Origin: an uncultured Kordia sp.
Lineage (GTDB): Bacteria; Bacteroidota; Bacteroidia; Flavobacteriales; Flavobacteriaceae
NCBI RefSeq assembly: GCF_947496985.1
Contig: NZ_CANMEZ010000006.1
Coordinates: 1 to 64,000, forward strand
Direction of reading: 5' to 3'
DNA: 64,000 nucleotides
Shown here: piece by piece, positions 1-64,000 of the stretch
How positions within the stretch are numbered: the stretch's first letter is position 1
Layout of the letters: the number at the start of each line of letters is the position of its first letter
Made by a program: the position numbers and the translations under genes
Notes under the pieces: model-generated
The model's input: only the letters and a program-made list of their open reading frames with translations
The model's database searches: none
Told to the model about the DNA's origin: nothing

Positions 1-21
1 GAGCGACTGACGAAAGCGTGA

Positions 22-58
22 CCGTTTTTTTCTTTTAATTATCAAAAGAAAAAAACGG
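22..58. terminator. Long A/T-rich inverted repeat, probable terminator
   Basis: A 15-base arm (CCGTTTTTTTCTTTT) and its exact complement are separated by 7 bases. It lies downstream of the minus-strand lipoprotein gene that ends at 134, and could serve transcripts on either strand. Confidence 0.6.
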
Positions 59-133
59 AAAACCCAAATTCAGTAAACTATATAAATATGATTCAACTAT
101 GCTTTACGAAAAGAAGCCATAGTTTCCATGAAT

Positions 134-985
134 CTAATTTGGAGCTATTGCAATATTTACATTTGCAATTGGCCAAACTCCTGGCGCCGGAAAACTAATC
201 CCTTTATTATCTCCACGTGCAACATCTTGCCCAAAATAATACAATGGCCATCCTTTGTAAGTTAATTGATTTCTTCCATGAACATCGATTGTACCAAAAT
301 CACTATTTTCTAATATACTTGGTATTTGATCCAATGTTATTTCTACAATTGGCCATACACTATTATTTGAAAAGTCTGAGTTTGTGAAGTTATTATTGTT
401 ATTGGTATCATTAGCAAACGTATACAATGTTTTACCGTTAACATTTACAATGTAACTTGTTTCACCATCACCTAAGGTATAATTACTTGTGTAATTATTA
501 CCATCATGTCCTACCAATTGAGATTTTGCATACATTAACGAATAATCTGGCTTAGCAACATACCATACATTATTTATATCTTCTCCATTCGTATCTCCCG
601 CCGCATTATCACTAGCGAAATAATATAAAGGCCAACCCTTGTAAGTCGTCTGTAATTCACCATCGGAACGTGTAATTGTTTCAAAATCTGAAGTACTTAA
701 TCCCGTACCTACCACGACATTTGGAGAATAAAAAATTGGCCAAACATCAATACAACCATCTAAACATTTTGAAGTGTCTTTAGTATCTTTAGAAAAGAAA
801 TAAAGAGTTTTACCACTAGCATCTGTTAAAATACTTCCTAAAGTAGAATCATTTGATAATTGAACCACACTTGCATTTGTTTCCGAATCCACTAAAGCTT
901 CACCGTCATCATTACTACAACTTTGTAATGAAAATATAAATGCCATTAATAAGTACGCTGTTTCTTTGATTGTTTTTTTCATCAT
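134..985 (-). CDS. Lipoprotein with secreted repeats (Lipoprotein_15 / COG4315 type)
   Basis: The product has a lipoprotein signal peptide (Met-Lys-Lys start, hydrophobic stretch, Leu-Gln-Ser-Cys lipobox), so it should be anchored in a membrane on the periplasmic or surface side. After the lipobox come repeats of the 'secreted repeat of unknown function' family: 'GKTLYFF', 'CxDGCxxxWP', 'TYKGWPLYYF', 'GVWPIA'. The unit occurs about four times in two pairs. In this family these domains sit near redox or cytochrome functions, but the role is not established. The open frame extends to a TTG at 1015. I chose the ATG at 985 (or 982) because only this gives a normal signal peptide. A long A/T-rich hairpin follows the gene. 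Confidence 0.8.
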   Translation of the reverse strand: MMKKTIKETAYLLMAFIFSLQSCSNDDGEALVDSETNASVVQLSNDSTLGSILTDASGKTLYFFSKDTKDTSKCLDGCIDVWPIFYSPNVVVGTGLSTSDFETITRSDGELQTTYKGWPLYYFASDNAAGDTNGEDINNVWYVAKPDYSLMYAKSQLVGHDGNNYTSNYTLGDGETSYIVNVNGKTLYTFANDTNNNNNFTNSDFSNNSVWPIVEITLDQIPSILENSDFGTIDVHGRNQLTYKGWPLYYFGQDVARGDNKGISFPAPGVWPIANVNIAIAPN

Positions 986-1333
986 TTTAATTTGTATTTG
1001 TTTAATTTTCCACAAATCAAAGTATTACATACTATTTCACTAGCATAAATGTTTGCGAACGTGAATATACTAGAGGTGAAAGTGAAAAAAAAGAGTTGAA
1101 AAAACAGCAAATAATGTTTTATATTTTGTTTCACCTATTTCGATCATACTCCTCTTCAAGAGCCCCTGTTATCAAACTTTGTTAAACTGTATAAACATGA
1201 ACATGTTTTGTTTGACTATACTATATATATTAACCTCTTTTAAGCTGTGTAATATTTTTTTGATATTATACCTATATATATTGTACAGGATTTTGGTTCG
1301 TATTATCTTTGTTGGCTTAATATTTATTTTTGT
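986..1333. other. Divergent intergenic region before thrS
   Basis: This AT-rich stretch lies between the minus-strand lipoprotein gene and plus-strand thrS. Apart from the thrS promoter listed separately, I see no gene, repeat or RNA. It should also hold the promoter of the lipoprotein gene, but I could not assign one with confidence. Confidence 0.6.
1281..1311 (+). promoter_or_regulatory. Bacteroidetes-type promoter for thrS
   Basis: TTG at 1281-1283, 20 bases, then TATCTTTG at 1304-1311 match the Bacteroidetes consensus (TTTG, 17-23 bases, TAnnTTTG). The predicted transcript start is near 1318, leaving a leader of about 16 bases before the thrS ATG. That leaves no room for a T-box or similar leader. 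Confidence 0.6.
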
Positions 1334-3277
1334 ATGATAAAAATTACATTGCCAGACGGCTCAGTTAGAGAATTTGATTCGGGTGCCACTCCAATGGATG
1401 TTGCCAAGAATATTAGTGAAGGTTTTGCTCGAAATGTTATTTCGGCAAAGTTTAATGGTACAACCTTAGAAACCACCACTCCACTTACAGAAGATGGAGA
1501 CCTTACATTATACACCTGGAAAAACGATGAAGGAAAGAAAGCTTTTTGGCATTCTTCTGCACATATTTTAGCGCAAGCTATTTTGGAATTGTACCCAAAT
1601 GCTAAGCTATGGGTTGGTCCAGCTGTTGACAACGGGTTCTATTATGATGTGGATATGGGAGATGACACCATTACCGATAAAGATTTTAAAGCTATTGAAG
1701 ATAAGATGCTTGAAATTGCAAGAGGAAAGCATGATTTTAAAATGCGCTCTGCAACTAAAGAAGAAGCATTGACTTATTATAAAGATAGAAATGATTATAA
1801 AGTTGAACTTGTTGAAGGTTTAGAAGACGGAACTATTACTTTTTGTGATCATGATACATTTACAGATTTGTGTCGCGGTGGACATATTCCAAATACTGGA
1901 ATTATAAAAGCTGTTAAAATCATGAGTGTTGCAGGTGCTTATTATAAAGGAGATGAAAACAACAAGCAACTTACACGTATTTACGGGACTTCTTTCCCTA
2001 AACAGAAAGAATTGAAAGAATATTTAGCACTTTTAGAAGAAGCTAAAAAACGTGATCATAGAAAACTTGGGAAAGAGTTAGAATTATTCACTTTTTCACA
2101 AAAAGTTGGACAAGGTTTACCATTATGGCTCCCTAAAGGTGCAGCATTGCGAGGTCAGCTAGAAAGCTTTTTAAAGAAAGCTCAGCAAAAAGCTGGTTAC
2201 GAAATGGTGATTTCTCCACATATTGGACAGAAAGATTTATATGTAACTTCTGGTCATTATGCTAAATATGGTGAAGATAGTTTTCAAGCAATTACGACTC
2301 CAAAAGCAGATGAAGAGTTTTTGTTAAAACCTATGAATTGCCCACATCACTGTGAAATTTACAATGCAAAACCTTTTAGTTACAAAGATTTACCAAAACG
2401 TTTCGCAGAATTTGGAACTGTATATCGCTACGAACAAAGTGGTGAATTACATGGATTGACTCGCGTTAGAGGATTTACACAAGATGATGCACATATTTTT
2501 TGTACACCAGATCAATTAGATCAAGAGTTCAAAAATGTAATTGACTTGGTTATGTATGTTTTTGGATCGTTAGGGTTTGAAGATTTTACAGCTCAAGTTT
2601 CTTTACGTGATCCTGAGAAGCCAGAAAAGTATATTGGTTCTGATGAGAATTGGGAAAAAGCAGAAAGCGCTATTATTAATGCCGCTAAAGAAAAAGAACT
2701 TAATTATGTTATTGAATATGGTGAAGCCGCTTTCTACGGACCGAAGTTAGACTTTATGGTAAAGGATGCGCTAGGAAGAAGCTGGCAATTAGGAACAATT
2801 CAGGTTGATTATAATTTACCGGAACGTTTCGACTTAACATATAAAGGAAGCGACAACGAGTTACACAGACCAGTTATGATTCACCGTGCACCGTTTGGAA
2901 GTATGGAACGATTCATTGCAATTTTACTAGAACATACAGGCGGAAATTTCCCATTATGGCTCATGACTGAACAGGCTATTCTATTACCTGTCAGTGAAAA
3001 ATATGAGAATTACGGGAAAAAAGTTTTAAATTTGTTAGAAAATCACGAAATTCGCGCCCAAATAGATAACAGAAACGAAACTGTAGGAAAGAAGATTAGA
3101 GAGGCAGAAATGAGCAAAGTCCCATTTATGCTTATCATTGGAGAGCAAGAAGAGAAAGATGGCACAGTTTCTGTACGAAGACATGGAGTTGGCGATATTG
3201 GAACTTTAACGATGGAAGCTTTTGCTGACATGGTCAAAGAAGAAATAAATAATAGCTTGAAACCATTTAATGTTTAA
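1334..3277 (+). CDS. thrS: Threonyl-tRNA synthetase
   Basis: Class II aminoacyl-tRNA synthetase that charges tRNA-Thr. The order is complete: TGS domain (residues 1-60), editing domain with the 'HSSAHILAQ' histidine motif, then the catalytic core. The core shows the zinc-binding 'MNCPHHC', motif 2 '[17 protein letters not shown]' and motif 3 '[11 protein letters not shown]', followed by the anticodon-binding domain with '[12 protein letters not shown]'. The length of 647 residues is normal. It is the first gene of thrS-infC-rpmI-rplT and probably the promoter-proximal gene of that operon; infC begins 17 bases after its stop. Confidence 0.97.
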
Positions 3278-3294
3278 CTTAAAATTTTAGAACC

Positions 3295-3849
3295 ATAGCA
3301 ATACGAAGAAAAAGAAGTAGAGCTCCTAGACGAGAAATCAAGGAAGATCCACACAGAATTAACAGAAAAATCAATGCTCCTGAAGTACGACTTGTAGGAG
3401 ACAATGTAGAAATTGGTGTTTACCCAACAAGAAAAGCGCTTGCCATAGCAGAAGAACAAGAATTAGATTTAGTTGAAATTTCACCTAAAGCTAATCCACC
3501 TGTTTGTAAAATAATGGATTACAAGAAATTCCTTTATGAACAGAAAAAACGTGAAAAATCATTAAAAGCCAAGGCAACGAAAGTAACTGTTAAGGAGATT
3601 CGTTTTGGTCCACAAACTGATGATCACGATTATGAGTTCAAAAAGAAGCATGCTGAAAAGTTCCTACGAGAAGGAGCCAAATTAAAAGCATATGTTTTCT
3701 TTAAAGGACGTTCTATTATCTATAAAGATCAAGGTCAAATCTTATTGTTAAGATTAGCGCAAGAACTAGAAGAACTAGGGAAAGTGGAGCAAATGCCAAA
3801 ATTAGAAGGTAAGCGTATGATTATGTTCATCGCACCAAAAAAGAAATAA
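3295..3849 (+). CDS. infC: Translation initiation factor IF-3, probable AUA start
   Basis: IF-3 binds the 30S subunit and checks start-codon choice. The well-conserved part is plain ('[14 protein letters not shown]', '[26 protein letters not shown]', then the C-terminal domain ending '[15 protein letters not shown]'). The first in-frame ATG is at 3514, in the middle of the N-terminal domain. The frame is open upstream to a TAA at 3280-3282, and the homologous N-terminus '[23 protein letters not shown]' is encoded directly after an ATA at 3295. No ATG, GTG or TTG is in frame there. I therefore place the start at AUA, giving 184 residues. Rare non-AUG starts on infC are known (AUU in E. coli) and let IF-3 repress its own translation; the same is inferred here. 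Confidence 0.9.
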
Positions 3850-3885
3850 AAATAATAAGCGAAGTATTTAAACAACTTAGGAATT

Positions 3886-4083
3886 ATGCCTAAAATGAAA
3901 ACAAAATCCAGCACTAAGAAGCGTTTTAAGCTTACTGGAACTGGTAAAATTAAAAGAAAGCACGCTTTCAAAAGCCACATCTTAACAAAGAAGTCTAAGA
4001 AGCGTAAGCTAGCATTAACTCACAGTACATTAGTACATGATAGTGATGTTAATAGTATTAAAGAACAATTACGTTTAAAGTAA
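3886..4083 (+). CDS. rpmI: Large ribosomal subunit protein bL35
   Basis: A 65-residue, very basic protein starting '[20 protein letters not shown]', the conserved bL35 N-terminus, followed by '[13 protein letters not shown]'. It lies 36 bases after infC and before rplT, the standard infC-rpmI-rplT order. Length is normal. Confidence 0.97.
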
Positions 4084-4120
4084 TCCGTTCTTTCGGTTAA
4101 ATCAAATTATAAACCCTGGA

Positions 4121-4160
4121 GTTAGGCTCAATAAAAGAATTCAATTTTGAATCGCCTACT
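4121..4160 (+). promoter_or_regulatory. Possible structured leader of rplT
   Basis: In the 97-base gap between rpmI and rplT, TAGGC (4123-4127) pairs with GCCTA (4154-4158). The interior holds a near-palindrome, GAATTCAATTTTGAATC. The hairpin ends about 20 bases before the rplT start. bL20 is known to repress its own operon in other bacteria by binding such leaders. A similar role here is only inferred; an internal promoter region is an alternative. Confidence 0.35.
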
Positions 4161-4180
4161 ACAAAAACACATTTAAAAGT

Positions 4181-4525
4181 ATGCCAAGATCAGTAAACGC
4201 GGTTGCTCGTAGAGCCCGAAGAAAAAAGGTATTAAAACAAGCCAAAGGTTACTTTGGAAGACGTAAAAACGTTTGGACAGTTGCAAAGAATGCGGTTGAC
4301 AAAGCTATGAGTTACTCATACAGAGACCGTAGAAACAAGAAAAGAACATTCCGTGCATTATGGATTACTCGTATTAATGCGGGTGCTCGTTTAAATGGAA
4401 TGTCTTATTCTAAGTTTATGGGGAAAGTTAAAGCTAATGACATCGAATTAAACCGTAAGGTTTTGGCCGATTTAGCAATGAATCACCCAGAAGCTTTCAA
4501 AGCAATCGTTGATAAAGTAAAGTAA
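4181..4525 (+). CDS. rplT: Large ribosomal subunit protein bL20
   Basis: A 114-residue basic protein with the bL20 signature: '[20 protein letters not shown]', '[16 protein letters not shown]', '[20 protein letters not shown]'. It binds 23S rRNA early in 50S assembly. Last gene of the thrS operon, followed directly by a strong hairpin terminator. Confidence 0.97.
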
Positions 4526-4557
4526 ATCGTCAAATAATAATATATATTTCGCTTATA

Positions 4558-4587
4558 AAAGCCAACTCAAATGAGTTGGCTTTTTTT
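4558..4587 (+). terminator. Terminator after rplT
   Basis: AAAGCCAACTC, a 4-base loop, GAGTTGGCTTT, then a T run. Rho-independent terminator closing the thrS-infC-rpmI-rplT operon. Confidence 0.9.
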
Positions 4588-4692
4588 ATATACATCAATC
4601 AATATAATTTTTAATTTACTTAAAGCTTCGTAAGTAATACATCAAAAATAAGTCAGGATTTTTATTTCTGCTGACACTTACAAACTTCTTTT

Positions 4693-4926
4693 TTACACAC
4701 AATCTCTGCAGGTAGGAAGTTCTGTTTGTGTAATACAGGTTCCTATAACGCTAACGCCACATGTTTTTTCTTTCGTCTCAAAGCAAATATTAATTCCATT
4801 CACGTCAAGTGTACGAATACACTCTTTAAATGAATTATCAATATTTCCTCCTTTCTTGTTTAAAAGATCTAGCTTTGATATCACCTTTTTGTTTAGTGAC
4901 AATTGTCTCAATTTGCTTTTTTTCAT
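4693..4926 (-). CDS. GG-leader RiPP-type precursor peptide (class I lanthipeptide-like leader)
   Basis: A 77-residue peptide. The leader 'MKKSKLRQLSLNKKVIS' matches a family leader seen several times in this window (MKK-x-L-x-x-L-x-LNKK-x-IS). It is followed by a Lys-Lys-Gly-Gly processing-type site at residues 25-28. The core of about 49 residues has six cysteines with Thr and Ser between them (ending 'TCITQTELPTCRDCV'), which could form disulfides or thioether rings. Similar peptides in Kordia are labelled class I lanthipeptides. No lanthionine synthetase, protease or transporter is nearby, so the modification is not known. The gene stands alone on the minus strand. Confidence 0.7.
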   Translation of the reverse strand: MKKSKLRQLSLNKKVISKLDLLNKKGGNIDNSFKECIRTLDVNGINICFETKEKTCGVSVIGTCITQTELPTCRDCV

Positions 4927-5041
4927 ATAATTTGATTTTAATTAATAATGAAACAAAACAACCTATAAATTCTGGAATTAAAAACACAAGCTACCCTAAA
5001 TTGAATGATTTATGCAACTCTAATTCTACAAATTTTTAAAT

Positions 5042-5067
5042 GAAAAAAGCGAGCTACAGCTCGCTTT
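5042..5067 (-). terminator. Terminator of the 5099-5194 small peptide gene
   Basis: AAAGCGAGC, loop TACA, GCTCGCTTT, with a T run on the minus strand (AAAAAA at 5043-5048 on the plus strand). The stem is the same as that of the terminator at 31861-31886, which follows another GG-leader peptide gene. Confidence 0.8.
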
Positions 5068-5098
5068 AAGTTAATAGGTACTACTTATTTACAAGTAA

Positions 5099-5194
5099 CT
5101 ACTTTCGCCATTTCCATAAATCATCTGTAGCTGTATAACCTCCAGTAATAGAGTTTGGCTTTTCAACTTTAAACTGTTCAAATTTTTCTAACAT
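5099..5194 (-). CDS. Very small GG-leader peptide (31 residues)
   Basis: Reading from the ATG at 5194 gives a leader 'MLEKFEQFKVEKPNSITGG' and a 12-residue core 'YTATDDLWKWRK' ending at TAG. The Ser-Ile-Thr-Gly-Gly end resembles the cleavage site of double-glycine leaders exported by peptidase-containing ABC transporters. The core has no cysteine and contains two tryptophans. A clean terminator follows 32 bases downstream, which supports a real transcript. I do not recognise a family for the core; it may be a signalling or modified peptide. Confidence 0.55.
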   Translation of the reverse strand: MLEKFEQFKVEKPNSITGGYTATDDLWKWRK

Positions 5195-5301
5195 AATACA
5201 TGGTTTTAAATTAATAAGTGATTTAAAGCTACTTATTAAGTATGAAAATGAAAACCATAGTTAGCGTGAATTAGATGATTTATGGATATATCAGAATACT
5301 A

Positions 5302-5328
5302 ATATATATATATATATATATATATATT
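5302..5328. repeat. (AT)n microsatellite
   Basis: About 13 uninterrupted AT dinucleotides lie directly against the 3' end of the pseudogene at 5327-6016. Length variation between strains is likely. Confidence 0.9.
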
Positions 5329-6016
5329 ACTTTTTCCATTGATAATACAGACTAAAGAAATCTGCATCTATGTAGTGAAAAATCACAAGTTCTTTTGCAA
5401 TTGCGTATTGAATACTTTTTACTTTCTGCGGTTCGTGCTTTGTAAAAAAAGAATAATCAAGCGATGTATATTCATCTAGTCACACTTTTTGTTCACTAGT
5501 ATTTTCACGAATTAAAACAAAAGTATTAGCTATAGGAAGTAACTTTTCAAAAACTATTCTATAACCATTTTCATCAAATTTAATACAGTCCAAAGTATCA
5601 ACTGAAGTAACATCTTGATTTTTTATCTTATCTAAACTAGAAAATACTACTTTCCTCCACTCTTTTCCCAAGGCAACCTTTTTAATAATATATGACTCAG
5701 AAACAAAATTTTCAGGAGCTACATTTCTATTGTATGATATTTCATTAATGCCTACAATCTAATATGTATATTTTTTACTCTCTTTATACATAGCAACATC
5801 TGACAAGTAGACCTTAATATCATCTACGATCTTTATACTATCTTTTTTTAATTCATGATTTGAATACACCTTACTATATGACATGATCATTGTCGAATCT
5901 GTTCGTATATATAATTCTTCTCCATAAGCGCTATCCACTACCAAGCCTCCTTTTTGAGCAAGTCCGATCTGAATAAAAACTATATTTACAATAACAAAAA
6001 AAAGGTGTTTTTTCAC
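5327..6016 (-). pseudogene. Secreted protein of unknown function, broken by two in-frame stop codons
   Basis: One reading frame runs 230 codons from a GTG at 6016, which overlaps the upstream gene's stop as GTGA, to a TAA at 5327. It is interrupted by TAG at 5759-5761 and TGA at 5480-5482. The stretches on both sides read as normal protein: a signal peptide ending 'IGLAQ' at the N-terminus, then 'LYIRTDSTMIMSYSKVYS', 'IVGINEISYNRNVAPENF', 'LDCIKFDENGYRIVFEKLLP' and 'YAIAKELVIFHYIDADFF'. The frame never shifts. I read it as a recently inactivated gene cotranscribed with the 6013-7284 gene. Two different stop types argue against recoding. No family recognised. Confidence 0.7.
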
Positions 6017-7284
6017 GTTTTCTGCTTTTTCTTCTTTGCAGCTGGAAAAAGAATATTATTTAAGATTAATCGATAACCTGGAGAATTTGGATGTAGTTCT
6101 AATTCCGTTTTAGGATCTCCTACTCTATGCTGATAATCCTCAGGATCATGCCCACCATAGAATGTAAAAAAACCTTTTCCTTTGATTCCATGAATGTAAC
6201 GCCCTTCTCCATTAGTTCTATTTTCTCCCAATATTAGTACTGATGGTTTTATTTGAGAGCGATCAAAACTTGTCGTTTGCCCCATAAAGCCTTTCACCAA
6301 AGCTGTATGATTTTGACATAACATGGTTGGAATTGGATCCCATTTGGCTGAAAAATCCATCAACGTGAAATAATCTGCATCTTTTGCAATTCGCCTTTTA
6401 GCAGTCATATCAATAGATGAAAATTCATATTTTGTAGAACTTCTTTCAAGTTCAAAGTCTGTAAATGCAAATGTTTTATTATAATCTATTTTGTTTTGGT
6501 AGTTTCTATCAGACACATCTCCATCAAACATTGGTTCACAAATATCTACACCTTCAGCCGCTAATGCAATATCAAAACTATCTGTTGCGCTACACATGGC
6601 AAACATAAATCCACCACCAATAACATAATCTCTTATTTTTAGAGCAACATCACGTTTTTCCTCTGATACTTTATCGTATCCTAGTTTTTTAGCCAATGCT
6701 TCAGCTTCTTTCTTTTCACGAATGTACCAAGGCGCTGATCTGTAAATCCCATAAAACTTACCATATTGACCTGTAAAATCTTCATGGTGCAAGTGCAACC
6801 AATCATACTGAACCAAACCATCTGCCAAAACTTCTTCATCGTAAACTACATCATACGGAATCTCCGCATATGTCAATACCATCGTTACCGCATCATCCCA
6901 AGGAACATTTCCTTTTGGAGAATATACTGCAACTTTTGGTGCTTTTTCTAAAATAACAGCTTCTTGATTTTTACTTGGACTTGCTATTTCTGCTAACATT
7001 GTAGCCGTTTTTGAATCAGAAAGGATTTCATATGAAACACCTCTAATTTTACATTCTTTTTCAACCGCATCAATTGCTGGCAATAAAAATGAGCCACCTC
7101 GATAATTGAGCAACCATTTTACTTTGATCCTTTTTTCCAAAGACCAATAGGTAATTCCGTATGCTTTTAAATGATCTTTTTGAGATTCTACATCCATTGG
7201 AATGAGAATATATGACGCGTAACTACTTACTGAAAACAATAAGAGAACGATAAGAGTGATGAGATTTTTACTTTTCAATTGCAT
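6013..7284 (-). CDS. Conserved secreted protein, homologues often labelled 'asparagine synthetase B'
   Basis: A 423-residue protein with an N-terminal signal peptide (cut near 'VSSYAS'). The text 'YILIPMDVESQKDHLKAYGITYW' followed by 'NYRGGSFLL' and 'IDAVEKECKIRGVSYEIL' matches a Bacteroidetes family that databases often call asparagine synthetase B. I see neither the N-terminal nucleophile cysteine glutaminase nor the 'SGGxDS' ATP-binding loop, so that name is not supported here. The middle ('GGGFMFAMCSATDSFDIALAAEGVDI' region, 'FYGGHDPED') looks like a ThuA or glutamine-amidotransferase-like fold, which I infer only. Its stop overlaps the start of the downstream pseudogene. Confidence 0.7.
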   Translation of the reverse strand: MQLKSKNLITLIVLLLFSVSSYASYILIPMDVESQKDHLKAYGITYWSLEKRIKVKWLLNYRGGSFLLPAIDAVEKECKIRGVSYEILSDSKTATMLAEIASPSKNQEAVILEKAPKVAVYSPKGNVPWDDAVTMVLTYAEIPYDVVYDEEVLADGLVQYDWLHLHHEDFTGQYGKFYGIYRSAPWYIREKKEAEALAKKLGYDKVSEEKRDVALKIRDYVIGGGFMFAMCSATDSFDIALAAEGVDICEPMFDGDVSDRNYQNKIDYNKTFAFTDFELERSSTKYEFSSIDMTAKRRIAKDADYFTLMDFSAKWDPIPTMLCQNHTALVKGFMGQTTSFDRSQIKPSVLILGENRTNGEGRYIHGIKGKGFFTFYGGHDPEDYQHRVGDPKTELELHPNSPGYRLILNNILFPAAKKKKQKT

Positions 7285-7509
7285 TTTCTTTTATACAAGG
7301 GAAAGATACGCAAAATTACACCTATGCAAAAGAATTTATCGTTTCTATAACAGAATACCCAATTGTGCCAATGCTTTACAGGTTATCGCTTTTTATTTTT
7401 TTTGAAATTCTTTTTGATTAAATGCACTCGAAACTGACTCTACATTGTTTGTAAAAATAGATCAGACACTCTTTCATACGGAACAAGTTGTTGAATAATA
7501 CCCACAAAA

Positions 7510-8655
7510 TTACTTCAGCTGCTTCAATCCTGAAACTAAAAATGGCATAATTGGCAGGCAACTCATCACTTTGATATCTTCTAGAATGGAACTTTCATTC
7601 CCTAAAAATGCCAAAATAGTTTCAATTTTTCGATTTTTAAATATCGTAGTGAAGATTTCTTTTCCTTCTAATTTTTCAGATAGAATGACTTCTAGCAAAG
7701 TTCTATCGTACCATTGATACATTTTTTCTCTAAATGTTACTTTTGGATTTGGATGTTTTCCTTTTTTAAGTAATTCAATGATATTTTCAGTGTGTTTTTG
7801 CACAAATTGAAACGTATAACCACTACTCGCTTTTGTAAATCCACCTGCCGTTCCTAGGTTGATAATATGTTTTCCGTTTGAAACGCTCCTCGAAAATTTA
7901 GCTAATGACATTGGAATAATACCAAATTCAGTATGCAAAATTTCATAATTATCAATACTTAAATAGTCTTTAATGTAACCTTCTAGTGTTTTTTTGTATT
8001 GTTCTTTTTTCAGAATTTTTTCAGTGAATAAAGTATATTCCACCAAAGCTTCCGTTTCACTTGTTGGCAATACATACATGAAAGTTGCGCCATGCTCTTG
8101 CGATAATCGAAAATCCATCAACCGACCGACAGTTGCATCAAAAACTGGAGTTTTAGTTTTAATTACCCAACCTTCAAAATGTTGTAATAACGAGTTGGCT
8201 GTGTCCATTTTTGGATAAAAAAGATTCGTAGAATTGAACACATACGCTGCTTGATACGTAGCATTTTTGGTAGTAACTTCTGCAAAATCATCTACAGAAG
8301 TAATTCCCGTAATATTTTCAGAAGTAAAAGTTATATTTTCAAATTGCTTTGCAAAATTGATCACATAGTTATAAAAATCAATTCCTTGAATCATTTTATA
8401 ACGATAATTTGTCATGTCAAATTTATGCTGAAAATCGTTCGATAAAAACTCTAAGGTTTCCCATTGATGTGTCACAATAGATTCAAATAATCCATTTCCT
8501 TTTTCCCAGAAACACCAAGTACGATCATTTTTATTTTTTTGCTCTTTGTCTATAACTAAGATTTGCTTTTTACACAACTGCGGATCTTTTAAAATTCTGT
8601 ACAGCAAACTGAGTCCTGCACATCCTGATCCTGCAATTATATAATCATATTTCAT
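7510..8655 (-). CDS. crtY: Lycopene beta-cyclase
   Basis: Flavoprotein that closes both ends of lycopene to give beta-carotene. The N-terminus holds the dinucleotide-binding motif 'YDYIIAGSGCAGLSLLYRI'; 'DRTWCFWE' near residue 45 and 'GTAGGFTKASSGYTFQF' near residue 270 are typical of CrtY. Length (381) is normal. It follows dnaB by 13 bases on the same strand and may be cotranscribed with it. The partners crtI, crtB and crtZ are at 36-38.8 kb, so the cyclase is unlinked from the carotenoid operon. Confidence 0.92.
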   Translation of the reverse strand: MKYDYIIAGSGCAGLSLLYRILKDPQLCKKQILVIDKEQKNKNDRTWCFWEKGNGLFESIVTHQWETLEFLSNDFQHKFDMTNYRYKMIQGIDFYNYVINFAKQFENITFTSENITGITSVDDFAEVTTKNATYQAAYVFNSTNLFYPKMDTANSLLQHFEGWVIKTKTPVFDATVGRLMDFRLSQEHGATFMYVLPTSETEALVEYTLFTEKILKKEQYKKTLEGYIKDYLSIDNYEILHTEFGIIPMSLAKFSRSVSNGKHIINLGTAGGFTKASSGYTFQFVQKHTENIIELLKKGKHPNPKVTFREKMYQWYDRTLLEVILSEKLEGKEIFTTIFKNRKIETILAFLGNESSILEDIKVMSCLPIMPFLVSGLKQLK

Positions 8656-8668
8656 CTATAGGAATTTC

Positions 8669-10219
8669 TTAGAAGGGAACTTCGTTATCGTCTGGATTAA
8701 AATCGTTATTCATAGAACTCCCAAAAGCTTCGTCAGCACTTGGCAAATTATCCGTTTTGAACGTATCATCATTTGCTGCTTCGTTCATTTTTGAATGGAA
8801 TTCAAACGGAGAATCGAATGTTTCCAAGTTATCAAACTTACCTAAGTGTCCTAAGAATTTCAATCGAATGTTATCCAAACCACCATTCCTGTGTTTTGCA
8901 ACGATAAATTCTCCTTGCCCTTCCGTTGGTGAACGTTCATCATCATCCCATTCTTCAATTTTGTAGTATTCAGGACGATAAATAAACGATACAATATCGG
9001 CATCCTGCTCAATCGCTCCTGATTCACGTAAATCTGAAAGTAATGGTCTTTTTGTTCCTCCACGCGTTTCTACCGCACGTGATAACTGAGATAAGGCAAT
9101 TACAGGAACATTTAATTCTTTTGCTAATGCTTTTAAGTTACGTGAAATGGTTGAGATTTCCTGTTCACGGTTTCCTCCTTTTTGACTTCCTCCAGCCGTC
9201 ATTAACTGCAAGTAATCAATCATAATCATTTTGATTCCGTGTTGCGACGCTAAACGTCGTGCTTTTGCACGTAAATCAAAGATGGAAAGTGAAGGTGTAT
9301 CATCAATAAATAAAGGTGCCTTTTCAAGTCCTTTTACTTTTACGTTTAATTGTTCCCATTCGTGTTTCGCTAATTTACCTGTACGTAATTTTTCTGACGA
9401 AAGTCCCGTTTCCGAAGAAATTAGACGTGTAATTAACTGTACAGATGCCATCTCCAGCGAGAAGAAAGCTACAGGAATATTTTGATCTACAGCAATGTTT
9501 CGTGCCATCGATAATGTCAAGGCTGTTTTACCCATACCAGGACGTGCTGCAATAATAATTAAATCACTCGGTTGCCATCCGGAAGTTAGTTTATCTAACT
9601 CTGTAAAACCAGTTGGAACACCACTTAACCCTTCTTTATTGGAAATTTCTTCAATCTTTTTCTTTGCCTGAATTACTAAACTCTGCGCCGTTTCCGAAGA
9701 TTTTTTAATGTTTCCCTGTGTTACCTCATACAAACGTGATTCTGCTTTGTCCAACAAACTAAATACATCCGTAGTTTCATCATAGGCATCTTCAATAATT
9801 TCGTTCGATATTTTTATCAAACTACGTTGAATAAATTTCTGCAAAATGATACGTGCGTGAAATTCAATATGCGCAGATGAAGATACTTTTTGCGTAAGTG
9901 AAATCAAATAGAAATCACCACCTACCAAATCTAACTTTGAATTTTTACGCAATTGAGAAGAAACCGTTAATAAGTCAATTGGTTCAGAATTTTCAAATAA
10001 TTGAAAAATTGCTTCAAAAACAAATCGATTTGCTTCTTTATAGAATGCTTCTGGACTTAGAATATCAATTACTTCATCCACACCTTTTTTGTCAATCATC
10101 ATTGCACCAAGTACAACTTCTTCTAGATCGACGGCTTGCGGAGGTAATTTTCCTTTCTCAAGACTTATTAAATTACTTTTATCAGCTTTATATGTTTTCT
10201 TAGGGTTTACATTTTCCAT
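8669..10219 (-). CDS. dnaB: Replicative DNA helicase
   Basis: Hexameric helicase of the replication fork. The N-terminal domain ('PPQAVDLEEVVLGAMMIDKKG') is followed by the RecA-like core with Walker A 'AARPGMGKTALTLSMARN', Walker B 'MIMIDYLQLM' and 'RGGTKRPLLSDLRESGAIEQDAD'. I start at the ATG at 10219 ('MENVNPKK'), because the six codons upstream of it are not conserved in type. No intein is present. A bidirectional hairpin separates it from accA. Confidence 0.96.
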   Translation of the reverse strand: MENVNPKKTYKADKSNLISLEKGKLPPQAVDLEEVVLGAMMIDKKGVDEVIDILSPEAFYKEANRFVFEAIFQLFENSEPIDLLTVSSQLRKNSKLDLVGGDFYLISLTQKVSSSAHIEFHARIILQKFIQRSLIKISNEIIEDAYDETTDVFSLLDKAESRLYEVTQGNIKKSSETAQSLVIQAKKKIEEISNKEGLSGVPTGFTELDKLTSGWQPSDLIIIAARPGMGKTALTLSMARNIAVDQNIPVAFFSLEMASVQLITRLISSETGLSSEKLRTGKLAKHEWEQLNVKVKGLEKAPLFIDDTPSLSIFDLRAKARRLASQHGIKMIMIDYLQLMTAGGSQKGGNREQEISTISRNLKALAKELNVPVIALSQLSRAVETRGGTKRPLLSDLRESGAIEQDADIVSFIYRPEYYKIEEWDDDERSPTEGQGEFIVAKHRNGGLDNIRLKFLGHLGKFDNLETFDSPFEFHSKMNEAANDDTFKTDNLPSADEAFGSSMNNDFNPDDNEVPF

Positions 10220-10325
10220 GACTGCGAAAGTAAACAATTGATTTACTTTAGAGGTTTTAATTTTAGGTCGAATCTTAACGACACATTGTTGATAAGTTAC
10301 TAAATTTTGTTCATAAGCGGAAAAA

Positions 10326-10351
10326 AAATCCGAAGCGTTAACTTCGGATTT
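10326..10351. terminator. Terminator after accA
   Basis: AAATCCGAAG, a 6-base loop, CTTCGGATTT, with A and T runs on both sides. It lies just downstream of accA on the minus strand and upstream of dnaB. Confidence 0.85.
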
Positions 10352-10376
10352 TTATATTTCCTTATGTTGTATGGGT

Positions 10377-11330
10377 TTATCCTTTAAATTCACCCATTTT
10401 TGAATATTTGTCCATTCGTGAACTCACTAAATCCGCTTGTGATAAGTTTTTTAATTTGTCATAATTTGCAATAATAGCATCTCTGACAGCAATAAAAGTT
10501 CCTTCTCTATCTGTATGTGCTCCACCAAGTGGTTCTTTTATAATAGCGTCAATCACTTTTATTTTCATTGCGTCTGTAGCTGTAAGTTTTAACGCTTCAG
10601 CTGCTTTTTCTTTGTGTTCCCAACTACGCCATAAAATTGACGAACAGTTTTCAGGAGATATTACAGAGTACCATGAATTTTCTAACATTAATACACTGTC
10701 TCCAACACCTATTCCTAAAGCCCCACCAGAAGCTCCTTCACCAATAATGACTGTAATGATAGGGACTTTTAAACGTGTCATTTCAAGAATGTTACGCGCA
10801 ATAGCTTCTCCTTGTCCACGCTCTTCAGCTTCTAATCCTGGATATGCACCTGGTGTATCAATTAACGTAACTACAGGAATTCCAAATTTCTCTGCTGATT
10901 TCATTAAGCGTAATGCTTTACGATATCCTTCAGGGTTTGCCATTCCAAAGTTTCTATATTGACGAGTTTTAGTGTTGTATCCTTTTTGTTGACCAATAAA
11001 CATGTATGATTGATCTCCAATTTTACCAAGTCCACCAATCATTGCTTTGTCATCTTTTACATTTCTATCACCATGTAATTCTAAAAATGTATCTCCACAT
11101 AATGCGTTGATATAATCTAATGTATACGGTCTGTTTGGATGACGTGATAGTTGTACACGTTGCCAAGCTGATAGATTTTTATAGATATCTTTCTTGGTAC
11201 TTTCTAATTTTTTCTCGATTTGCTGACATGTTTCAGTAACATCAATATCACTTTCATGTCCAATAGCGACACATTTTGTCAGTTGCTCTTCTAATTCTTT
11301 TATAGGCAGCTCAAAATCTAAATATTCCAT
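10377..11330 (-). CDS. accA: Acetyl-CoA carboxylase carboxyltransferase subunit alpha
   Basis: Half of the carboxyltransferase that transfers CO2 from biotin to acetyl-CoA, the first step of fatty-acid synthesis. Family marks: '[27 protein letters not shown]', '[14 protein letters not shown]', '[29 protein letters not shown]' and '[15 protein letters not shown]'. The length of 317 is normal. It has its own promoter and a terminator, so it is a single-gene unit; accD is not in the window. Confidence 0.96.
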
Positions 11331-11363
11331 GCTTTTGAGGATATGTTTAGTTGTTTCAGTTTA

Positions 11364-11395
11364 CAAATATAAAACTTTAATTTAGGAAACATCAA
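11364..11395 (-). promoter_or_regulatory. Promoter for accA
   Basis: On the minus strand TTG (complement of 11393-11395), 21 bases, then TATATTTG (complement of 11364-11371). The predicted start is near 11357, 27 bases before the accA ATG. The -33 part lies inside the 3' end of the EamA gene. Confidence 0.55.
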
Positions 11396-12293
11396 TGCCA
11401 ACATCGGATTTTCTTTTCCTTTTGTTTTTTATGATACCATTTGCTAGTACAGTTGCCACTACAAGTAAGCTTCCGTAGTAAAATTCTGGCGTCATTTTTT
11501 CATCTATTGGAAATAATAGCAAGGCTAATAAAACTCCATATATTATTTCTAGGTTATAAGTTAACACTACTGTGTAAGGGCTAATATATAACATTATATG
11601 TGTTGATGCAATAAAAGCATATGCTGTACAGACTGATGCCAATATTATGATATAAATCCAATCGTTAGTACTCAGAAAGAAAAATTCTTCATTTCCAAAA
11701 CCGTCTGCTGCAAAGACAAGATAGATAGATATAAATAGTACTCCACATATGAACTCATAAAAAGAAATGGTTGTAGCATTGTGTTCTTCTACAAATTTAC
11801 CATTTAATACGGCAAATAGTGAGGATAAAAATGCAGATATTACACCTAATATGATTCCGTTAATGTATTTAAATTCGCTATTCATGATGATAGAAACACC
11901 AATGATTACAATAACTCCAAAAATAATTTCATACCAAATTATTTTACGCTTATAAATAATAGGTTCTATGAATGATGCAAAAAATGCTCCTGTAGAAAAC
12001 ATTACTAAAGTGATCGATATATTTGAAACATCAATTGCAGCAAAAAATGTAATCCAATGCAATGCTACTACAATTCCGGCAATGGCAAATTTAAAGAATG
12101 TTTTTAGCGATATTTTTAAGTTGATCTTTGAAATTTTAATAAATCCAAACATAATAACACCAGCAATAAGCATACGATACCATACTAGTGGAATTGCTTG
12201 AATTGTTATCAACTTTCCTAGAATTGCAGTAAATCCTGCAATAAAAACCAGCAAATGTAGATGTAGATAGTTTTTAAGTTTATCGCCTAGCAT
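11382..12293 (-). CDS. EamA/DMT-family membrane transporter
   Basis: A 303-residue membrane protein with ten predicted helices in two repeats of five, as in the drug/metabolite transporter superfamily. Typical marks are the first-helix stretch 'FIAGFTAILGKLITIQAIPLVWYRML' and the second-repeat 'TISFYEFICGVLFISIY'. The substrate cannot be told from sequence. It overlaps the start region of the preceding LptF/LptG-type gene by 14 bases, so the two are translationally coupled. Confidence 0.85.
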   Translation of the reverse strand: MLGDKLKNYLHLHLLVFIAGFTAILGKLITIQAIPLVWYRMLIAGVIMFGFIKISKINLKISLKTFFKFAIAGIVVALHWITFFAAIDVSNISITLVMFSTGAFFASFIEPIIYKRKIIWYEIIFGVIVIIGVSIIMNSEFKYINGIILGVISAFLSSLFAVLNGKFVEEHNATTISFYEFICGVLFISIYLVFAADGFGNEEFFFLSTNDWIYIIILASVCTAYAFIASTHIMLYISPYTVVLTYNLEIIYGVLLALLLFPIDEKMTPEFYYGSLLVVATVLANGIIKNKRKRKSDVGIDVS

Positions 12294-13359
12294 TATACAA
12301 CAAATATAGCGCTAAAACTCCAAAAACAATATTAGGAACCCAAACAGCCATCATTGGAGAGAATCCAGATTTCTCAGCCATTGTTCCAAATATTTTATCA
12401 AAGAATATGTATATGAAAGCTATCGAAATACCAAAAGCTAAGTTTATTCCCATTCCTCCTCTACGTTTCATAGATGATACCGCAACGGCTATAATAGTTA
12501 GAATAAAAGCAGTAATTGGCAAACTCCAACGCTTGTACTTTACTAATAAATGCTTACTTACATTTGGCGAACCCGCTAAGCGTTCTTTTACAATAAATTT
12601 ATCGAGTTCTTTATAGTTTAATGTTTCAGCCATATATGTTACAGGCGTTAAGTCTTCTACTTCAAAAGGGAAGATAGTGTCAAATCGTCTTTGTGTAATA
12701 ATACTATCATTCATAGCACCTATGTGTCGCTTTTTAAATCCACGTAACGTATATGTACTATCATCTTCATTGTATTTTAGAGAACGTGCTTGTATTTTAT
12801 ACTGTAACACATTGTCTTCAAAATGTTCTAATGTAAAATAGCTTCCGTTTTTCTGCTCAAAATTAAAACCTTTTAGATACACAAAATCATTGTCGGATAC
12901 TTGCTTATATATTTCGGTATTGTCTCTTACTTTTTTACGATTCTTTTTAATGTATTCAAATCTAAATTCATTGAAACCTTTACTCGCATTCGGAACAATA
13001 AACATTCCCATCACAAATGCAGTGATTGCTACTATAGAAGCCGCTACAAGAAACGGGCGTAAGAAACGTAAGTATGAAACTCCTGAACTAAGAATGGCAA
13101 TAATTTCTGTGTCGTTTGCCATTTTGGAGGTAAACCAAATTACCGATAAGAATAAAAATATAGGAAATAATAGATTGGCAAAGTAAATAACAAAATTGAT
13201 GTAATACACTACAATAGCACCTGCTGGCGCTTTTGAAGCTAACATTTTGTCAATGTTTTCAGAAATATCTACCATAATTCCAATAGGAACAAAAAGCAAT
13301 AACATTACAGAGAATGTTGCTAGGTATTTTTTAATGATGTACCAATCTAATATCTTCAT
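12280..13359 (-). CDS. lptG: LptF/LptG-family permease (YjgP/YjgQ)
   Basis: Inner-membrane subunit of the lipopolysaccharide export ABC complex LptB2FG. The N-terminus 'MKILDWYIIKKYLATF' is typical. It has three transmembrane helices, a periplasmic jellyroll domain (about residues 130-260), then three more helices including 'MKRRGGMGINLAFGISIAF'. A second family member, probably LptF, begins at 62551. The symbol lptG is given by its shorter, more LptG-like form, and lptF/lptG could be exchanged. It lies 6 bases after tgt, as is common in flavobacteria. Confidence 0.88.
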   Translation of the reverse strand: MKILDWYIIKKYLATFSVMLLLFVPIGIMVDISENIDKMLASKAPAGAIVVYYINFVIYFANLLFPIFLFLSVIWFTSKMANDTEIIAILSSGVSYLRFLRPFLVAASIVAITAFVMGMFIVPNASKGFNEFRFEYIKKNRKKVRDNTEIYKQVSDNDFVYLKGFNFEQKNGSYFTLEHFEDNVLQYKIQARSLKYNEDDSTYTLRGFKKRHIGAMNDSIITQRRFDTIFPFEVEDLTPVTYMAETLNYKELDKFIVKERLAGSPNVSKHLLVKYKRWSLPITAFILTIIAVAVSSMKRRGGMGINLAFGISIAFIYIFFDKIFGTMAEKSGFSPMMAVWVPNIVFGVLALYLLYNARR

Positions 13360-13365
13360 ACGTTA

Positions 13366-14496
13366 TTATAGACGTTTATCCATTTGTTTAACCATCATAT
13401 CTTTCCAAGTTCTAAAATCTCCTGCTAAGATATGTTTTCTAGCTTCTCGTGTCAACCAAAGATAGAATCCTAAATTGTGAATGGTTGCAATTTGTTTTCC
13501 AAGTAATTCATTTACAGAGAATAAGTGACGCAAATACGCTTTCGAATATTCTGTATCTACAAACGTAATCCCCATTTCATCAATAGGAGAAAAATCGTCT
13601 TCCCACTTTTTATTTTTGATATTAATAGTTCCGTGCGCGGTAAATAACATTCCGTTTCGTGCATTACGTGTTGGCATTACACAATCGAACATATCCACAC
13701 CCAAAGCAATATTTTCTAGAATATTTATAGGTGTTCCAACGCCCATTAAATAACGAGGTTTATCTTCTGGAAGAATTTCACAAACAACATCTGTCATTGC
13801 ATACATTTCTTCTGCTGGTTCACCTACAGACAACCCACCAATAGCATTCCCTACTGCTTCACGCGAAGCAATAAATTCTGCCGATTGTTTACGTAAATCT
13901 TTGTATGTACTTCCTTGTACTATTGGAAAAAATGCTTGACTGTAATCATATTTGAATGGTACTTTTTCTAAGTGATTGATACAACGATCCAACCAACGGT
14001 GCGTCATGTGCATCGAGCGTTTTGCATATTTATAATCACATGGATATGGTGTACACTCATCAAAAGCCATAATAATATCAGCTCCGATAGTACGTTGAAT
14101 TTCCATTACATTTTCAGGTGTAAAGAAATGGTATGAACCATCAATATGTGATTTAAACTTTACTCCTTCTTCTTTTATTTTTCTGTTGGCAGATAATGAA
14201 TACACTTGATAACCTCCAGAATCTGTCAAAATATTACGATCCCAGTTCATAAATTTGTGTAATCCACCAGCTTTTTCAAGAATTTCTGTTTTTGGTCGTA
14301 AGTATAAATGATACGTATTTCCTAAAATAATATCAGGATTAATATCTTCCTTCAACTCTCGTTGGTGTACTCCTTTTACGGTTCCAACCGTTCCTACAGG
14401 CATAAAAATAGGCGTTTCAATCTCTCCGTGATCTGTAGTAATCACTCCTGCTCTCGCCTTGCTTGCAGCGTCTTTTCCTTTTAAATCAAATTTCAT
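13366..14496 (-). CDS. tgt: tRNA-guanine (queuine) transglycosylase lacking the zinc cysteines
   Basis: Exchanges guanine 34 for preQ1 in tRNAs for Asp, Asn, His and Tyr. Conserved parts are present: 'ARAGVITTDHGEIETPIFMPVGT', the active-site 'DSGGYQVYSL', 'GGLSVGEPAEEMY' and the nucleophile segment 'GVDMFDCVMPTRNARNG'. The C-terminal zinc site is unusual. Where other TGTs have C-x-C-x-x-C before 'SRAYxHHL', this protein reads 'MGITFVDTEYSKAYLRHL'. Only the histidine of 'ATIHNLGFY' remains. Length (376) is normal and the rest of the fold looks intact, so I take it as functional. Confidence 0.94.
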   Translation of the reverse strand: MKFDLKGKDAASKARAGVITTDHGEIETPIFMPVGTVGTVKGVHQRELKEDINPDIILGNTYHLYLRPKTEILEKAGGLHKFMNWDRNILTDSGGYQVYSLSANRKIKEEGVKFKSHIDGSYHFFTPENVMEIQRTIGADIIMAFDECTPYPCDYKYAKRSMHMTHRWLDRCINHLEKVPFKYDYSQAFFPIVQGSTYKDLRKQSAEFIASREAVGNAIGGLSVGEPAEEMYAMTDVVCEILPEDKPRYLMGVGTPINILENIALGVDMFDCVMPTRNARNGMLFTAHGTINIKNKKWEDDFSPIDEMGITFVDTEYSKAYLRHLFSVNELLGKQIATIHNLGFYLWLTREARKHILAGDFRTWKDMMVKQMDKRL

Positions 14497-14794
14497 GTAT
14501 ATACTATTGTCTACTATGTGTCGTTTGAGTTAGCAATATTTATTTCGGCTACAGCCAGATAATTATTTTTACACTCAACATAGTGGCATGATCAGTTGGC
14601 AAATATAGGTAAGATTGCTTGATCATTTTACTAATAAAAAATTAAAATTTAGCTTTCACTGTTTGATTCTTCTTTTAGATAGATTTTTTCTACATACAAA
14701 TCCATCATTACAAATTCATTATCAAATATTTACGTATAAACATTCACTTTTTACATTATTCACATTGTTTCGTTAATAAATGCCTGCAAAGTTC
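14497..14794. other. Divergent intergenic region between tgt and transketolase
   Basis: AT-rich spacer with no reading frame or repeat that I can support. It should hold the tgt promoter; the transketolase promoter follows at 14795. Confidence 0.5.
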
Positions 14795-14826
14795 TTTTGT
14801 TTACGGTATTTTATGACTTACTTTTG
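14795..14826 (+). promoter_or_regulatory. Promoter for the transketolase pair
   Basis: TTTTG ending at 14799, 19 bases, TACTTTTG at 14819-14826, a near-perfect match to the Bacteroidetes consensus. The start of transcription would be near 14833. This rules out translation from the upstream in-frame codon at 14797 and supports the ATG at 14857. Confidence 0.7.
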
Positions 14827-14856
14827 ATGCTTTCAAAAACTACTAACAAATACACA

Positions 14857-15702
14857 ATGTCTGATAACAATTCATTAGAAAATTTAGTCACTCAAGTGCG
14901 AAGAGATATCTTGAGAATGGTACACAAAGTAAATTCTGGTCATCCAGGAGGTTCTTTAGGTTGTGCTGAATTTTTAGTCACTTTATACAATGATACCATG
15001 AAACTGAATGACGGTTTCGCAATGGATGGAAAAGAAGAAGATGTTTTCTTTTTGTCTAACGGTCATATTTCTCCTGTAATTTATAGCGTATTAGCACATC
15101 GTGGTTATTTTCCTGTGGAAGAGTTGAACACGTTTCGTTTGTTAGATTCTCGCCTACAAGGACATCCAACAACACATGAAGGTTTGCCAGGAATTCGTAT
15201 TGCTTCTGGTTCTTTAGGACAAGGAATGTCAGTTGCTATCGGAACCGCTTTAACGAAGAAGTTAAACGGCGATAACCATTTGGTATATTCTTTACATGGT
15301 GATGGAGAACTACAAGAAGGTCAAATTTGGGAAGCTGCTATGTATGCTGCAGGGAATAATGTTGACAACTATATCGCAACAGTTGATTATAATAAGAAAC
15401 AAATTGATGGTGCAACGGATGATGTATTGCCATTAGGTTCACTGCGTGCAAAATTTGAAGCTTTTGGTTGGGATGTTTTAGATATTAAAGACGGAAACAA
15501 CATACAAGCTATTAAAGACGGATTAGCAGAAGCAAAGGCTAAAACTGGAAAAGGAAAACCTGTTTGTGTTTTATTACATACAGAAATGGGAAATGGTGTG
15601 GATTTTATGATGAATACACACGCTTGGCACGGAAAAGCGCCTAGCGATGAGCAGTTAGAAAGTGCTTTAGCGCAAAACCCTGAAACTTTAGGAGATTATT
15701 AA
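14857..15702 (+). CDS. Transketolase, N-terminal subunit
   Basis: Thiamine-diphosphate-binding half of a two-gene transketolase (pentose phosphate pathway). Marks: 'VNSGHPGGSLGCAEFLVTLY', 'SNGHISPVIYSVLAHRGYFP', the 'GSLGQGMSVAIGTAL' segment and the ThDP motif 'HGDGELQEGQIWEAAMYA'. The ATG at 14857 ('MSDNNSLENLV') is chosen because it lies downstream of the predicted transcription start. The next gene is the C-terminal subunit, 65 bases on. Split transketolases are usual in Bacteroidetes. Confidence 0.93.
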   Translation: MSDNNSLENLVTQVRRDILRMVHKVNSGHPGGSLGCAEFLVTLYNDTMKLNDGFAMDGKEEDVFFLSNGHISPVIYSVLAHRGYFPVEELNTFRLLDSRLQGHPTTHEGLPGIRIASGSLGQGMSVAIGTALTKKLNGDNHLVYSLHGDGELQEGQIWEAAMYAAGNNVDNYIATVDYNKKQIDGATDDVLPLGSLRAKFEAFGWDVLDIKDGNNIQAIKDGLAEAKAKTGKGKPVCVLLHTEMGNGVDFMMNTHAWHGKAPSDEQLESALAQNPETLGDY

Positions 15703-15767
15703 AAGCTAAGTTTTTAATTTTAAGTAGAACAACAACTAAAAAGATACCCGATTTCTCGGGCACACAG

Positions 15768-16721
15768 ATGAAAAAATATACTAACACAGGAAATAAAGAT
15801 ACACGTTCAGGTTTTGGAGATGGATTGACAGAGCTTGGAAAGACAAATGAAAATGTTGTAGCACTTTGTGCAGATTTAACTGGATCATTAAAAATGGGTG
15901 ATTTTAAAAATAATCATCCTGAACGTTTTTTTCAAATTGGAATTGCGGAAGCTAACATGATTGGAATTGCTGCAGGAATGACTATTGGTGGAAAGATTCC
16001 TTTTACAGGAACCTTCGCTAACTTTTCTACAGGACGTGTGTACGATCAAATTCGTCAATCAGTTGCGTATTCAGACAAGAATGTGAAAATTTGTGCTTCG
16101 CATGCAGGAATTACATTAGGAGAAGATGGTGCAACACACCAAATTTTAGAAGATATTGGTTTGATGAAGATGTTACCTGGAATGACTGTAATTAACACGT
16201 GTGATTACAACCAAACAAAAGCAGCTACGTTAGCAATTGCTGAATTTCACGGACCTGTATACTTACGTTTTGGACGTCCAAAAGTAGCTAACTTCACTCC
16301 TGTTGATCAAAAGTTTGAAATTGGGAAAGCTGTACAACTAACAGAAGGAACTGATGTAACTATTGTTGCAACTGGGCATTTGGTTTGGGAAGCATTACAA
16401 GCAGCCGAAACACTTGAAGCAGAAGGAATTTCTGCTGAAGTAATTAATATTCACACCATTAAACCTTTAGATGAAGAAGCAATTTTGGCTTCAGTTGCTA
16501 AAACTGGTTGTGTAGTTACTGCTGAAGAACATAACTTCTTAGGAGGTTTAGGAGAAAGTGTTGCTCGTACATTGGCCTTAAACACTCCTGCTCCACAAGA
16601 ATTTGTAGCAACTCAAGATACATTTGGAGAGTCTGGTACACCTGCACAATTAATGGAAAAGTATGGTTTAAATGCTGCTTCTATTGTGAAAGCTTCTCAA
16701 AAAGTAGTAAAGCGTAAATAA
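15768..16721 (+). CDS. Transketolase, C-terminal subunit
   Basis: Pyrimidine-binding and C-terminal domains of the split transketolase. Marks: 'GKTNENVVALCADLTGSLKM', 'FFQIGIAEANMIGIAAGMTI' with the catalytic glutamate, 'SHAGITLGEDGATHQ', and the C-terminal 'EEHNFLGGLGESVAR'. The resemblance to the second half of DXS is general to the family, but the separate gene and its partner support transketolase. A terminator follows. Confidence 0.93.
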   Translation: MKKYTNTGNKDTRSGFGDGLTELGKTNENVVALCADLTGSLKMGDFKNNHPERFFQIGIAEANMIGIAAGMTIGGKIPFTGTFANFSTGRVYDQIRQSVAYSDKNVKICASHAGITLGEDGATHQILEDIGLMKMLPGMTVINTCDYNQTKAATLAIAEFHGPVYLRFGRPKVANFTPVDQKFEIGKAVQLTEGTDVTIVATGHLVWEALQAAETLEAEGISAEVINIHTIKPLDEEAILASVAKTGCVVTAEEHNFLGGLGESVARTLALNTPAPQEFVATQDTFGESGTPAQLMEKYGLNAASIVKASQKVVKRK

Positions 16722-16740
16722 GAAGATATTTATATATTAA

Positions 16741-16773
16741 AAAAGCTCTGCACTATTGTGGAGCTTTTTTTAT
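16741..16773 (+). terminator. Terminator after the transketolase pair
   Basis: AAAAGCTC-TG-CAC, loop TATT, GTG-GAGCTTTT, then a T run. The stem has a two-base bulge. Confidence 0.8.
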
Positions 16774-16987
16774 ACTATAGAACTTTAGCATATGTTTTGA
16801 ATTTTGTGACATTAAGTTTAATCACTGAAACAAATCATGCAGAAGATCCCGATCTATAGCGGGATTAGTTCAACTTACAATATTGTATACGTTTCACAGA
16901 CATTTCAACATTGAGTTTCCCTAAAATAATAGAAGTTAAAAAAAAACGTTTATATTGACACAACATTAATCTTAAAACATTAAAACA

Positions 16988-17572
16988 ATGAAAAACAACC
17001 TATTATGTTTAATACTCCTATTTGCTTCAGCTAGTTGCTTTGCGCAATTTGGTGTGAAAGCAGGATTAAATTTCAACTCTAACGGAGAACTAAAAGAAGT
17101 TGTAACCGTGGGAGAAAATATTATTGAAGACAGCGGTGATGCAAAAGTTGGATATCATGTTGGAGCGTATTATAATATTGATTTAGGTAAATTATACTTA
17201 CGTCCAGAGCTTGTGTATACCAAAACAAAAAGTGAGTACCAATCTAATGCATATGACATGTCTAAAATTGACGTTCCTGTATTATTAGGATTAGACGTCA
17301 TTGGCCCTTTGAGTGTTTTTGCTGGACCAGCTTTTCAATATACTTTAGATAACGATTTTGAGAATGCTACGATTTCTGATGTTAAAAATGATATTACCGT
17401 AGGTTTCAACTTTGGTGCTATGGTAAAGATTGGAAATGTTGGACTAGATGTTCGTTATGAACGTGGTTTCTCTGAAAATGAAGCCAGTATTTTGGATAGT
17501 AATAATGTTCAAATAGGAACATTAGATTCAAGACCTAGTCAAATTATTTTTAGTCTTTCTTTAAAACTATAG
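16988..17572 (+). CDS. Outer-membrane beta-barrel protein (porin family)
   Basis: A 194-residue protein with a signal peptide (cut after 'ASCFAQ') and alternating hydrophobic strands starting 'FGVKAGLNFNSNG' and ending 'SQIIFSLSLKL', the layout of the small PF13568-type outer-membrane barrels of Bacteroidetes. The last residue is not aromatic but the strand pattern is clear. It stands alone between terminators. Substrate or function unknown. Confidence 0.82.
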   Translation: MKNNLLCLILLFASASCFAQFGVKAGLNFNSNGELKEVVTVGENIIEDSGDAKVGYHVGAYYNIDLGKLYLRPELVYTKTKSEYQSNAYDMSKIDVPVLLGLDVIGPLSVFAGPAFQYTLDNDFENATISDVKNDITVGFNFGAMVKIGNVGLDVRYERGFSENEASILDSNNVQIGTLDSRPSQIIFSLSLKL

Positions 17573-17591
17573 GAAGAAAAAGTCATATAAT

Positions 17592-17628
17592 AAAAAAGCA
17601 CTTCTAACTTAATAGAAGTGCTTTTTTT
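17592..17628. terminator. Bidirectional terminator
   Basis: AAAAAGCACTTCTA, loop ACTTAA, TAGAAGTGCTTTTT. It lies between the convergent barrel and FKBP-type lipoprotein genes and can serve both. Confidence 0.88.
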
Positions 17629-17651
17629 ATGTTGACTACTGTTGCTTCAAA

Positions 17652-18638
17652 TTAATTTGCATCTAAATAATCTGGAGTTCCATCTCCATCAGTATCAGTA
17701 AATACAACTGTTGTAATAGTTGTTACTCCTGCATCATCCGTATCTCTTGTTTTTTCAACTTCGTTAGCAGCTAATACAGGCTCCATATCACCAGGATTTA
17801 ATACATATGTATTTTGAACTATTTCATTTACTGTTGGTGTTCCATCTGCATCATCATCTGGATCAAGGAAGTTTGGTACTCCATCCCCGTCAGTATCATC
17901 ATTTGTTACCTCATCATCTCCGTCTAAATCTTCCATAGAAGATAAAATTCCATCTGCATCATCGTCTCTAAATTGCACATCAAATATGTTGAAAGAGAAA
18001 ATTAACTGAGAATATGTTGGAATTCCTGTTTGAAATGTTCCAAAATACCCTAATCCTGAAGGAAAGAATACAGCGCCTATTCCACCATTTCTAGCATTTA
18101 AAAAACCTCCTGTACCTTCTACAATGTCTTCTGCAGCATTAAATTCTGCAACTCCAACTTGAAATCCTTTTACTGTAGACACTAAACCTAGTGCTTGTTG
18201 TGTTAATCTAATATCAAAAGTTGACAAGTCTAATATTTGTCCTCTATACGTTAAGCTTACAGCATCTGCATTAGAATATGATTTTCCTCCACCTTGACGC
18301 AGTTTTAATACGTAGTAAGTATATTCAACATCAAAATATGTAATTGTTCTTGTTTCAACTTGAGAACTTAAAGGTGTTCTACCAGCGTTTGCACCTTCAA
18401 TTTTACCAAAAGTCATCTGAAATGTATCATTTACAGCGCCGTCAGGATTCGTAAAATCGAATTCATCATAGTTATAAAAATGTGTATTTAAAAACTCAAC
18501 CAACTCGGCATCATCTTCAATTTGTTGCTCTGCTCTATCTCGTACTTGAATAACAGCATTATCATCATCATTTTTACACGAAAAAATAACCGTACTCACG
18601 ATTATCATTAGAAATGTAAATTTTATAAACTTCATCAT
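17652..18638 (-). CDS. FKBP-type peptidyl-prolyl isomerase-like lipoprotein with calcium-binding repeats
   Basis: A lipoprotein (lipobox 'VIFSC' near residue 20) of 328 residues. The middle resembles the FKBP-type isomerases linked to flavobacterial gliding: 'DAVSLTYRGQILDLSTFD', 'VKGFQVGVAEF', 'GGIGAVFFPSGLGYFG', 'YSQLIFSFNIFDV'. The C-terminal 100 residues carry thrombospondin type 3-like Asp-rich repeats ('DDDADGILSSMEDLDGDD', 'DTDGDGVPNFLDPDDDADG', 'DTDGDGTPDYLDAN') that should bind calcium. Translation may begin at either of two adjacent ATGs (18638 or 18635). Confidence 0.85.
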   Translation of the reverse strand: MMKFIKFTFLMIIVSTVIFSCKNDDDNAVIQVRDRAEQQIEDDAELVEFLNTHFYNYDEFDFTNPDGAVNDTFQMTFGKIEGANAGRTPLSSQVETRTITYFDVEYTYYVLKLRQGGGKSYSNADAVSLTYRGQILDLSTFDIRLTQQALGLVSTVKGFQVGVAEFNAAEDIVEGTGGFLNARNGGIGAVFFPSGLGYFGTFQTGIPTYSQLIFSFNIFDVQFRDDDADGILSSMEDLDGDDEVTNDDTDGDGVPNFLDPDDDADGTPTVNEIVQNTYVLNPGDMEPVLAANEVEKTRDTDDAGVTTITTVVFTDTDGDGTPDYLDAN

Positions 18639-18657
18639 TGTTTTTTAAATTTTGGGT

Positions 18658-18685
18658 TGCAAGATACAATTTTATCCTACTTTTG
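18658..18685 (+). promoter_or_regulatory. Promoter for the S4-domain gene
   Basis: TTG at 18658-18660 (an alternative TTTTG ends at 18655), 17 bases, TACTTTTG at 18678-18685. Predicted start near 18692, 27 bases before the ATG at 18719. Confidence 0.55.
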
Positions 18686-18718
18686 TATATTCTTTAACGT
18701 AGTTTTTAGAGATTTTAT

Positions 18719-19111
18719 ATGAGGATAGATAAATACCTTTGGTGTGTCCGTTATTTCAAGACACGAAACATAGCCACAACTGCCTGTAAGAAAGGGCACG
18801 TACGGATTAATGATGCGGTTGTAAAACCGTCAAGAGATGTATATCCGTCAGATAAGATTATTGTTCGAAAAAATCAAGTTCAACATCATTTAACAGTGTT
18901 AGATATTCCGCCAAATCGTGTAGGTGCAAAATTGGTTGATATTTACAGAGTTGATACTACTCCGAAAGAAAATTTTGATCATTTAGAATTGTTGAAACAT
19001 GCAAAAGATCATTATCGCAAACAAGGAACTGGAAGACCTACCAAAAAAGATAGACGAGAAATTGATGATTATCTAGAGGATAATCTTGATGAAGACCAAA
19101 GTAATTACTAA
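18719..19111 (+). CDS. S4-domain RNA-binding protein (Hsp15/HslR family)
   Basis: A 130-residue basic protein starting 'MRIDKYLWCVRYFKTRNIA', the S4 RNA-binding fold of the Hsp15 family, with 'CKKGHVRINDAVVKPSRDV' completing it and a basic tail 'RKQGTGRPTKKDRREIDDYL'. Hsp15 rescues stalled 50S subunits carrying nascent chains; the role here is by family only. Confidence 0.9.
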   Translation: MRIDKYLWCVRYFKTRNIATTACKKGHVRINDAVVKPSRDVYPSDKIIVRKNQVQHHLTVLDIPPNRVGAKLVDIYRVDTTPKENFDHLELLKHAKDHYRKQGTGRPTKKDRREIDDYLEDNLDEDQSNY

Positions 19112-19229
19112 TTTTACTCAATAATCGAGCATTTAAAAAGATTTAGAGCTTGCCTCTGTATTAAATACAAATTCCTTATAAATGCTTCATGAGTTTACTC
19201 TGAAGTAATTTATTTAAATTTTTGAAGTT

Positions 19230-19733
19230 ATGACCGTTACGGGAAATATTATACTCAATCATCAGCAAATTCAACATAAAACACGTAGAATAGCATATCA
19301 AATTCTGGAATCTAATGTCAATGAAGAAGAAATCATTGTAGCCGGAATTTCCAAAAATGGATTTGTTTTTGCAAAAAAAATCAAAGCTGAATTAGAAAAA
19401 ATTACGACTGCTACTATTACCTTATGTGAAGTGATGATTAACAAAAATGAACCACTTCAAGCCGTAACAACTTCATTAACCCAAGAACAATACATCAATA
19501 AGCCATTGGTATTAATTGATGATGTATTGAATTCAGGTACAACTTTAATTTACGGTGTAAAGCACTTTTTAGAAGTTCCTTTGAAGAATTTTAAAACAGC
19601 GGTACTTGTTAATAGAAATCATAAAAAATACCCTATAAAAGCCGATTTTAAAGGAATTTCCTTATCTACATCTATTCAAGAACATATTGATGTTGTTTTT
19701 GAAGACAATCAGAGCAAAGCTTTTTTAATTTAA
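19230..19733 (+). CDS. Phosphoribosyltransferase-family protein (PyrR-like)
   Basis: A type I PRTase fold of 167 residues. The PRPP loop is 'VLIDDVLNSGTTLIYGV' near residue 95, preceded by 'IVAGISKNGFVFAKKIK'. Flavobacteria often carry this gene next to shikimate kinase. PyrR-like proteins act as uracil PRTase or pyrimidine attenuators, and which applies here cannot be told. Its last 9 bases overlap the end of convergent aroK. Confidence 0.85.
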   Translation: MTVTGNIILNHQQIQHKTRRIAYQILESNVNEEEIIVAGISKNGFVFAKKIKAELEKITTATITLCEVMINKNEPLQAVTTSLTQEQYINKPLVLIDDVLNSGTTLIYGVKHFLEVPLKNFKTAVLVNRNHKKYPIKADFKGISLSTSIQEHIDVVFEDNQSKAFLI

Positions 19734-20240
19734 GATTGCTTTTATTTCCTCAACCAATTCCTTTATTTCTTTTTTATCTGTAAACACGGTATGTGTCGCT
19801 TCTTGATAGAACGTATTACGTTCAAATAGATGCTTTCCTATAAATTCTGGCAAATCTTCATCTGTAATAGCGCTAATGAGCGGACGCTGCGATTTTTCAT
19901 CTTTTACTCTATTGATAATTTCTGGAATAGACGTTTGCAAATAGAACGTATGTTCCGTGTATTCATGAATTAGTTTCATATTATTAGCGTAACAAGGTGT
20001 TCCACCTCCTAATGAAATAATAGTAGCTTCTTTGGTTTCTAAAATTTCTTTTAAATACTGATGCTCTTTCATTCGAAAATAGATTTCCCCTTTAGATACA
20101 AAAATTTCACGGATAGAAAGTTTTTCTTTTTTTTCTATATAAATATCTAAATCGATCACTGGAAGTTTTAATTCTTGTCCTAATAATTTAGAAACAGAAC
20201 TCTTTCCACTTGCCATATATCCTAAAAGTACGATTGTCAT
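19725..20240 (-). CDS. aroK: Shikimate kinase
   Basis: Phosphorylates shikimate in aromatic amino-acid synthesis. Walker A 'GYMASGKSSVSKLLGQEL', substrate motif 'DLDIYIEKKEKLSIREIF', 'SLGGGTPCY' and lid 'KSQRPLIS' are all present. 171 residues is normal. It overlaps the convergent phosphoribosyltransferase gene by 9 bases at the 3' ends. Confidence 0.94.
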   Translation of the reverse strand: MTIVLLGYMASGKSSVSKLLGQELKLPVIDLDIYIEKKEKLSIREIFVSKGEIYFRMKEHQYLKEILETKEATIISLGGGTPCYANNMKLIHEYTEHTFYLQTSIPEIINRVKDEKSQRPLISAITDEDLPEFIGKHLFERNTFYQEATHTVFTDKKEIKELVEEIKAILN

Positions 20241-20389
20241 TTTTTCAATTATAATTAATTTATTTTTAAGTGCTTACAAAAATCAGAAAAAAAAAGATAA
20301 AATTATATTAAAAAAGACTTGAAAAATAAAATTATGATGTTATATTTGCACCCGCATTCAGGGAATTATTTATAGTTCTTTTTGTGAAT

Positions 20390-20462
20390 GACCTGGTAGC
20401 TCAGTTGGTAGAGCATCTCCCTTTTAAGGAGAGGGTCCTGGGTTCGAGCCCCAGCCAGGTCA
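20390..20462 (+). tRNA. tRNA-Lys (anticodon TTT), copy 1
   Basis: 73 bases. The acceptor arm GACCTGG pairs with CCAGGTC with discriminator A. D-loop 'AGCTCAGTTGGTAGAGC', anticodon stem CTCCC/GGGAG-type around CTTTTAA giving TTT, T-arm 'GGTTCGAGCC'. CCA is not encoded. Identical to the second copy 62 bases downstream. Confidence 0.96.
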
Positions 20463-20523
20463 CTAAGTGATAAAAGCTAAAAAGTTTAAAATTGTCACAA
20501 ATAATAAAATTATCAAGGTCTAT

Positions 20524-20596
20524 GACCTGGTAGCTCAGTTGGTAGAGCATCTCCCTTTTAAGGAGAGGGTCCTGGGTTCGAGCCCCAGCCAGGTCA
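20524..20596 (+). tRNA. tRNA-Lys (anticodon TTT), copy 2
   Basis: Exact repeat of the 20390-20462 tRNA, including the discriminator base. It is followed at once by a terminator, so the two copies form a tandem transcription unit. Confidence 0.96.
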
Positions 20597-20597
20597 C

Positions 20598-20625
20598 AAA
20601 AGTTAAGCAATCGCTTAACTTTTTT
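20598..20625 (+). terminator. Terminator after the tRNA-Lys pair
   Basis: AAAAGTTAAGC, loop AATC, GCTTAACTTTT, T run. Confidence 0.88.
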
Positions 20626-20665
20626 GTTTTATATTTACTACTATTGTAAAACTTATATAGTACTT

Positions 20666-20749
20666 ACCGAAGTGCTGGAATTGGTAGACAGGCATGGTTG
20701 AGGGCCATGTGTTCATTAGAGCGTGTGGGTTCGACTCCCATCTTCGGTA
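20666..20749 (+). tRNA. tRNA-Leu (anticodon GAG)
   Basis: 84 bases, with the long variable arm of a class II tRNA. Acceptor ACCGAAG pairs with CTTCGGT, discriminator A. The anticodon stem CATGG/CCATG encloses the loop TTGAGGG, giving GAG (Leu codons CTC/CTT). T-arm 'GGGTTCGACTCCC'. A recombinase relic on the minus strand reads into its 3' end. Confidence 0.93.
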
Positions 20750-20789
20750 CTGAATGGGACAAACGAACATTTTTGTTTTTTTGTCCCTT

Positions 20790-21116
20790 TTTATTTCTAT
20801 CAAAAACTACTGATAATGAACTAATTAATTCCAAAACACTATTGGGGTTTGTGGTTCGACAACGATCACTTTCTTTATTATATAGGATTCCATGAGGAAA
20901 TAACAAGTTTTGTAATTTCTGTTTTTCCGAATAACTACCTAAACCCCACATATTGTCCAAGTTATGTGATGATTGCAACGATTTTTCAATGTAATTATCA
21001 AAGTTCGATTTTTCTAAACTCGTTTTTTTGATTTCTTATTCTATTACTTTCAAATTGGATTTTAAAACTTCTGAATACCTCTTAAATTCTTGTTTTTTTG
21101 TCCATAAATCTACTTT
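20790..21116 (-). pseudogene. C-terminal relic of a site-specific recombinase beside tRNA-Leu
   Basis: On the minus strand the frame reads 'NLDNMWGLGSYSEKQKLQN', 'LLFPHGILYNKESDRCRTTN' and 'SVLELISSLSVVFDRN'. This resembles the C-terminal end of the serine recombinase family that flavobacterial integrative elements carry. Upstream, 'FKRYSEVLKSNLKVIE', an in-frame TAA (21036-21038) and 'EIKKTSLEKSNFDNYIEK' belong to the same coiled-coil part, and a further stop lies at 21117. The frame has no stop of its own and runs into the tRNA-Leu antisense strand, as is seen for recombinases of elements inserted at tRNA genes. The catalytic domain is gone. Confidence 0.6.
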
Positions 21117-21337
21117 TTACTGTAGATTAGACTCATTTTAGGGAAATACCAATTAACGTATAAAACAAGCCGTTTGTTGACTTATTGATTATTTTTATTT
21201 TAAGTGTTTTATTTTTAGTTTAAATCATAATTGTATACATCTATTGATATAGTTTTTAGAAAAAGTTTTACAGATATTGAAATCATTTGAACTTTTTTAA
21301 AGTAGTTAGAGTTGCTTAATTTATTTCAACTGGTTAA

Positions 21338-21380
21338 AACCCTCAATGTATTGCCTTTTATTACATTGAGGGTTCTTTAT
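21338..21380. terminator. Strong hairpin upstream of the GDPD gene
   Basis: AACCCTCAATGTA (21338-21350) pairs with TACATTGAGGGTT (21362-21374), loop of 11 bases, followed by CTTTATGATTTTTT. No plus-strand gene precedes it closely. It may be the terminator of the deleted element's last gene or an untranslated RNA end. Confidence 0.6.
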
Positions 21381-21420
21381 GATTTTTTAATAGTTACCAT
21401 AGTTAGCTAACTTTTCTAAA

Positions 21421-22128
21421 ATGAACATTAAAAATCAAGTCATCCTAAAGAAACCTATTGCACATCGTGGATTACATGATGGAAACCTATCTATTCCTGA
21501 AAATACTTTACTAGCTTTTGAAAAAGCTATCGAAAAGAAATTACCAATAGAATTAGATGTACAAATTATAAAAGATGGAACTCTAATTATTTTTCACGAC
21601 ACCAATTTAATTCGCTGTTGTAAACGAAGAATTAGGATAGAAAATTTAACCTATACAGCGTTAAAAGGATTTACCATTTTTAACAGTAAGTATACGATTC
21701 CTACATTAAAAGAAGTTTTAAAATTGGTAGATGGAAGTGTCCCTATCTTGATAGACATAAAAAACTACACCATTCAAAAAAGATTAGAGAAAACACTGCT
21801 AGTTGAATTGGAAAACTACAAAGGATTTATCATGCTTCAGTCATTCAACCCTTTTACAGTAAATTGGTTAAAGACACACACAAGTTATGCTACCGGTTAT
21901 TTAGTTTCAAAGTATAATTATTTACATTTCTTTAATTATTTTTTGATGGAAATGAAAAATCCTATTGATTTTCTCTCTGTAGATAAACGATTTGTAAGCT
22001 CTAAATACTTTAAAAACTTATCTAAAAAAAACATTCCTGTGTTACTATGGACATTGAATGAAATAAACGAAATCTATACTTTAAAAGATTCTTATGATAA
22101 TTATATTTTCGAAAATTTCATTCCTTAA
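21421..22128 (+). CDS. Glycerophosphodiester phosphodiesterase family protein
   Basis: A 235-residue GDPD-type TIM barrel. The catalytic histidine motif is 'IAHRGLHDGNLSIPENTLLAF', the metal ligands are 'IELDVQIIKDGTLIIFHD', and 'LQSFNPFTVNWLK' and 'LWTLNEINE' are family segments. No signal peptide, so it is likely cytoplasmic. It hydrolyses glycerophosphodiesters to glycerol 3-phosphate plus alcohol, by family. Confidence 0.9.
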   Translation: MNIKNQVILKKPIAHRGLHDGNLSIPENTLLAFEKAIEKKLPIELDVQIIKDGTLIIFHDTNLIRCCKRRIRIENLTYTALKGFTIFNSKYTIPTLKEVLKLVDGSVPILIDIKNYTIQKRLEKTLLVELENYKGFIMLQSFNPFTVNWLKTHTSYATGYLVSKYNYLHFFNYFLMEMKNPIDFLSVDKRFVSSKYFKNLSKKNIPVLLWTLNEINEIYTLKDSYDNYIFENFIP

Positions 22129-22291
22129 TACACAATCACTAAAGACATATTTTGAAGTAACTCTTGGAGAAGTATCTATTAAAGAATCGTATTTCAAATC
22201 TCACAAGATTTATTTATAAGCGCCAATAATTTTTAAATCAACATGAAAATTGAAAAAAGAATATAAATTCTCTTTTACATATACTTGAAGT

Positions 22292-22429
22292 TTATACTAT
22301 ATTTAATATTGGATTTTCTTCATCTCCTATTACTATTTCTATACTTTTCTTTTCCGTTTCCTTCGTTGGTAAATTAATTATAATGGTATACTTTACATTA
22401 TTATCTACATCAAGTGTTATAGCTTTCAT
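22292..22429 (-). CDS. Possible 45-residue peptide of unknown function
   Basis: In the 500-base gap between the GDPD and kinase genes the minus strand has an open frame from ATG 22429: 'MKAITLDVDNNVKYTIIINL', then 'PTKETEKKSIEIVIGDEENP', 'ILNIV' and TAA. The alternating hydrophobic and charged pattern looks like real beta-strand protein. It has no leader, cysteine or signal. The rest of the gap (22130-22290 and 22430-22624) shows nothing else. Confidence 0.35.
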   Translation of the reverse strand: MKAITLDVDNNVKYTIIINLPTKETEKKSIEIVIGDEENPILNIV

Positions 22430-22624
22430 CTTACAGGTCTATTTTTAGAATATCGTTTTACAAATCAGAATATGACTTATTTGTAGTTTGTATTTTACAA
22501 CTGTATTCGTCTTTATACATTATTCAATATTAATTAATGTTTTAGGGCAAAACAATACAGGAATTCCCCCAATTTTAGTGTAATCGATATATTATTAAGT
22601 ATTTAGAGTATTTTAGCTATCTCC

Positions 22625-24631
22625 ATGACACAACTTTTATTATATATTATTAAAAATAAAAACCTTACTTTTTTAGTATTTCTATTTTATGTTTATACTA
22701 GTCAAAGTCAAGAAAAATTGCAGCTTGATAGTATTCTGTCTTTAGGAAAAGAATACATAAAACAGAAGGATTATAAAAAGACATTAACACTTTACAACAA
22801 TAATTTATTTCAAAATCAAAAATCGACTGATCATGTTCTATTATTATCTGAAATAGGAGATATACACTATAGACTAAAACAGTACAAACAGTCATGTCTC
22901 TTTTATAAAAAGGCAATTAGTATAGATAGTTCAATCACCATAGTAGCAAGGAATTATTTAAATTTATCCTATTCCTACAGAAAACTAACAAATCGTGATA
23001 GCGCTCTCTTTTTTGCCTCTAAATTATTGAATATTCAAAAACGAATTTCTCCTTCACGTACTAAGTATGATTCTCAATATAAACTAGGTTTAATTTTTAA
23101 GAGCTATGATATGCATGATACTGCCTTATCACTTTTATTATCTGCCTACGATGGATTTCTGAGTATGAATAATGAAAAAAAACTTGCCAATATATGTAAT
23201 AATATAGCTCATATTCAACGTATTTTAGGAAATACTAATACCTCATTAACTTACTATCATAAAGGGCTCGTTTTAGAAGAGAAGTTAAACAATTACACAG
23301 GAATTGCTTTAGTTTATAATAATATTGGAAATGCACATAAATCATTAAAAAAATTAGACTCTGCTTTACATTATTATCAAAAATCTATTAAAATAAAAGA
23401 AGAGAGAGCGTTAAGAAATAAAGGATTTACACTACACAACATTGGCACTGTTTTGTATATGAGAAATGATTTAAACAACTCAAAGAAATATTACCAAAAA
23501 GCTTTAAAGGCTAAAAAATCACAAAAAGACTCAATAACAACAATTTATACATATAATGAACTTGCATTAATAGCTTTAAAGGAAGCTGAGTATGCAGTTG
23601 CAAAACGTTATTTAGACTCATCTAAACAATATATTGAAGAGATTAACGAAGCAACTTTACGATGGTATGAAATACAGACAGAGTTAAATTATACTGAAAA
23701 AAATTATATAAAGGCATATGAATATCAAAAAGCGTATATAGAAGCATATAAATATTTATTCGACACTAAAAAGACCAAAGCTATAATTGATAATCAGGAA
23801 AAGTTTGATACTGCAAATAAAATTAAAAAGATAGAAAATTTACAAACTGAGAATGAAATTACAGTTAAAACACTTGACAAAACAAATAAATTTTTAATTA
23901 GTATTTCTATCTTATTCATTACCCTATTGATTTTATATTTCATTACCAGACAACGACAAAAGTTAAGAATACAAGAAGAAGATATTAATAATTTAAAAAA
24001 GTTGTTTAAAAGTCAAGATTTAATAAGAAATAAAATAGGGCGTGATTTACATGACATTGTAAAATCTAGATATGAAGGCATTCGTTTAATGATTATTTCT
24101 TTATATAGAAGCACCGATTTAAAGAATAATGTTAAAGATATCACTCAAGAAATTATAGCTGCAAATGAGCAAGTGCGAATGTTGTCGCACCGACTTTCTC
24201 CTTTAGATCAACGTATAAGACATTCTACACTATCTCAAATTATCAAAGCAGAATTAAATAAATTACAATTATATACTAATATAGAAGTTACTACACCTAC
24301 TGAATTCCCAATAATATGGAATCAAATGAATCTTGATGCCAAAAATCATGTATATGGAATTTTTCTTGAAGCAATTAATAACATTCGAGATCATTCTAAT
24401 GCTTCCGAAGTAATTATAGCGCATAAAATTAAAGACAATGATATTACTGAAGTTTCCATATCAGACAATGGAAAAAGAGATACAATTATAGTTTACGAAG
24501 GAATCGGTATTGGCAATATGAAAAGCAGAGCCAAACTATTGAAAGGCGAATTAACAATTACAACAACAAAAGAAGAGTTTAAAATATGCTTAAACTTTCC
24601 TGTAAGAGAAAATATAGATGAAGAAAACTAA
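22625..24631 (+). CDS. TPR-containing sensor histidine kinase
   Basis: A 668-residue membrane kinase. An N-terminal signal-like helix is followed by about seven tetratricopeptide repeats in the periplasm (residues 40-380; for example 'TSLTYYHKGLVLEEKLNNYT', 'GIALVYNNIGNAHKSLKKLD'), one transmembrane helix near residue 430 and a HisKA_3-type domain with 'IGRDLHDIVKSRYEGIRL'. The ATPase domain has N-box 'FLEAINNIRDHSNAS' and G-box 'ISDNGKRD...GIGIGNMKSRA'. Its last 14 bases overlap the response regulator, a clear pair. The signal is unknown. Confidence 0.9.
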   Translation: MTQLLLYIIKNKNLTFLVFLFYVYTSQSQEKLQLDSILSLGKEYIKQKDYKKTLTLYNNNLFQNQKSTDHVLLLSEIGDIHYRLKQYKQSCLFYKKAISIDSSITIVARNYLNLSYSYRKLTNRDSALFFASKLLNIQKRISPSRTKYDSQYKLGLIFKSYDMHDTALSLLLSAYDGFLSMNNEKKLANICNNIAHIQRILGNTNTSLTYYHKGLVLEEKLNNYTGIALVYNNIGNAHKSLKKLDSALHYYQKSIKIKEERALRNKGFTLHNIGTVLYMRNDLNNSKKYYQKALKAKKSQKDSITTIYTYNELALIALKEAEYAVAKRYLDSSKQYIEEINEATLRWYEIQTELNYTEKNYIKAYEYQKAYIEAYKYLFDTKKTKAIIDNQEKFDTANKIKKIENLQTENEITVKTLDKTNKFLISISILFITLLILYFITRQRQKLRIQEEDINNLKKLFKSQDLIRNKIGRDLHDIVKSRYEGIRLMIISLYRSTDLKNNVKDITQEIIAANEQVRMLSHRLSPLDQRIRHSTLSQIIKAELNKLQLYTNIEVTTPTEFPIIWNQMNLDAKNHVYGIFLEAINNIRDHSNASEVIIAHKIKDNDITEVSISDNGKRDTIIVYEGIGIGNMKSRAKLLKGELTITTTKEEFKICLNFPVRENIDEEN

Positions 24632-25283
24632 TCTATTAATTATAGAAGATTCTAGAGTTTTTGCTAAAGGATTATCAATGTTATTAAGTCCGTTAAAAGC
24701 AATTGATTCCATTTTTATAGCGTTGAACTATGAAGATGCTATGCAATGTTTAAAGTCCGAAAATATTTCTATTGCGATTTTAGATCTTCATTTTAGAGTT
24801 GCTACTTATGACGGATTTACAATAGCAGAAAAGCTTTCTGTTAATTTTCCTTTTGTAAAAATTATGATTTTATCTGATTATGTACAAACTGATTATTATT
24901 ATCGCCTTTTTGAGAATACAAGTGTGAAAGCTTATATAGACAAGCAATGCGATGAAAGCGAACTGTTTGAAGGAGTTCGTTCGCTTATGAATAATGAAAT
25001 TTATCTATGTGCATCAATTGAAAAATTAAAAGAGATCGAAAAATGGATGATTCTTACAAAACGAGAAAAAGAAGTCGTAAAATTGTTAGTAAAAGGGTTT
25101 ACGCAATCAAAAATTTCCCGTATCTTGTTTATTGCAGAAAAAACTGTTGGTAGGCATGTGATGAATTTATTACGAAAATTTGAAGTGAAAAACACAGCAG
25201 AATTAGTTGCTAAATATGTAGCTTATAAAAATTCTAATGATGAAGATGTAGATAGTTGTACACCTCCTTTTCAACAAATATAA
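24618..25283 (+). CDS. LuxR/NarL-type response regulator
   Basis: Receiver domain with 'LLIIEDSRVFAKGLSMLL', phospho-acceptor aspartate in 'IAILDLHFRVATYDGF' and the conserved lysine in 'VKAYIDKQCDE'. The LuxR-type helix-turn-helix reads 'LTKREKEVVKLLVKGFTQSK' and 'ISRILFIAEKTVGRHVMNLL'. Partner of the kinase it overlaps. The turn after the acceptor is 'HFRVATYDG' rather than the usual 'xMPxMDG', a mild divergence. Confidence 0.9.
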   Translation: MKKTNLLIIEDSRVFAKGLSMLLSPLKAIDSIFIALNYEDAMQCLKSENISIAILDLHFRVATYDGFTIAEKLSVNFPFVKIMILSDYVQTDYYYRLFENTSVKAYIDKQCDESELFEGVRSLMNNEIYLCASIEKLKEIEKWMILTKREKEVVKLLVKGFTQSKISRILFIAEKTVGRHVMNLLRKFEVKNTAELVAKYVAYKNSNDEDVDSCTPPFQQI

Positions 25284-25287
25284 GAGA

Positions 25288-25322
25288 GAGTAGTACCTCC
25301 ACAAAGATACTACTCTACAATT
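25288..25322 (+). terminator. Probable terminator after the response regulator
   Basis: GAGTAGTA, 12-base loop, TACTACTC, then TACAATTTT. The weak T run makes it less certain. Confidence 0.5.
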
Positions 25323-25340
25323 TTAATCAGCACTACTTAA

Positions 25341-25502
25341 TTATTTAGTTACTGAGAATGGATCAACTTCTTTTTCCTCCTCTTGTGACGGAGGCGGATC
25401 TACAGAGAGTTCTTCTTTATCATCAAGAATACTTTCTGGCGTGCATGCTGTTGTAATTATAAAAAAGAACAACACCATAACGAAAATTAAATACTTTTCC
25501 AT
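25341..25502 (-). CDS. Small lipoprotein (53 residues)
   Basis: From ATG 25502: a short charged start 'MEK', a hydrophobic helix, lipobox 'ITTAC' at residues 16-20, then an acidic and proline-rich tail 'PPPSQEEEKEVDPFSVTK'. It should be exported and lipid-anchored, leaving a mature part of about 33 residues. It is convergent with the response regulator. A hairpin (GACTGTT, loop, AACAGTC at 25529-25552) lies upstream. No known function. Confidence 0.6.
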   Translation of the reverse strand: MEKYLIFVMVLFFFIITTACTPESILDDKEELSVDPPPSQEEEKEVDPFSVTK

Positions 25503-25707
25503 TTGGACACGTTTTAAAGTGCCCTGATCAGGTAGACTGTTGCCGCAAACAGTCTTTTTGGGTTTGACTTCACGTCTTGTACAAGAGTATTCCCCTCGAA
25601 ATACAAAACAAATGTCAACTATATAAAAGAGTTAAAAGGAAACTCTGTGAGAGTCTGTGAGTATATGTTAATGTATGTTAGTAAATGTTAAAAAAGTTAA
25701 TGCATAA

Positions 25708-26238
25708 ATGAAAAATCGAAGTTTTGAAGAGTTAAAAAGGGATTATGAAAAAGCTAAAAAAGAAGAGTCTTTAAAGTATTTAATGAATCCAACACCGTCA
25801 AATGTGTTTAAGTGTTTAAATGATTTTATTACACTTACAGAAGTTAGTAAAGTGCAAGAAAAAGCAATATTAGCGTATTTTCTAAAAACCAAAGGAGATA
25901 TTTCTGAGCTTGTTAGATTAGAAGGTGCTAGTGCATATAGAGTAGTTCAGAATTTTTTTAATGGAATATCTACAAATCCAGATACTCCTGGAATTAGACC
26001 TTTACTAAACATTTTACTTGATTTTGATCTTAGTTACAACACAAGTTCAGATGTAATCATCCCAGAAATTATAGAAGAAAACACAATCAAAGAAAAGTCA
26101 AGAAGTAATAGTCGAATAAGAATATCAGATATTAGTAGTGGAAAGACTACCAAAATACACATAAAAGAAAATAGAAAATTAGACGATTTGGATATTGAAA
26201 AAATTAAGTCTGGAGAAGATACAGAACTAGATATTTAA
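25708..26238 (+). CDS. Hypothetical protein with a possible helix-turn-helix
   Basis: A 176-residue soluble protein that I do not recognise. Residues 50-90 ('ILAYFLKTKGDISELVRLEG', 'ASAYRVVQNFFNGI') look like a small helical DNA-binding unit. The C-terminal 60 residues are charged, with 'NSRIRISDISSGKTTKIHIK'. It stands alone, with the GTTAATG/GTTAGTA short repeats of 25665-25700 just upstream. Function not assigned. Confidence 0.6.
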   Translation: MKNRSFEELKRDYEKAKKEESLKYLMNPTPSNVFKCLNDFITLTEVSKVQEKAILAYFLKTKGDISELVRLEGASAYRVVQNFFNGISTNPDTPGIRPLLNILLDFDLSYNTSSDVIIPEIIEENTIKEKSRSNSRIRISDISSGKTTKIHIKENRKLDDLDIEKIKSGEDTELDI

Positions 26239-26311
26239 GAATACTTCTTTACACAAGCTTCCTTAACTAACTATTTTAGTTTCAAATTTTCACAAACAGT
26301 ATTTCAAGTTG

Positions 26312-27208
26312 TTACTTTCCACATTTCGATTTATAATTGTCAATAATTTTAATAAAATTATCTAGCATAAATATTCGTTCATATTCACGCTCCATAAAGG
26401 CTTCTCTTTCTTTTTTAGGAAGTTTTTTAGATTCCTTCTTTATTGCTTTTATTTTTTTCCTATAGGTTTTCATGAACTCTTTTGACTGCTCCTTGGACAC
26501 TTTAGCATAGTTGTAATTTTCATACTGTGTAACGAAAGCATCGCAGTCCTTCCCTATTTCTTTAAGCGTAGCAACAAACTTATCTGAAATCAATTTTGTG
26601 TTAAACATACCACCTGAAAAATCTATCGGATTTATAACAACATTATCATCAGGATGATTTAGATAATAATAAATACCTGATAACGTTGGCGGCATTGTTC
26701 TTTGAGAACTAAAACCGTTCTTATGTTCCGTATACGAATCTACCGTAATTAATTTAAATCCATAAATATTGAGACTATCGCTGTAGCGAAGTGGTAACAA
26801 TATATTTTCTGCTATGGTAACTAAATTCAAATTTTTGTCAAACTCTTTTATTGTTAAACTTTTGAATTTAAACGTACTTCCATTTTTCACATTTTCAATA
26901 ATTAATGTTTGGATAGAATTATTTGGAATCTCTATTTTTTTGGATTTATTCGGTTTTATAATAACCTTTTGCTTCTTTAATCTTTTCAAGCTTAAAGGTT
27001 TAAAAGAAGGCATCATAGTATACTTTTGCTTCAATCCTGTAGATAAGGAAGAAATCCGAACAGCATTGTATTGTTGCTGAGTACTATCTTTAAAATGAAT
27101 TGTAACGTTATATTTAGTTTTATCGTTAATATCTGAATAAAAATCCTGAGAAAACGCGTATTGACTGACAATGAATGTAATGATAGAAACAAAAATTTTT
27201 ACTTTCAT
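26312..27208 (-). CDS. Secreted protein of unknown function
   Basis: A 298-residue protein with a signal peptide (cut after 'QYAFSQ'). The mature part begins with a beta-rich stretch ('YNVTIHFKDSTQQQYNAVRI') and ends in a basic, coiled-coil-prone region ('KTYRKKIKAIKKESKKLPKK') and 'EREYERIFMLDNFIKIIDNY'. I recognise no family. It is a single gene on the minus strand. Confidence 0.6.
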   Translation of the reverse strand: MKVKIFVSIITFIVSQYAFSQDFYSDINDKTKYNVTIHFKDSTQQQYNAVRISSLSTGLKQKYTMMPSFKPLSLKRLKKQKVIIKPNKSKKIEIPNNSIQTLIIENVKNGSTFKFKSLTIKEFDKNLNLVTIAENILLPLRYSDSLNIYGFKLITVDSYTEHKNGFSSQRTMPPTLSGIYYYLNHPDDNVVINPIDFSGGMFNTKLISDKFVATLKEIGKDCDAFVTQYENYNYAKVSKEQSKEFMKTYRKKIKAIKKESKKLPKKEREAFMEREYERIFMLDNFIKIIDNYKSKCGK

Positions 27209-27691
27209 AAGAACGTGAGTATTTAAATTTTGTACAATTGTTTTTTAGATCGAAATTAATTAAGCCTAAATATAAGCGAAACAGTCGTTTAGTAAAAGTT
27301 ACATATCTGACAATTCACGGAATTCTTGAAATATAGATACTATAACTGATGTTTATTCAAATATAATTCATTTCAGTTAATGGTTTTTAGATAGCTAATA
27401 ATAACAAAACTCTACTTGCTTTTACACAATAATAAACAACTGATTTACAGAAATTTAAGATTAAATCTCATTTATATCAAATTACAAGTCTACATCAACA
27501 CAAAAACAACATAAACCACTATTTTTCAGTGACTTAACAAAAAGCAGCTACAATACAATAGTTCCTTGTTGTAGTATTGTTGTATAGATAACTGTAGGTT
27601 AACCTATTACAATTTATAAATCAGGATAAGCAGTCTTTTTCTGTAGCTTTTTTAATACCTAACTTGAATGGACAATTAAAACTTTTATATC
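27209..27691. other. Intergenic region before two precursor peptide genes
   Basis: AT-rich, with no frame longer than a few dozen codons that looks like protein. An imperfect inverted pattern (ACAATACAA with TTGTAGTATTGT) is present at about 27552-27586 and could be a regulatory site for the downstream peptide pair. Confidence 0.4.
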
Positions 27692-27847
27692 ATGAAAAGA
27701 AAAAATTTAAAATCATTGAAGTTGAACAAAAAGTCAATCTCAACATTAGAGAATTTTATTGGAGGATTAAGAGCTCCTTTAGATTCTAATCAAGGATCTC
27801 AACATGATTCAAAATGTGGGTATTCTTGTACTCCGGCATTATGCTAA
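27692..27847 (+). CDS. GG-leader precursor peptide (51 residues)
   Basis: Leader 'MKRKNLKSLKLNKKSISTLE' and a Gly-Gly at residues 24-25 precede a 26-residue core ending 'GSQHDSKCGYSCTPALC'. The three cysteines with nearby Ser and Thr could give thioether rings or disulfides. The next gene encodes a paralogue with the same core spacing. The leader is the same as that of several other small genes in the window. No modification gene is next to it. Confidence 0.7.
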   Translation: MKRKNLKSLKLNKKSISTLENFIGGLRAPLDSNQGSQHDSKCGYSCTPALC

Positions 27848-27973
27848 GACCATTCATATAAGGTAAATCTAAGTTTACTTTTATATTTTAAACCATTTTA
27901 ATCATGCAAATATGTATGACTAAAATTAAAAAGAAGTACCATTTTTATTATCAAACAATTAAATAGTAATATT

Positions 27974-28162
27974 ATGAAAAAAAGAGATTTAAAATCATTA
28001 AGATTAAACAAGAAATCAATTTCAAACTTAAGACATGAAGCTATTGTTGGTGGACGCATGTCAACTCCACAAGGATGTAGTGGCTCACAAAATGATTCAC
28101 AATGTGGTTTATCTTGTGATCCTGCACTATGTAAAAATGAATTGGACGCACCAGTTAACTAA
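27974..28162 (+). CDS. GG-leader precursor peptide, paralogue of the preceding gene
   Basis: A 62-residue peptide with leader 'MKKRDLKSLRLNKKSISNLR' and Gly-Gly at residues 26-27. The core has four cysteines, and 'GSQNDSQCGLSCDPALC' aligns with the core end of the upstream gene (pattern GSQ-x-DS-x-CG-x-SC-x-PALC), plus an extra C-terminal 'KNELDAPVN'. The two lie 126 bases apart, a tandem duplication. A terminator follows at once. Confidence 0.72.
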   Translation: MKKRDLKSLRLNKKSISNLRHEAIVGGRMSTPQGCSGSQNDSQCGLSCDPALCKNELDAPVN

Positions 28163-28168
28163 ATTTAC

Positions 28169-28195
28169 AATGCGAACTTCGGTTCGCATTTTTAT
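28169..28195. terminator. Terminator after the peptide pair
   Basis: AATGCGAA, loop CTTCGG, TTCGCATT, T run. It also lies at the 3' end of the convergent marR gene. Confidence 0.85.
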
Positions 28196-28794
28196 CTTTC
28201 TTCAAACTCAGGGCAATCCAATCGGATGTCATTCGTTTTTAATACTTTTTCTAAAAGTTTACAGTAACTAGTATTTCCATTTTTTTCATAAAATCTACAA
28301 CCAAAACAAGTTCGCTGTACACTTAATACATCTGTTTGATTGAGCTTATATATCAACTCGCTTATTGTTTTAAAAATACTGTTTAATTCAGCTTCATCAA
28401 ACGTATCTAGTTGTGTTTTTAAAGGTGTTGCAAAATCATTGGTTTCTACTAACGTTTGTTTTCCTATTTCAGTTAACTGAATTGTATAACTGCGTTGATC
28501 AGTTGGAGAAAAATCTTTAAAAATAATTCCTTTTTTATCTAAAACCTTTATTGCATCACTAATTGTAGGCTTTGTAATATTAAATTCTTTTGCAAGATGA
28601 CTTACATTACATAATTCAGACTTATGAAATGCTACAAACAATACGATTTGAATTTGAATAGGACTCAAGCCTATGTGTTTTGCTTTTTTCCACAGCAATA
28701 GCTTGAAAACTTCCGAAATGCGTTCAAGCCCAATAACTATTTTGCCTGAAATATCTTGTGGTACATTTGGATTGAATATATTTTGATCTTCCAT
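28192..28794 (-). CDS. MarR-family regulator with a C-terminal cysteine cluster
   Basis: Winged-helix repressor: residues 30-130 hold 'LGLSPIQIQIVLFVAFHKSE'-like dimer and 'LAKEFNITKPTISDAIKVLD', the recognition helix, then the wing 'DFSPTDQRSYTIQLTEIGKQ'. Unlike plain MarR proteins it has a C-terminal extension with four cysteines at about 163, 166, 178 and 194 (C-x2-C-x11-C-x15-C), fit to bind a metal or Fe-S cluster. It is the last gene of a four-gene minus-strand unit whose promoters carry palindromes (29851, 30158), so it probably represses that unit in response to redox or metal state. Confidence 0.85.
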   Translation of the reverse strand: MEDQNIFNPNVPQDISGKIVIGLERISEVFKLLLWKKAKHIGLSPIQIQIVLFVAFHKSELCNVSHLAKEFNITKPTISDAIKVLDKKGIIFKDFSPTDQRSYTIQLTEIGKQTLVETNDFATPLKTQLDTFDEAELNSIFKTISELIYKLNQTDVLSVQRTCFGCRFYEKNGNTSYCKLLEKVLKTNDIRLDCPEFEER

Positions 28795-28826
28795 AAAAAA
28801 ACCTGCCGAAGTTAGTGTTCGACAGG
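28794..28826 (-). terminator. Terminator or attenuator just upstream of marR
   Basis: On the minus strand CCTGTCGAA, 7-base loop, TTCGGCAGG (one G-U pair), then eight T directly before the marR start codon. It ends the DUF2024 transcript, and read-through would set marR expression. Confidence 0.75.
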
Positions 28827-28829
28827 CAA

Positions 28830-28846
28830 AGTTAGTAATCCTAATT
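28830..28846. promoter_or_regulatory. Degenerate copy of the MarR operator
   Basis: AGTTAGTAATCCTAATT differs from the perfect site at 30158 (AGTTAGGATTCCTAACT) at only a few positions; the TCCTAA half is intact. It lies between the DUF2024 gene and marR. Confidence 0.35.
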
Positions 28847-28849
28847 AAA

Positions 28850-29113
28850 TTAATTACAATTTTCCATTTCTATAATGAAATATCCTTTTTCTTCAATTGA
28901 TGCTATTATTTCATCTGAAGCGTTTGCTATATGACAAAATCTACATTCTTTCGTCGTTATTTTTTTTCCTTCTACTGCTTTTGATTGTAAGTAATCTGCA
29001 CCATACGAAAAGATTTTATCTTCGTCTGTAAGACTACTTGGTACTAAAATATCAAAATGCATTACTTTACTATTATTACGTTTTACATACGTATCCCAAA
29101 CTGAAACTTTCAT
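28850..29113 (-). CDS. DUF2024 family protein
   Basis: An 87-residue protein starting 'MKVSVWDTYVKRNNSKVMHF', with 'DILVPSSLTDEDKIFSYGADYL' and 'ECRFCHIANASDEI', the marks of DUF2024. The function of this family is not known. A C-x-x-C-H motif suggests metal or redox chemistry, which fits its neighbours. It follows the secreted lipoprotein gene by 2 bases. Confidence 0.85.
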   Translation of the reverse strand: MKVSVWDTYVKRNNSKVMHFDILVPSSLTDEDKIFSYGADYLQSKAVEGKKITTKECRFCHIANASDEIIASIEEKGYFIIEMENCN

Positions 29114-29115
29114 AA

Positions 29116-29838
29116 TTATTGTACTTTATATGGTAATGATAAATTTCCACTAGCAACACTAAACACTTCATATACACCTAACATTGGTAGATTTTTATTA
29201 CTTGTATTTACTTTCATAAATGCAGTCACACCATCATACTTGAAATTTGTTTGATTGTTAATTCTGTAATCAGGAACAATTACTTTTATAGTGTTACTTT
29301 TAGTAATTACTGGATATCCTGGAGAATCCATATACATTGGCATTCCTGGATTTGTTGGCGGAAGTACAACTGTTTTATCATCTTTACGAATTTGCTTTAC
29401 AGAAAGTCCTCCAGCAACTCGTTCATCTTTATGTAAAACAACCCAATGCGGATGCCATACAATTCCGTCATTATCGAACTTATTATCAGCATTTTCATCC
29501 CATAATGGCGTATCATCAAAATCTGGATGTGAAGTTAATGCTAATGCAACAATTCCGTCCGTTTCGTTAAATCCAACATCGGTAGGTTTCAATGTTGTAG
29601 GAAACACGTACCCTAAGACTGGCGCTCCATCTAATTGACCAACTTTTACAGGTGTTGTATTTCCTGCTTTTCCAGATACATTGATTTCCCAAATGGTTAC
29701 GCCTAAATCTTTATTATGACGTATTTTAACATTCTTAATTGCAAAGTCTTCATTCTTATAAGTACTTTCTTGCGCACATGAACTTGTGCTAATTGCCAAA
29801 AATAATATTGTGGTAATTGATATGATAATTGATTTCAT
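29116..29838 (-). CDS. Secreted lipoprotein of the MarR-controlled unit
   Basis: A 240-residue lipoprotein (lipobox 'STSSC', then AQE). The mature part is beta-rich ('DLGVTIWEINVSGKAGNTTP', 'DGIVWHPHWVVLHKDERVAGG', 'PGYPVITKSNTIKVIVPDYRI'), with several histidines and an Asp-rich 'DENADNKFDNDG' that could bind metal. I do not recognise a family. Start at 29838 is supported by the signal peptide. The operator at 29851 lies 13 bases upstream. Confidence 0.72.
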   Translation of the reverse strand: MKSIIISITTILFLAISTSSCAQESTYKNEDFAIKNVKIRHNKDLGVTIWEINVSGKAGNTTPVKVGQLDGAPVLGYVFPTTLKPTDVGFNETDGIVALALTSHPDFDDTPLWDENADNKFDNDGIVWHPHWVVLHKDERVAGGLSVKQIRKDDKTVVLPPTNPGMPMYMDSPGYPVITKSNTIKVIVPDYRINNQTNFKYDGVTAFMKVNTSNKNLPMLGVYEVFSVASGNLSLPYKVQ

Positions 29839-29850
29839 GATTTCTATTTT

Positions 29851-29869
29851 AAATTAGGACTCCTAATTT
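29851..29869. promoter_or_regulatory. MarR-type operator (perfect 19-base palindrome)
   Basis: AAATTAGGA, C, TCCTAATTT. It sits just ahead of the secreted lipoprotein gene and shares TTAGGA-N-TCCTAA with the site at 30158. Confidence 0.7.
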
Positions 29870-29881
29870 TATAGGGTTAAA

Positions 29882-30115
29882 TTAAGCTTTTACATCTTCA
29901 ATAGAAGCTCCAAAATTGATATGTAGTACGTTTTTTGTTGGTGTTAGCAACGCTGGAACCGACTTCACTCCTACTTGCTCCGCTTCGGCAATTCTATTTT
30001 TGTCTTCTCCAATGTTTACTATTTCTACATTTTGTTCTCCTATCAAGTTAATGATATCGTGTTCTGCACTCACGCATACAGGACAACCTGCATGATAAAA
30101 AATTGATGTACTCAT
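29882..30115 (-). CDS. Small thioredoxin-fold protein (77 residues)
   Basis: Glutaredoxin-size protein starting 'MSTSIFYHAGCPVCVSAEHD' with a C-x-x-C active site and the cis-proline segment 'GVKSVPALLTPTKNVL'. It should reduce disulfides or carry sulfur or metal in the cytoplasm. First gene of the MarR-controlled unit; its promoter is overlaid by a perfect palindrome. Confidence 0.85.
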   Translation of the reverse strand: MSTSIFYHAGCPVCVSAEHDIINLIGEQNVEIVNIGEDKNRIAEAEQVGVKSVPALLTPTKNVLHINFGASIEDVKA

Positions 30116-30150
30116 GTTTTATATTTTTAAGTTTCTGCATTATTGCGACA

Positions 30151-30182
30151 CAAATATAGTTAGGATTCCTAACTTATGCAAA
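30151..30182 (-). promoter_or_regulatory. Promoter with embedded MarR-type operator
   Basis: On the minus strand TTTG (complement of 30179-30182), 20 bases, TATATTTG (complement of 30151-30158). The spacer holds the perfect palindrome AGTTAGGA-T-TCCTAACT at 30158-30174. A repressor bound there would block RNA polymerase. Confidence 0.7.
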
Positions 30183-30326
30183 TAAACATTTTACCAATGC
30201 GATAAAATTATTTGTTTCATAAAGTATTTTAACTTCTACAAGAAACCTTTTAATAATTTCCCAAAAGAATCTAATTGTACATTTTCAAGTTGAAGTGTTC
30301 TATAAAAAATAAGTAGTATTACATAA

Positions 30327-30632
30327 TTATGATTGAGAATACAAAAGTATAGAACTGAAAAATTTGAACATATATCCAAAAGCTCCTATTAGCGCTATCC
30401 AAAACTGATAGTTTTTATCCTTTTTATATACAGTATTAAGAATTAAAAAAAGCAGAGTTAATAAAAAAAGTATGAATGCAATAATTTCAAAATATTGCAT
30501 TACTTCTAAAAAACGAACTTGATTATATGTGAATGTATTAAAATCTATTGTTAAATATAATTGCAACACACTAATAATCATAATCCAAATTATAAAGTGA
30601 AATGCCCATTTACTGTAATTGATATACTTCAT
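30327..30632 (-). CDS. Small membrane protein of unknown function
   Basis: A 101-residue protein with three hydrophobic helices ('FHFIIWIMIISVLQLYL', 'YFEIIAFILFLLTLLFLIL', 'FWIALIGAFGYMFKFFSSIL'). It lies 21 bases after the XRE gene on the same strand and is probably cotranscribed with DUF2975 and XRE. No family recognised. Confidence 0.6.
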   Translation of the reverse strand: MKYINYSKWAFHFIIWIMIISVLQLYLTIDFNTFTYNQVRFLEVMQYFEIIAFILFLLTLLFLILNTVYKKDKNYQFWIALIGAFGYMFKFFSSILLYSQS

Positions 30633-30653
30633 ACAGTCTAAATTACGTAAAAG

Positions 30654-30857
30654 TTATTCAACATATTTCAAAATATCTCCTGGTTGACATTCTAATGCTT
30701 TGCAAATTGCAACTAATGTGCTAAACCTGACCGCTTTAGCTTTTCCATTTTTTAATATAGAAAGATTTGACAAAGTAACGCCTACTTTTTCAGAGAGTTC
30801 GTTTAATGACATTTTTCGTTTTGCCATCATTACATCTAAATCTACTACAATTCCCAT
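30654..30857 (-). CDS. XRE-family helix-turn-helix regulator (YozG-like)
   Basis: A 67-residue Cro/C1-type protein: 'LDVMMAKRKMSLNELSEKVG', 'VTLSNLSILKNGKAKAVRFS', 'LVAICKALECQPGDIL'. This short form nearly always lies beside a DUF2975 membrane protein, as it does here, 2 bases downstream of it. The pair is thought to act together, the membrane protein perhaps controlling the regulator. Confidence 0.92.
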   Translation of the reverse strand: MGIVVDLDVMMAKRKMSLNELSEKVGVTLSNLSILKNGKAKAVRFSTLVAICKALECQPGDILKYVE

Positions 30858-30859
30858 AG

Positions 30860-31381
30860 TTATACCGTTAATTCGTTTTCAGCTTGCATTGCAGCTCCTT
30901 TTTTGAATAATTTGGCTAACACATATACCAAACCAGCCAAAAATATAAATTCTCCTGCAATGAGATCAGCAATAATACCTGTTGAAACATTAAGGATTGC
31001 TACATGAATATTATGCACTATTGCCAATATTCCTACGCCAAAAATAGTATAACTTATTTTATGTAATAAATCAACGACTCTTTTATTAAATGGTTTTTCA
31101 ACATTAATTTCACTTAACAATTTTGCTCCAAATAAAGCAATATAAGCTTGCATCACATACAATAAAACAAAATACATCACAATAATGGTATAATGAATAA
31201 AGCTATAGCTTTCATAGCGTGATAAATCCATTCCTTTATATAAATCTTTTGCCGCTTCTGGATTATTGACACTTACACCAAATGACATCAGAATTGCTCC
31301 AGCTTTTATCAAAAGTCCTAAAAAGGCTATCCAAGCAAGTAAACGCATTAGTTTTAATAACTTCTCTGTCTTAAAATTCAT
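30860..31381 (-). CDS. DUF2975 membrane protein
   Basis: Four predicted transmembrane helices in 173 residues: 'LLAWIAFLGLLIKAGAILMSFG', 'HYTIIVMYFVLLYVMQAYIA', 'ISYTIFGVGILAIVHNIHVA', 'DLIAGEFIFLAGLVYVLAKLF'. This is the DUF2975 layout. I start at ATG 31381 rather than the TTG at 31396. The XRE gene follows 2 bases on. Confidence 0.88.
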   Translation of the reverse strand: MNFKTEKLLKLMRLLAWIAFLGLLIKAGAILMSFGVSVNNPEAAKDLYKGMDLSRYESYSFIHYTIIVMYFVLLYVMQAYIALFGAKLLSEINVEKPFNKRVVDLLHKISYTIFGVGILAIVHNIHVAILNVSTGIIADLIAGEFIFLAGLVYVLAKLFKKGAAMQAENELTV

Positions 31382-31657
31382 AATATGGTTTTTCAATTAC
31401 ACATCAAATAACGCTATATTTTTATTGATAAACAATAAATTTTTATTTTTAATTGATAATTATAGATTCAAATGAATATTCAAAATTTAAATAGTAAGAA
31501 AAAATACACTAAAATTAAATATTAAACCTACTTACAATCAATTTGTTATACGTATAAATTTATACTTTAAATTCATAAAATACGAGCATACGTTCTTTTA
31601 TATACATCTTGTTTTCAATAACTTTAATTCATTATTAACCATGAAAAAAGTTAAATT

Positions 31658-31837
31658 ATGTTACACAAAATTTTAAATGTAAAAGGTACCGAAGTACTAG
31701 ACAAGGCAACTCAAACAAAAATCAATGGAGGAACTTTACGTCCTCTTTGTGGACGTTCATGCTATTTACTTCCAGATTGTACAGATAGTCTTGGTTGTCC
31801 TGTTCCAAACAGACCAGAATGTGTTAACTTCTGCTAG
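31658..31837 (+). CDS. Cysteine-rich GG-leader precursor peptide (59 residues)
   Basis: Leader 'MLHKILNVKGTEVLDKATQT' ending 'KINGG' (residues 21-25), the double-glycine type used by bacteriocin and pheromone exporters in flavobacteria. The 34-residue core has six cysteines ('CGRSCYLLPDC', 'LGCPVP', 'ECVNFC'). The leader differs from the 'LKxLxLNKK' family. A strong terminator follows. No transporter or enzyme gene is adjacent apart from the ATP-grasp relic on the other strand. Confidence 0.7.
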   Translation: MLHKILNVKGTEVLDKATQTKINGGTLRPLCGRSCYLLPDCTDSLGCPVPNRPECVNFC

Positions 31838-31860
31838 TTAATCATTTCATTTTTAAAGAA

Positions 31861-31888
31861 AAAAGCGAGCTGTATGGCTCGCTTTTGA
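31861..31888. terminator. Terminator after the cysteine-rich peptide gene
   Basis: AAAAGCGAGC, loop TGTATG, GCTCGCTTTT. The stem equals that at 5046-5067. Confidence 0.88.
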
Positions 31889-31934
31889 ATTCTTATATTT
31901 TATGCTTAATAATTAAAAGTAATCATTTTTTCTA

Positions 31935-32342
31935 CTAATATGATCTGACTTTAACCACAAATGGAAAATCTTTTTTTATATTTTTCAAATGCATGGATTT
32001 AGTTACAAGATTAAAATCGATGACAGGTAAACCTAAATTTTTAATGGTTGCCAACATAGAAAGACGATCGTAACCAATCTTTTAATGTTTCTGGAGAATT
32101 TACACATGGAATATCTACCAGAGCAATTAAACTTAATGTCGTTTGTTGTATTTCAGATGGCTTTATAACACCAACACGTTATAAAACTGTGTCAGGCTAC
32201 ACAACATTATCTATATCAATTACATACAACTTCCCTGTTTTAAGTATCCATGAAGTGTCTTGAATCGATTTTTGAACCACATTAAAACTGGCATAAGATC
32301 TTTCCAATACTTTTCTCCATTGACAACTAAAATTGTTTTTAT
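31935..32342 (-). pseudogene. Degraded N-terminal half of an ATP-grasp protein
   Basis: Minus-strand pieces in shifting frames read together as one protein: 'KTILVVNGEKYWKDLMPVL', then after a 1-base shift 'FNVVQKSIQDTSWILKTG', 'KLYVIDIDNVV', TAG (32197-32199), 'PDTVL', TAA (32179-32181), 'RVGVIKPSEIQQTTLSLIAL', 'VDIPCVNSPETLKDW', and after another shift 'LATIKNLGLPVIDFNLVTKS' and 'KNIKKDFPFVVKV'. The order and the final 'PFVVKV' fit the pre-ATP-grasp and first ATP-grasp subdomains. The catalytic C-terminal half is missing. The expected start codon reads ATA. Gene decay is clear. Confidence 0.6.
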
Positions 32343-32384
32343 GATATATATACTTGTATTGTAAGATACATACAAGACTTAGCT

Positions 32385-32750
32385 TTATTCCATTCTTTTT
32401 AAATATACTTTTCTTCCAGGTCCAACTGTTAAACTGATTGTTTTATTATCAATCCAATTGATTTTAAATGTTCCCTCTCCTGGTCTCTTTTTTTCTGAAC
32501 TGATCGATAATTCTTTTGTCTCTTTATTATATTCCCAGTTTCCAGTTCTATTAGTTGTATCAAATGTATTTCCACCTTTTAACACTCCATCTGCTTGAAA
32601 ATCCATCCATCGACCACTTGTCTCTCTTACTTCTCCATCTGAGTTTTCCATTTTAAATAATTCCCACTTTCCAACTACAGATTCGTTGCTTTGAAAAGAT
32701 AAAAAACTAAAAATAGTTACAATTACAAGTAGTGCTTTAATATGCTTCAT
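32385..32750 (-). CDS. Small secreted lipocalin-like protein
   Basis: A 121-residue protein with a signal peptide and a lipocalin-like repeat of short strands ('VVGKWELFKMENSDGEVRE', 'GRWMDFQADGVLKGGNTFDT', 'NRTGNWEYNKETKELSISSE', 'KINWIDNKTISLTV'). These small stress-domain proteins are common in Bacteroidetes; the ligand is not known. The gene ends against the ATP-grasp relic. Confidence 0.7.
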   Translation of the reverse strand: MKHIKALLVIVTIFSFLSFQSNESVVGKWELFKMENSDGEVRETSGRWMDFQADGVLKGGNTFDTTNRTGNWEYNKETKELSISSEKKRPGEGTFKINWIDNKTISLTVGPGRKVYLKRME

Positions 32751-32890
32751 GATGTTTTTTGTTTAATTACGAATGGCTAATATCTAACTTTTCAGTTATA
32801 TAATTGTTTTACAAGTTGTATTAATTTATAAAATGACTTTTATTTTGTATAAATTGTTTAGCTAATTGTATACTTTACAAGTATTTATAT

Positions 32891-33508
32891 TTAATCATTT
32901 TGACTTTCCTCTTTCCCTTTAATCATCTTCATACGTTCTTTATCTGCTTTATCTGCTAACTCCTTATTAGTAGGGTCTTTTATAGATGCTTTTTGTGCTT
33001 CTATATATGATTCTGGGCAGTTAGAACATCTTGCTTCAAAAAATGTTTCTGCTGGTATTATTCTTAGTATCATACCAACAGCTCCAATAATACAAACACG
33101 TAGAATCATTCTTTTATAAAATGAAGCATCATTTGTAGTACTTCCGTTTTTCATGATTGACACTATCAAAACAATACCCGTCATTATTAAGCCTGTTTGC
33201 AAATTTGCATATCCAAATGGCCATAACATATACACAAAAAGTATTCCAATTACTAATACTGAAAGCACAAATCCTGTTAAAACGCTTCCAATAATTCTCA
33301 TTGACTTTACTCCTTCATACGCCTTTCTATTTCCAATATTTTTTAGTCCTATAGAGTTGAAAAGTAGAAATCCACCAAAGAAATAGCATAATGACAATAG
33401 TAGCATTGAAAGTGTAAATAACTCTAATCCAAATGGTACTGGAAAAACCAGTATAAGTAACATTAGTAGTATAGATAGACCTCCAAGTATTTTTTCAAAT
33501 TTCCCCAT
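32891..33508 (-). CDS. Membrane protein of unknown function
   Basis: A 205-residue protein with about five transmembrane helices (residues 8-150, for example 'ILGGLSILLMLLILVFPVPFG', 'IIGSVLTGFVLSVLVIGILF') and a charged cytoplasmic tail rich in Lys, Glu and Asp after residue 160. 'GMILRIIPAETFFEARCSNCP' contains a C-x-x-C. I recognise no family. Confidence 0.6.
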   Translation of the reverse strand: MGKFEKILGGLSILLMLLILVFPVPFGLELFTLSMLLLSLCYFFGGFLLFNSIGLKNIGNRKAYEGVKSMRIIGSVLTGFVLSVLVIGILFVYMLWPFGYANLQTGLIMTGIVLIVSIMKNGSTTNDASFYKRMILRVCIIGAVGMILRIIPAETFFEARCSNCPESYIEAQKASIKDPTNKELADKADKERMKMIKGKEESQND

Positions 33509-33661
33509 TTAGTTTCTATTCGTTAAAGTTTGATAACAAAGATAACAGAAACTCTACAGACGAAAGGTTTTACAGGTTATTTTGAAGACTTTCATTTTTT
33601 AGATCATGATTTTTTTCGTTTTAAAACAAAAAAGAGATTTCATTTTTCTACTTTTACAACA

Positions 33662-33913
33662 ATGCGATTCTATATAAAACATCTACTAACTTTTTTAAAA
33701 GCTGCTGCTATTTCACTTTTGTTTGGAATTAGTTGGGCAATTACTTTTTATAGTATCGATACATATGCAGCACATTCTATTCAACGATATAGAAGTGACT
33801 TCTTCCTAGAAATTATTGTTTTTTTCTTTAGCGGACTCATAGGTGCATTCCTATTCTTTATATTAATGCGTAGTCTAGAATTCTTATTTTCTTTATTTAT
33901 TTCTAAATCGTAG
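33662..33913 (+). CDS. Small membrane protein of unknown function
   Basis: From ATG 33662 the protein has 83 residues with two hydrophobic helices ('FLKAAAISLLFGISWAITFY', 'FFLEIIVFFFSGLIGAFLFF'). The frame is open upstream to a TTG at 33530, which would add 44 residues without obvious membrane or domain character. I prefer the ATG because 33530 lies only 21 bases from the divergent gene. No family recognised. Confidence 0.5.
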   Translation: MRFYIKHLLTFLKAAAISLLFGISWAITFYSIDTYAAHSIQRYRSDFFLEIIVFFFSGLIGAFLFFILMRSLEFLFSLFISKS

Positions 33914-34038
33914 ATTTTTATCTAAAACTATATCTAAATTAACAACTGAACGTACTAAGTTTAAGGTATTCCCGTATACATTTATTCTAACAATTAATTA
34001 ATTTAAATTATTAATTAACAACCATTTAAACTTACATC

Positions 34039-34263
34039 ATGAAGAAAAAAAATCTAAATTCATTGAAACTTAACAAAAATCTTATTTCTAATTTTAAAAC
34101 TCATAATGTAGAAATTATAGGAGGCGCTTCGGACACAGGAAGAGTTTGCTGTGATCCGAATTTTACAAGAGATTGTGAACCAATTGAAATTCCAACTATA
34201 GACATTCCAACGATAAATGACAGTTGTTTTTCTTGGTGTGCCGACAAGTGTAATGATTTCTAA
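34039..34263 (+). CDS. GG-leader precursor peptide (74 residues)
   Basis: Leader 'MKKKNLNSLKLNKNLISNFK', Gly-Gly at residues 28-29, core of 45 residues with five cysteines ('RVCCDPNFTRDCEP', 'NDSCFSWCADKC'; one pair is adjacent) and a Pro-Thr-Ile repeat ('IEIPTIDIPTIND'). First of a run of three precursor loci (34039, 34377, 34674). Same leader family as the other peptides. Confidence 0.7.
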   Translation: MKKKNLNSLKLNKNLISNFKTHNVEIIGGASDTGRVCCDPNFTRDCEPIEIPTIDIPTINDSCFSWCADKCNDF

Positions 34264-34376
34264 AATTAGAAATACGCACGTAAGTTTCAGACGGTTTTCA
34301 CTTAAATTCATTGTTAAAATTTATAAATAACGACTAAGGTTTTCACTATACATTTCTTTTTTTATTATACCTAAGC

Positions 34377-34564
34377 ATAAAACAATCTAACTTTAAAAAC
34401 TTACGATTAAACAAGAATCAATTTCAGCATTAAAAGAAGGTAAAGCTCCGAAAGGCCTAGTTTCAGTTCTTAACATTTGTAATACTGGATGCGACTCACC
34501 TGTACACACTTATAGAATTATCAACTGTAATTTAACAGTAGTTGGCTGTCAAGCTGATAAATAG
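34377..34564 (+). pseudogene. Broken GG-leader precursor peptide
   Basis: The expected start reads ATA (34377). The leader reads 'xKQSNFKNLRLNK', then a missing base after AACAAGAA shifts the frame; in the corrected frame it continues 'SISALKEGKAPKGLVSVLNI', 'CNTGCDSPVHTYRIINC', 'NLTVVGCQADK' and TAG. Both start codon and leader frame are damaged, while the core is undisturbed. Its terminator (34583-34617) is intact. The core segment 'NCNLTVVGC' resembles that of the next gene. Confidence 0.65.
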
Positions 34565-34582
34565 AAAAAGGTATTTCTTAAT

Positions 34583-34617
34583 AAATAGATCGTCATTTAT
34601 AAATGGCGATCTATTTT
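34583..34617 (+). terminator. Terminator after the broken precursor gene
   Basis: AAATAGATCG-T-CATTTATAAATG-G-CGATCTATTT forms a long stem closed by 10 pairs, followed by TTGTTTTT. Confidence 0.75.
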
Positions 34618-34673
34618 GTTTTTATAGCGTTTCTGCTCTTCATAAATTTATATAAATATTAAATATATAAACC

Positions 34674-34922
34674 ATGAAAAAAAGAAAGTTAAATGGATTA
34701 CAACTAAAGAAACAAGTTGTATCTGCTTTGAATCAAAACTCTATAACTGGAGGAGCAGCTAATGAAAAATTTACTGTTACCTGTGCTAGACCAATTGGCA
34801 ATTGCACAATTGCATTAACAGTGCAGCCTGAAGTTTGCCATACATTACCTAGACCTCTTGGAAATTGTACTGTACAGTATAGTATTCAGGTTTGGTGTCA
34901 GACACAAGGGAAAGACTGTTAA
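34674..34922 (+). CDS. GG-leader precursor peptide with a duplicated core motif
   Basis: An 82-residue peptide with leader 'MKKRKLNGLQLKKQVVSALN' and 'SITGG' at residues 23-27. The core holds two imperfect repeats: R39-C55 'RPIGNCTIALTVQPEVC' and R60-C75 'RPLGNCTVQYSIQVWC', then 'QTQGKDC'. Repeated cores in one precursor are known for several RiPP families and would give two similar rings or products. A terminator follows 15 bases after the stop. Confidence 0.72.
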   Translation: MKKRKLNGLQLKKQVVSALNQNSITGGAANEKFTVTCARPIGNCTIALTVQPEVCHTLPRPLGNCTVQYSIQVWCQTQGKDC

Positions 34923-34937
34923 CCATTTTTTTTAACT

Positions 34938-34966
34938 AAAAGCTGTCAATATTGGCAGCTTTTTTT
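34938..34966 (+). terminator. Terminator after the duplicated-core peptide gene
   Basis: AAAAGCTG, 10-base loop, CAGCTTTT, T run. It separates the peptide gene from the MerR-type regulator. Confidence 0.85.
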
Positions 34967-35022
34967 ATATCCAAAAACATTATTAAGAATGATTCTTATT
35001 AGCAGAGAAATGAAATCTAAGG

Positions 35023-35052
35023 TTGAAAAACCAATAAAAAACATTATTTTTG
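35023..35052 (+). promoter_or_regulatory. Promoter for the CarH-like regulator
   Basis: TTG at 35023-35025, 19 bases, TATTTTTG at 35045-35052. The expected transcript start near 35059 means that in-frame codons at 34989-35010 cannot be the start and supports ATG 35082. Confidence 0.55.
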
Positions 35053-35081
35053 TTCAAGTTGCAAAAAAAAAGATTGAACAG

Positions 35082-35978
35082 ATGGAGTGTGTAAAAACCA
35101 AGTTTAGTATAAAAGACTTAGAGAATCTCTCGGGAGTCAAAGCGCATACTATTCGTATTTGGGAGAAACGATATAGCTTATTAGCCCCTGACAGAACTGA
35201 TACAAATATCAGAACATACGATATTAAAAGTTTGCAAAAATTACTCAATATAACGTTACTATACAAGAATGGTTATAAGATTTCTAAAATTGCTCAGATA
35301 CCAGAAGATAAAATTCATATTCTAGTCAGAGAAATTGCTACAGAAAAAAATTTACACAATCAAGCATTGAATTCTTTTAAACTTTCTATGCTTAATTTTG
35401 ATTACAGTCTTTTTTATAATACATATAACAAACTTTTAGCCGAACAATCATTTAGAGAAATCTTTTTTGACACTTTTATTCCGTTACTAAATGAGCTTGG
35501 AGTTTTATGGCATACCAACACTATCAATCCTGCGCATGAACATTTCATCTCTAGTTTGGTGAAACAAAAAATAATTCTGAATACAGAAAGAATACAAACT
35601 TTAGAGAAATCTAATAAGACAAAAACCTTTGTTTTATTCTTACCTGAAAATGAAATTCACGAAATTGGATTACTCTATTTAAACTACGAATTACAGCTAA
35701 AAGGATATCATACCATATATCTTGGACAAACAATTCCTATTGATAGTTTGACAAATATTCATAACTTCTTCCCTGAATTACATTTTATTTCTTACTTTAC
35801 AGTAACACCATCTGATGATAAAATCGAAAGTTATATTGAGGAGTTTAATGACAAAATAGGTTTAGAAACACATCATCTGTGGCTTCTAGGTTATCAAGCA
35901 AGAAATGTGAAGAACAATAAAAACTTCAAACACCTGAAAATTTTCAAATCCATTGAAAATTTAGTTAAAGAAATCTAA
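35082..35978 (+). CDS. MerR-family regulator with B12-binding domain (CarH/CarA-like)
   Basis: N-terminal MerR helix-turn-helix ('FSIKDLENLSGVKAHTIRIW', 'EKRYSLLAPDRTDTNIRTYD') followed by the cobalamin-binding module. In the helical part 'WHTNTINPAHEH' fits the W-x9-EH signature of CarH, and 'ENEIHEIGLLYL' fits the E/D-x-H-x-x-G motif whose histidine binds cobalt. In Myxococcus and Thermus such proteins repress carotenoid genes in the dark and let go when light breaks adenosylcobalamin. Here crtI follows 45 bases downstream on the same strand, so the same circuit is likely. Start at 35082 is chosen by the promoter. Confidence 0.88.
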   Translation: MECVKTKFSIKDLENLSGVKAHTIRIWEKRYSLLAPDRTDTNIRTYDIKSLQKLLNITLLYKNGYKISKIAQIPEDKIHILVREIATEKNLHNQALNSFKLSMLNFDYSLFYNTYNKLLAEQSFREIFFDTFIPLLNELGVLWHTNTINPAHEHFISSLVKQKIILNTERIQTLEKSNKTKTFVLFLPENEIHEIGLLYLNYELQLKGYHTIYLGQTIPIDSLTNIHNFFPELHFISYFTVTPSDDKIESYIEEFNDKIGLETHHLWLLGYQARNVKNNKNFKHLKIFKSIENLVKEI

Positions 35979-35994
35979 AATTATATTCCATTTT

Positions 35995-36022
35995 GTTTAA
36001 CTTTTTACTACATTTGTTAAAC
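35995..36022 (+). promoter_or_regulatory. crtI promoter region with inverted repeat, candidate CarH operator
   Basis: TACATTTG at 36009-36016 is a good -7 element directly before crtI. It is flanked by GTTTAAC (35995-36001) and its complement GTTAAAC (36016-36022), 14 bases apart. A dimeric regulator bound there would cover the -7 element. The -33 element is weak. Confidence 0.45.
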
Positions 36023-36023
36023 A

Positions 36024-37508
36024 ATGAAATCAAAGATAATAATTATAGGTTCTGGATTTTCCTCTCTATCGGCTTCTTGCTATTTAGCGAAAGCTGGTTA
36101 CGATGTCACTATTCTAGAAAAAAACACGACTGTTGGCGGACGTGCTCGACAATTAAAGAAAGAAGGATTTACCTTTGATATTGGGCCGTCTTGGTATTGG
36201 ATGCCCGATGTTTTTGAACGTTTCTTTAATGATTTTGACACAAAACCTTCTGATTTTTATCAATTAGAGAAACTAAATCCTGCATACCAAGTATATTTTG
36301 GAAAAGATGATACAATTCGTATTGAAGATACGCTAGAGAAAATTTGTGCCGCTTTTGAACAAGAAGAAAAAGGAAGTAGTACAAAGCTCAGAAAGTTTAT
36401 TTCTAATGCGGAAGACAATTATAATGTTGCCATTAAAGATTTGGTATACAAACCTGGCGTTTCTCCTTTAGAATTAGTTAATGCTAAAACAGTTAAAAAA
36501 TTAGGTCAGTTTTTTAGTAATATTAAACGTGATGTTCGAAAAGAATTCAAAAATGACCGATTGATCAAAATATTAGAATTTCCTGTATTGTTTTTAGGTG
36601 CAAAACCAAGTGACACACCTTCTTTTTATAGTTTTATGAATTATGCAGATTTCGGTTTGGGAACTTGGCATCCAAGTGGCGGAATGTATAGTGTTATTCA
36701 AGCAATGGGTAAATTAGCTACTCAGCTTGGAGTTACTATAAAAACGGAGCAAAATGTACAAGAAATCAAAGTTGAAAACACAAAAGCTACTAAAGTAGTT
36801 ACTCAAAATGGTGAATTTAAAGCTGATATTGTATTATCTGGTGCAGATTACCATCATTCTGAAACACTATTAGCCCCAGAATACCGTCAATACTCAGAAA
36901 ATTATTGGGAAAAGAAAACATTTGCACCTTCCTCCTTATTATTTTACGTAGGATTTGATAAAAAAATACAAAATGTTTCGCATCATACTTTATTTTTTGA
37001 TGTAGATTTTGATGCGCATGCACATGTAATTTATGACAAAGCTGCTTGGCCAAAAGAACCTTTATTTTATGCAAACTTTCCTTCGATGACTGATCCAACT
37101 ATGGCTCCTAAAGGAAAAGAAGCTGGTTTCTTTTTAATTCCGATTGCACCAGGATTGGAAGATACGCCTGAACTACGCAAACAATATTTTGATATTATTA
37201 TGAGTAGATTTCAGGAAATTACCCAACAAAATATCTCAAATCATATTATATTTAAAGAATCCTTTTGTGTAAATGATTTTGTAAAAGAATACAATTCATA
37301 TAAAGGAAATGCATACGGAATGGCAAACACATTGTTTCAAACTGCATTTTTACGACCTAAATTGAAAAGTAAAAAAGTATCCAACTTATATTTTACTGGA
37401 CAATTAACCGTTCCTGGTCCTGGAGTTCCTCCAGCATTGATTTCTGGGAAGTTGGTAGCCGAATTAATCACAAAACATCAACCAAATACTCATGAAAGCA
37501 CTATTTGA
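36024..37508 (+). CDS. crtI: Phytoene desaturase
   Basis: FAD enzyme that turns phytoene into lycopene. N-terminal dinucleotide fold 'IIIIGSGFSSLSASCYLAKA', then 'GGRARQLKKEGFTFDIGPSW'; the C-terminal family signature reads 'NLYFTGQLTVPGPGVPPALI'. 494 residues is normal. It leads crtI-crtB-crtZ and overlaps crtB by 17 bases. Confidence 0.96.
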   Translation: MKSKIIIIGSGFSSLSASCYLAKAGYDVTILEKNTTVGGRARQLKKEGFTFDIGPSWYWMPDVFERFFNDFDTKPSDFYQLEKLNPAYQVYFGKDDTIRIEDTLEKICAAFEQEEKGSSTKLRKFISNAEDNYNVAIKDLVYKPGVSPLELVNAKTVKKLGQFFSNIKRDVRKEFKNDRLIKILEFPVLFLGAKPSDTPSFYSFMNYADFGLGTWHPSGGMYSVIQAMGKLATQLGVTIKTEQNVQEIKVENTKATKVVTQNGEFKADIVLSGADYHHSETLLAPEYRQYSENYWEKKTFAPSSLLFYVGFDKKIQNVSHHTLFFDVDFDAHAHVIYDKAAWPKEPLFYANFPSMTDPTMAPKGKEAGFFLIPIAPGLEDTPELRKQYFDIIMSRFQEITQQNISNHIIFKESFCVNDFVKEYNSYKGNAYGMANTLFQTAFLRPKLKSKKVSNLYFTGQLTVPGPGVPPALISGKLVAELITKHQPNTHESTI

Positions 37509-38331
37509 TTCTGTTTCATACCAGTGTAGCACACACGTCACGAAGTCGTACAGTACCTCGTTTGCACTTGCAACAAAAATGTTATCACCATCTATTCGTC
37601 AAGACATCTATAATATTTACGGTTTTGTGCGTTTTGCTGATGAAATCGTAGATTCTTTTCATGATTATGACAAAGAATATCTGTTAGATAAATTTCAAGA
37701 AGACTTAGATTGTGCGTTAAAAAACAAAATCAGTTTGAATCCTATTTTGAATTCTTTTCAACATACGGTTTTAAAATATGACATTCCAAAACATTTGATT
37801 GATGCTTTTATGAAAAGTATGCGACAAGATTTAGATAAGAAAGTCTATTTAACACAAGAAGAATATAATGAATACATTTATGGTTCGGCAGATGTTGTTG
37901 GTTTAATGTGCTTAAAAGTATTTGTAAAAGGTGATGTGGAAAAGTATGAAGCATTAAAATCTTCAGCAATGTCATTAGGTTCTGCTTTTCAGAAAGTAAA
38001 CTTTTTACGTGACTTAAAAGCTGATTTTGAAGATTTAGATCGTACTTACTTCCCTGATGCTGATTTGAAAAACTTAGATGAAGAATCTAAACAAAAAATT
38101 ATTGCAGAAATTGAGCACGATTTTAAATTAGGCTTAGAAGGAATTGCAAAATTACCAATGGAAGCTAAATTTGGTGTATTTACTGCATATAAATATTATT
38201 TCAAACTATTGAAAAAGCTAAAAAGAACACCATCAATGAAGATAAAAAATGCACGAATTCGCATTCCAAATTATCAGAAAATGGCGTTATTAGCAAAATC
38301 ATATGTAAATTACCAACTCAATCTTATATAA
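37492..38331 (+). CDS. crtB: Phytoene synthase
   Basis: Joins two geranylgeranyl diphosphates into phytoene. Both Asp-rich sites are visible: 'GFVRFADEIVDSFHDYD' and 'VNFLRDLKADFEDLDRTYFP'. Also 'YIYGSADVVGLMCLKVF'. 279 residues. Translation is coupled to crtI (17-base overlap); crtZ follows after 12 bases. Confidence 0.96.
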   Translation: MKALFDSVSYQCSTHVTKSYSTSFALATKMLSPSIRQDIYNIYGFVRFADEIVDSFHDYDKEYLLDKFQEDLDCALKNKISLNPILNSFQHTVLKYDIPKHLIDAFMKSMRQDLDKKVYLTQEEYNEYIYGSADVVGLMCLKVFVKGDVEKYEALKSSAMSLGSAFQKVNFLRDLKADFEDLDRTYFPDADLKNLDEESKQKIIAEIEHDFKLGLEGIAKLPMEAKFGVFTAYKYYFKLLKKLKRTPSMKIKNARIRIPNYQKMALLAKSYVNYQLNLI

Positions 38332-38343
38332 AAATAGGAAACA

Positions 38344-38796
38344 ATGACAACCCTACTTTGGATCACAGTATTTTTAGCAACTTTTTGCATGATGGAATTT
38401 ATGGCTTGGGCAACACATAAGTATGTAATGCACGGGTTTTTGTGGTCACTCCATAAAGATCATCACCATAAAGATCATGATTCTTGGTTTGAACGCAATG
38501 ATGCTTTCTTTATATTCTATGCCATTGTAAGTATTAGTTGTTTTTTATTATGGAAATTCGATATTTTCTGGGCAGGATTACCAATTGGAATTGGAATTTT
38601 CGCATATGGACTTGCTTATTTTATTGTTCATGATATCTTTATACATCAACGTTTTAAAATGTTTAGAAATGCGGATAATTGGTATGCAAAAGGAATTCGT
38701 AGAGCGCACAAAATTCATCACAAACATTTAGGAAAAGAAAAAGGAGAATGCTTTGGAATGCTTTGGGTTCCTATGAAATATTTTAAGCGAAAGTAA
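38344..38796 (+). CDS. crtZ: Beta-carotene hydroxylase (CrtZ type)
   Basis: Di-iron membrane hydroxylase that makes zeaxanthin from beta-carotene. The histidine clusters are complete: 'HKYVMHG', 'HKDHHHKDHD', 'HDIFIHQRF', 'AHKIHHKH'. 150 residues with four hydrophobic helices. Last gene of the operon; its stop is 2 bases from the end of the convergent TlpA-like gene and no terminator lies between them. With crtY at 7.5 kb, the pathway to zeaxanthin is complete in this window apart from precursor supply. Confidence 0.95.
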   Translation: MTTLLWITVFLATFCMMEFMAWATHKYVMHGFLWSLHKDHHHKDHDSWFERNDAFFIFYAIVSISCFLLWKFDIFWAGLPIGIGIFAYGLAYFIVHDIFIHQRFKMFRNADNWYAKGIRRAHKIHHKHLGKEKGECFGMLWVPMKYFKRK

Positions 38797-38798
38797 AA

Positions 38799-39377
38799 TT
38801 ATTCAGCAACTGAAAAAGCTAACAATTCATCTATTTGATTGCGTACATTTGTACTATTCCAATTTTCAGCTCCAACTTCTTTCATTACTATTTTACCTTG
38901 ATCGTCAATTAAATATGTTGTTGGAATACTTGATGAAGTCAGTTCTTCAGGCTCATTATCTTTAGTATAGTACACAGGTAGGTTATAAGCATTCTTTTTC
39001 AAGTATGCATTCACTCTTTCAGCAGCATCATTTGCAACAAATACAAATCTGATTTTATCTTTATAATCTTCATGCAAAGCATGTAAACTAGGCATTTCTG
39101 CTACACATGGTGGACACCAAGTCGCCCAGAAGTTAACTAAAATCACTTCTCCTTCCATTTCTTGAAAGTTTACAGCTTTCCCTTCATTATCAATAAGATT
39201 CCAATTAAAATCGCTTAAAACAACTCTTTTAGATTCCTCAATACTCGCTGGGCTAAAAAATAACATCTTAGCTTGATTCAATTTTACTTTAACAAATGTA
39301 CCTACTGGCGTAAAAATAATTAAAGCGATTACAATGAAAAATAAGATATTACTCCATTGCTTTTTTGTGATATTCAT
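38799..39377 (-). CDS. TlpA-like thiol-disulfide oxidoreductase
   Basis: A 192-residue membrane-anchored thioredoxin-fold protein. An N-terminal helix is followed by 'EVILVNFWATWCPPCVAEMP' (active site C-P-P-C) and the cis-proline segment 'SSIPTTYLIDDQGKIVMKE'. It acts in the periplasm, probably reducing disulfides for cytochrome or other protein maturation. Confidence 0.9.
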   Translation of the reverse strand: MNITKKQWSNILFFIVIALIIFTPVGTFVKVKLNQAKMLFFSPASIEESKRVVLSDFNWNLIDNEGKAVNFQEMEGEVILVNFWATWCPPCVAEMPSLHALHEDYKDKIRFVFVANDAAERVNAYLKKNAYNLPVYYTKDNEPEELTSSSIPTTYLIDDQGKIVMKEVGAENWNSTNVRNQIDELLAFSVAE

Positions 39378-39619
39378 ATGGCTTTTTATAAAGGTGAAAG
39401 ATACGGAATTGTTATGAAGTCGAAATTGAAATCAGAATCGAAGTTTAAACCCAAAAGCATTTAAAAGATAACTCTTTATTAAAAATTACCAAAAGATTAC
39501 TCAACACTTGTCAATATAATTTTTCTCAAAAAAAATAGCTCAAAGTGGCGCATGAGTCCTAACAATCAACTCCAAATAATGCAAAAATCGTTTGTGCTTA
39601 GCGGATCCAAAGTAAAAAA

Positions 39620-39651
39620 GAAACACGCTATCAAAATTGATAACGTGTTTC
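39620..39651 (-). terminator. Terminator of the 39678-40571 lipoprotein gene
   Basis: GAAACACG-C-TATCAA and TTGATA-A-CGTGTTTC form a 15-base stem with one mismatch and a T run on the minus strand. The rest of the 300-base gap to 39377 holds nothing I can support. Confidence 0.8.
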
Positions 39652-39677
39652 AAATCTAACGATAATAATCATAAAGA

Positions 39678-40571
39678 TTATCGCACTATTGTTCCAGTAG
39701 GGAATGACGAAGCGTTCAGATTAAAGTTGTTTGTAGCTGGCGCTGTTGCAGTTCCTGCTGTTCCTACTAGGGGCTTTAATAGGAATGGCGCTGGACTATT
39801 ATCTGGGCTAGGCTCTACAGAGATTACTACGGTACGTCCGCGTACATCTAGTGGGAATGTAAAACCAGTTGGTGCGTTAAGGAAAAAGTCTTCTCCTGGA
39901 ATTGGAGGTCCAACATTGTTTTCTGTTCCGCTGAAATCATTAGATTCATCTACAGAAGTGAATCCTGTGAAAGTTCCAGTTGTTAATGGACCTACTCCAT
40001 CTACTACAACCCAACCTTCGTATTTCCATCCGTCAGCTAAAGGAGGCAAGTTCAATCCAGATGTTGGGGGCATTCCTGGAGTTCCAAACCAAACTCCATA
40101 TTGGTCATTTCCGTTATTCATAGATCCTGGCATTTCATCTGTTGGAGTTCTTAAAAAGAATACTCCTGAAGCATTGTTAAAATCTCCACTACTTGTTACA
40201 GGATCTAATCCTACAGTTGCTGTTGTTCCTGAGAAATCTCCTGCTAATAATTTTGTTGGCGCTGGTGCTGGATCTGGATCAACTGTTGGTTCTATTGAAA
40301 GTACAAAAGTTGTTGCTGAAGCTAACTGAGCTGCATCCACGGTAAAAGAAGTTCTTGATAAAGCTCCTGCATCATTTACTGTAAATGTTCCTGTTGAAAC
40401 TGGACTTCCATCTACAATAATCCATCCTTCATATACGAAGTCTGCTCCTAAGTTTTCTAAACCACTTAGGTTTACATCTAAACTTGACAATGCAACTGTG
40501 GCATCATCATCACTACTACATGAGACTGCGAAAAATCCTAACGCTAATCCCAAAAACATTTTTTTTATCAT
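39678..40571 (-). CDS. Lipoprotein with two anti-sigma-like (RskA C-terminal) domains
   Basis: Signal peptide with lipobox 'FAVSC', then 'SSDDD' as in many exported flavobacterial lipoproteins. Two copies of the same unit follow: 'FVYEGWIIVDGSPVSTGTFT' with 'ATTFVLSIEPTVDPDPAPAP', and 'WKYEGWVVVDGVGPLTTGTF' with 'VVISVEPSPDNSPAPFLLKP'. This unit resembles the extracytoplasmic part of RskA-type anti-sigma factors. No sigma factor gene is nearby, so a regulatory role is uncertain. Start at ATG 40571 gives a normal signal peptide. Confidence 0.78.
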   Translation of the reverse strand: MIKKMFLGLALGFFAVSCSSDDDATVALSSLDVNLSGLENLGADFVYEGWIIVDGSPVSTGTFTVNDAGALSRTSFTVDAAQLASATTFVLSIEPTVDPDPAPAPTKLLAGDFSGTTATVGLDPVTSSGDFNNASGVFFLRTPTDEMPGSMNNGNDQYGVWFGTPGMPPTSGLNLPPLADGWKYEGWVVVDGVGPLTTGTFTGFTSVDESNDFSGTENNVGPPIPGEDFFLNAPTGFTFPLDVRGRTVVISVEPSPDNSPAPFLLKPLVGTAGTATAPATNNFNLNASSFPTGTIVR

Positions 40572-40777
40572 TGCGAATATTTTTTTATGATTATGATACA
40601 AATGTATTGCAGCAAAATCATGTAAAATGTTAGCTAGCTAACACTTCTTAAAAAAATTCACTTTTTTTCAAAAAAAAATCAATTTCAACAACATTATTTA
40701 AAAGGTGTTTTTTCAACCACAATCCACTTAAAATCAAATTATTAATCCCGTTTACTTAAACGTAAAAATAAATAAAC

Positions 40778-40827
40778 AAAAAGCATCCAAAACTGTCATG
40801 CTGTCATGTTCGTTTTGGATGCTTTTT
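40778..40827. terminator. Long hairpin terminator
   Basis: AAAAAGCATCCAAAAC (40778-40793) and GTTTTGGATGCTTTTT (40812-40827). It lies 48 bases beyond the Crp-family gene on the minus strand. Confidence 0.88.
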
Positions 40828-40874
40828 CACTATAAAAATAGTGTGTGTTTTGTATGATTTAAATATATACTTTT

Positions 40875-41537
40875 TTAATGAATGAAACGAATTTCTTTTC
40901 GATTAAAATCTATAATATTTGCTTCCTTTAATTCGTTCATTATGATGTTTAATGTTGGACGTGAAGTTCCTATTAAACTTGCAATATCTTTTTGAGTGTA
41001 GGGATGTTTCACTACATGATCACCCGTTTTTGGGCATTCATATCCATATTCATCACATAGCTCTTTTAAGAATTCTAACAGGCGTGTTTTGGTATCTTTA
41101 AACAATAATAATTGCAATCTACGCTCTAACTTTTTTATTCTGAAACCGATGAACTTATATATTTTTAAAGTAAACGTTTGATTATCTCTCATTAAATCGT
41201 GCATGGTATCAACTCCAATAGGACAAATAGACGTTGAGTTGTCAACAGACTGTGCAAATTCATTTCGTTTTTCTTCTCCTAAGATAGCTTTCTCTCCAAA
41301 TAGTTCACCTTTAGATAAAATCGATTTTACTACTTCTTCTCCATCTTCTGTGTAATAACCAAGCTTAACTTTTCCTTTCTCAATAAGGTAGAGTTTATTG
41401 GCTGAATCTTCTTCAAAATAGATATAATCTTGTTTTTTATACGCGTCAAATTCGTGGCTCTTTTTGAACTTCTTAAATTTATGCGGACATAAGATATTGA
41501 AGAGATTTACATCATTAAAATACCAAACAGAATTCAT
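40875..41537 (-). CDS. Crp/Fnr-family transcription regulator
   Basis: 220 residues: cyclic-nucleotide-binding-like beta-roll ('LYLIEKGKVKLGYYTEDGEE', 'ILSKGELFGEKAILGEEKRN') and a C-terminal winged helix ('YTQKDIASLIGTSRPTLNII', 'MNELKEANIIDFNRKEIRF'). I see no Fnr-type N-terminal cysteines for an Fe-S cluster. Effector unknown. Flanked by terminators, so it is a single-gene unit. Confidence 0.9.
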   Translation of the reverse strand: MNSVWYFNDVNLFNILCPHKFKKFKKSHEFDAYKKQDYIYFEEDSANKLYLIEKGKVKLGYYTEDGEEVVKSILSKGELFGEKAILGEEKRNEFAQSVDNSTSICPIGVDTMHDLMRDNQTFTLKIYKFIGFRIKKLERRLQLLLFKDTKTRLLEFLKELCDEYGYECPKTGDHVVKHPYTQKDIASLIGTSRPTLNIIMNELKEANIIDFNRKEIRFIH

Positions 41538-41621
41538 AGTATTGTTATTACTTTTTAGGTTTTTATAAAGATTAATAATTCAGAAGTCGATAAAAAAAGT
41601 AAGAACTTACAGTTTGGACAT

Positions 41622-41652
41622 AAAAAAACTCCAGATTCCTCTGGAGTTTTTA
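41622..41652. terminator. Terminator after lpdA
   Basis: AAAAACTCCAG, loop ATTCCT, CTGGAGTTTTT. Confidence 0.85.
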
Positions 41653-41673
41653 AGTTTTGTATGTAAAACGTTT

Positions 41674-43080
41674 TTATACGTGTAATGCTCTGTCTTCTGT
41701 AGCTGCTAAGGCTGCTTCTTTGATAGCTTCTGCAAATGTTGGATGTGCATGTGACATACGTGCAACATCTTCCGCAGATGCTCTGTATTCCATTGCAACA
41801 ACCGCTTCTGCGATTAAATCAGCTGCTCTAGCTCCAATCATGTGAACTCCTAAGATTTCATCTGTAGTTTCATCTGCTAAGATTTTGATGAAACCATCTA
41901 AATCCATACTTGCTCTACTTCTTCCTAATGCACGCATTGGAAATTGACCTGATTTGTAAGCAACTCCTGCTTCTTTTAATTCTTGCTCCGTTTTTCCAAC
42001 AGCTGCAACTTCTGGCCACGTGTATACAACACCTGGAATTAAGTTGTAATCAATATGTGGTTTTTGTCCTGCAATGATTTCAGCGACCATAGAACCTTCT
42101 TCAGATGCTTTGTGCGCTAACATTGCTCCTTTTACAACATCTCCAATAGCATAAATATTAGCTGCAGATGTTTGTAAATGTCCGTTCACTTCCACTCTAC
42201 CTCTTTCATCAATTTTAACACCAGCAGCTTCTGCGTTTAATCCGTCTGTATATGGACGACGACCTACAGAAACTAAGCAGTAATCTCCTTTAAACTCTAC
42301 TTCTTCTCCTTTTTTATTGTCAGCTTTTACGATTACTTCATCTCCAACACGTTCTACAGATTTTACTCCATGTGATGTGTTGATTTTGAATTTTTGCTTT
42401 TTAAGTACTTTAGTTAACTCCTTAGAAAGTCCAGCATCCATTCCTCCAATAATTCTATCAGCATATTCAACAACTGTAACTTCTGCTCCTAAACGCTTGT
42501 ATACTTGCCCTAATTCAAGTCCAATAACTCCTCCACCAATTACGATTAAGTGTTTTGGTACTTCTTTTAGTTTTAATGCTTCCGTAGAGGTGATAATTCG
42601 TTCTTTATCAAGTGTGATAAATGGTAAGTTCGATGGTTTACTTCCAGTGGCAATGATAGTGTTTTTTGCATCAATTTCTTCAAAAGTTCCATCATTCTTA
42701 GCGATGTTTATATGTGTAGCATCTTTAAAACTACCAACACCTTCGTATACATCAATTTTATTTTTCTTCATCAAGAAATCAATTCCTCCCGTAGTTTGAT
42801 CTACAACAGCAGCTTTACGAGCGATCATTTTTTCAAGATTCACTTTTACTTCTCCTGAAATTTCAATTCCGTGTGTATCAAAATGTTTGATTGCTTCTTC
42901 GTAATGATGAGAAGAATCTAACAATGCTTTAGATGGAATACAACCTACATTTAAGCAAGTTCCACCTAAAGTGTTATATTTTTCAATGATTGCAGTTTTC
43001 ATTCCTAGTTGCGCACAACGTATTGCAGCAACATATCCACCAGGACCAGAGCCAATAACGGCTACATCGTATGAATTCAT
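41674..43080 (-). CDS. lpdA: Dihydrolipoyl dehydrogenase
   Basis: E3 component of 2-oxoacid dehydrogenase complexes. FAD motif 'DVAVIGSGPGGYVAAIRCAQ', redox disulfide 'GGTCLNVGCIPSKALLDSSH', NAD motif 'LIVIGGGVIGLELGQVYKRL' and C-terminal 'HAHPTFAEAIKEAA'. I use ATG 43080 ('MNSYDVAVIG'). No E1 or E2 gene is linked. 468 residues. Confidence 0.95.
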   Translation of the reverse strand: MNSYDVAVIGSGPGGYVAAIRCAQLGMKTAIIEKYNTLGGTCLNVGCIPSKALLDSSHHYEEAIKHFDTHGIEISGEVKVNLEKMIARKAAVVDQTTGGIDFLMKKNKIDVYEGVGSFKDATHINIAKNDGTFEEIDAKNTIIATGSKPSNLPFITLDKERIITSTEALKLKEVPKHLIVIGGGVIGLELGQVYKRLGAEVTVVEYADRIIGGMDAGLSKELTKVLKKQKFKINTSHGVKSVERVGDEVIVKADNKKGEEVEFKGDYCLVSVGRRPYTDGLNAEAAGVKIDERGRVEVNGHLQTSAANIYAIGDVVKGAMLAHKASEEGSMVAEIIAGQKPHIDYNLIPGVVYTWPEVAAVGKTEQELKEAGVAYKSGQFPMRALGRSRASMDLDGFIKILADETTDEILGVHMIGARAADLIAEAVVAMEYRASAEDVARMSHAHPTFAEAIKEAALAATEDRALHV

Positions 43081-43380
43081 ATTTCTTGTATTTTTTGAAC
43101 GATTTTGTTTTTCAAGAATACAAAAGTACAACTATTTTAGGGTTCAGCAAGGCTTTGCTTATAGATTGTTAAACGTCTATTGCTTTTGGTATTTGGTACC
43201 AGCTACACCATTTAAAAACGCTTTATCCTTGATTACACATCTAAAATCAGGACTTTTCTAATAATAACAATTACGAGATAAGACATCACCTTTTCAAAAT
43301 AAAAAACGACCTATTAATCTTATCAACCCCTAGACTAAATACATACTCAGAGAAAATTATTTATAAGATGAAAATTTATA
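43081..43380. other. Intergenic region upstream of lpdA
   Basis: AT-rich, about 300 bases between the lpdA start and the subtilase terminator. It should hold the lpdA promoter. Short open stretches are present on the minus strand, but none has a start codon with a plausible protein. Confidence 0.4.
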
Positions 43381-43419
43381 AAAAAATCTCAGATAAGAAA
43401 TTGTCTTACCTGAGATTTT
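43381..43419 (-). terminator. Terminator after the subtilase gene
   Basis: AAAATCTCAG-A-TAAGA and TCTTA-C-CTGAGATTTT form a 16-base stem with one mismatch and a T run on the minus strand. Confidence 0.85.
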
Positions 43420-43482
43420 ATCTATTTACAACTGTAATGCTTTTTTAAGTTGTATCAAACAGAGTGATAAAAGCTAATACAT

Positions 43483-44754
43483 TTATCTTTTAGCATTTGG
43501 AGCCGTAAAACCACCTTTGCTTGTATTTCCGTTTGTACCAACTGAATTGTTTCCTCGAACTGCTAGTATTCCAGCTACATGTGGAGATGCCATAGAAGTT
43601 CCCGATATTCTGTTATACTGACCGTTTAACCAAGTTGACCATACATTTGTTCCTGGTGCCCATCTATCTACTGATGCTCCAAAACATGAAGTACCATTTG
43701 GAGTGATGTTACGAGTTAAGTTACCCACCATCCAAGTACGACTAGTTTGCAAACGTTGAGGAGAGTAATATAATGTATTGTCATTACTATTACCAGCTGC
43801 CAAGGCTCCATAAATTTTATTATCTAATGTTGTAAATGCATTATCTATTGCGTTGCTAGTTCGTCTTGTAAGATAGCCTACAGAATAATTAAATACATCT
43901 CCTGCTATAGAGTTATTATATGTATAATCAACACCAGCAATAATCCCAGCGTCAGAACCAGTTCCTTGTGTTCCTCCAAGTACTTTTACAGCTACTAATG
44001 TTGATCCGTATGCCACACCTATAACTCCTGAACCATTAGCTTTAGCTCCAATTGTTCCTGCAACATGCGTACCATGACCATTTCTATCAACCCAGTTTTC
44101 TCCAGGATAAAAACTTGCCGACAATCCAGTATCAATTGTTAGGTCTGGATGTTGGTCAATCCCTGTATCTATTACAAACACATATCTATTCGTACCTGCA
44201 TTGTTTCCTCTACCTGTGTAATGCACACCCCATGGTAAAAAATCTCCACTAGGCAGAGCACTGTCGCCAGACTCTTCTGTATTTAAGTTAGATGGCAGTT
44301 TTAAACCTTGAGGGTTTATTGGTTTAGGCAAATCACTTATGACTTTACGGTTAGGCTCGATAAAATCGATGCTTTCATCATTTAATAAGATTTTCACATC
44401 TTCACCTGATAAGTTTTTAGCATGAAAACCTTGGATTGCACCAGTGTAAACATACCCTAAATTATCTTCCCCTTTATCAATTAACTTAAGAGTAGCTAAA
44501 GATTTTGCTCTATAGTAATCCTGAATTTTTTTTAACTCAGTAGTTTCTCCTCTTTTAGTTGGAGAATAATTCATATCATCAGAATCCGTATTTTTTTTGT
44601 ATACTACGATATACTCATCAGGTATAACTTCCGCTTGATCAGATTTTTTTTCTAACAAGTTGCTAGGCTCAGTTGTTGTAATACTATCATCCGTTGAACA
44701 AGATGAAATGAATACTAGTAGAAATACGTAAATTAGTGTTACATTTTTTTTCAT
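43483..44754 (-). CDS. S8-family (subtilisin-like) serine protease, lipoprotein
   Basis: Exported protease with a lipobox 'FISSC'. An inhibitor I9-type propeptide (about residues 45-140, 'IPDEYIVVYKK', 'YVYTGAIQGFHAKNLSGEDV', 'DFIEPNRKV') precedes the catalytic domain. The catalytic triad is Asp in 'YVFVIDTGIDQHPDL', His in 'NGHGTHVAGTIG' and Ser in 'ISGTSMASPHVAGIL'. It ends soon after the Ser motif with no type IX sorting domain. Start at ATG 44754 gives a proper signal peptide. Confidence 0.93.
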   Translation of the reverse strand: MKKNVTLIYVFLLVFISSCSTDDSITTTEPSNLLEKKSDQAEVIPDEYIVVYKKNTDSDDMNYSPTKRGETTELKKIQDYYRAKSLATLKLIDKGEDNLGYVYTGAIQGFHAKNLSGEDVKILLNDESIDFIEPNRKVISDLPKPINPQGLKLPSNLNTEESGDSALPSGDFLPWGVHYTGRGNNAGTNRYVFVIDTGIDQHPDLTIDTGLSASFYPGENWVDRNGHGTHVAGTIGAKANGSGVIGVAYGSTLVAVKVLGGTQGTGSDAGIIAGVDYTYNNSIAGDVFNYSVGYLTRRTSNAIDNAFTTLDNKIYGALAAGNSNDNTLYYSPQRLQTSRTWMVGNLTRNITPNGTSCFGASVDRWAPGTNVWSTWLNGQYNRISGTSMASPHVAGILAVRGNNSVGTNGNTSKGGFTAPNAKR

Positions 44755-45267
44755 GTTATTTAATTTTTGGTTATGCACAATATTATCTATAATTTTTAGT
44801 GACTGAAAAAAGTTAAACATACTTTTTTTAAGGTTTTTACATCGTTTTAACAAAAAAATTAATGCTAGCTTAAAGATTCTGTTAAAAAAAGCACTATAAA
44901 CAAAAGGAAGTTATAAAAACACAACTACAAAGTATGTTTGTTAGAAATATTACAAAGAGAACAAAACATCATAAATTTATCATATGAAGACTTATTGCAC
45001 ACACATGACTCTTACATTTATAGACTCACGCTGCTCCTAGAATAATTTACTCCTATTGCTTATTTTTAGTTGTTCGTTAGGTGGTTTACTTTAATGTTTG
45101 TTTCAAAAGACATACAGTTTAGATTTAAAAAACGGCTAAACTTTGTTTATTCACTTATTTAAAGGTTATTGAGGAAACTACTAATACCCAAGACATGATA
45201 TCTTTTTTTTATTCATATGAAAAAGTTTCTCCGAAATTAACAAATCATCAAACCAGTATACTAAAAA
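44755..45267. other. 513-base gap with no visible gene
   Basis: AT-rich, with no open frame with protein character, no strong hairpin and no repeat that I can support. It must hold the promoter of the subtilase gene. Confidence 0.5.
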
Positions 45268-45900
45268 TTAACTAGGAAAGCCCAACATTGACCCCATTCC
45301 AACGGTAAACAACCAACTTCCGTAGATAGCATGTTCTATTGTTACTAATATAGTAGATTTAGTTTTCAAAAATGTAAGCGCAAATAGAATCCCGCCAAGG
45401 AAAGTCAACACCAATACCAATGTATTTTTAAAGAAGAAATGTGCCAAACAGAATACTATAGCATTGATAAATATTAATAGATTTTTGTTTCGAAATAACG
45501 ATTCATAGCGTACAAAGAAAAACGTACGATAGATTAATTCCTGCGGATATACCGAAAATACACTGTAAAAGAACAGGATAAACAACCAAAGAAGTAATTT
45601 GGTTTTCGGAACTATAAAAAGCTTTGAAGCATCTGTAAAATAAACATATACAACTGTCAATACACAAATACAAGCCAGTAGAACTAATGTTCGTTTCCAA
45701 AATGCTTTCCAATTGAGATATTTGTTGAGTTTAAAACGTTGTTTTTCTACTCTGAGCAACATCCAAACGATATATATAAAACCTAAAAGTCCTAATCCAA
45801 GTTTTAACCATGCTGGATAATCAAATACTAAACTCACAGGCATGAGAATGAATATCAAGAAGAATTCTGTTAGTTTATAGTTTGTATGTTGAAAGTCCAT
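45268..45900 (-). CDS. CPBP-family intramembrane protease homologue
   Basis: Six to seven transmembrane helices in 210 residues. The three CPBP motifs are present in altered form: 'YPQELIYRTFFFVRY' (normally EExxxR, here QExxxR), 'FCLAHFFFKN' and 'EHAIYGSWLF'. Flavobacterial members often show this Q-E form. Role could be membrane-protein processing or peptide self-immunity; it is not known. Confidence 0.8.
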   Translation of the reverse strand: MDFQHTNYKLTEFFLIFILMPVSLVFDYPAWLKLGLGLLGFIYIVWMLLRVEKQRFKLNKYLNWKAFWKRTLVLLACICVLTVVYVYFTDASKLFIVPKTKLLLWLFILFFYSVFSVYPQELIYRTFFFVRYESLFRNKNLLIFINAIVFCLAHFFFKNTLVLVLTFLGGILFALTFLKTKSTILVTIEHAIYGSWLFTVGMGSMLGFPS

Positions 45901-45934
45901 TCAATAGTATTTTAGCACTTAAAGATATGTATTT

Positions 45935-46396
45935 CTACACAGAAATTGCCGTTGTATGCTTTACTTCTCCAATGACAAAAATACTATGCGTGTTTCCTAT
46001 ATTGGGAATTGCCGTTAATTTTGTCACCATAAAATCGCGGTACGCCTCCATATCTTTTACTAGTATTTTTAAAATGTAATCATAATCGCCACTCACATGA
46101 TAACATTCTAACACTTCTTCAAGTTTGATAATTTCGCGTTCAAATTTCATTACAAAATCTTTCGAATGTTGCGTGAGTCGAACATGACATTGCGCCATAA
46201 AGCTTTTTGCAATTCGTTTTTTATCCACAATTGCGACATAATTCTTTACAACACCTTCTTTTTCAAGTTTTTTAACGCGTTCATATACAGCTGTTACAGA
46301 TAAATTTAACTTATTCGACAATTCTTTAGTCGTCTGTTTACTATCCTTTTGCAATAGCATTAACAAGGTTCGGTCTGTTTGATCTAGTTTTAACAT
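45935..46396 (-). CDS. Lrp/AsnC-family regulator
   Basis: 153 residues: N-terminal helix-turn-helix ('LDQTDRTLLMLLQKDSKQTT', 'KELSNKLNLSVTAVYERVKK') and C-terminal RAM domain ('VLECYHVSGDYDYILKILVK'). It is divergent from the methionine gamma-lyase-type gene at 46551 and probably controls it in response to amino acids. The 154-base shared intergenic region is very AT-rich, as Lrp sites are. Confidence 0.92.
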   Translation of the reverse strand: MLKLDQTDRTLLMLLQKDSKQTTKELSNKLNLSVTAVYERVKKLEKEGVVKNYVAIVDKKRIAKSFMAQCHVRLTQHSKDFVMKFEREIIKLEEVLECYHVSGDYDYILKILVKDMEAYRDFMVTKLTAIPNIGNTHSIFVIGEVKHTTAISV

Positions 46397-46550
46397 GGAA
46401 AAATTTCTATGATTCTATGATTTACGAATCAAATTTAAAAAATATTCCATCATTACACTTTATTAATAGTTTTATTTTCTATATAAATAATATTTACTTG
46501 ATTTTAATTCTATTAATATTGATTTTTGATACATATTTAATTTAAAAAAA

Positions 46551-47765
46551 ATGAAATTTAATCCAGCTAATACCATTCAAGATTTACAATATTTTGGCGA
46601 ATTTGGAGGTGTAAACCCTTCAATTTCAGACTCATCAACTTATACATTTCTATCTGCAAAGACAATGTTTGACACCTTTGAAGGTAATGCCGATGGTTGT
46701 TATTTATATTCGCGACATACATCTCCAAGTAATTTATATTTAGGTGAAGCTTTAGCCGCTATGGAAGGAACAGAAACTGCAAATGTTTCCGCTTCCGGAA
46801 TGGGCGCCATTACTCCTGTATTATTACAATTGTGCAAAAGTGGTGATCATATAGTATCGAGCAGAACGATTTACGGTGGAACGTATGCTTTTTTGAAAAA
46901 CTTCACACCACGATTCAATATTGAAACTTCATTTGTAGATATTACTAAGCTAGATATTGTTGAAGCAGCAATTACATCAAACACAAAAGTTCTGTACTGT
47001 GAATCTGTCAGTAATCCGTTATTGGAAGTTGCTGATATTGCTGGTCTAGCCAGAATTGCCAAGAAATACAATTTACAATTAGTAGTAGATAATACATTTT
47101 CTCCATTATCAATTGCACCTGCAAAATTAGGCGCCGATATTGTGATTCATAGTTTAACAAAATTCATTAATGGATCCAGTGATACTGTTGGTGGTGTAGT
47201 TTGCGGAACACAAGAATTTATTGATCAGTTGCGTAATGTAAATGATGGTGCAAGTATGTTATTGGGTTCTACAATGGATAGTTTACGAGCAGCTTCTGTA
47301 TTGAAAAATTTACGCACACTTCATATTCGTATGAAGCAACACAGTCATAATGCTACTTATTTAGCACAGAAGTTTGAAGAAGATGGTTTAAAAACTGTTT
47401 ACCCTGGATTGGCTTCGCATCCTTCGCATGAATTATTTAAAAGTATGATGAATGATGAATATGGTTTTGGAGGCATGCTTACCATTGATGTTGGTAGTAT
47501 AGATAAAGCTAATCAATTGATGGAGTTAATGCAAAAAAGAAATTTAGGATACTTGGCTGTAAGTTTAGGATTTTATAAAACTTTATTTAGCGCACCTGGC
47601 ACTTCAACATCTTCAGAAATACCAGAAGATGAACAAGCCGCAATGGGCTTAACAGATGGCTTGATTCGCTTCTCTGTAGGTTTAGATAATGATATTCAAA
47701 GAACCTACACGATCATGCGTGAATGCATGTTTGAACTTAATATATTAAAGCCTATTTTGGTGTAA
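46551..47765 (+). CDS. PLP-dependent Cys/Met metabolism enzyme (methionine gamma-lyase-like)
   Basis: A 404-residue fold-type I enzyme. PLP lysine in 'IVIHSLTKFINGSSDTVGGV'; 'YSRHTSPSNLYLGEALAAME', 'SGMGAITPVLLQLC', 'VVDNTFSPLSIAPAKLGAD' and 'IRFSVGLDN' are family segments. Whether the main reaction is methionine gamma-lyase or another transsulfuration step cannot be settled from sequence. The divergent Lrp gene supports a catabolic role in amino-acid use. A terminator follows. Confidence 0.88.
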   Translation: MKFNPANTIQDLQYFGEFGGVNPSISDSSTYTFLSAKTMFDTFEGNADGCYLYSRHTSPSNLYLGEALAAMEGTETANVSASGMGAITPVLLQLCKSGDHIVSSRTIYGGTYAFLKNFTPRFNIETSFVDITKLDIVEAAITSNTKVLYCESVSNPLLEVADIAGLARIAKKYNLQLVVDNTFSPLSIAPAKLGADIVIHSLTKFINGSSDTVGGVVCGTQEFIDQLRNVNDGASMLLGSTMDSLRAASVLKNLRTLHIRMKQHSHNATYLAQKFEEDGLKTVYPGLASHPSHELFKSMMNDEYGFGGMLTIDVGSIDKANQLMELMQKRNLGYLAVSLGFYKTLFSAPGTSTSSEIPEDEQAAMGLTDGLIRFSVGLDNDIQRTYTIMRECMFELNILKPILV

Positions 47766-47789
47766 TCAGGCAATTTTAGTTACTACAAG

Positions 47790-47824
47790 AAAAAAGGGAA
47801 TATAAAACGGCATTCCCTTTTTTT
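47790..47824 (+). terminator. Terminator after the PLP enzyme gene
   Basis: AAAAAGGGAAT, 10-base loop, ATTCCCTTTTT, T run. Confidence 0.85.
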
Positions 47825-47980
47825 ATATAAATACTTACACAGTAAAAAAGAAATAACTTAAGTGGTTACACTTGGTTTTTATGAAATATAAGCACATTAC
47901 GGTTTTCCGTAAAATTCATAAATGAGTTATCATTATCATTGAATTCTAAATTCAATGATTTACATAAGACACCCTAAATA

Positions 47981-48244
47981 ATGAGCCAAAACGTTTATAT
48001 TTTACGAGCACATGAAGACTCAGGAGAAATGCATTTATTTTTAGCCTTAAAAACTCAAGAAGATGAATGTCGTTCTCAACAAAAATCTATTTGTGGAAAA
48101 ATGGATATTGAAGAAGATTCAATAACTATTTTTTCTTGTCAACCAGAAAACAGTGCCCGAAAACAATGTGCTAAAGTTGGAAAACAAGTTTGTAGTAAAT
48201 GTGTTAGTTATTTATATAATAATGGAATCGATTTTGAGAAATAG
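47981..48244 (+). CDS. Small cysteine-rich protein of unknown function
   Basis: An 87-residue cytoplasmic protein starting 'MSQNVYILRAHEDSGEMHLF' and ending 'VCSKCVSYLYNNGIDFEK'. Six cysteines, including the final C-x-x-C and 'SICGKMDIEEDSITIFSC', suggest a zinc-stabilised fold. No signal peptide. Family not recognised. It converges on the 48253 gene, 8 bases apart. Confidence 0.6.
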   Translation: MSQNVYILRAHEDSGEMHLFLALKTQEDECRSQQKSICGKMDIEEDSITIFSCQPENSARKQCAKVGKQVCSKCVSYLYNNGIDFEK

Positions 48245-48252
48245 AAACACTA

Positions 48253-49371
48253 TCATTTACCCTTTATACGCTCCCAAAAAATACCTAGAATATCCCAAAT
48301 AGTTACATTTTCATCAAATTCAGGAGTAAAAGACTTCATATTGAGTCGGTTCCCATCTTTATATACTATAAATGAAAAAACAGCCGATTTTCCATTTCCT
48401 GTATCTATGGAAGGATATCGCAAATCGCTATATATATACGTACCATCTTCGTTCTCTTTTAAATTGTAATAATTATTACTGAACCAAGTGAGTTGCGCTA
48501 AATCTGGGTTCGTATTTGAGATAACTCCATGATTTTTAGGAATCGTTTCCCAATCGGTAAAGCTAGATTTTGTATCAAATAGTGAATAAAAGCCAACATG
48601 ATAATCTGTGTCGGTTTCGGCAATTCCAAACCATAATATATTATTTAAAATAGAAGCTTCTGTATTATATCTATTGTATTTGATTCCTTTCTCTGCTAAT
48701 GTTTTTTCAAATACTGAATTGATATAGAATTTGTTTCCAATCGTAAATAACATGTATACAGAACTAATTCCTAAGCCAAGTTTTAACCATAGTTTTCGTA
48801 TTGGATTTTTTCTATTAAAAAACATCATGATAATTAAACACAATAAAAATGGCAATGTATACGAAGGATCTGCTACTGAAATATTGCTAAATGCTACACG
48901 GTAATTTGAAAATGGTAAAAATAATTGCGTTCCATATCCAGTAAAGCAATCTAAAAGTGGATGTGTAAAAATAGATAAGAAAAACAGCCACGTCCAATCT
49001 TTTCTGGTGCTGTTTTCTTCATTTTTATATTTTGAATACCAATTGAAAAGAAATTTACTAATAATAAACTTCCCAAAAAATGAAAATACAAATTCGATAC
49101 TATTACTTTCTTTACCTTTTTCGTATCCTTTATGCATAAGCCAACCGAATAAAAAAGCGGCCAAAATTGCAAAGACTATGGAATGCATAAACCCTCTATG
49201 AAACAACATGGCATCTATTTGATTGTCGTAAATCCAATTACCTATAAAAACATCTAAATCAGGAATTGTTCCACCGATTGCACCAAACAATAACGCTTTG
49301 TTCCCAATCTTTCTCCCCATTGCTGCTTCTCCACAAGCGGCTCCTAATACTATTTGCGTTAATGAATCCAT
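48253..49371 (-). CDS. Membrane-bound metal-dependent hydrolase (YdjM/DUF457 family)
   Basis: 372 residues, beginning 'MDSLTQIVLGAACGEAAMGR' and 'LLFGAIGGTIPDLDVFIG', the conserved N-terminus with a metal-binding Asp pair; 'HRGFMHSIVFAIL' and 'IFTHPLLDCFTGYGTQLF' carry further ligands. About four helices are followed by a large soluble C-terminal part. The family contains the LexA-controlled YdjM. Substrate unknown. Confidence 0.88.
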   Translation of the reverse strand: MDSLTQIVLGAACGEAAMGRKIGNKALLFGAIGGTIPDLDVFIGNWIYDNQIDAMLFHRGFMHSIVFAILAAFLFGWLMHKGYEKGKESNSIEFVFSFFGKFIISKFLFNWYSKYKNEENSTRKDWTWLFFLSIFTHPLLDCFTGYGTQLFLPFSNYRVAFSNISVADPSYTLPFLLCLIIMMFFNRKNPIRKLWLKLGLGISSVYMLFTIGNKFYINSVFEKTLAEKGIKYNRYNTEASILNNILWFGIAETDTDYHVGFYSLFDTKSSFTDWETIPKNHGVISNTNPDLAQLTWFSNNYYNLKENEDGTYIYSDLRYPSIDTGNGKSAVFSFIVYKDGNRLNMKSFTPEFDENVTIWDILGIFWERIKGK

Positions 49372-49473
49372 GAATTACTATAAATTATAAGTTTGCAAAG
49401 GTACGCAACCAAATTGATTTGCATAGTAGTTTACAAAATCGTAACATTACGCTAGGAAACTAACCAAATCATT

Positions 49474-50970
49474 ATGCAAGAAAACGACAATATTTCTGAA
49501 ACTCAGATTAATGACCAAAAAATCATAAATAATAAAGAATTAAGCATTTGGGAAGCATTGATTCCTGTTGTTGCATTAGTAGGAATGCTTGCTTATAATA
49601 TTTATGTATACGGAGATGACGCTTTAAGTGGTAGCAATCAATTTGTGCTTTTACTAGGAGCTGCTGTAGCTGCAATTGTTGGATTTTGGAACAAAGTATC
49701 CTACAAACGAATGCTGGAAGAAGTTGCTGAAAACGTTAAGTCTACAACAGGTGCTTTGTTAATTTTATTAATGGTTGGTTCTTTAGCGGGAACTTGGTTG
49801 ATTAGCGGAATTATCCCTACAATGATTTACTATGGTTTACAAATACTAAATCCTACTATATTTTTGGCTGCATGTGTCGTGATTTGTGCAATTATTTCTA
49901 TTGCTACAGGAAGTAGCTGGACTACATCTGCAACTGTAGGTATTGCATTGGTTGGAATTGGAGAAACTTTAGGAATTTCGACAGGAATGACGGCAGGAGC
50001 CGTATTATCCGGAGCCTATTTTGGAGATAAAATGTCTCCATTGAGTGATACAACAAACTTAGCACCTGCAATGGCTGGTGGTGAACTATTCAGTCACATC
50101 AGATACATGTCATTAACAACAATACCGACAATTGTAATCACACTGATTATTTTTGCTATTATAGGATTAAATTTAGATACTACTGGGACTCCACAAATTG
50201 ACGATAAATTAGCTGCCATAGATGGCGCTTTTACCATAAGTCCATGGTTATTTATCGTACCAGTTCTTGTCATTATTATGATTGTTAGAAAAACACCTCC
50301 ATTAATTGCTTTATTAACAGGAGCCTTATTAGGAGGAGTTTCAGCATTAATTGCACAACCAGATATTGTAGCAAATATAGCCGGAGCAGAAACATTAACG
50401 TTCCAATCTGCATACAAAGGTATCATGAATGCTTTGACAGTTGATACCGCTGTAGAAACAACAAGTGCTGAACTGAATGATTTATTTACAGCTGGTGGAA
50501 TGAAAGGAATGCTAGGTACAATTTGGCTAATTATTTGCGCCATGGTTTTTGGTGGTGTTATGGATGGAATTGGAGCCTTATCAAGAATAACACAAGCGTT
50601 ACTTAAAATGGCTACAAGCGTATTTGGATTATTTGCAAGTACCGTAGCAAGTTGTTTAGCTTTAAACCTAACTGCTTCAGATCAATATTTAGCTTTAGTA
50701 GTTCCTGGAAAAATGTTTAAAAAAGCTTATGAAGATAAAGGTTTAGCGCCAGAAAACTTAAGTAGAACTCTTGAAGATTCAGGAACTGTTACTTCGGTAT
50801 TAATTCCTTGGAATACTTGCGGAGCGTATCATTCAAAAGTATTATTTGGACAAGCTGGTGTTACTTCTTATATACCTTATGTATTCTTTAGCATTTTGAG
50901 TCCTTTTATGACTTTGCTTTTTGCTGCATTCAAGATTAAAATTAAACAACTGAAAACAAAAACAGCATAA
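49474..50970 (+). CDS. nhaC: Na+/H+ antiporter, NhaC family
   Basis: A 498-residue inner-membrane protein with about 12 helices. The NhaC signature is visible in 'ATGSSWTTSATVGIALVGIG', 'SGAYFGDKMSPLSDTTNLAP' and 'WNTCGAYHSKVLFG'. It likely exports sodium, which fits a marine organism. It is divergent from the 48253 gene with about 100 bases between; TAAGTTTG at 49388-49395 could be the -7 element. Confidence 0.9.
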   Translation: MQENDNISETQINDQKIINNKELSIWEALIPVVALVGMLAYNIYVYGDDALSGSNQFVLLLGAAVAAIVGFWNKVSYKRMLEEVAENVKSTTGALLILLMVGSLAGTWLISGIIPTMIYYGLQILNPTIFLAACVVICAIISIATGSSWTTSATVGIALVGIGETLGISTGMTAGAVLSGAYFGDKMSPLSDTTNLAPAMAGGELFSHIRYMSLTTIPTIVITLIIFAIIGLNLDTTGTPQIDDKLAAIDGAFTISPWLFIVPVLVIIMIVRKTPPLIALLTGALLGGVSALIAQPDIVANIAGAETLTFQSAYKGIMNALTVDTAVETTSAELNDLFTAGGMKGMLGTIWLIICAMVFGGVMDGIGALSRITQALLKMATSVFGLFASTVASCLALNLTASDQYLALVVPGKMFKKAYEDKGLAPENLSRTLEDSGTVTSVLIPWNTCGAYHSKVLFGQAGVTSYIPYVFFSILSPFMTLLFAAFKIKIKQLKTKTA

Positions 50971-51132
50971 ATTTTACAGGAAAATATTATTGTTTTTGAA
51001 TACATCTCGAATATGTTCAATGCAACATCTTTATTTTAAAGATTACTATGATGAGATTCTGAATCACACTTCGACTTTACTCATTGTAAAAATTTAGAAT
51101 AACGTTTCAATACTTTTTAAAGGATAATTATC

Positions 51133-51783
51133 TTACAATAAACGATGTCTTCTAGCTTTTTCGACAGCTTCTATTTTATTGTGTACTTGAAGTTTTCTAT
51201 AAATGTTTTCTATGTGTTTTCGAATGGTAGCTGGTGATACAAATAGCTTTTCGGCTATTAATTGATATCCATACCCTTTACTTAATTGTTCTAAAACTTC
51301 TTTTTCACGCTTACTAAGTTTGATATCTGAATTCTCTTCATATTTCGTAATCTCGGCGTTTTGCAATATTTTCAAGGTTTTCATAGCAATACTTGGTGTC
51401 ATAGTAGCTCCACCGTCCATAACATCAATAATTCCTTTGTGCAACTCATCTGCTGTTGCTTCTTTTAACAGATATCCATTTGCTCCAGATTGAATTGATT
51501 GAAATATATTTTCATCATCATCAAACACTGTAATCATGACAATTTTCATGTTTGGATACTGTTTCTTTATATGCTTTGTTGCTTCAATACCATTCATGTT
51601 TGGCATTTTTATATCCATCAAAATCAAATCGACTTCAACAACATTTTTCAATTTATCAATTAATTCTTTACCATCACGCGCACGAAATGCATAGTGAAGT
51701 GTTTCTTTAAAAAAAGAAAGTTTTTCTATTAAAGCATTCGCCAAAAATGTATTGTCTTCCGCAATGGCAATTTTATAATTCAT
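51133..51783 (-). CDS. LuxR/NarL-type response regulator
   Basis: Receiver domain ('IAIAEDNTFLANALIEKLSF', acceptor 'LILMDIKMPNMNGIEATKHI', lysine in 'NGYLLKEATADELHKGI') and LuxR-type DNA-binding domain ('LSKREKEVLEQLSKGYGYQL', 'IAEKLFVSPATIRKHIENIY'). It follows its kinase by 9 bases. All receiver residues are canonical, unlike the regulator at 24618. Confidence 0.92.
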   Translation of the reverse strand: MNYKIAIAEDNTFLANALIEKLSFFKETLHYAFRARDGKELIDKLKNVVEVDLILMDIKMPNMNGIEATKHIKKQYPNMKIVMITVFDDDENIFQSIQSGANGYLLKEATADELHKGIIDVMDGGATMTPSIAMKTLKILQNAEITKYEENSDIKLSKREKEVLEQLSKGYGYQLIAEKLFVSPATIRKHIENIYRKLQVHNKIEAVEKARRHRLL

Positions 51784-51792
51784 AGCTATTTT

Positions 51793-53781
51793 TTAGATAT
51801 TATCCGCAACTGCTTTATCTAAAGTCAGCGTTATTTTGGTTCCAGTGTTTGAAGCAGCAACAATATGGAATTTACCATATATCTCTTCAGCTCTAAGTTG
51901 CATGTTTTCTAAGCCATTTCCTTCCGTTTCAGGAGTATTATCAAAGCCCACTCCATTATCTTCAACATGCAATGTATATTGATCGTTGGTTTCTATGAAA
52001 TTAATTGTAATGCTTTCTGATTTTGAATGTTTGATCGCATTATTTATTGCTTCTTGCATGATTCTGAAAATATTAATTCCGACCAATGATGAGAATGTAG
52101 TGGTTTCAGAAACTTGATTCGCAAATTCAATAGAAGCACCCGTTAATATTTTGGCTTGACCAATATGATTTATCATGCGTGTTTTCAAATCTTCAAAACT
52201 GATTCTTTCCATATTCATTGCCCAAATTGTATCACGTAATTGATTGATGGTGTTTCGGGTAAAGAAATTGATATTTGATAAACGCTCGGTAAACTCAGGA
52301 TTCGTCTCTTTTAAACCATACTTTAAATTATCTATAGAAGAAATTATAAACGTTAATTGCGAGCCTATATTATCATGTAAGTCACGTGAAATTTTCAAAC
52401 GTTGTTCATGTAATTTGTTTTGTGTTTCAACTTTAATTAATGCATCTTTCAATTCATGCTCTTTTTGCAATTGTCTGTTTTTTAATTTTTGTTGATTATA
52501 TAATAAGTAACCAATTACCAGCAATACCAAAATGCCTGCCAACATCCCATAAATTGTAATGTTCTTATTTACTATTTTGGAATTTCGTTCTGCAATTTGA
52601 GCACGTTGTAAAAGAATTTCTTTTTCTTTTTCAGAAGATTGATATTTCTCAAAGATTTCAGTGGTTGCTATTTTTTCTTTTTCTTTTTGAATTGTATCTA
52701 ATAAAGTAATGGTTTCCTGGTAATACTCAGAAGCATTTTTATGATTGCCCAATTCACGATATGCATTTGCCATTCTGCGTACAGCATCACTTTTTATCAT
52801 TATCTGAGAATCGTTTAAATTATCCAGAGCAATTGTATATGCATCAATAGCGGCTTTATAATTTCCTTCATCATAATGTGCAATTCCTAATAATTGAATG
52901 TTTTTTGCGCGGTGTTTTCGAGCATTAAAGCGTGCATAAATTTCATCTGCCTTTTGCAAATAGTAAATAGCCGAATCTCGTTGTTTGAGTTGTTGATAGG
53001 TTTTTCCTAAACTATTATAACTTGTTGCCAGCCCTTTTACATCATTGATTTTTGTTTTAGTAACTACAGATTTTTGTCCATAATATATACAGGAATCCAA
53101 ATGTTTTAGCGATGAAAAGTTCATGACCATATTCGTATATGACGCGCCAATACCATAGGTGTCGTCAATTTCTTTACGAATTGCTAAACTTCGTTTGTGA
53201 TATGCATTCGATTCTTGATGTCGATCTAATCTTGACAGTAATAAGCCTATATTATTTAAGCTATTGGCTTGTCCTTTTTTTAGCCCAAGTTCTTCAAATA
53301 TTTTATAGGAACTTAGGTAATAATCCATAGCCTCCTTATATTTTTCTTTTCCCCAATAGATCAAACCTTTATTATTAAACACAGAAGCCATTGCATCTTT
53401 ATCATTTTGTTTTTTAGCAATTTCGAATGCTTTATCATACAAAATCAACGAACTATCTTTTTTCCCAACAATATCATAATACACTCCTTTTCGAAGCAAG
53501 GAACGCGTGGTTAAAAATGTATTTTGTATTATTTTGCTTTTTTGTAAAGCAATTTCTGAGAGTTTTCGAGAAATTTCAGGTTTTGAATACGCATATTTAA
53601 AAAACACTCTGTGTAAGTATTGTATCCGTACAGAATCGTTCTCCATTGTTTTACAAACATTGGAAATACTATCAATTACTTGTTGATTGGCTTGCGCGTA
53701 GGAAAGAGTAACTCCGCAATACATCAAACAAATAATAATCAAAATTTTATATGTTAACTGCTGAAATAATTTCATACGCAT
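51793..53781 (-). CDS. TPR-containing sensor histidine kinase
   Basis: A 662-residue protein with a signal peptide ('GVTLSYAQ'), about eight tetratricopeptide repeats ('ASVFNNKGLIYWGKEKYKEA', 'NSLNNIGLLLSRLDRHQESN'), one transmembrane helix near residue 410 ('ITIYGMLAGILVLLVIGYLL'), a coiled coil, then HisKA_3 'ISRDLHDNIGSQLTFIISSI' and the ATPase domain 'MQEAINNAIKHSKSESITIN' with 'DNGVGFD'. Paired with the regulator at 51133. Same layout as the 22625-25283 pair, so the two are likely paralogous systems. Confidence 0.92.
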   Translation of the reverse strand: MRMKLFQQLTYKILIIICLMYCGVTLSYAQANQQVIDSISNVCKTMENDSVRIQYLHRVFFKYAYSKPEISRKLSEIALQKSKIIQNTFLTTRSLLRKGVYYDIVGKKDSSLILYDKAFEIAKKQNDKDAMASVFNNKGLIYWGKEKYKEAMDYYLSSYKIFEELGLKKGQANSLNNIGLLLSRLDRHQESNAYHKRSLAIRKEIDDTYGIGASYTNMVMNFSSLKHLDSCIYYGQKSVVTKTKINDVKGLATSYNSLGKTYQQLKQRDSAIYYLQKADEIYARFNARKHRAKNIQLLGIAHYDEGNYKAAIDAYTIALDNLNDSQIMIKSDAVRRMANAYRELGNHKNASEYYQETITLLDTIQKEKEKIATTEIFEKYQSSEKEKEILLQRAQIAERNSKIVNKNITIYGMLAGILVLLVIGYLLYNQQKLKNRQLQKEHELKDALIKVETQNKLHEQRLKISRDLHDNIGSQLTFIISSIDNLKYGLKETNPEFTERLSNINFFTRNTINQLRDTIWAMNMERISFEDLKTRMINHIGQAKILTGASIEFANQVSETTTFSSLVGINIFRIMQEAINNAIKHSKSESITINFIETNDQYTLHVEDNGVGFDNTPETEGNGLENMQLRAEEIYGKFHIVAASNTGTKITLTLDKAVADNI

Positions 53782-54041
53782 AAAAATCTGGTTCGGTTAA
53801 ATAGTTTCAATACTAGGATAAGGTAGATGGTTTTCGGTAGAATTCCAAAACTGTAATACATCAACATATGTTTTATTCAACACAAATCTCCTAGAAACTA
53901 GCTAGTTAAAAAATACGTCAGATGACGTATTTAAAACATACTATAAGACAAATTTATATTTTAATTTTCATAGTATAAGTGATATCTATTGTTCAATAAA
54001 GAATTAAAATTTTCTTTACATAAAACCTGTATATACTTAGC
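53782..54041. other. Divergent region between the kinase and peroxiredoxin genes
   Basis: About 260 bases of AT-rich spacer without a supported gene. It includes the perfect inverted pair ACGTCA/TGACGT (53913-53924, written ACGTCAGATGACGT), a possible operator. Confidence 0.4.
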
Positions 54042-54049
54042 TATATTTG
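54042..54049 (+). promoter_or_regulatory. -7 element for the peroxiredoxin operon
   Basis: TATATTTG fits the Bacteroidetes -7 consensus; no clear -33 TTG is at the right distance, which is common in regulated promoters. The start would be near 54056, which supports ATG 54085 over the upstream in-frame codon at 53989. Confidence 0.45.
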
Positions 54050-54084
54050 CCGCTGAAAAACAACAATTTTTAAAATATATAATT

Positions 54085-54729
54085 ATGGCATTTGTAGGGA
54101 AAAAATTTCCAGATTTAAACGTAGACGCAATGAATGAAATGGGCGATACTTTCAAGTTAAACGTCCTAGAAGAAGCAATCAACAACAAGAAGAAGGTGTT
54201 ATTATTTTGGTACCCAAAAGATTTCACTTTTGTTTGCCCAACAGAATTACACGCTTTTCAAGCTGCTTTAGGTGAGTTCGAAAAAAGAAATACAGTTGTA
54301 ATTGGAGCTTCTTGTGATACTCCTGAAGTACACTTTGCTTGGTTAAACACAGCAAAAGACAACGGAGGAATTGAAGGAGTAACATATCCTTTATTAGCTG
54401 ATAGCAACAGAAACTTATCTAGTATTTTAGGTATTTTAGATATTACAAACGAAGTATACGACGAAGAAACTGGAACTGTACAAGTAGAAGGTGACAACGT
54501 AACATACAGAGCTACCTATTTAATTGACGAAGAAGGTACTGTTTTCCATGAAGGAATTAACCATATGCCAGTAGGAAGAAACGTAAACGAATACATCCGT
54601 TTAGTTGATGCTTACACGCATGTACAAGAAAAAGGAGAAGTTTGTCCAGCAAACTGGGAAGAAGGAAAAGAAGCAATGCAACCTAACGCAAAAGGAACTG
54701 CTGAATACTTAGCTTCAAACGTAAACTAA
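54085..54729 (+). CDS. Peroxiredoxin (AhpC/TSA family)
   Basis: A 214-residue thiol peroxidase that reduces H2O2 and organic peroxides. Peroxidatic cysteine in 'FYPKDFTFVCPTELHAF'-like 'WYPKDFTFVCPTELHAF', resolving cysteine in 'KGEVCPANWEEGKEAM'. I start at ATG 54085 ('MAFVGKKFPDLNVDAM'). It is first in an operon with a thioredoxin gene 6 bases downstream that may reduce it. Confidence 0.94.
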   Translation: MAFVGKKFPDLNVDAMNEMGDTFKLNVLEEAINNKKKVLLFWYPKDFTFVCPTELHAFQAALGEFEKRNTVVIGASCDTPEVHFAWLNTAKDNGGIEGVTYPLLADSNRNLSSILGILDITNEVYDEETGTVQVEGDNVTYRATYLIDEEGTVFHEGINHMPVGRNVNEYIRLVDAYTHVQEKGEVCPANWEEGKEAMQPNAKGTAEYLASNVN

Positions 54730-54735
54730 GTTATC

Positions 54736-55044
54736 ATGGTTCAAGAATTAAGTCAAGATAATTTACAAGAGTTAGTAAACAGCAACGAAACAGTTGTAGT
54801 ACAATACTCTGCAACTTGGTGTGGTAATTGTCGTATCATGAAACCAAAAGTGAAGAAATTAGCACGTGAGTTAGAAAACGTAACATTTGTAATTGCTGAT
54901 GCTGAAAAGTTTCCTGAATCAAGACAGTTAGCTACAGTTGACAATTTACCAACGTTTGCAACCTTTAAAAATGGAACATTTGTAAGTCAAGTACAGACAA
55001 ACAAGTTTGACGTTTTAAAAGAGTTAGTAGAAGAAGTAGCTTAA
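54736..55044 (+). CDS. Thioredoxin-family protein
   Basis: 102 residues with the active site 'YSATWCGNCRIMKPKVKKLA' (C-G-N-C rather than the C-G-P-C of standard thioredoxin) and cis-proline segment 'VDNLPTFATFKNG'. Cotranscribed with the peroxiredoxin, of which it is the likely reductant. The changed dipeptide should shift its redox potential. Confidence 0.92.
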   Translation: MVQELSQDNLQELVNSNETVVVQYSATWCGNCRIMKPKVKKLARELENVTFVIADAEKFPESRQLATVDNLPTFATFKNGTFVSQVQTNKFDVLKELVEEVA

Positions 55045-55097
55045 TTAATAAATACGAATACAAAATTTCCTTTTACTAGGGAATAAAAATTATTTAT

Positions 55098-55355
55098 ATG
55101 AAATTACCAGTAATTAAACACTTAACACAATTTATTGCCGAAAATGATGAGGATTATGTTGTGGAAACTATTGAAACATTAGAAGCGTTAACTGAAGTAC
55201 CTTCGCTTAAAGATGAGGAATTGGATGTTATTGGAGAACTTATTTCCAATATGTATGGAGCTATTGAAGTTCATAAGATGGAGAAAGAAGGAACACCAAG
55301 AAAACAAGCCTTAAATAGTTTTATGCAACGTGTTATGGGTTCAATTGATAAGTAA
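55098..55355 (+). CDS. DUF6952 family protein
   Basis: An 85-residue helical protein ('MKLPVIKHLTQFIAENDEDY', 'VVETIETLEALTEVPSLKDE'). In flavobacteria this gene regularly follows the peroxiredoxin-thioredoxin pair, as here (53 bases). No function known; the linkage suggests a part in peroxide defence. A terminator follows. Confidence 0.8.
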   Translation: MKLPVIKHLTQFIAENDEDYVVETIETLEALTEVPSLKDEELDVIGELISNMYGAIEVHKMEKEGTPRKQALNSFMQRVMGSIDK

Positions 55356-55381
55356 TAAATTTTATTATAAGCTTATAAACT

Positions 55382-55413
55382 AAAAAGTCACTTCATATGA
55401 AGTGACTTTTTTT
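55382..55413. terminator. Bidirectional terminator between the peroxiredoxin operon and katG
   Basis: AAAAAGTCACTTCATATGAAGTGACTTTTT is a perfect 30-base palindrome. Confidence 0.9.
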
Positions 55414-55436
55414 ATATGTCTAATTTAATGTATGAT

Positions 55437-57620
<2,184 letters not shown>

Positions 57621-57698
57621 TTAGATATTTGGTTAATTTTTAATACGTTCAATTTTGTATGATCTAAAATTAATCAATAATATCATCATTTACTATAA

Positions 57699-57709
57699 AT
57701 CAAATTGAT
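57699..57709. promoter_or_regulatory. Candidate operator between katG and tpx
   Basis: ATCAA-A-TTGAT is a perfect 11-base palindrome in the 211-base divergent spacer. It is short enough to be chance in AT-rich DNA. Confidence 0.25.
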
Positions 57710-57825
57710 AATTTTTATTTTATGATAGATTATTATTATTTAACAATTAACAAAAAATAACAATTATTTACATCTTTTTACGTGTTTATTCTCTATTTTT
57801 AAACATTATAAAAACTCAAATAACT

Positions 57826-58332
57826 ATGGCATCTGTAACATTACAAGGCAATGAATTTCATACTTCTGGAAGTTTACCCGCAGTTGGAGCTAAAGCACCT
57901 GATTTTGCATTAACTGCAACAGATTTATCTACAAAAACATTAGAAGATTTTAAAGGATCAAAAATAGTATTAAACATTTTCCCTAGTATTGATACAGGAA
58001 CATGTGCTACATCCGTTCGTACATTTAATAGAGAAGCAAGTGAACTAGATAATACAAAAGTATTATGTATTTCTCACGATTTACCATTTGCGCAAGCACG
58101 TTTTTGTGGAGCAGAAGGCTTAGACAACGTTGTCAACCTTTCTGATTATAAAAGTGGAAGTTTCGGAAAAGATTACGGATTGAATTTCATTGACGGCCCA
58201 TTAGATACATTACATTCACGTGTAGTAGTGGTTATTGACGAAAACGGAATTGTAAAGTATACAGAACAAGTTTCTGAAATCGTAGATGAACCAAATTATA
58301 AAGGAGCATTAGAAGCATTATTAGATGATTAA
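57826..58332 (+). CDS. tpx: Thiol peroxidase (Tpx type)
   Basis: 168-residue atypical 2-Cys peroxiredoxin. 'ASVTLQGNEFHTSGSLPAVG' at the N-terminus, peroxidatic cysteine in 'SIDTGTCATSVRTFNREASE', resolving cysteine in 'ARFCGAEGLDNVVNLSDYK'. Cytoplasmic. It overlaps the diacylglycerol kinase gene by 8 bases. Confidence 0.95.
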   Translation: MASVTLQGNEFHTSGSLPAVGAKAPDFALTATDLSTKTLEDFKGSKIVLNIFPSIDTGTCATSVRTFNREASELDNTKVLCISHDLPFAQARFCGAEGLDNVVNLSDYKSGSFGKDYGLNFIDGPLDTLHSRVVVVIDENGIVKYTEQVSEIVDEPNYKGALEALLDD

Positions 58333-58684
58333 ATTCATTAAAGGAAGAGTAAAAGGAGTTGGATATGCGTTTAAAGGCGCATATCTGCTCATTACTACAG
58401 AAGCCAGCGTAAAAGCACAATTTTTTATTGGTGTTTTAGTAACGATTGCTGGTATTTATTTCAATATCTCTACAACAGAATGGATTGTTCAGACATTAAC
58501 TATTGGACTTATTATGAGTTTAGAAGGTTTGAACACGGCTATTGAAGAAATTGCCGATTTTATTCACCCTGAACATCATAAAAAAATTGGATTAATTAAA
58601 GATTTAGCCGCTGGCGCTGTCTTTATTTTTGCCATTGCAGCAATTATAATTGGTTGTTTTATTTATTTACCTAAAATGGTTTGA
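58325..58684 (+). CDS. dgkA: Diacylglycerol kinase (DgkA family)
   Basis: 119-residue membrane protein with three helices. The catalytic 'SLEGLNTAIEEIADFIHPEH' and 'KIGLIKDLAAGAVFIFAIAA' are conserved. By context it may phosphorylate diacylglycerol or undecaprenol. Its translation is coupled to tpx by overlap. Confidence 0.93.
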   Translation: MIKFIKGRVKGVGYAFKGAYLLITTEASVKAQFFIGVLVTIAGIYFNISTTEWIVQTLTIGLIMSLEGLNTAIEEIADFIHPEHHKKIGLIKDLAAGAVFIFAIAAIIIGCFIYLPKMV

Positions 58685-58782
58685 AATAGCACTCCATATT
58701 TATGAATCCAGACTAGTGATTATTTTTTATTCTTCTTTTTATTCTAATCTTCGTTTCATTATTAACCATAAAACTTACGATT

Positions 58783-58959
58783 ATGAAAAAAAGATCACTT
58801 AAAAGTTTATCATTAAAAAAGACTACTGTTAGCAATTTAGATACTAACGCAGTACAAGGAGGAAAAGCAGCCTCTAGAACACTTTGGAACTCTATTATTG
58901 TTTGTGTTACTAGATGGACAAATGAAGATTGTCCTTCATTAACATGTCCTGAAGAATAG
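58783..58959 (+). CDS. GG-leader precursor peptide (58 residues)
   Basis: Leader 'MKKRSLKSLSLKKTTVSNLD' and 'VQGG' at residues 24-27, core of 31 residues with three cysteines ('IIVCVTRWTNEDCPSLTC'). Two Trp are present. The leader is a variant (LKK-TTVSN for LNKK-SISN) of the common family. It lies 98 bases downstream of dgkA and probably has its own promoter. A broken paralogue follows at 59063. Confidence 0.7.
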   Translation: MKKRSLKSLSLKKTTVSNLDTNAVQGGKAASRTLWNSIIVCVTRWTNEDCPSLTCPEE

Positions 58960-59062
58960 TTCAGAGAAACATTCACTTATCAATTGTTAAACTAATACAA
59001 AAAACTACTTCAGCTATCATTTCTTCTTACCTTTTTATATCATTAATCAAAAACATTTCATT

Positions 59063-59244
59063 ATAAAAAAAGGAATTAAAAATTTTAGCATTAAACAAGA
59101 AATCAATTTCTGATTTAGAACATGCCGTAATAAGGAGGAGTGCTTCCATCATATAAAGAATGTCCGCTTCCAACAGGCTGTATTGGACCATCACATCCAA
59201 CATGTGGAATTGCACTTACTTGTACAGAAGGAAGTGAAAAGTAA
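59063..59244 (+). pseudogene. Broken GG-leader precursor peptide
   Basis: The expected start reads ATA. Within the A-rich start the frame is off by one. The leader then reads 'LKILALNKKSISDLEHAVI' and an extra A turns ATAGGAGGA into ATAAGGAGGA, shifting the frame before Gly-Gly. In the corrected frame the core is 'VLPSYKECPLPTGCIGPSHP' and 'TCGIALTCTEGSEK', with four cysteines, and ends at TAA 59242. A terminator is intact. The core is well kept, so the loss looks recent. Confidence 0.65.
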
Positions 59245-59249
59245 AATAC

Positions 59250-59274
59250 AAGCGGGAGAAACCCCGCTTTTTCT
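59250..59274 (+). terminator. Terminator after the broken precursor
   Basis: AAGCGGG, 6-base loop, CCCGCTT, T-rich tail. The remaining 168 bases to ftsK hold nothing else I can support. Confidence 0.75.
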
Positions 59275-59442
59275 TTTTCTGCATATTTCTTACACATAAA
59301 ATGTTTAGTATTACACATATCTTCACTTCTATTCACTATATATACACGTTTTTTACGGAAAAACGTTTCGCATAAAGATTAATTTTAAATATCTTGCGCA
59401 TTAAGTGAACATTGTAATTTTATACAAAATAGCGATTCCTGA

Positions 59443-61902
59443 ATGGCAAAGAAGAAACCCGTAAAGAAAACCAAAAAAGCTCCTAGAGTTCCGAAATTCA
59501 AAAAACCTGATTTTACACTAACTCGACAGCATAAAATTGTCTTGGGAAGTTTACTCATGTTGTTTGCAGTGGCACTCTTTATTGCATTTATATCTTTTTT
59601 CTTTACTTGGGAAGTTGATCAAAGTGAATTAGGACAACTTACTAGAGCTTCCGAAACCGAAAATTGGATGCAGAAGTTTGGCGCAAATATTAGTCACTTC
59701 TTTATTTACAAAGGATTTGGAGTTTCTTCTTTAATTTTTGCTGGATTATTATTTCTTTCTGGCTTGACCTTATTTTTAGCTTCCGAACGAAAACTATTTA
59801 ACAATTGGTTTTGGGGATCTATTATTGTGATTTGGTTATCTATATTTTTAGGTTTTTTCTTTTCATCATATCCTCTATTAGGTGGAACTATTGGTTTTGA
59901 AATGAATTCCTTTTTACAAGATTATATTGGTAAAATTGGTGTTGGATTGATTCTATTATTTGGCGCTATCCTGTATGCCGTTTTACGCTTAAAGCTTACG
60001 CCAGAAAACGTATTAGAATATTTCAATAAAGAAAAAGAAGCACTTAAAGATGATTTTGTTACAGATGAAACGATTCCTGAACCTGTATTAAAAGAAGATT
60101 CAGAAAAGAAAGTTGCTACTGAAATTTCTCCAGAGAATGCGACTATTGAAGAGGCTACCGGAAAAAAACAAACGACAGAAGATGATAAATCTGAGTTTGA
60201 ATTATCTGTTGAGAATTTACAACCAACGATCAAAAATCATTCTGATAGAAAAGAAGAAACTCTTAAAAAAAATACTTCTTTTGAAGTAGAAATACCTAAA
60301 GAGGAAGAAACAGAAATTGAAATTGAAAAAATCGTAGAAGAAAAAACAGTTGCTGAAAACTTATCAGATAAGCTAGTAAAAGAACACGGAGAATTTGACC
60401 CAACACTTGAGCTTGGCAACTTTCGCTTCCCTACTATTGAACTTTTAAAAGATTATACCAACGGAAGTTCTATTACAATTAATCAGGAAGAACTCGAAGA
60501 AAATAAAAACCAAATTGTTACAACGCTTCGCAATTACAAAATTGAAATTGCAAGTATCAAAGCAACAGTTGGTCCTACAGTAACACTGTATGAAATTATT
60601 CCAGAAGCTGGTGTACGTATTTCTAAAATAAAAAACTTAGAAGATGATATTGCTTTATCATTAGCAGCTTTAGGAATTCGTATTATTGCACCAATGCCAG
60701 GAAAAGGGACGATCGGAATTGAAGTTCCAAATAAAAAACCTGCAATTGTTTCTATGCGCTCTGCAATTGCTTCTAAGAAGTTCCAAGAAGCAGAAATGCA
60801 ACTACCAATTGCTTTTGGTAAAACTATTAGCAACGAAACCTTAGTAGTCGATTTAGCAAAAATGCCACACTTATTAATGGCTGGAGCTACTGGACAAGGT
60901 AAGTCAGTTGGATTGAATTGTATTTTAACGTCAATTTTATACAAAAAACATCCTGCAGAAGTAAAATTTGTATTAGTCGATCCGAAAAAAGTAGAACTAA
61001 CTTTATTCAACAAAATAGAACGTCATTACTTAGCTAAACTTCCGGATTCGGAAGAAGCTATTATTACCGACAATTCTAAAGTAATCAACACGTTAAATTC
61101 ACTTTGCATAGAGATGGATCAACGCTATGATTTACTAAAAAATGCATTGTGTCGTAATATTGTTGAATACAACACCAAATTTAAAGCTAGAAAACTGAAT
61201 CCGAATGACGGACATAAGTTTTTACCATATATTGTTTTAGTTGTGGATGAATTTGCCGATTTAATTATGACAGCTGGTAAAGAAGTTGAAACGCCTATTG
61301 CGCGTTTAGCACAATTAGCACGTGCTATTGGAATTCACCTAATCATTGCCACACAACGTCCATCTGTAAATGTAATTACAGGTATGATTAAAGCGAATTT
61401 CCCTGCCAGAGTTGCTTTCCGCGTTATGTCGAAAATAGATTCACGTACCATTTTGGACAATTCTGGAGCCGATCAATTAATTGGTCGTGGAGATATGTTA
61501 TATACACAAGGAAACGATTTAATTCGTATTCAATGTGCATTTGTTGATACTCCAGAGGTAGAAAAAATTACAGATTTTATTGGTGCGCAAAAGGCGTATC
61601 CTGACGCTCATATTTTACCAGAATACGTTGGAGAAGAAAGTGGCACAAGTCTTGATATAGATATTTCTGAAAGAGACAAACTCTTCCGACAAGCTGCTGA
61701 AGTTATCGTAATTGCACAACAAGGTTCGGCTTCTTTATTACAACGAAAATTAAAACTTGGATATAATAGAGCAGGTCGTTTAATAGATCAGTTAGAAGCA
61801 GCAGGAATTGTAGGTCAATTTGAAGGAAGTAAAGCACGACAAGTGCTCGTTCCAGATATTTTAGCTTTAGAACAATTATTAGAAAACGAAAAAAATGGAT
61901 AA
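59443..61902 (+). CDS. ftsK: DNA translocase FtsK/SpoIIIE family
   Basis: Chromosome-segregation translocase at the division septum, 819 residues. Four N-terminal helices ('IVLGSLLMLFAVALFIAFIS' first), a Glu/Lys-rich linker (residues 195-310), then the motor with Walker A 'MAGATGQGKSVGLNCILTSI' near 480 and Walker B 'VLVVDEFADLIMTAG'. The C-terminal gamma winged helix reads 'ASLLQRKLKLGYNRAGRLID'. It overlaps the next gene by 8 bases. Confidence 0.96.
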   Translation: MAKKKPVKKTKKAPRVPKFKKPDFTLTRQHKIVLGSLLMLFAVALFIAFISFFFTWEVDQSELGQLTRASETENWMQKFGANISHFFIYKGFGVSSLIFAGLLFLSGLTLFLASERKLFNNWFWGSIIVIWLSIFLGFFFSSYPLLGGTIGFEMNSFLQDYIGKIGVGLILLFGAILYAVLRLKLTPENVLEYFNKEKEALKDDFVTDETIPEPVLKEDSEKKVATEISPENATIEEATGKKQTTEDDKSEFELSVENLQPTIKNHSDRKEETLKKNTSFEVEIPKEEETEIEIEKIVEEKTVAENLSDKLVKEHGEFDPTLELGNFRFPTIELLKDYTNGSSITINQEELEENKNQIVTTLRNYKIEIASIKATVGPTVTLYEIIPEAGVRISKIKNLEDDIALSLAALGIRIIAPMPGKGTIGIEVPNKKPAIVSMRSAIASKKFQEAEMQLPIAFGKTISNETLVVDLAKMPHLLMAGATGQGKSVGLNCILTSILYKKHPAEVKFVLVDPKKVELTLFNKIERHYLAKLPDSEEAIITDNSKVINTLNSLCIEMDQRYDLLKNALCRNIVEYNTKFKARKLNPNDGHKFLPYIVLVVDEFADLIMTAGKEVETPIARLAQLARAIGIHLIIATQRPSVNVITGMIKANFPARVAFRVMSKIDSRTILDNSGADQLIGRGDMLYTQGNDLIRIQCAFVDTPEVEKITDFIGAQKAYPDAHILPEYVGEESGTSLDIDISERDKLFRQAAEVIVIAQQGSASLLQRKLKLGYNRAGRLIDQLEAAGIVGQFEGSKARQVLVPDILALEQLLENEKNG

Positions 61903-62545
61903 AATGAAAAAGTTAGTTTTAGTGTTAGTATTAGGAGTATTCGCATTCAATGCAAATGCACAAAATGCAGATAAAGCAAAAAAACTATTGGATGAAGTTT
62001 CTGAAAAAGTAAATAGTTACAACAATATTTATATTGACTTCAAATACGAATTAAACAATAAAGAATCGAATACAAAACAAGAATCTAAAGGAAATGTTAC
62101 TTTAGAAGGTGAAAAATATTTATTAAATTTCTTAGGATTCACTAAAATATACGATACAAAAAAAGTATATACAATTGTTCCTGCCAACGAAGAAGTAACG
62201 ATTACTAATGCTGAAGATGAAGAAGGTTCACTTTCTCCTTCGCAAATGTTAACTTTCTACAAAAATGGATACACGTATTCTTGGGATATTTTACAAAATA
62301 TTAGAGGACGAAAAATTCAATACATCAAATTAGTGCCAACTGACAGTGATTCAGACATTAAAAGTGTATTATTAGGAATTGACATCAAAACAAAACATAT
62401 CTACAACTTAATTGAAACAGGAAAAAATGGAACAAATACCACTTTAACTGTTAATTCTTTTAAAACAAATCAGCCTTTATCAAAAAGCTTATTTATATTT
62501 GACGAATCGAAATACGAGGATTATTATATTGACAAAAACGATTAG
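61895..62545 (+). CDS. LolA-like outer-membrane lipoprotein carrier protein
   Basis: 216 residues with a signal peptide (cut after 'NANAQ') and the half-barrel LolA layout ('NNIYIDFKYELNNKESNTKQ', 'GNVTLEGEKYLLNFLGFTKI', 'IQYIKLVPTDSDSDIKSVLL'). It should ferry lipoproteins across the periplasm. Start codons at 61895 and 61904 are both possible ('MDKMKK'). The ftsK-lolA-lptF order links division, lipoprotein and LPS transport genes. Confidence 0.88.
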   Translation: MDKMKKLVLVLVLGVFAFNANAQNADKAKKLLDEVSEKVNSYNNIYIDFKYELNNKESNTKQESKGNVTLEGEKYLLNFLGFTKIYDTKKVYTIVPANEEVTITNAEDEEGSLSPSQMLTFYKNGYTYSWDILQNIRGRKIQYIKLVPTDSDSDIKSVLLGIDIKTKHIYNLIETGKNGTNTTLTVNSFKTNQPLSKSLFIFDESKYEDYYIDKND

Positions 62546-62550
62546 TCTAC

Positions 62551-64000
62551 TTGAAAATATTAGATAGATATATACTTAAGAGTTATCTCTTAACCTTCCT
62601 TACTGTGTTTGTAATATTTATGTTCATATTTATATTACAAACCGTTTGGCTTTTTATAGGTGAATTAGCAGGAAAAGGTTTGGACGCAGGAATTATTTTT
62701 AAATTCTTATTATATACAGCTCCAAAATTAATTCCGCTCGTTTTACCATTAAGTATTTTAGTATCTTCTATTATGACTTTTGGTCGATTTGCAGAAAGCT
62801 ACGAGTTTGCTGCTATGAAATCTACCGGAATTTCACTGCAACGCGCCATGCGAAGTCTAATTGTTTTCATCGTTTTACTAAGTATAGGAACCTTCTTCTT
62901 TGCAAACAATGTAATTCCATGGTCAGAATTTAAACAATATAACTTACGTAAAAACTTAGCCAAGAAAAAACCTGCGTTAGCTATTGGTGAAGGTGTTTTT
63001 AATGATATTGGAAACATCAATATTAAAGTGGATAGAAAACATGGTGATAATGATCAGTTGTTGGACAAAGTAATTATTCATCAAAAATCGAAAGATCAAA
63101 GGAATCGTATTGTAATGAAGTCTAAAAGTGGAGAACTGAAAAGTAGTCCAGATTCAGATATTTTACAAATGGTTTTATTTGATGGAAACCGTTATGAAGA
63201 TATAAAACCTTCTGACCCTAAAGAAATTATACGCGTACCACATGCCAAAGTTTCGTTTGAGAAATACATCATGAATATTGACTTACGTGAAATAAACAAA
63301 GTTGATTTTGATAATGAAAGCTACAGTACATACAAAATGTACAATGTAAAACAGTTACGCGATTCCATTGCTTCGGATGGAAGAAAATATACTAAAGAAA
63401 AAGTAGGTTTTGGAGACAATATGTACAAACGTTCTGGAATTGTAGTTATTACAAAAGATTCTACCAATATTGTACAGCAAGATTCTATTGGTTCTGTTAC
63501 CAATATGCTAGACATTTTATCGCTTCAAAATAAAAAACGTGCCCTAGATATTTCGGTAAGTAACATTAATGGACGCCGTAAAACACTTAAAAATACAAAG
63601 GAGCGTTTTCTTCGAATGGAAAAGAAAATAAACCATCACAAAATATACATGCATGATAAATTTGCAGTTGCAATTGCATGTATCATTTTATTCTTTGTAG
63701 GAGCACCATTAGGAGCTATTATTCGTAAAGGAGGAATAGGATTGCCAATGGTAGTCGCTATTTGTTTATTTTTAGCTTATCACTTTATAGGAATCTTTGG
63801 AAAAAACAGTGCAGAAGATGGTAGTATTCCTCCCTGGCTGGGCACATGGATGTCTACATTAGTTATGCTTCCGTTGAGTATTTATTTTACTAGACGAGCT
63901 ACTTCTGATCAAGGATTATTTAGTTTTGGAGGTTTCTTTGTACGATTGAGAAATCTGTTTGTAAAACCTAGAGAAGAAGACGAAAGACAAGTTGTATACG
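62551..64000 (+). CDS. lptF: LptF/LptG-family permease, cut by the window end
   Basis: From a TTG at 62551 the frame reads 'LKILDRYILKSYLLTFLTVF' and is open to the last base, so at least 483 residues. Three N-terminal helices, a periplasmic domain (about residues 120-355) and 'KFAVAIACIILFFVGAPLGA', 'IIRKGGIGLPMVVAICLFLA' in the C-terminal helices are typical. No ATG is near the conserved N-terminus, so TTG is the likely start. It lies 5 bases after the lolA-like stop. A second member is at 12280-13359. Confidence 0.9.
   Translation, partial: MKILDRYILKSYLLTFLTVFVIFMFIFILQTVWLFIGELAGKGLDAGIIFKFLLYTAPKLIPLVLPLSILVSSIMTFGRFAESYEFAAMKSTGISLQRAMRSLIVFIVLLSIGTFFFANNVIPWSEFKQYNLRKNLAKKKPALAIGEGVFNDIGNINIKVDRKHGDNDQLLDKVIIHQKSKDQRNRIVMKSKSGELKSSPDSDILQMVLFDGNRYEDIKPSDPKEIIRVPHAKVSFEKYIMNIDLREINKVDFDNESYSTYKMYNVKQLRDSIASDGRKYTKEKVGFGDNMYKRSGIVVITKDSTNIVQQDSIGSVTNMLDILSLQNKKRALDISVSNINGRRKTLKNTKERFLRMEKKINHHKIYMHDKFAVAIACIILFFVGAPLGAIIRKGGIGLPMVVAICLFLAYHFIGIFGKNSAEDGSIPPWLGTWMSTLVMLPLSIYFTRRATSDQGLFSFGGFFVRLRNLFVKPREEDERQVVY

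Follow-up and report, generated by a model that had tools for sequence, protein, structure and literature searches.

Intact and broken peptide genes in the window

The window, that is, the whole stretch of 64,000 nucleotides that was analysed, belongs to a Kordia genome and contains eight intact ORFs for small peptides and two broken copies. All eight intact ORFs of the original prediction were found where it had placed them. The peptides were scored with a leader HMM built in this analysis (27 positions; membership threshold 12 bits) and with the class I leader model NF038153. The features are as follows:

4693..4926 (-), intact precursor, 77 aa, leader MKKSKLRQLSLNKKVISKL...KKGG; NF038153 E 0.011; leader HMM 28.0 bits
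5099..5194 (-), 31-aa ORF with ITGG, a third leader type; leader HMM 2.1 bits (best domain)
27692..27847 (+), intact precursor, 51 aa; NF038153 E 0.19; leader HMM 37.2 bits
27974..28162 (+), intact precursor, 62 aa, like its neighbour at 27692; NF038153 E 0.0043; 45.4 bits
31658..31837 (+), GG-leader peptide of another leader family, MLxxILNxKGxxxLxKxxQxxINGG; leader HMM 0.6 bits
34039..34263 (+), intact precursor, 74 aa; leader HMM 39.3 bits; no NF038153 match
34377..34564 (+), broken precursor copy, no start codon, interrupted frame; leader HMM <12 bits
34674..34922 (+), intact precursor, 82 aa; NF038153 E 0.00081; leader HMM 39.5 bits
58783..58959 (+), intact precursor, 58 aa; NF038153 E 0.0033; leader HMM 44.9 bits
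59063..59244 (+), broken precursor copy, no start codon; leader relic at 59067-59120, 26.4 bits

The common leader predicted for six peptides was recovered in exactly six, with scores of 28.0-45.4 bits, and the remaining two intact peptides belong to other leader families. These two, at 5099 and 31658, resemble two other GG-leader types, for which regex searches of the stretches read gave 2 and 4 matches, and their scores of 2.1 and 0.6 bits rule them out as members of the main family. Both broken copies had been predicted as well. The one at 59063 retains its leader relic, and intact kin lie upstream of ftsK in 7/11 Kordia genomes; the one at 34377 stays below the threshold, but intact kin occupy the same place in 2/11 Kordia genomes (L181 and L189). 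The precursor at 4693..4926 has similar cores at C2:250433 and C2:319984.

No LanB, LanC, C39 or SPASM match was found in the window, in agreement with the claim that no maturation or export gene stands beside the peptides. None of the eight window peptides matched a Pfam or NCBIfam model for a proteusin-type leader (nitrile-hydratase-like or Nif11-like), and with a leader model of 27 positions we rejected the proteusin class. A phage origin was also rejected, as the four of the eight intact peptides given to a PHROGs search had no match there.

A dispersed precursor family in Kordia

The original prediction had proposed searching the genome for the leader and for LanB/LanC, C39-peptidase ABC, radical SAM and YcaO genes. 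The leader search, run on the sequence read, returned 202 intact family ORFs at ≥12 bits in the first 1,313,683 bases, and 209 after further stretches had been read. When these bases were dinucleotide-shuffled (one copy), every ORF stayed below 6 bits, and chance ORFs were rejected on this comparison. The precursor counts are estimates or lower bounds: sampling gave about 219 precursors genome-wide (95% bootstrap 114-347), and capture-recapture arithmetic on the family search versus the systematic sample gave about 266. The family search with NF038153, in which the best 150 of 246 candidates were scored, gave at least 131 matches; 124 of the 131 listed are also among the 202 ORFs. It matched only 14/30 precursors of the first systematic sample and therefore undercounts.

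In K. algicida, 11 precursors in 400 kb correspond to about 138 per genome (38-264). Leader searches across Kordia were saturated or nearly so (84/84 scored in all 11 genomes; 114-150/150 in six named records), and the genus as a whole probably carries such a scattered family, at about 200 precursors per genome. Many precursors are local neighbours, 156/202 lying within 1 kb of another; where a stretch extends just 1.5 kb beyond a match, it caps the cluster size seen. Ten leader-like stretches at ≥12 bits fell outside the 202; as one runs into the end of a stretch and another is apparently intact, about eight are relic-like, and intact copies outnumber detected relics by about 20 to 1.

The motif LxLxKx5L fitted 120/209 leaders strictly and 196/209 in a relaxed form. 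The predicted Gly-Gly ends 194/202 of these LxLxKx5L-type leaders, that is, most of them and not all. Five of the eight window peptides matched NF038153 at 11.9-19.5 bits, below its cut-off of 22 bits, which 35 of the 131 listed matches elsewhere in the genome pass (frame neighbours counted). The leader fits this class I model, with the window copies under its cut-off. A start-codon context is common to the precursors in comparison with long ORFs taken from their first start codon, which may not be the true one. The motif TAnnTTTG, which we take to be promoter-like, was not enriched upstream of the precursors (33/201 vs a shuffled mean of 29.6). Thirteen of 35 TAnnTTTG sites lie between -40 and -21, a weak pattern.

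One LanB operon and additional LanC genes

Profile searches found a single LanB in this genome; all Kordia genomes (11/11) likewise have exactly one each. Its operon (C1:475 kb) encodes LanC (E 1.4e-45), LanB-N (E 2.2e-151) and LanB-C (E 3.3e-72), together with a TPR-AraC regulator, HlyD and three leader-type peptides. LanB is split into a glutamylation subunit and a separate elimination subunit, the former (LanB-N) matching NisB in the PDB (E 1.8e-23), and both LanC and the split C-terminal domain adjoin it. The C39-peptidase ABC exporter of the locus, partnered by HlyD, contains QMDCGPTCL, RHFVVVY and VADPAHG, presumably stretches with catalytic roles. Core gene order is identical in 8/8 Kordia LanB loci. 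For LanB of other Bacteroidota, activity is reported to have required the native GluRS/tRNA-Glu (PMC9993889).

These results support the prediction of one enzyme and export set elsewhere in the genome, with a qualification: the genome also has three more LanC genes and a C39 protein encoded on its own, so that only LanB is strictly single. Three precursors adjoin the LanC at C15 (C15:12 kb). Judged from frame length and hmmscan, the frames that hold the four LanC matches (405-640 aa) are short for LanM. Nearness to LanB/LanC, as used to assign class I, is not a property of the family, since 2/202 precursors lie within 20 kb of LanB.

The leader of the operon precursors (KLGLxKLxLTKSRIAEL) is slightly unlike most scattered leaders, so a split in recognition is possible. 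In a relative, Lacinutrix (L155), a peptide with a leader of the scattered Kordia type (MMKKKNLKSLKLNKKSISNF..., 45 bits) is encoded <400 bp from LanC on the opposite strand, and another such peptide lies between LanB-C and HlyD, linking this leader type to the operon.

Core composition, co-occurrence with LanB and the proposed pathway

Cys occurs in all 202 cores (median 5; a single Cys in 7/202) and makes up 11.4% of core residues vs 0.0% in leaders and 2.9% in other small ORFs. Compared with within-core shuffles of 179 non-redundant cores, Ser/Thr is over-represented at 3-6 residues N-terminal of Cys (z 4.0-7.5) and under-represented on its C-terminal side, at 4-6 residues (z -3.0 to -4.1). 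In the non-redundant cores, 856/860 Cys have an upstream core Ser/Thr. Ser/Thr placed 3-6 residues before Cys is the spacing that the predicted lanthionine rings would need, and the cores hold both residue types in this ring-compatible arrangement. Enrichment at +2 after Cys (z 7.7) and depletion at -2 (z -2.5) are not predicted by a simple ring model. No such asymmetry was seen in 852 ordinary long ORFs. In 21 Cys-rich long ORFs, Ser/Thr five residues before Cys was also raised (68/258, or 40/216 without one repeat protein, which may itself be a lanthipeptide precursor).

The leader and LanB tend to occur in the same genomes. NF038153 leader matches occurred in 18/21 LanB-positive vs 1/78 LanB-negative relatives (Fisher p 1e-15, which overstates independence because the relatives are kin by descent), and our own leader alignment gave 16/21 vs 2/78.

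We consider it probable, at roughly 0.8, that the six window peptides are LanA precursors of class I lanthipeptides, belonging to a dispersed Kordia family served in trans by a single split LanB, LanC and C39-ABC. The precursors would be translated at their scattered loci, and the single split LanB at C1:475 kb would recognise their N-terminal LxLxKx5L-type leader in trans, act on every one of them and dehydrate core Ser/Thr. Rings of (methyl)lanthionine would then be closed onto Cys by the operon LanC, with another LanC (C15:12 kb) perhaps acting on one subgroup. The C39-peptidase ABC exporter with HlyD would cleave after Gly-Gly and export the product. Judged from sequence, any biological role is likewise putative.

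GG leaders alone suffice for C39 export. The scattered peptides could accordingly be unmodified, disulfide-rich secreted peptides or bacteriocins that use only the C39 exporter, LanB serving just the two or three operon precursors, and the peptides at 5099 and 31658 may be of that kind. For the family as a whole this is unlikely, given that the leader follows LanB across genomes (18/21 vs 1/78), that Lacinutrix encodes the scattered-type leader beside LanC-LanB, and that Ser/Thr-Cys spacing is directional, with nearly every Cys preceded by a core Ser/Thr.

Conservation at syntenic sites and other candidate maturases

Two window precursors are conserved in place. The ortholog of 34674 lies upstream of the same MerR-type gene in 10/11 Kordia genomes (own included), with dN/dS of 0.13 for the leader and 0.08 for the core; that of 58783 lies upstream of ftsK in 4/11 (own included), with 0.23 and 0.39. 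Purifying selection on leader and core was found in all three syntenic sets tested (dN/dS 0.08-0.39), one of which is near synonymous saturation (pS about 0.7). These values, at the loci tested, argue against the idea that the scattered copies are for the most part selfish or decaying duplicates of little function, of which few are made. Such decay would be in keeping with the two broken window copies, the eight or so relic-like stretches outside the 202 and the many copies within 1 kb of another. It is nevertheless improbable in view of the ortholog kept in 10/11 genomes, the excess of intact copies over relics and the common start-codon context.

The search for YcaO genes and for radical SAM genes with a SPASM domain gave one SPASM gene and no YcaO. 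A YcaO-type RiPP was rejected, as YcaO had no match in the genome and the same search was positive in 5/14 control genomes. The SPASM gene (C6:281139; TIGR03913 521.5 bits, under the 591.75 cut-off) is single-copy and lies near a different small peptide; no leader-family peptide of ≥12 bits was found in the 19-kb stretch around it, and it was rejected as the common maturase. Judged from this search of SPASM-domain proteins, modification of the Cys-rich cores by a radical SAM enzyme instead of LanB is very improbable, also because the leader co-occurs with LanB and YcaO is missing from the genome, even though the SPASM protein resembles RiPP maturases and a deep-learning classifier called some Kordia precursors rSAM-modified, in a paper that also notes a predicted rSAM cluster with precursors encoded alongside class I lanthipeptide enzymes (PMC11118758, available text).

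Comparison with known lanthipeptide systems

A close parallel to a single LanB serving the whole family is provided by the prochlorosins and synechococsins of picocyanobacteria (ProcM and SyncM), with 79 putative SyncA for SyncM (PMC9872173, PMC10783134). As described there, one synthetase likewise faces many precursors with a conserved leader and a divergent core, scattered singly or in tandem. Those systems are class II (LanM, with a Nif11 leader in the prochlorosin type), whereas Kordia combines a class I split LanB and a separate LanC with a leader of the LxLxKx5L type, and has some 200 precursors per genome. A 2025 review describes SyncM, with 79 putative substrates, as the most substrate-flexible lanthipeptide enzyme reported (PMC12328550). 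If the single Kordia LanB serves all precursors, their number would exceed that of SyncM and the system would be a class I counterpart of the prochlorosins. Since dehydratase and cyclase are separate in class I, ring-making in hundreds of unrelated cores could be studied enzyme by enzyme, and the cores conserved in place across species offer natural variation for function tests.

LxLxKx5L leaders with GG and C39 have been assigned to class I lanthipeptides of Bacteroidetes (Walker et al. 2020, PMC7268733), a study that also reports split LanB in class I clusters; pinensins have a split LanB as well. The Kordia family shares with these Bacteroidetes lanthipeptides the leader motif, the GG end, the C39 protease and the split LanB. 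It differs from those clusters in that only 2/202 precursors lie within 20 kb of LanB. According to the available text of that study, precursors were sought only within seven genes of LanC, and one notable class I exception carried 10 distinct precursors in a single cluster. Searches confined to the enzyme neighbourhood miss nearly all the precursors described here.

Kordia is already known as a RiPP-rich genus. The TrRiPP survey counted up to 176 RiPP precursors per Bacteroidota genome, with Kordia as the exemplar of Flavobacteriaceae, and reported LanC and a nucleotidyltransferase around Kordia precursors, an arrangement resembling the C15 locus (PMC11118758). Its available text does not tie the precursors to one LanB and does not give leader/LanB co-occurrence, ring spacing, synteny or regulator-peptide pairs. 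A type 1 lantibiotic cluster of Kordia algicida OT-1, listed in 2010 with LanB, LanC and a single LanA, comes without mention of a scattered family in the available text of that report (PMC3091789).

Regulator-peptide pairs

One type of regulator combines an AraC DNA-binding domain in the cytoplasm with a single transmembrane helix and a TPR domain that is likely periplasmic. In Kordia and Aquimarina, 41/44 distinct TPR-TM-AraC genes stand directly upstream of a GG-leader peptide under a loose rule (GG, GA or AG in residues 16-45, at least 3 Lys in the first 24), the gap being mostly 49-168 bp. This count leaves out duplicates and all ORFs that are <290 aa or lack a hydrophobic segment ahead of the HTH; two multi-pass AraC proteins without a peptide (L099:2657 and L206:10831) were set aside afterwards, and with them the figure is 41/46. 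In systematic samples scored with the leader HMM, a peptide lay directly downstream of 5/5 regulators vs 12/809 long ORFs.

The pairing suggests peptide sensing. Within this genome, coevolution of sensor domain and peptide core was not significant (n=16, r 0.09, p 0.17). When all 39 pairs were taken together, r was 0.58, with a partial r of 0.37 given the HTH domain (p 0.0002), values that are confounded by kinship. We tentatively propose, as a speculative extension of the LanB-served family, that part of it consists of private chemical signals. Once modified by LanB and exported, a peptide would bind to the TPR domain of the regulator it is paired with and thereby turn on peptide genes, which would amount to a lanthipeptide pheromone/one-component receptor system in Gram-negatives, many per genome. 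In the literature searched, neither the one-LanB class I reading nor the TPR-TM-AraC/GG-peptide pairing was found. The pairs provide a testable lead on why so many precursors are kept. One truncated K. algicida regulator, outside the count, is followed by a GG peptide that scores 1.2 bits.

Scattered GG-leader peptides in the window and the genome

All eight intact small-peptide ORFs of the original prediction (starts 4693, 5099, 27692, 27974, 31658, 34039, 34674 and 58783) were found in the window. Six of them share a leader of about 27 residues with Gly-Gly at its end (28.0-45.4 bits in the profile HMM built here); 5099 and 31658 lack it, their best domains scoring 2.1 and 0.6 bits, and resemble two other small GG-leader groups. 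The broken copy at 59063 is a clear leader relic, and that at 34377 is more decayed, with intact kin at the same site in two other Kordia genomes. The NCBIfam class I lanthipeptide model lant_leader_L1a matched five of the eight intact peptides (E 0.00081-0.19), none reaching its cut-off.

The genome carrying the window comprises 5.48 Mb in 61 contigs, and the 64-kb window lies at the start of contig C6. A whole-genome search with the NCBIfam model gave at least 131 matches at E <=1 (150 of 246 candidates scored). We read the window, stretches around these matches and a further 40 stretches of 20 kb at even spacing (1,313,683 bases in total) with a leader HMM iterated from 101 regex seeds, and counted 202 intact leader-family ORFs at 12 bits or more, while one dinucleotide shuffle of the same bases yielded no ORF at 6 bits or more. 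For all 202, any overlap with a long ORF was 30 nt at most. They were spread over 97 places on 18 contigs, 43 places holding a single precursor as far as the stretches reach. The predicted scatter was borne out, in a family larger than originally reported. With twenty further stretches the set rose to 209, five listed matches falling outside it, and the 209 cores formed 146 groups, 116 of them singletons. From 48 precursors in 60 evenly spaced stretches (1.2 Mb), the genome-wide number was estimated at about 219 (95% bootstrap 114-347). The precursors share a start-codon context, with A at -3 in 85%, compared with 43% for long ORFs, where the start is assigned with less certainty.

A second GG-leader family with Cys-bearing cores (pattern MLxxILxLxGxxxLxKxxQxxINGG) was matched four times by regex in the stretches read; the same C39 transporter may export it.

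Members of the second GG-leader family (regex matches)
Window 31658-31837
C15:13923-14090
C4:355488-355649
C4:476606-476737

A single LanB operon and other putative maturation genes

The likely counterpart of the enzyme and export set postulated elsewhere in the genome lies together at C1:474-485 kb. The genome-wide search revealed one LanB N-terminal domain, four LanC matches, one SPASM gene and a C39-ABC exporter; no YcaO was found in the genome.

Putative maturation and export loci in the genome
C1:474-485 kb, LanB locus: LanC, LanB-N (751 aa), separate LanB-C (308 aa), TPR-AraC regulator, HlyD, three leader-type peptides, C39-ABC exporter
C15:9.8-13 kb (L043:9758-12976), second LanC without adjoining LanB, beside three similar precursors and a nucleotidyltransferase-domain gene
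C1:149398-154270 (L042:4399-9271), class V-like lanthipeptide locus: 460-aa repeat protein, then APH-type kinase, HopA1-domain protein, LanC
C5 (L046:7312-9192), LanC-like domain protein (626 aa) adjoining a large NRPS-like gene (label from sequence)
C7:120057-120659 (L047:16057-16659), free-standing C39 peptidase (200 aa) without ABC part, N-terminus lipoprotein-like by eye
C6 (L231:8678-10366), sole SPASM radical SAM gene found, nearest TIGR03913 (GDL-peptide maturase) below cut-off, short peptide gene beside it

LanB-N matched the NisB chain in the PDB (E 1.8e-23), the operon LanC matched NisC (E 5.9e-5), and the peptidase-bearing exporter has 735 aa. The third operon peptide scored 9.6 bits, under the 12-bit threshold.

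The three other LanC matches lie on C15, in the class V-like locus and in the NRPS-like neighbourhood. The C15 set resembles a combination mentioned for Kordia in PMC11118758. In the class V-like locus, the kinase is LxmK-like at a score far under cut-off, and the Thr/Gly/Cys repeat protein (GPTGTQGCTQPGHCVG...) is an unusually long, many-core candidate substrate. The C7 peptidase is a possible second leader protease. The SPASM gene and its short peptide probably form a separate RiPP-like system, and the 19 kb around it held no leader-family peptide.

The leader tracks LanB among relatives

LanB was present in 21 of 99 relatives, with exactly one per genome in all 11 Kordia (ten further genomes besides the window's own). 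The NCBIfam leader model matched 18/21 LanB-positive versus 1/78 LanB-negative relatives (Fisher P = 1e-15, optimistic since the genomes are related), and our own leader alignment 16/21 versus 2/78. The leader search was saturated in all 11 Kordia genomes (84/84 scored candidates matched) and gave 0-4 matches in the other 88. Counts in named records showed modest numbers in some relatives, and the large expansion in Kordia alone.

Leader matches in named records (at most 150 candidates scored per record)
K. jejudonensis, at least 150
K. aestuariivivens, at least 150
Kordia MAG, at least 148
K. periserrulae, at least 140
K. algicida, at least 129
K. zhangzhouensis, at least 114
Leptobacterium, 17
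Lacinutrix, 16
Two Psychroserpens, 5 and 3
Aquimarina sp. AU474, 8
A. acroporae, 7
Aquimarina sp. 2201CG14-23, 5
A. litoralis, 4

The core gene order of the LanB locus was kept in 8/8 Kordia loci, and LanB of this genome shares 97% identity with its Kordia jejudonensis counterpart and 86-91% with those in other Kordia records. Lacinutrix encodes, less than 400 bp from LanC, a peptide whose leader is of the type common among the scattered Kordia genes; another leader peptide sits between LanB-C and HlyD. LanB is likely the partner enzyme of the leader family. The single LanB, with 2 of the 202 precursors within 20 kb of it, and the tracking of LanB by the leader agree with the proposal of one enzyme set serving many orphan precursors.

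In Psychroserpens and an uncultured Flavobacteriaceae (L157, L160, L162), three to five peptides whose leaders are almost alike form an array, after which come LanC, a C39-ABC exporter, another LanC and split LanB; these loci are a clustered form of the Kordia system. An 8-kb contig of a Candidatus Aminicenantes MAG (L166), a distant phylum, carries a split LanB with 51% identity to that of Kordia, reflecting either transfer or a binning error.

Cores carry a directional Ser/Thr-Cys pattern

Cys occurred in all 202 cores (median 5) and made up 0.0% of leaders; its core frequency was 11.4%, compared with 2.9% beyond residue 25 across 682 further small ORFs lying between genes. Among 179 non-redundant cores, Ser/Thr was enriched 3, 4, 5 and 6 residues before Cys (z 4.0, 6.4, 7.5, 6.4) and depleted 4, 5 and 6 residues after it (z -4.1, -3.1, -3.0), and 856 of 860 Cys had an upstream Ser/Thr. 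No such direction appeared in 852 control long ORFs. In 21 Cys-rich long ORFs, Ser/Thr was raised five residues before Cys (68/258; 40/216 without one repeat protein, which may itself be a lanthipeptide precursor). Ser/Thr was also enriched at the second residue after Cys (z 7.7) and depleted at the second before it (z -2.5), neither of which follows from a simple ring model; the former may reflect repeated CPT motifs.

The Kordia family is best read as a putative class I, one-to-many lanthipeptide system. Walker et al. 2020 describe split LanB enzymes, a C39 protease and an LxLxKx5L leader that terminates in GG, looking for precursors no further than seven genes away from LanC (PMC7268733). 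The prochlorosins, whose genes are scattered, provide the established one-to-many example (PMC10783134), SyncM having 79 putative substrates (PMC9872173, PMC12328550). A 2024 survey gives up to 176 RiPP precursors per Bacteroidota genome, with Kordia as exemplar (PMC11118758); a 2010 survey records a LanB/LanC/LanA cluster in K. algicida (PMC3091789), the genome paper on K. antarctica mentions one lanthipeptide cluster a single time (PMC7477175), and a survey of Flavobacteriaceae depicts a proteusin-like cluster in Kordia (PMC10734526). In the literature searched, where subscription journals are thinly covered, we found no publication that links the precursors of Kordia with a single class I set of enzymes or treats TPR-AraC regulator-peptide pairs. 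Precursor abundance is partly in print already; what is new is the reading as a class I system acting in trans, together with the pairing of regulators and peptides.

Regulators are followed by leader peptides

Homologs of the operon TPR-AraC regulator occur elsewhere and have a single hydrophobic segment ahead of the C-terminal domain; both regulators scanned contained Pfam TPR and AraC domains. Across the stretches read and LanB loci of relatives, 41/44 distinct regulators (41/46 with two multi-pass AraC proteins kept) were followed by what a loose rule counts as a GG-leader peptide. This held for 13/13 regulators in targeted, hence biased, own-genome stretches (49-120 bp), 11/11 in Kordia LanB loci (84-90 bp) and 12/15 in other genera. 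In unbiased stretches, all 5 regulators preceded a leader-HMM precursor (83-394 bp), versus 12/809 long ORFs with one within 400 bp downstream (Fisher P = 3e-10). An evident hypothesis would make each peptide the ligand of its adjoining regulator; a regulator-peptide distance test gave no support for it within the own genome and was confounded across genera.

Conservation and turnover

Orthologs at the same place were found in 10/11 Kordia genomes for 34674 and 4/11 for 58783, and 7/11 held kin of broken 59063. Pooled dN/dS for leader and core was 0.13 and 0.08 in the 34674 set (synonymous sites near saturation), 0.23 and 0.39 in the 58783 set, and 0.16 and 0.25 in the 59063-kin set; the peptides of these three sets are kept by selection. 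Beyond the 202 there are ten leader-like stretches, and since about eight of them look like relics, precursor copies are gained and lost.
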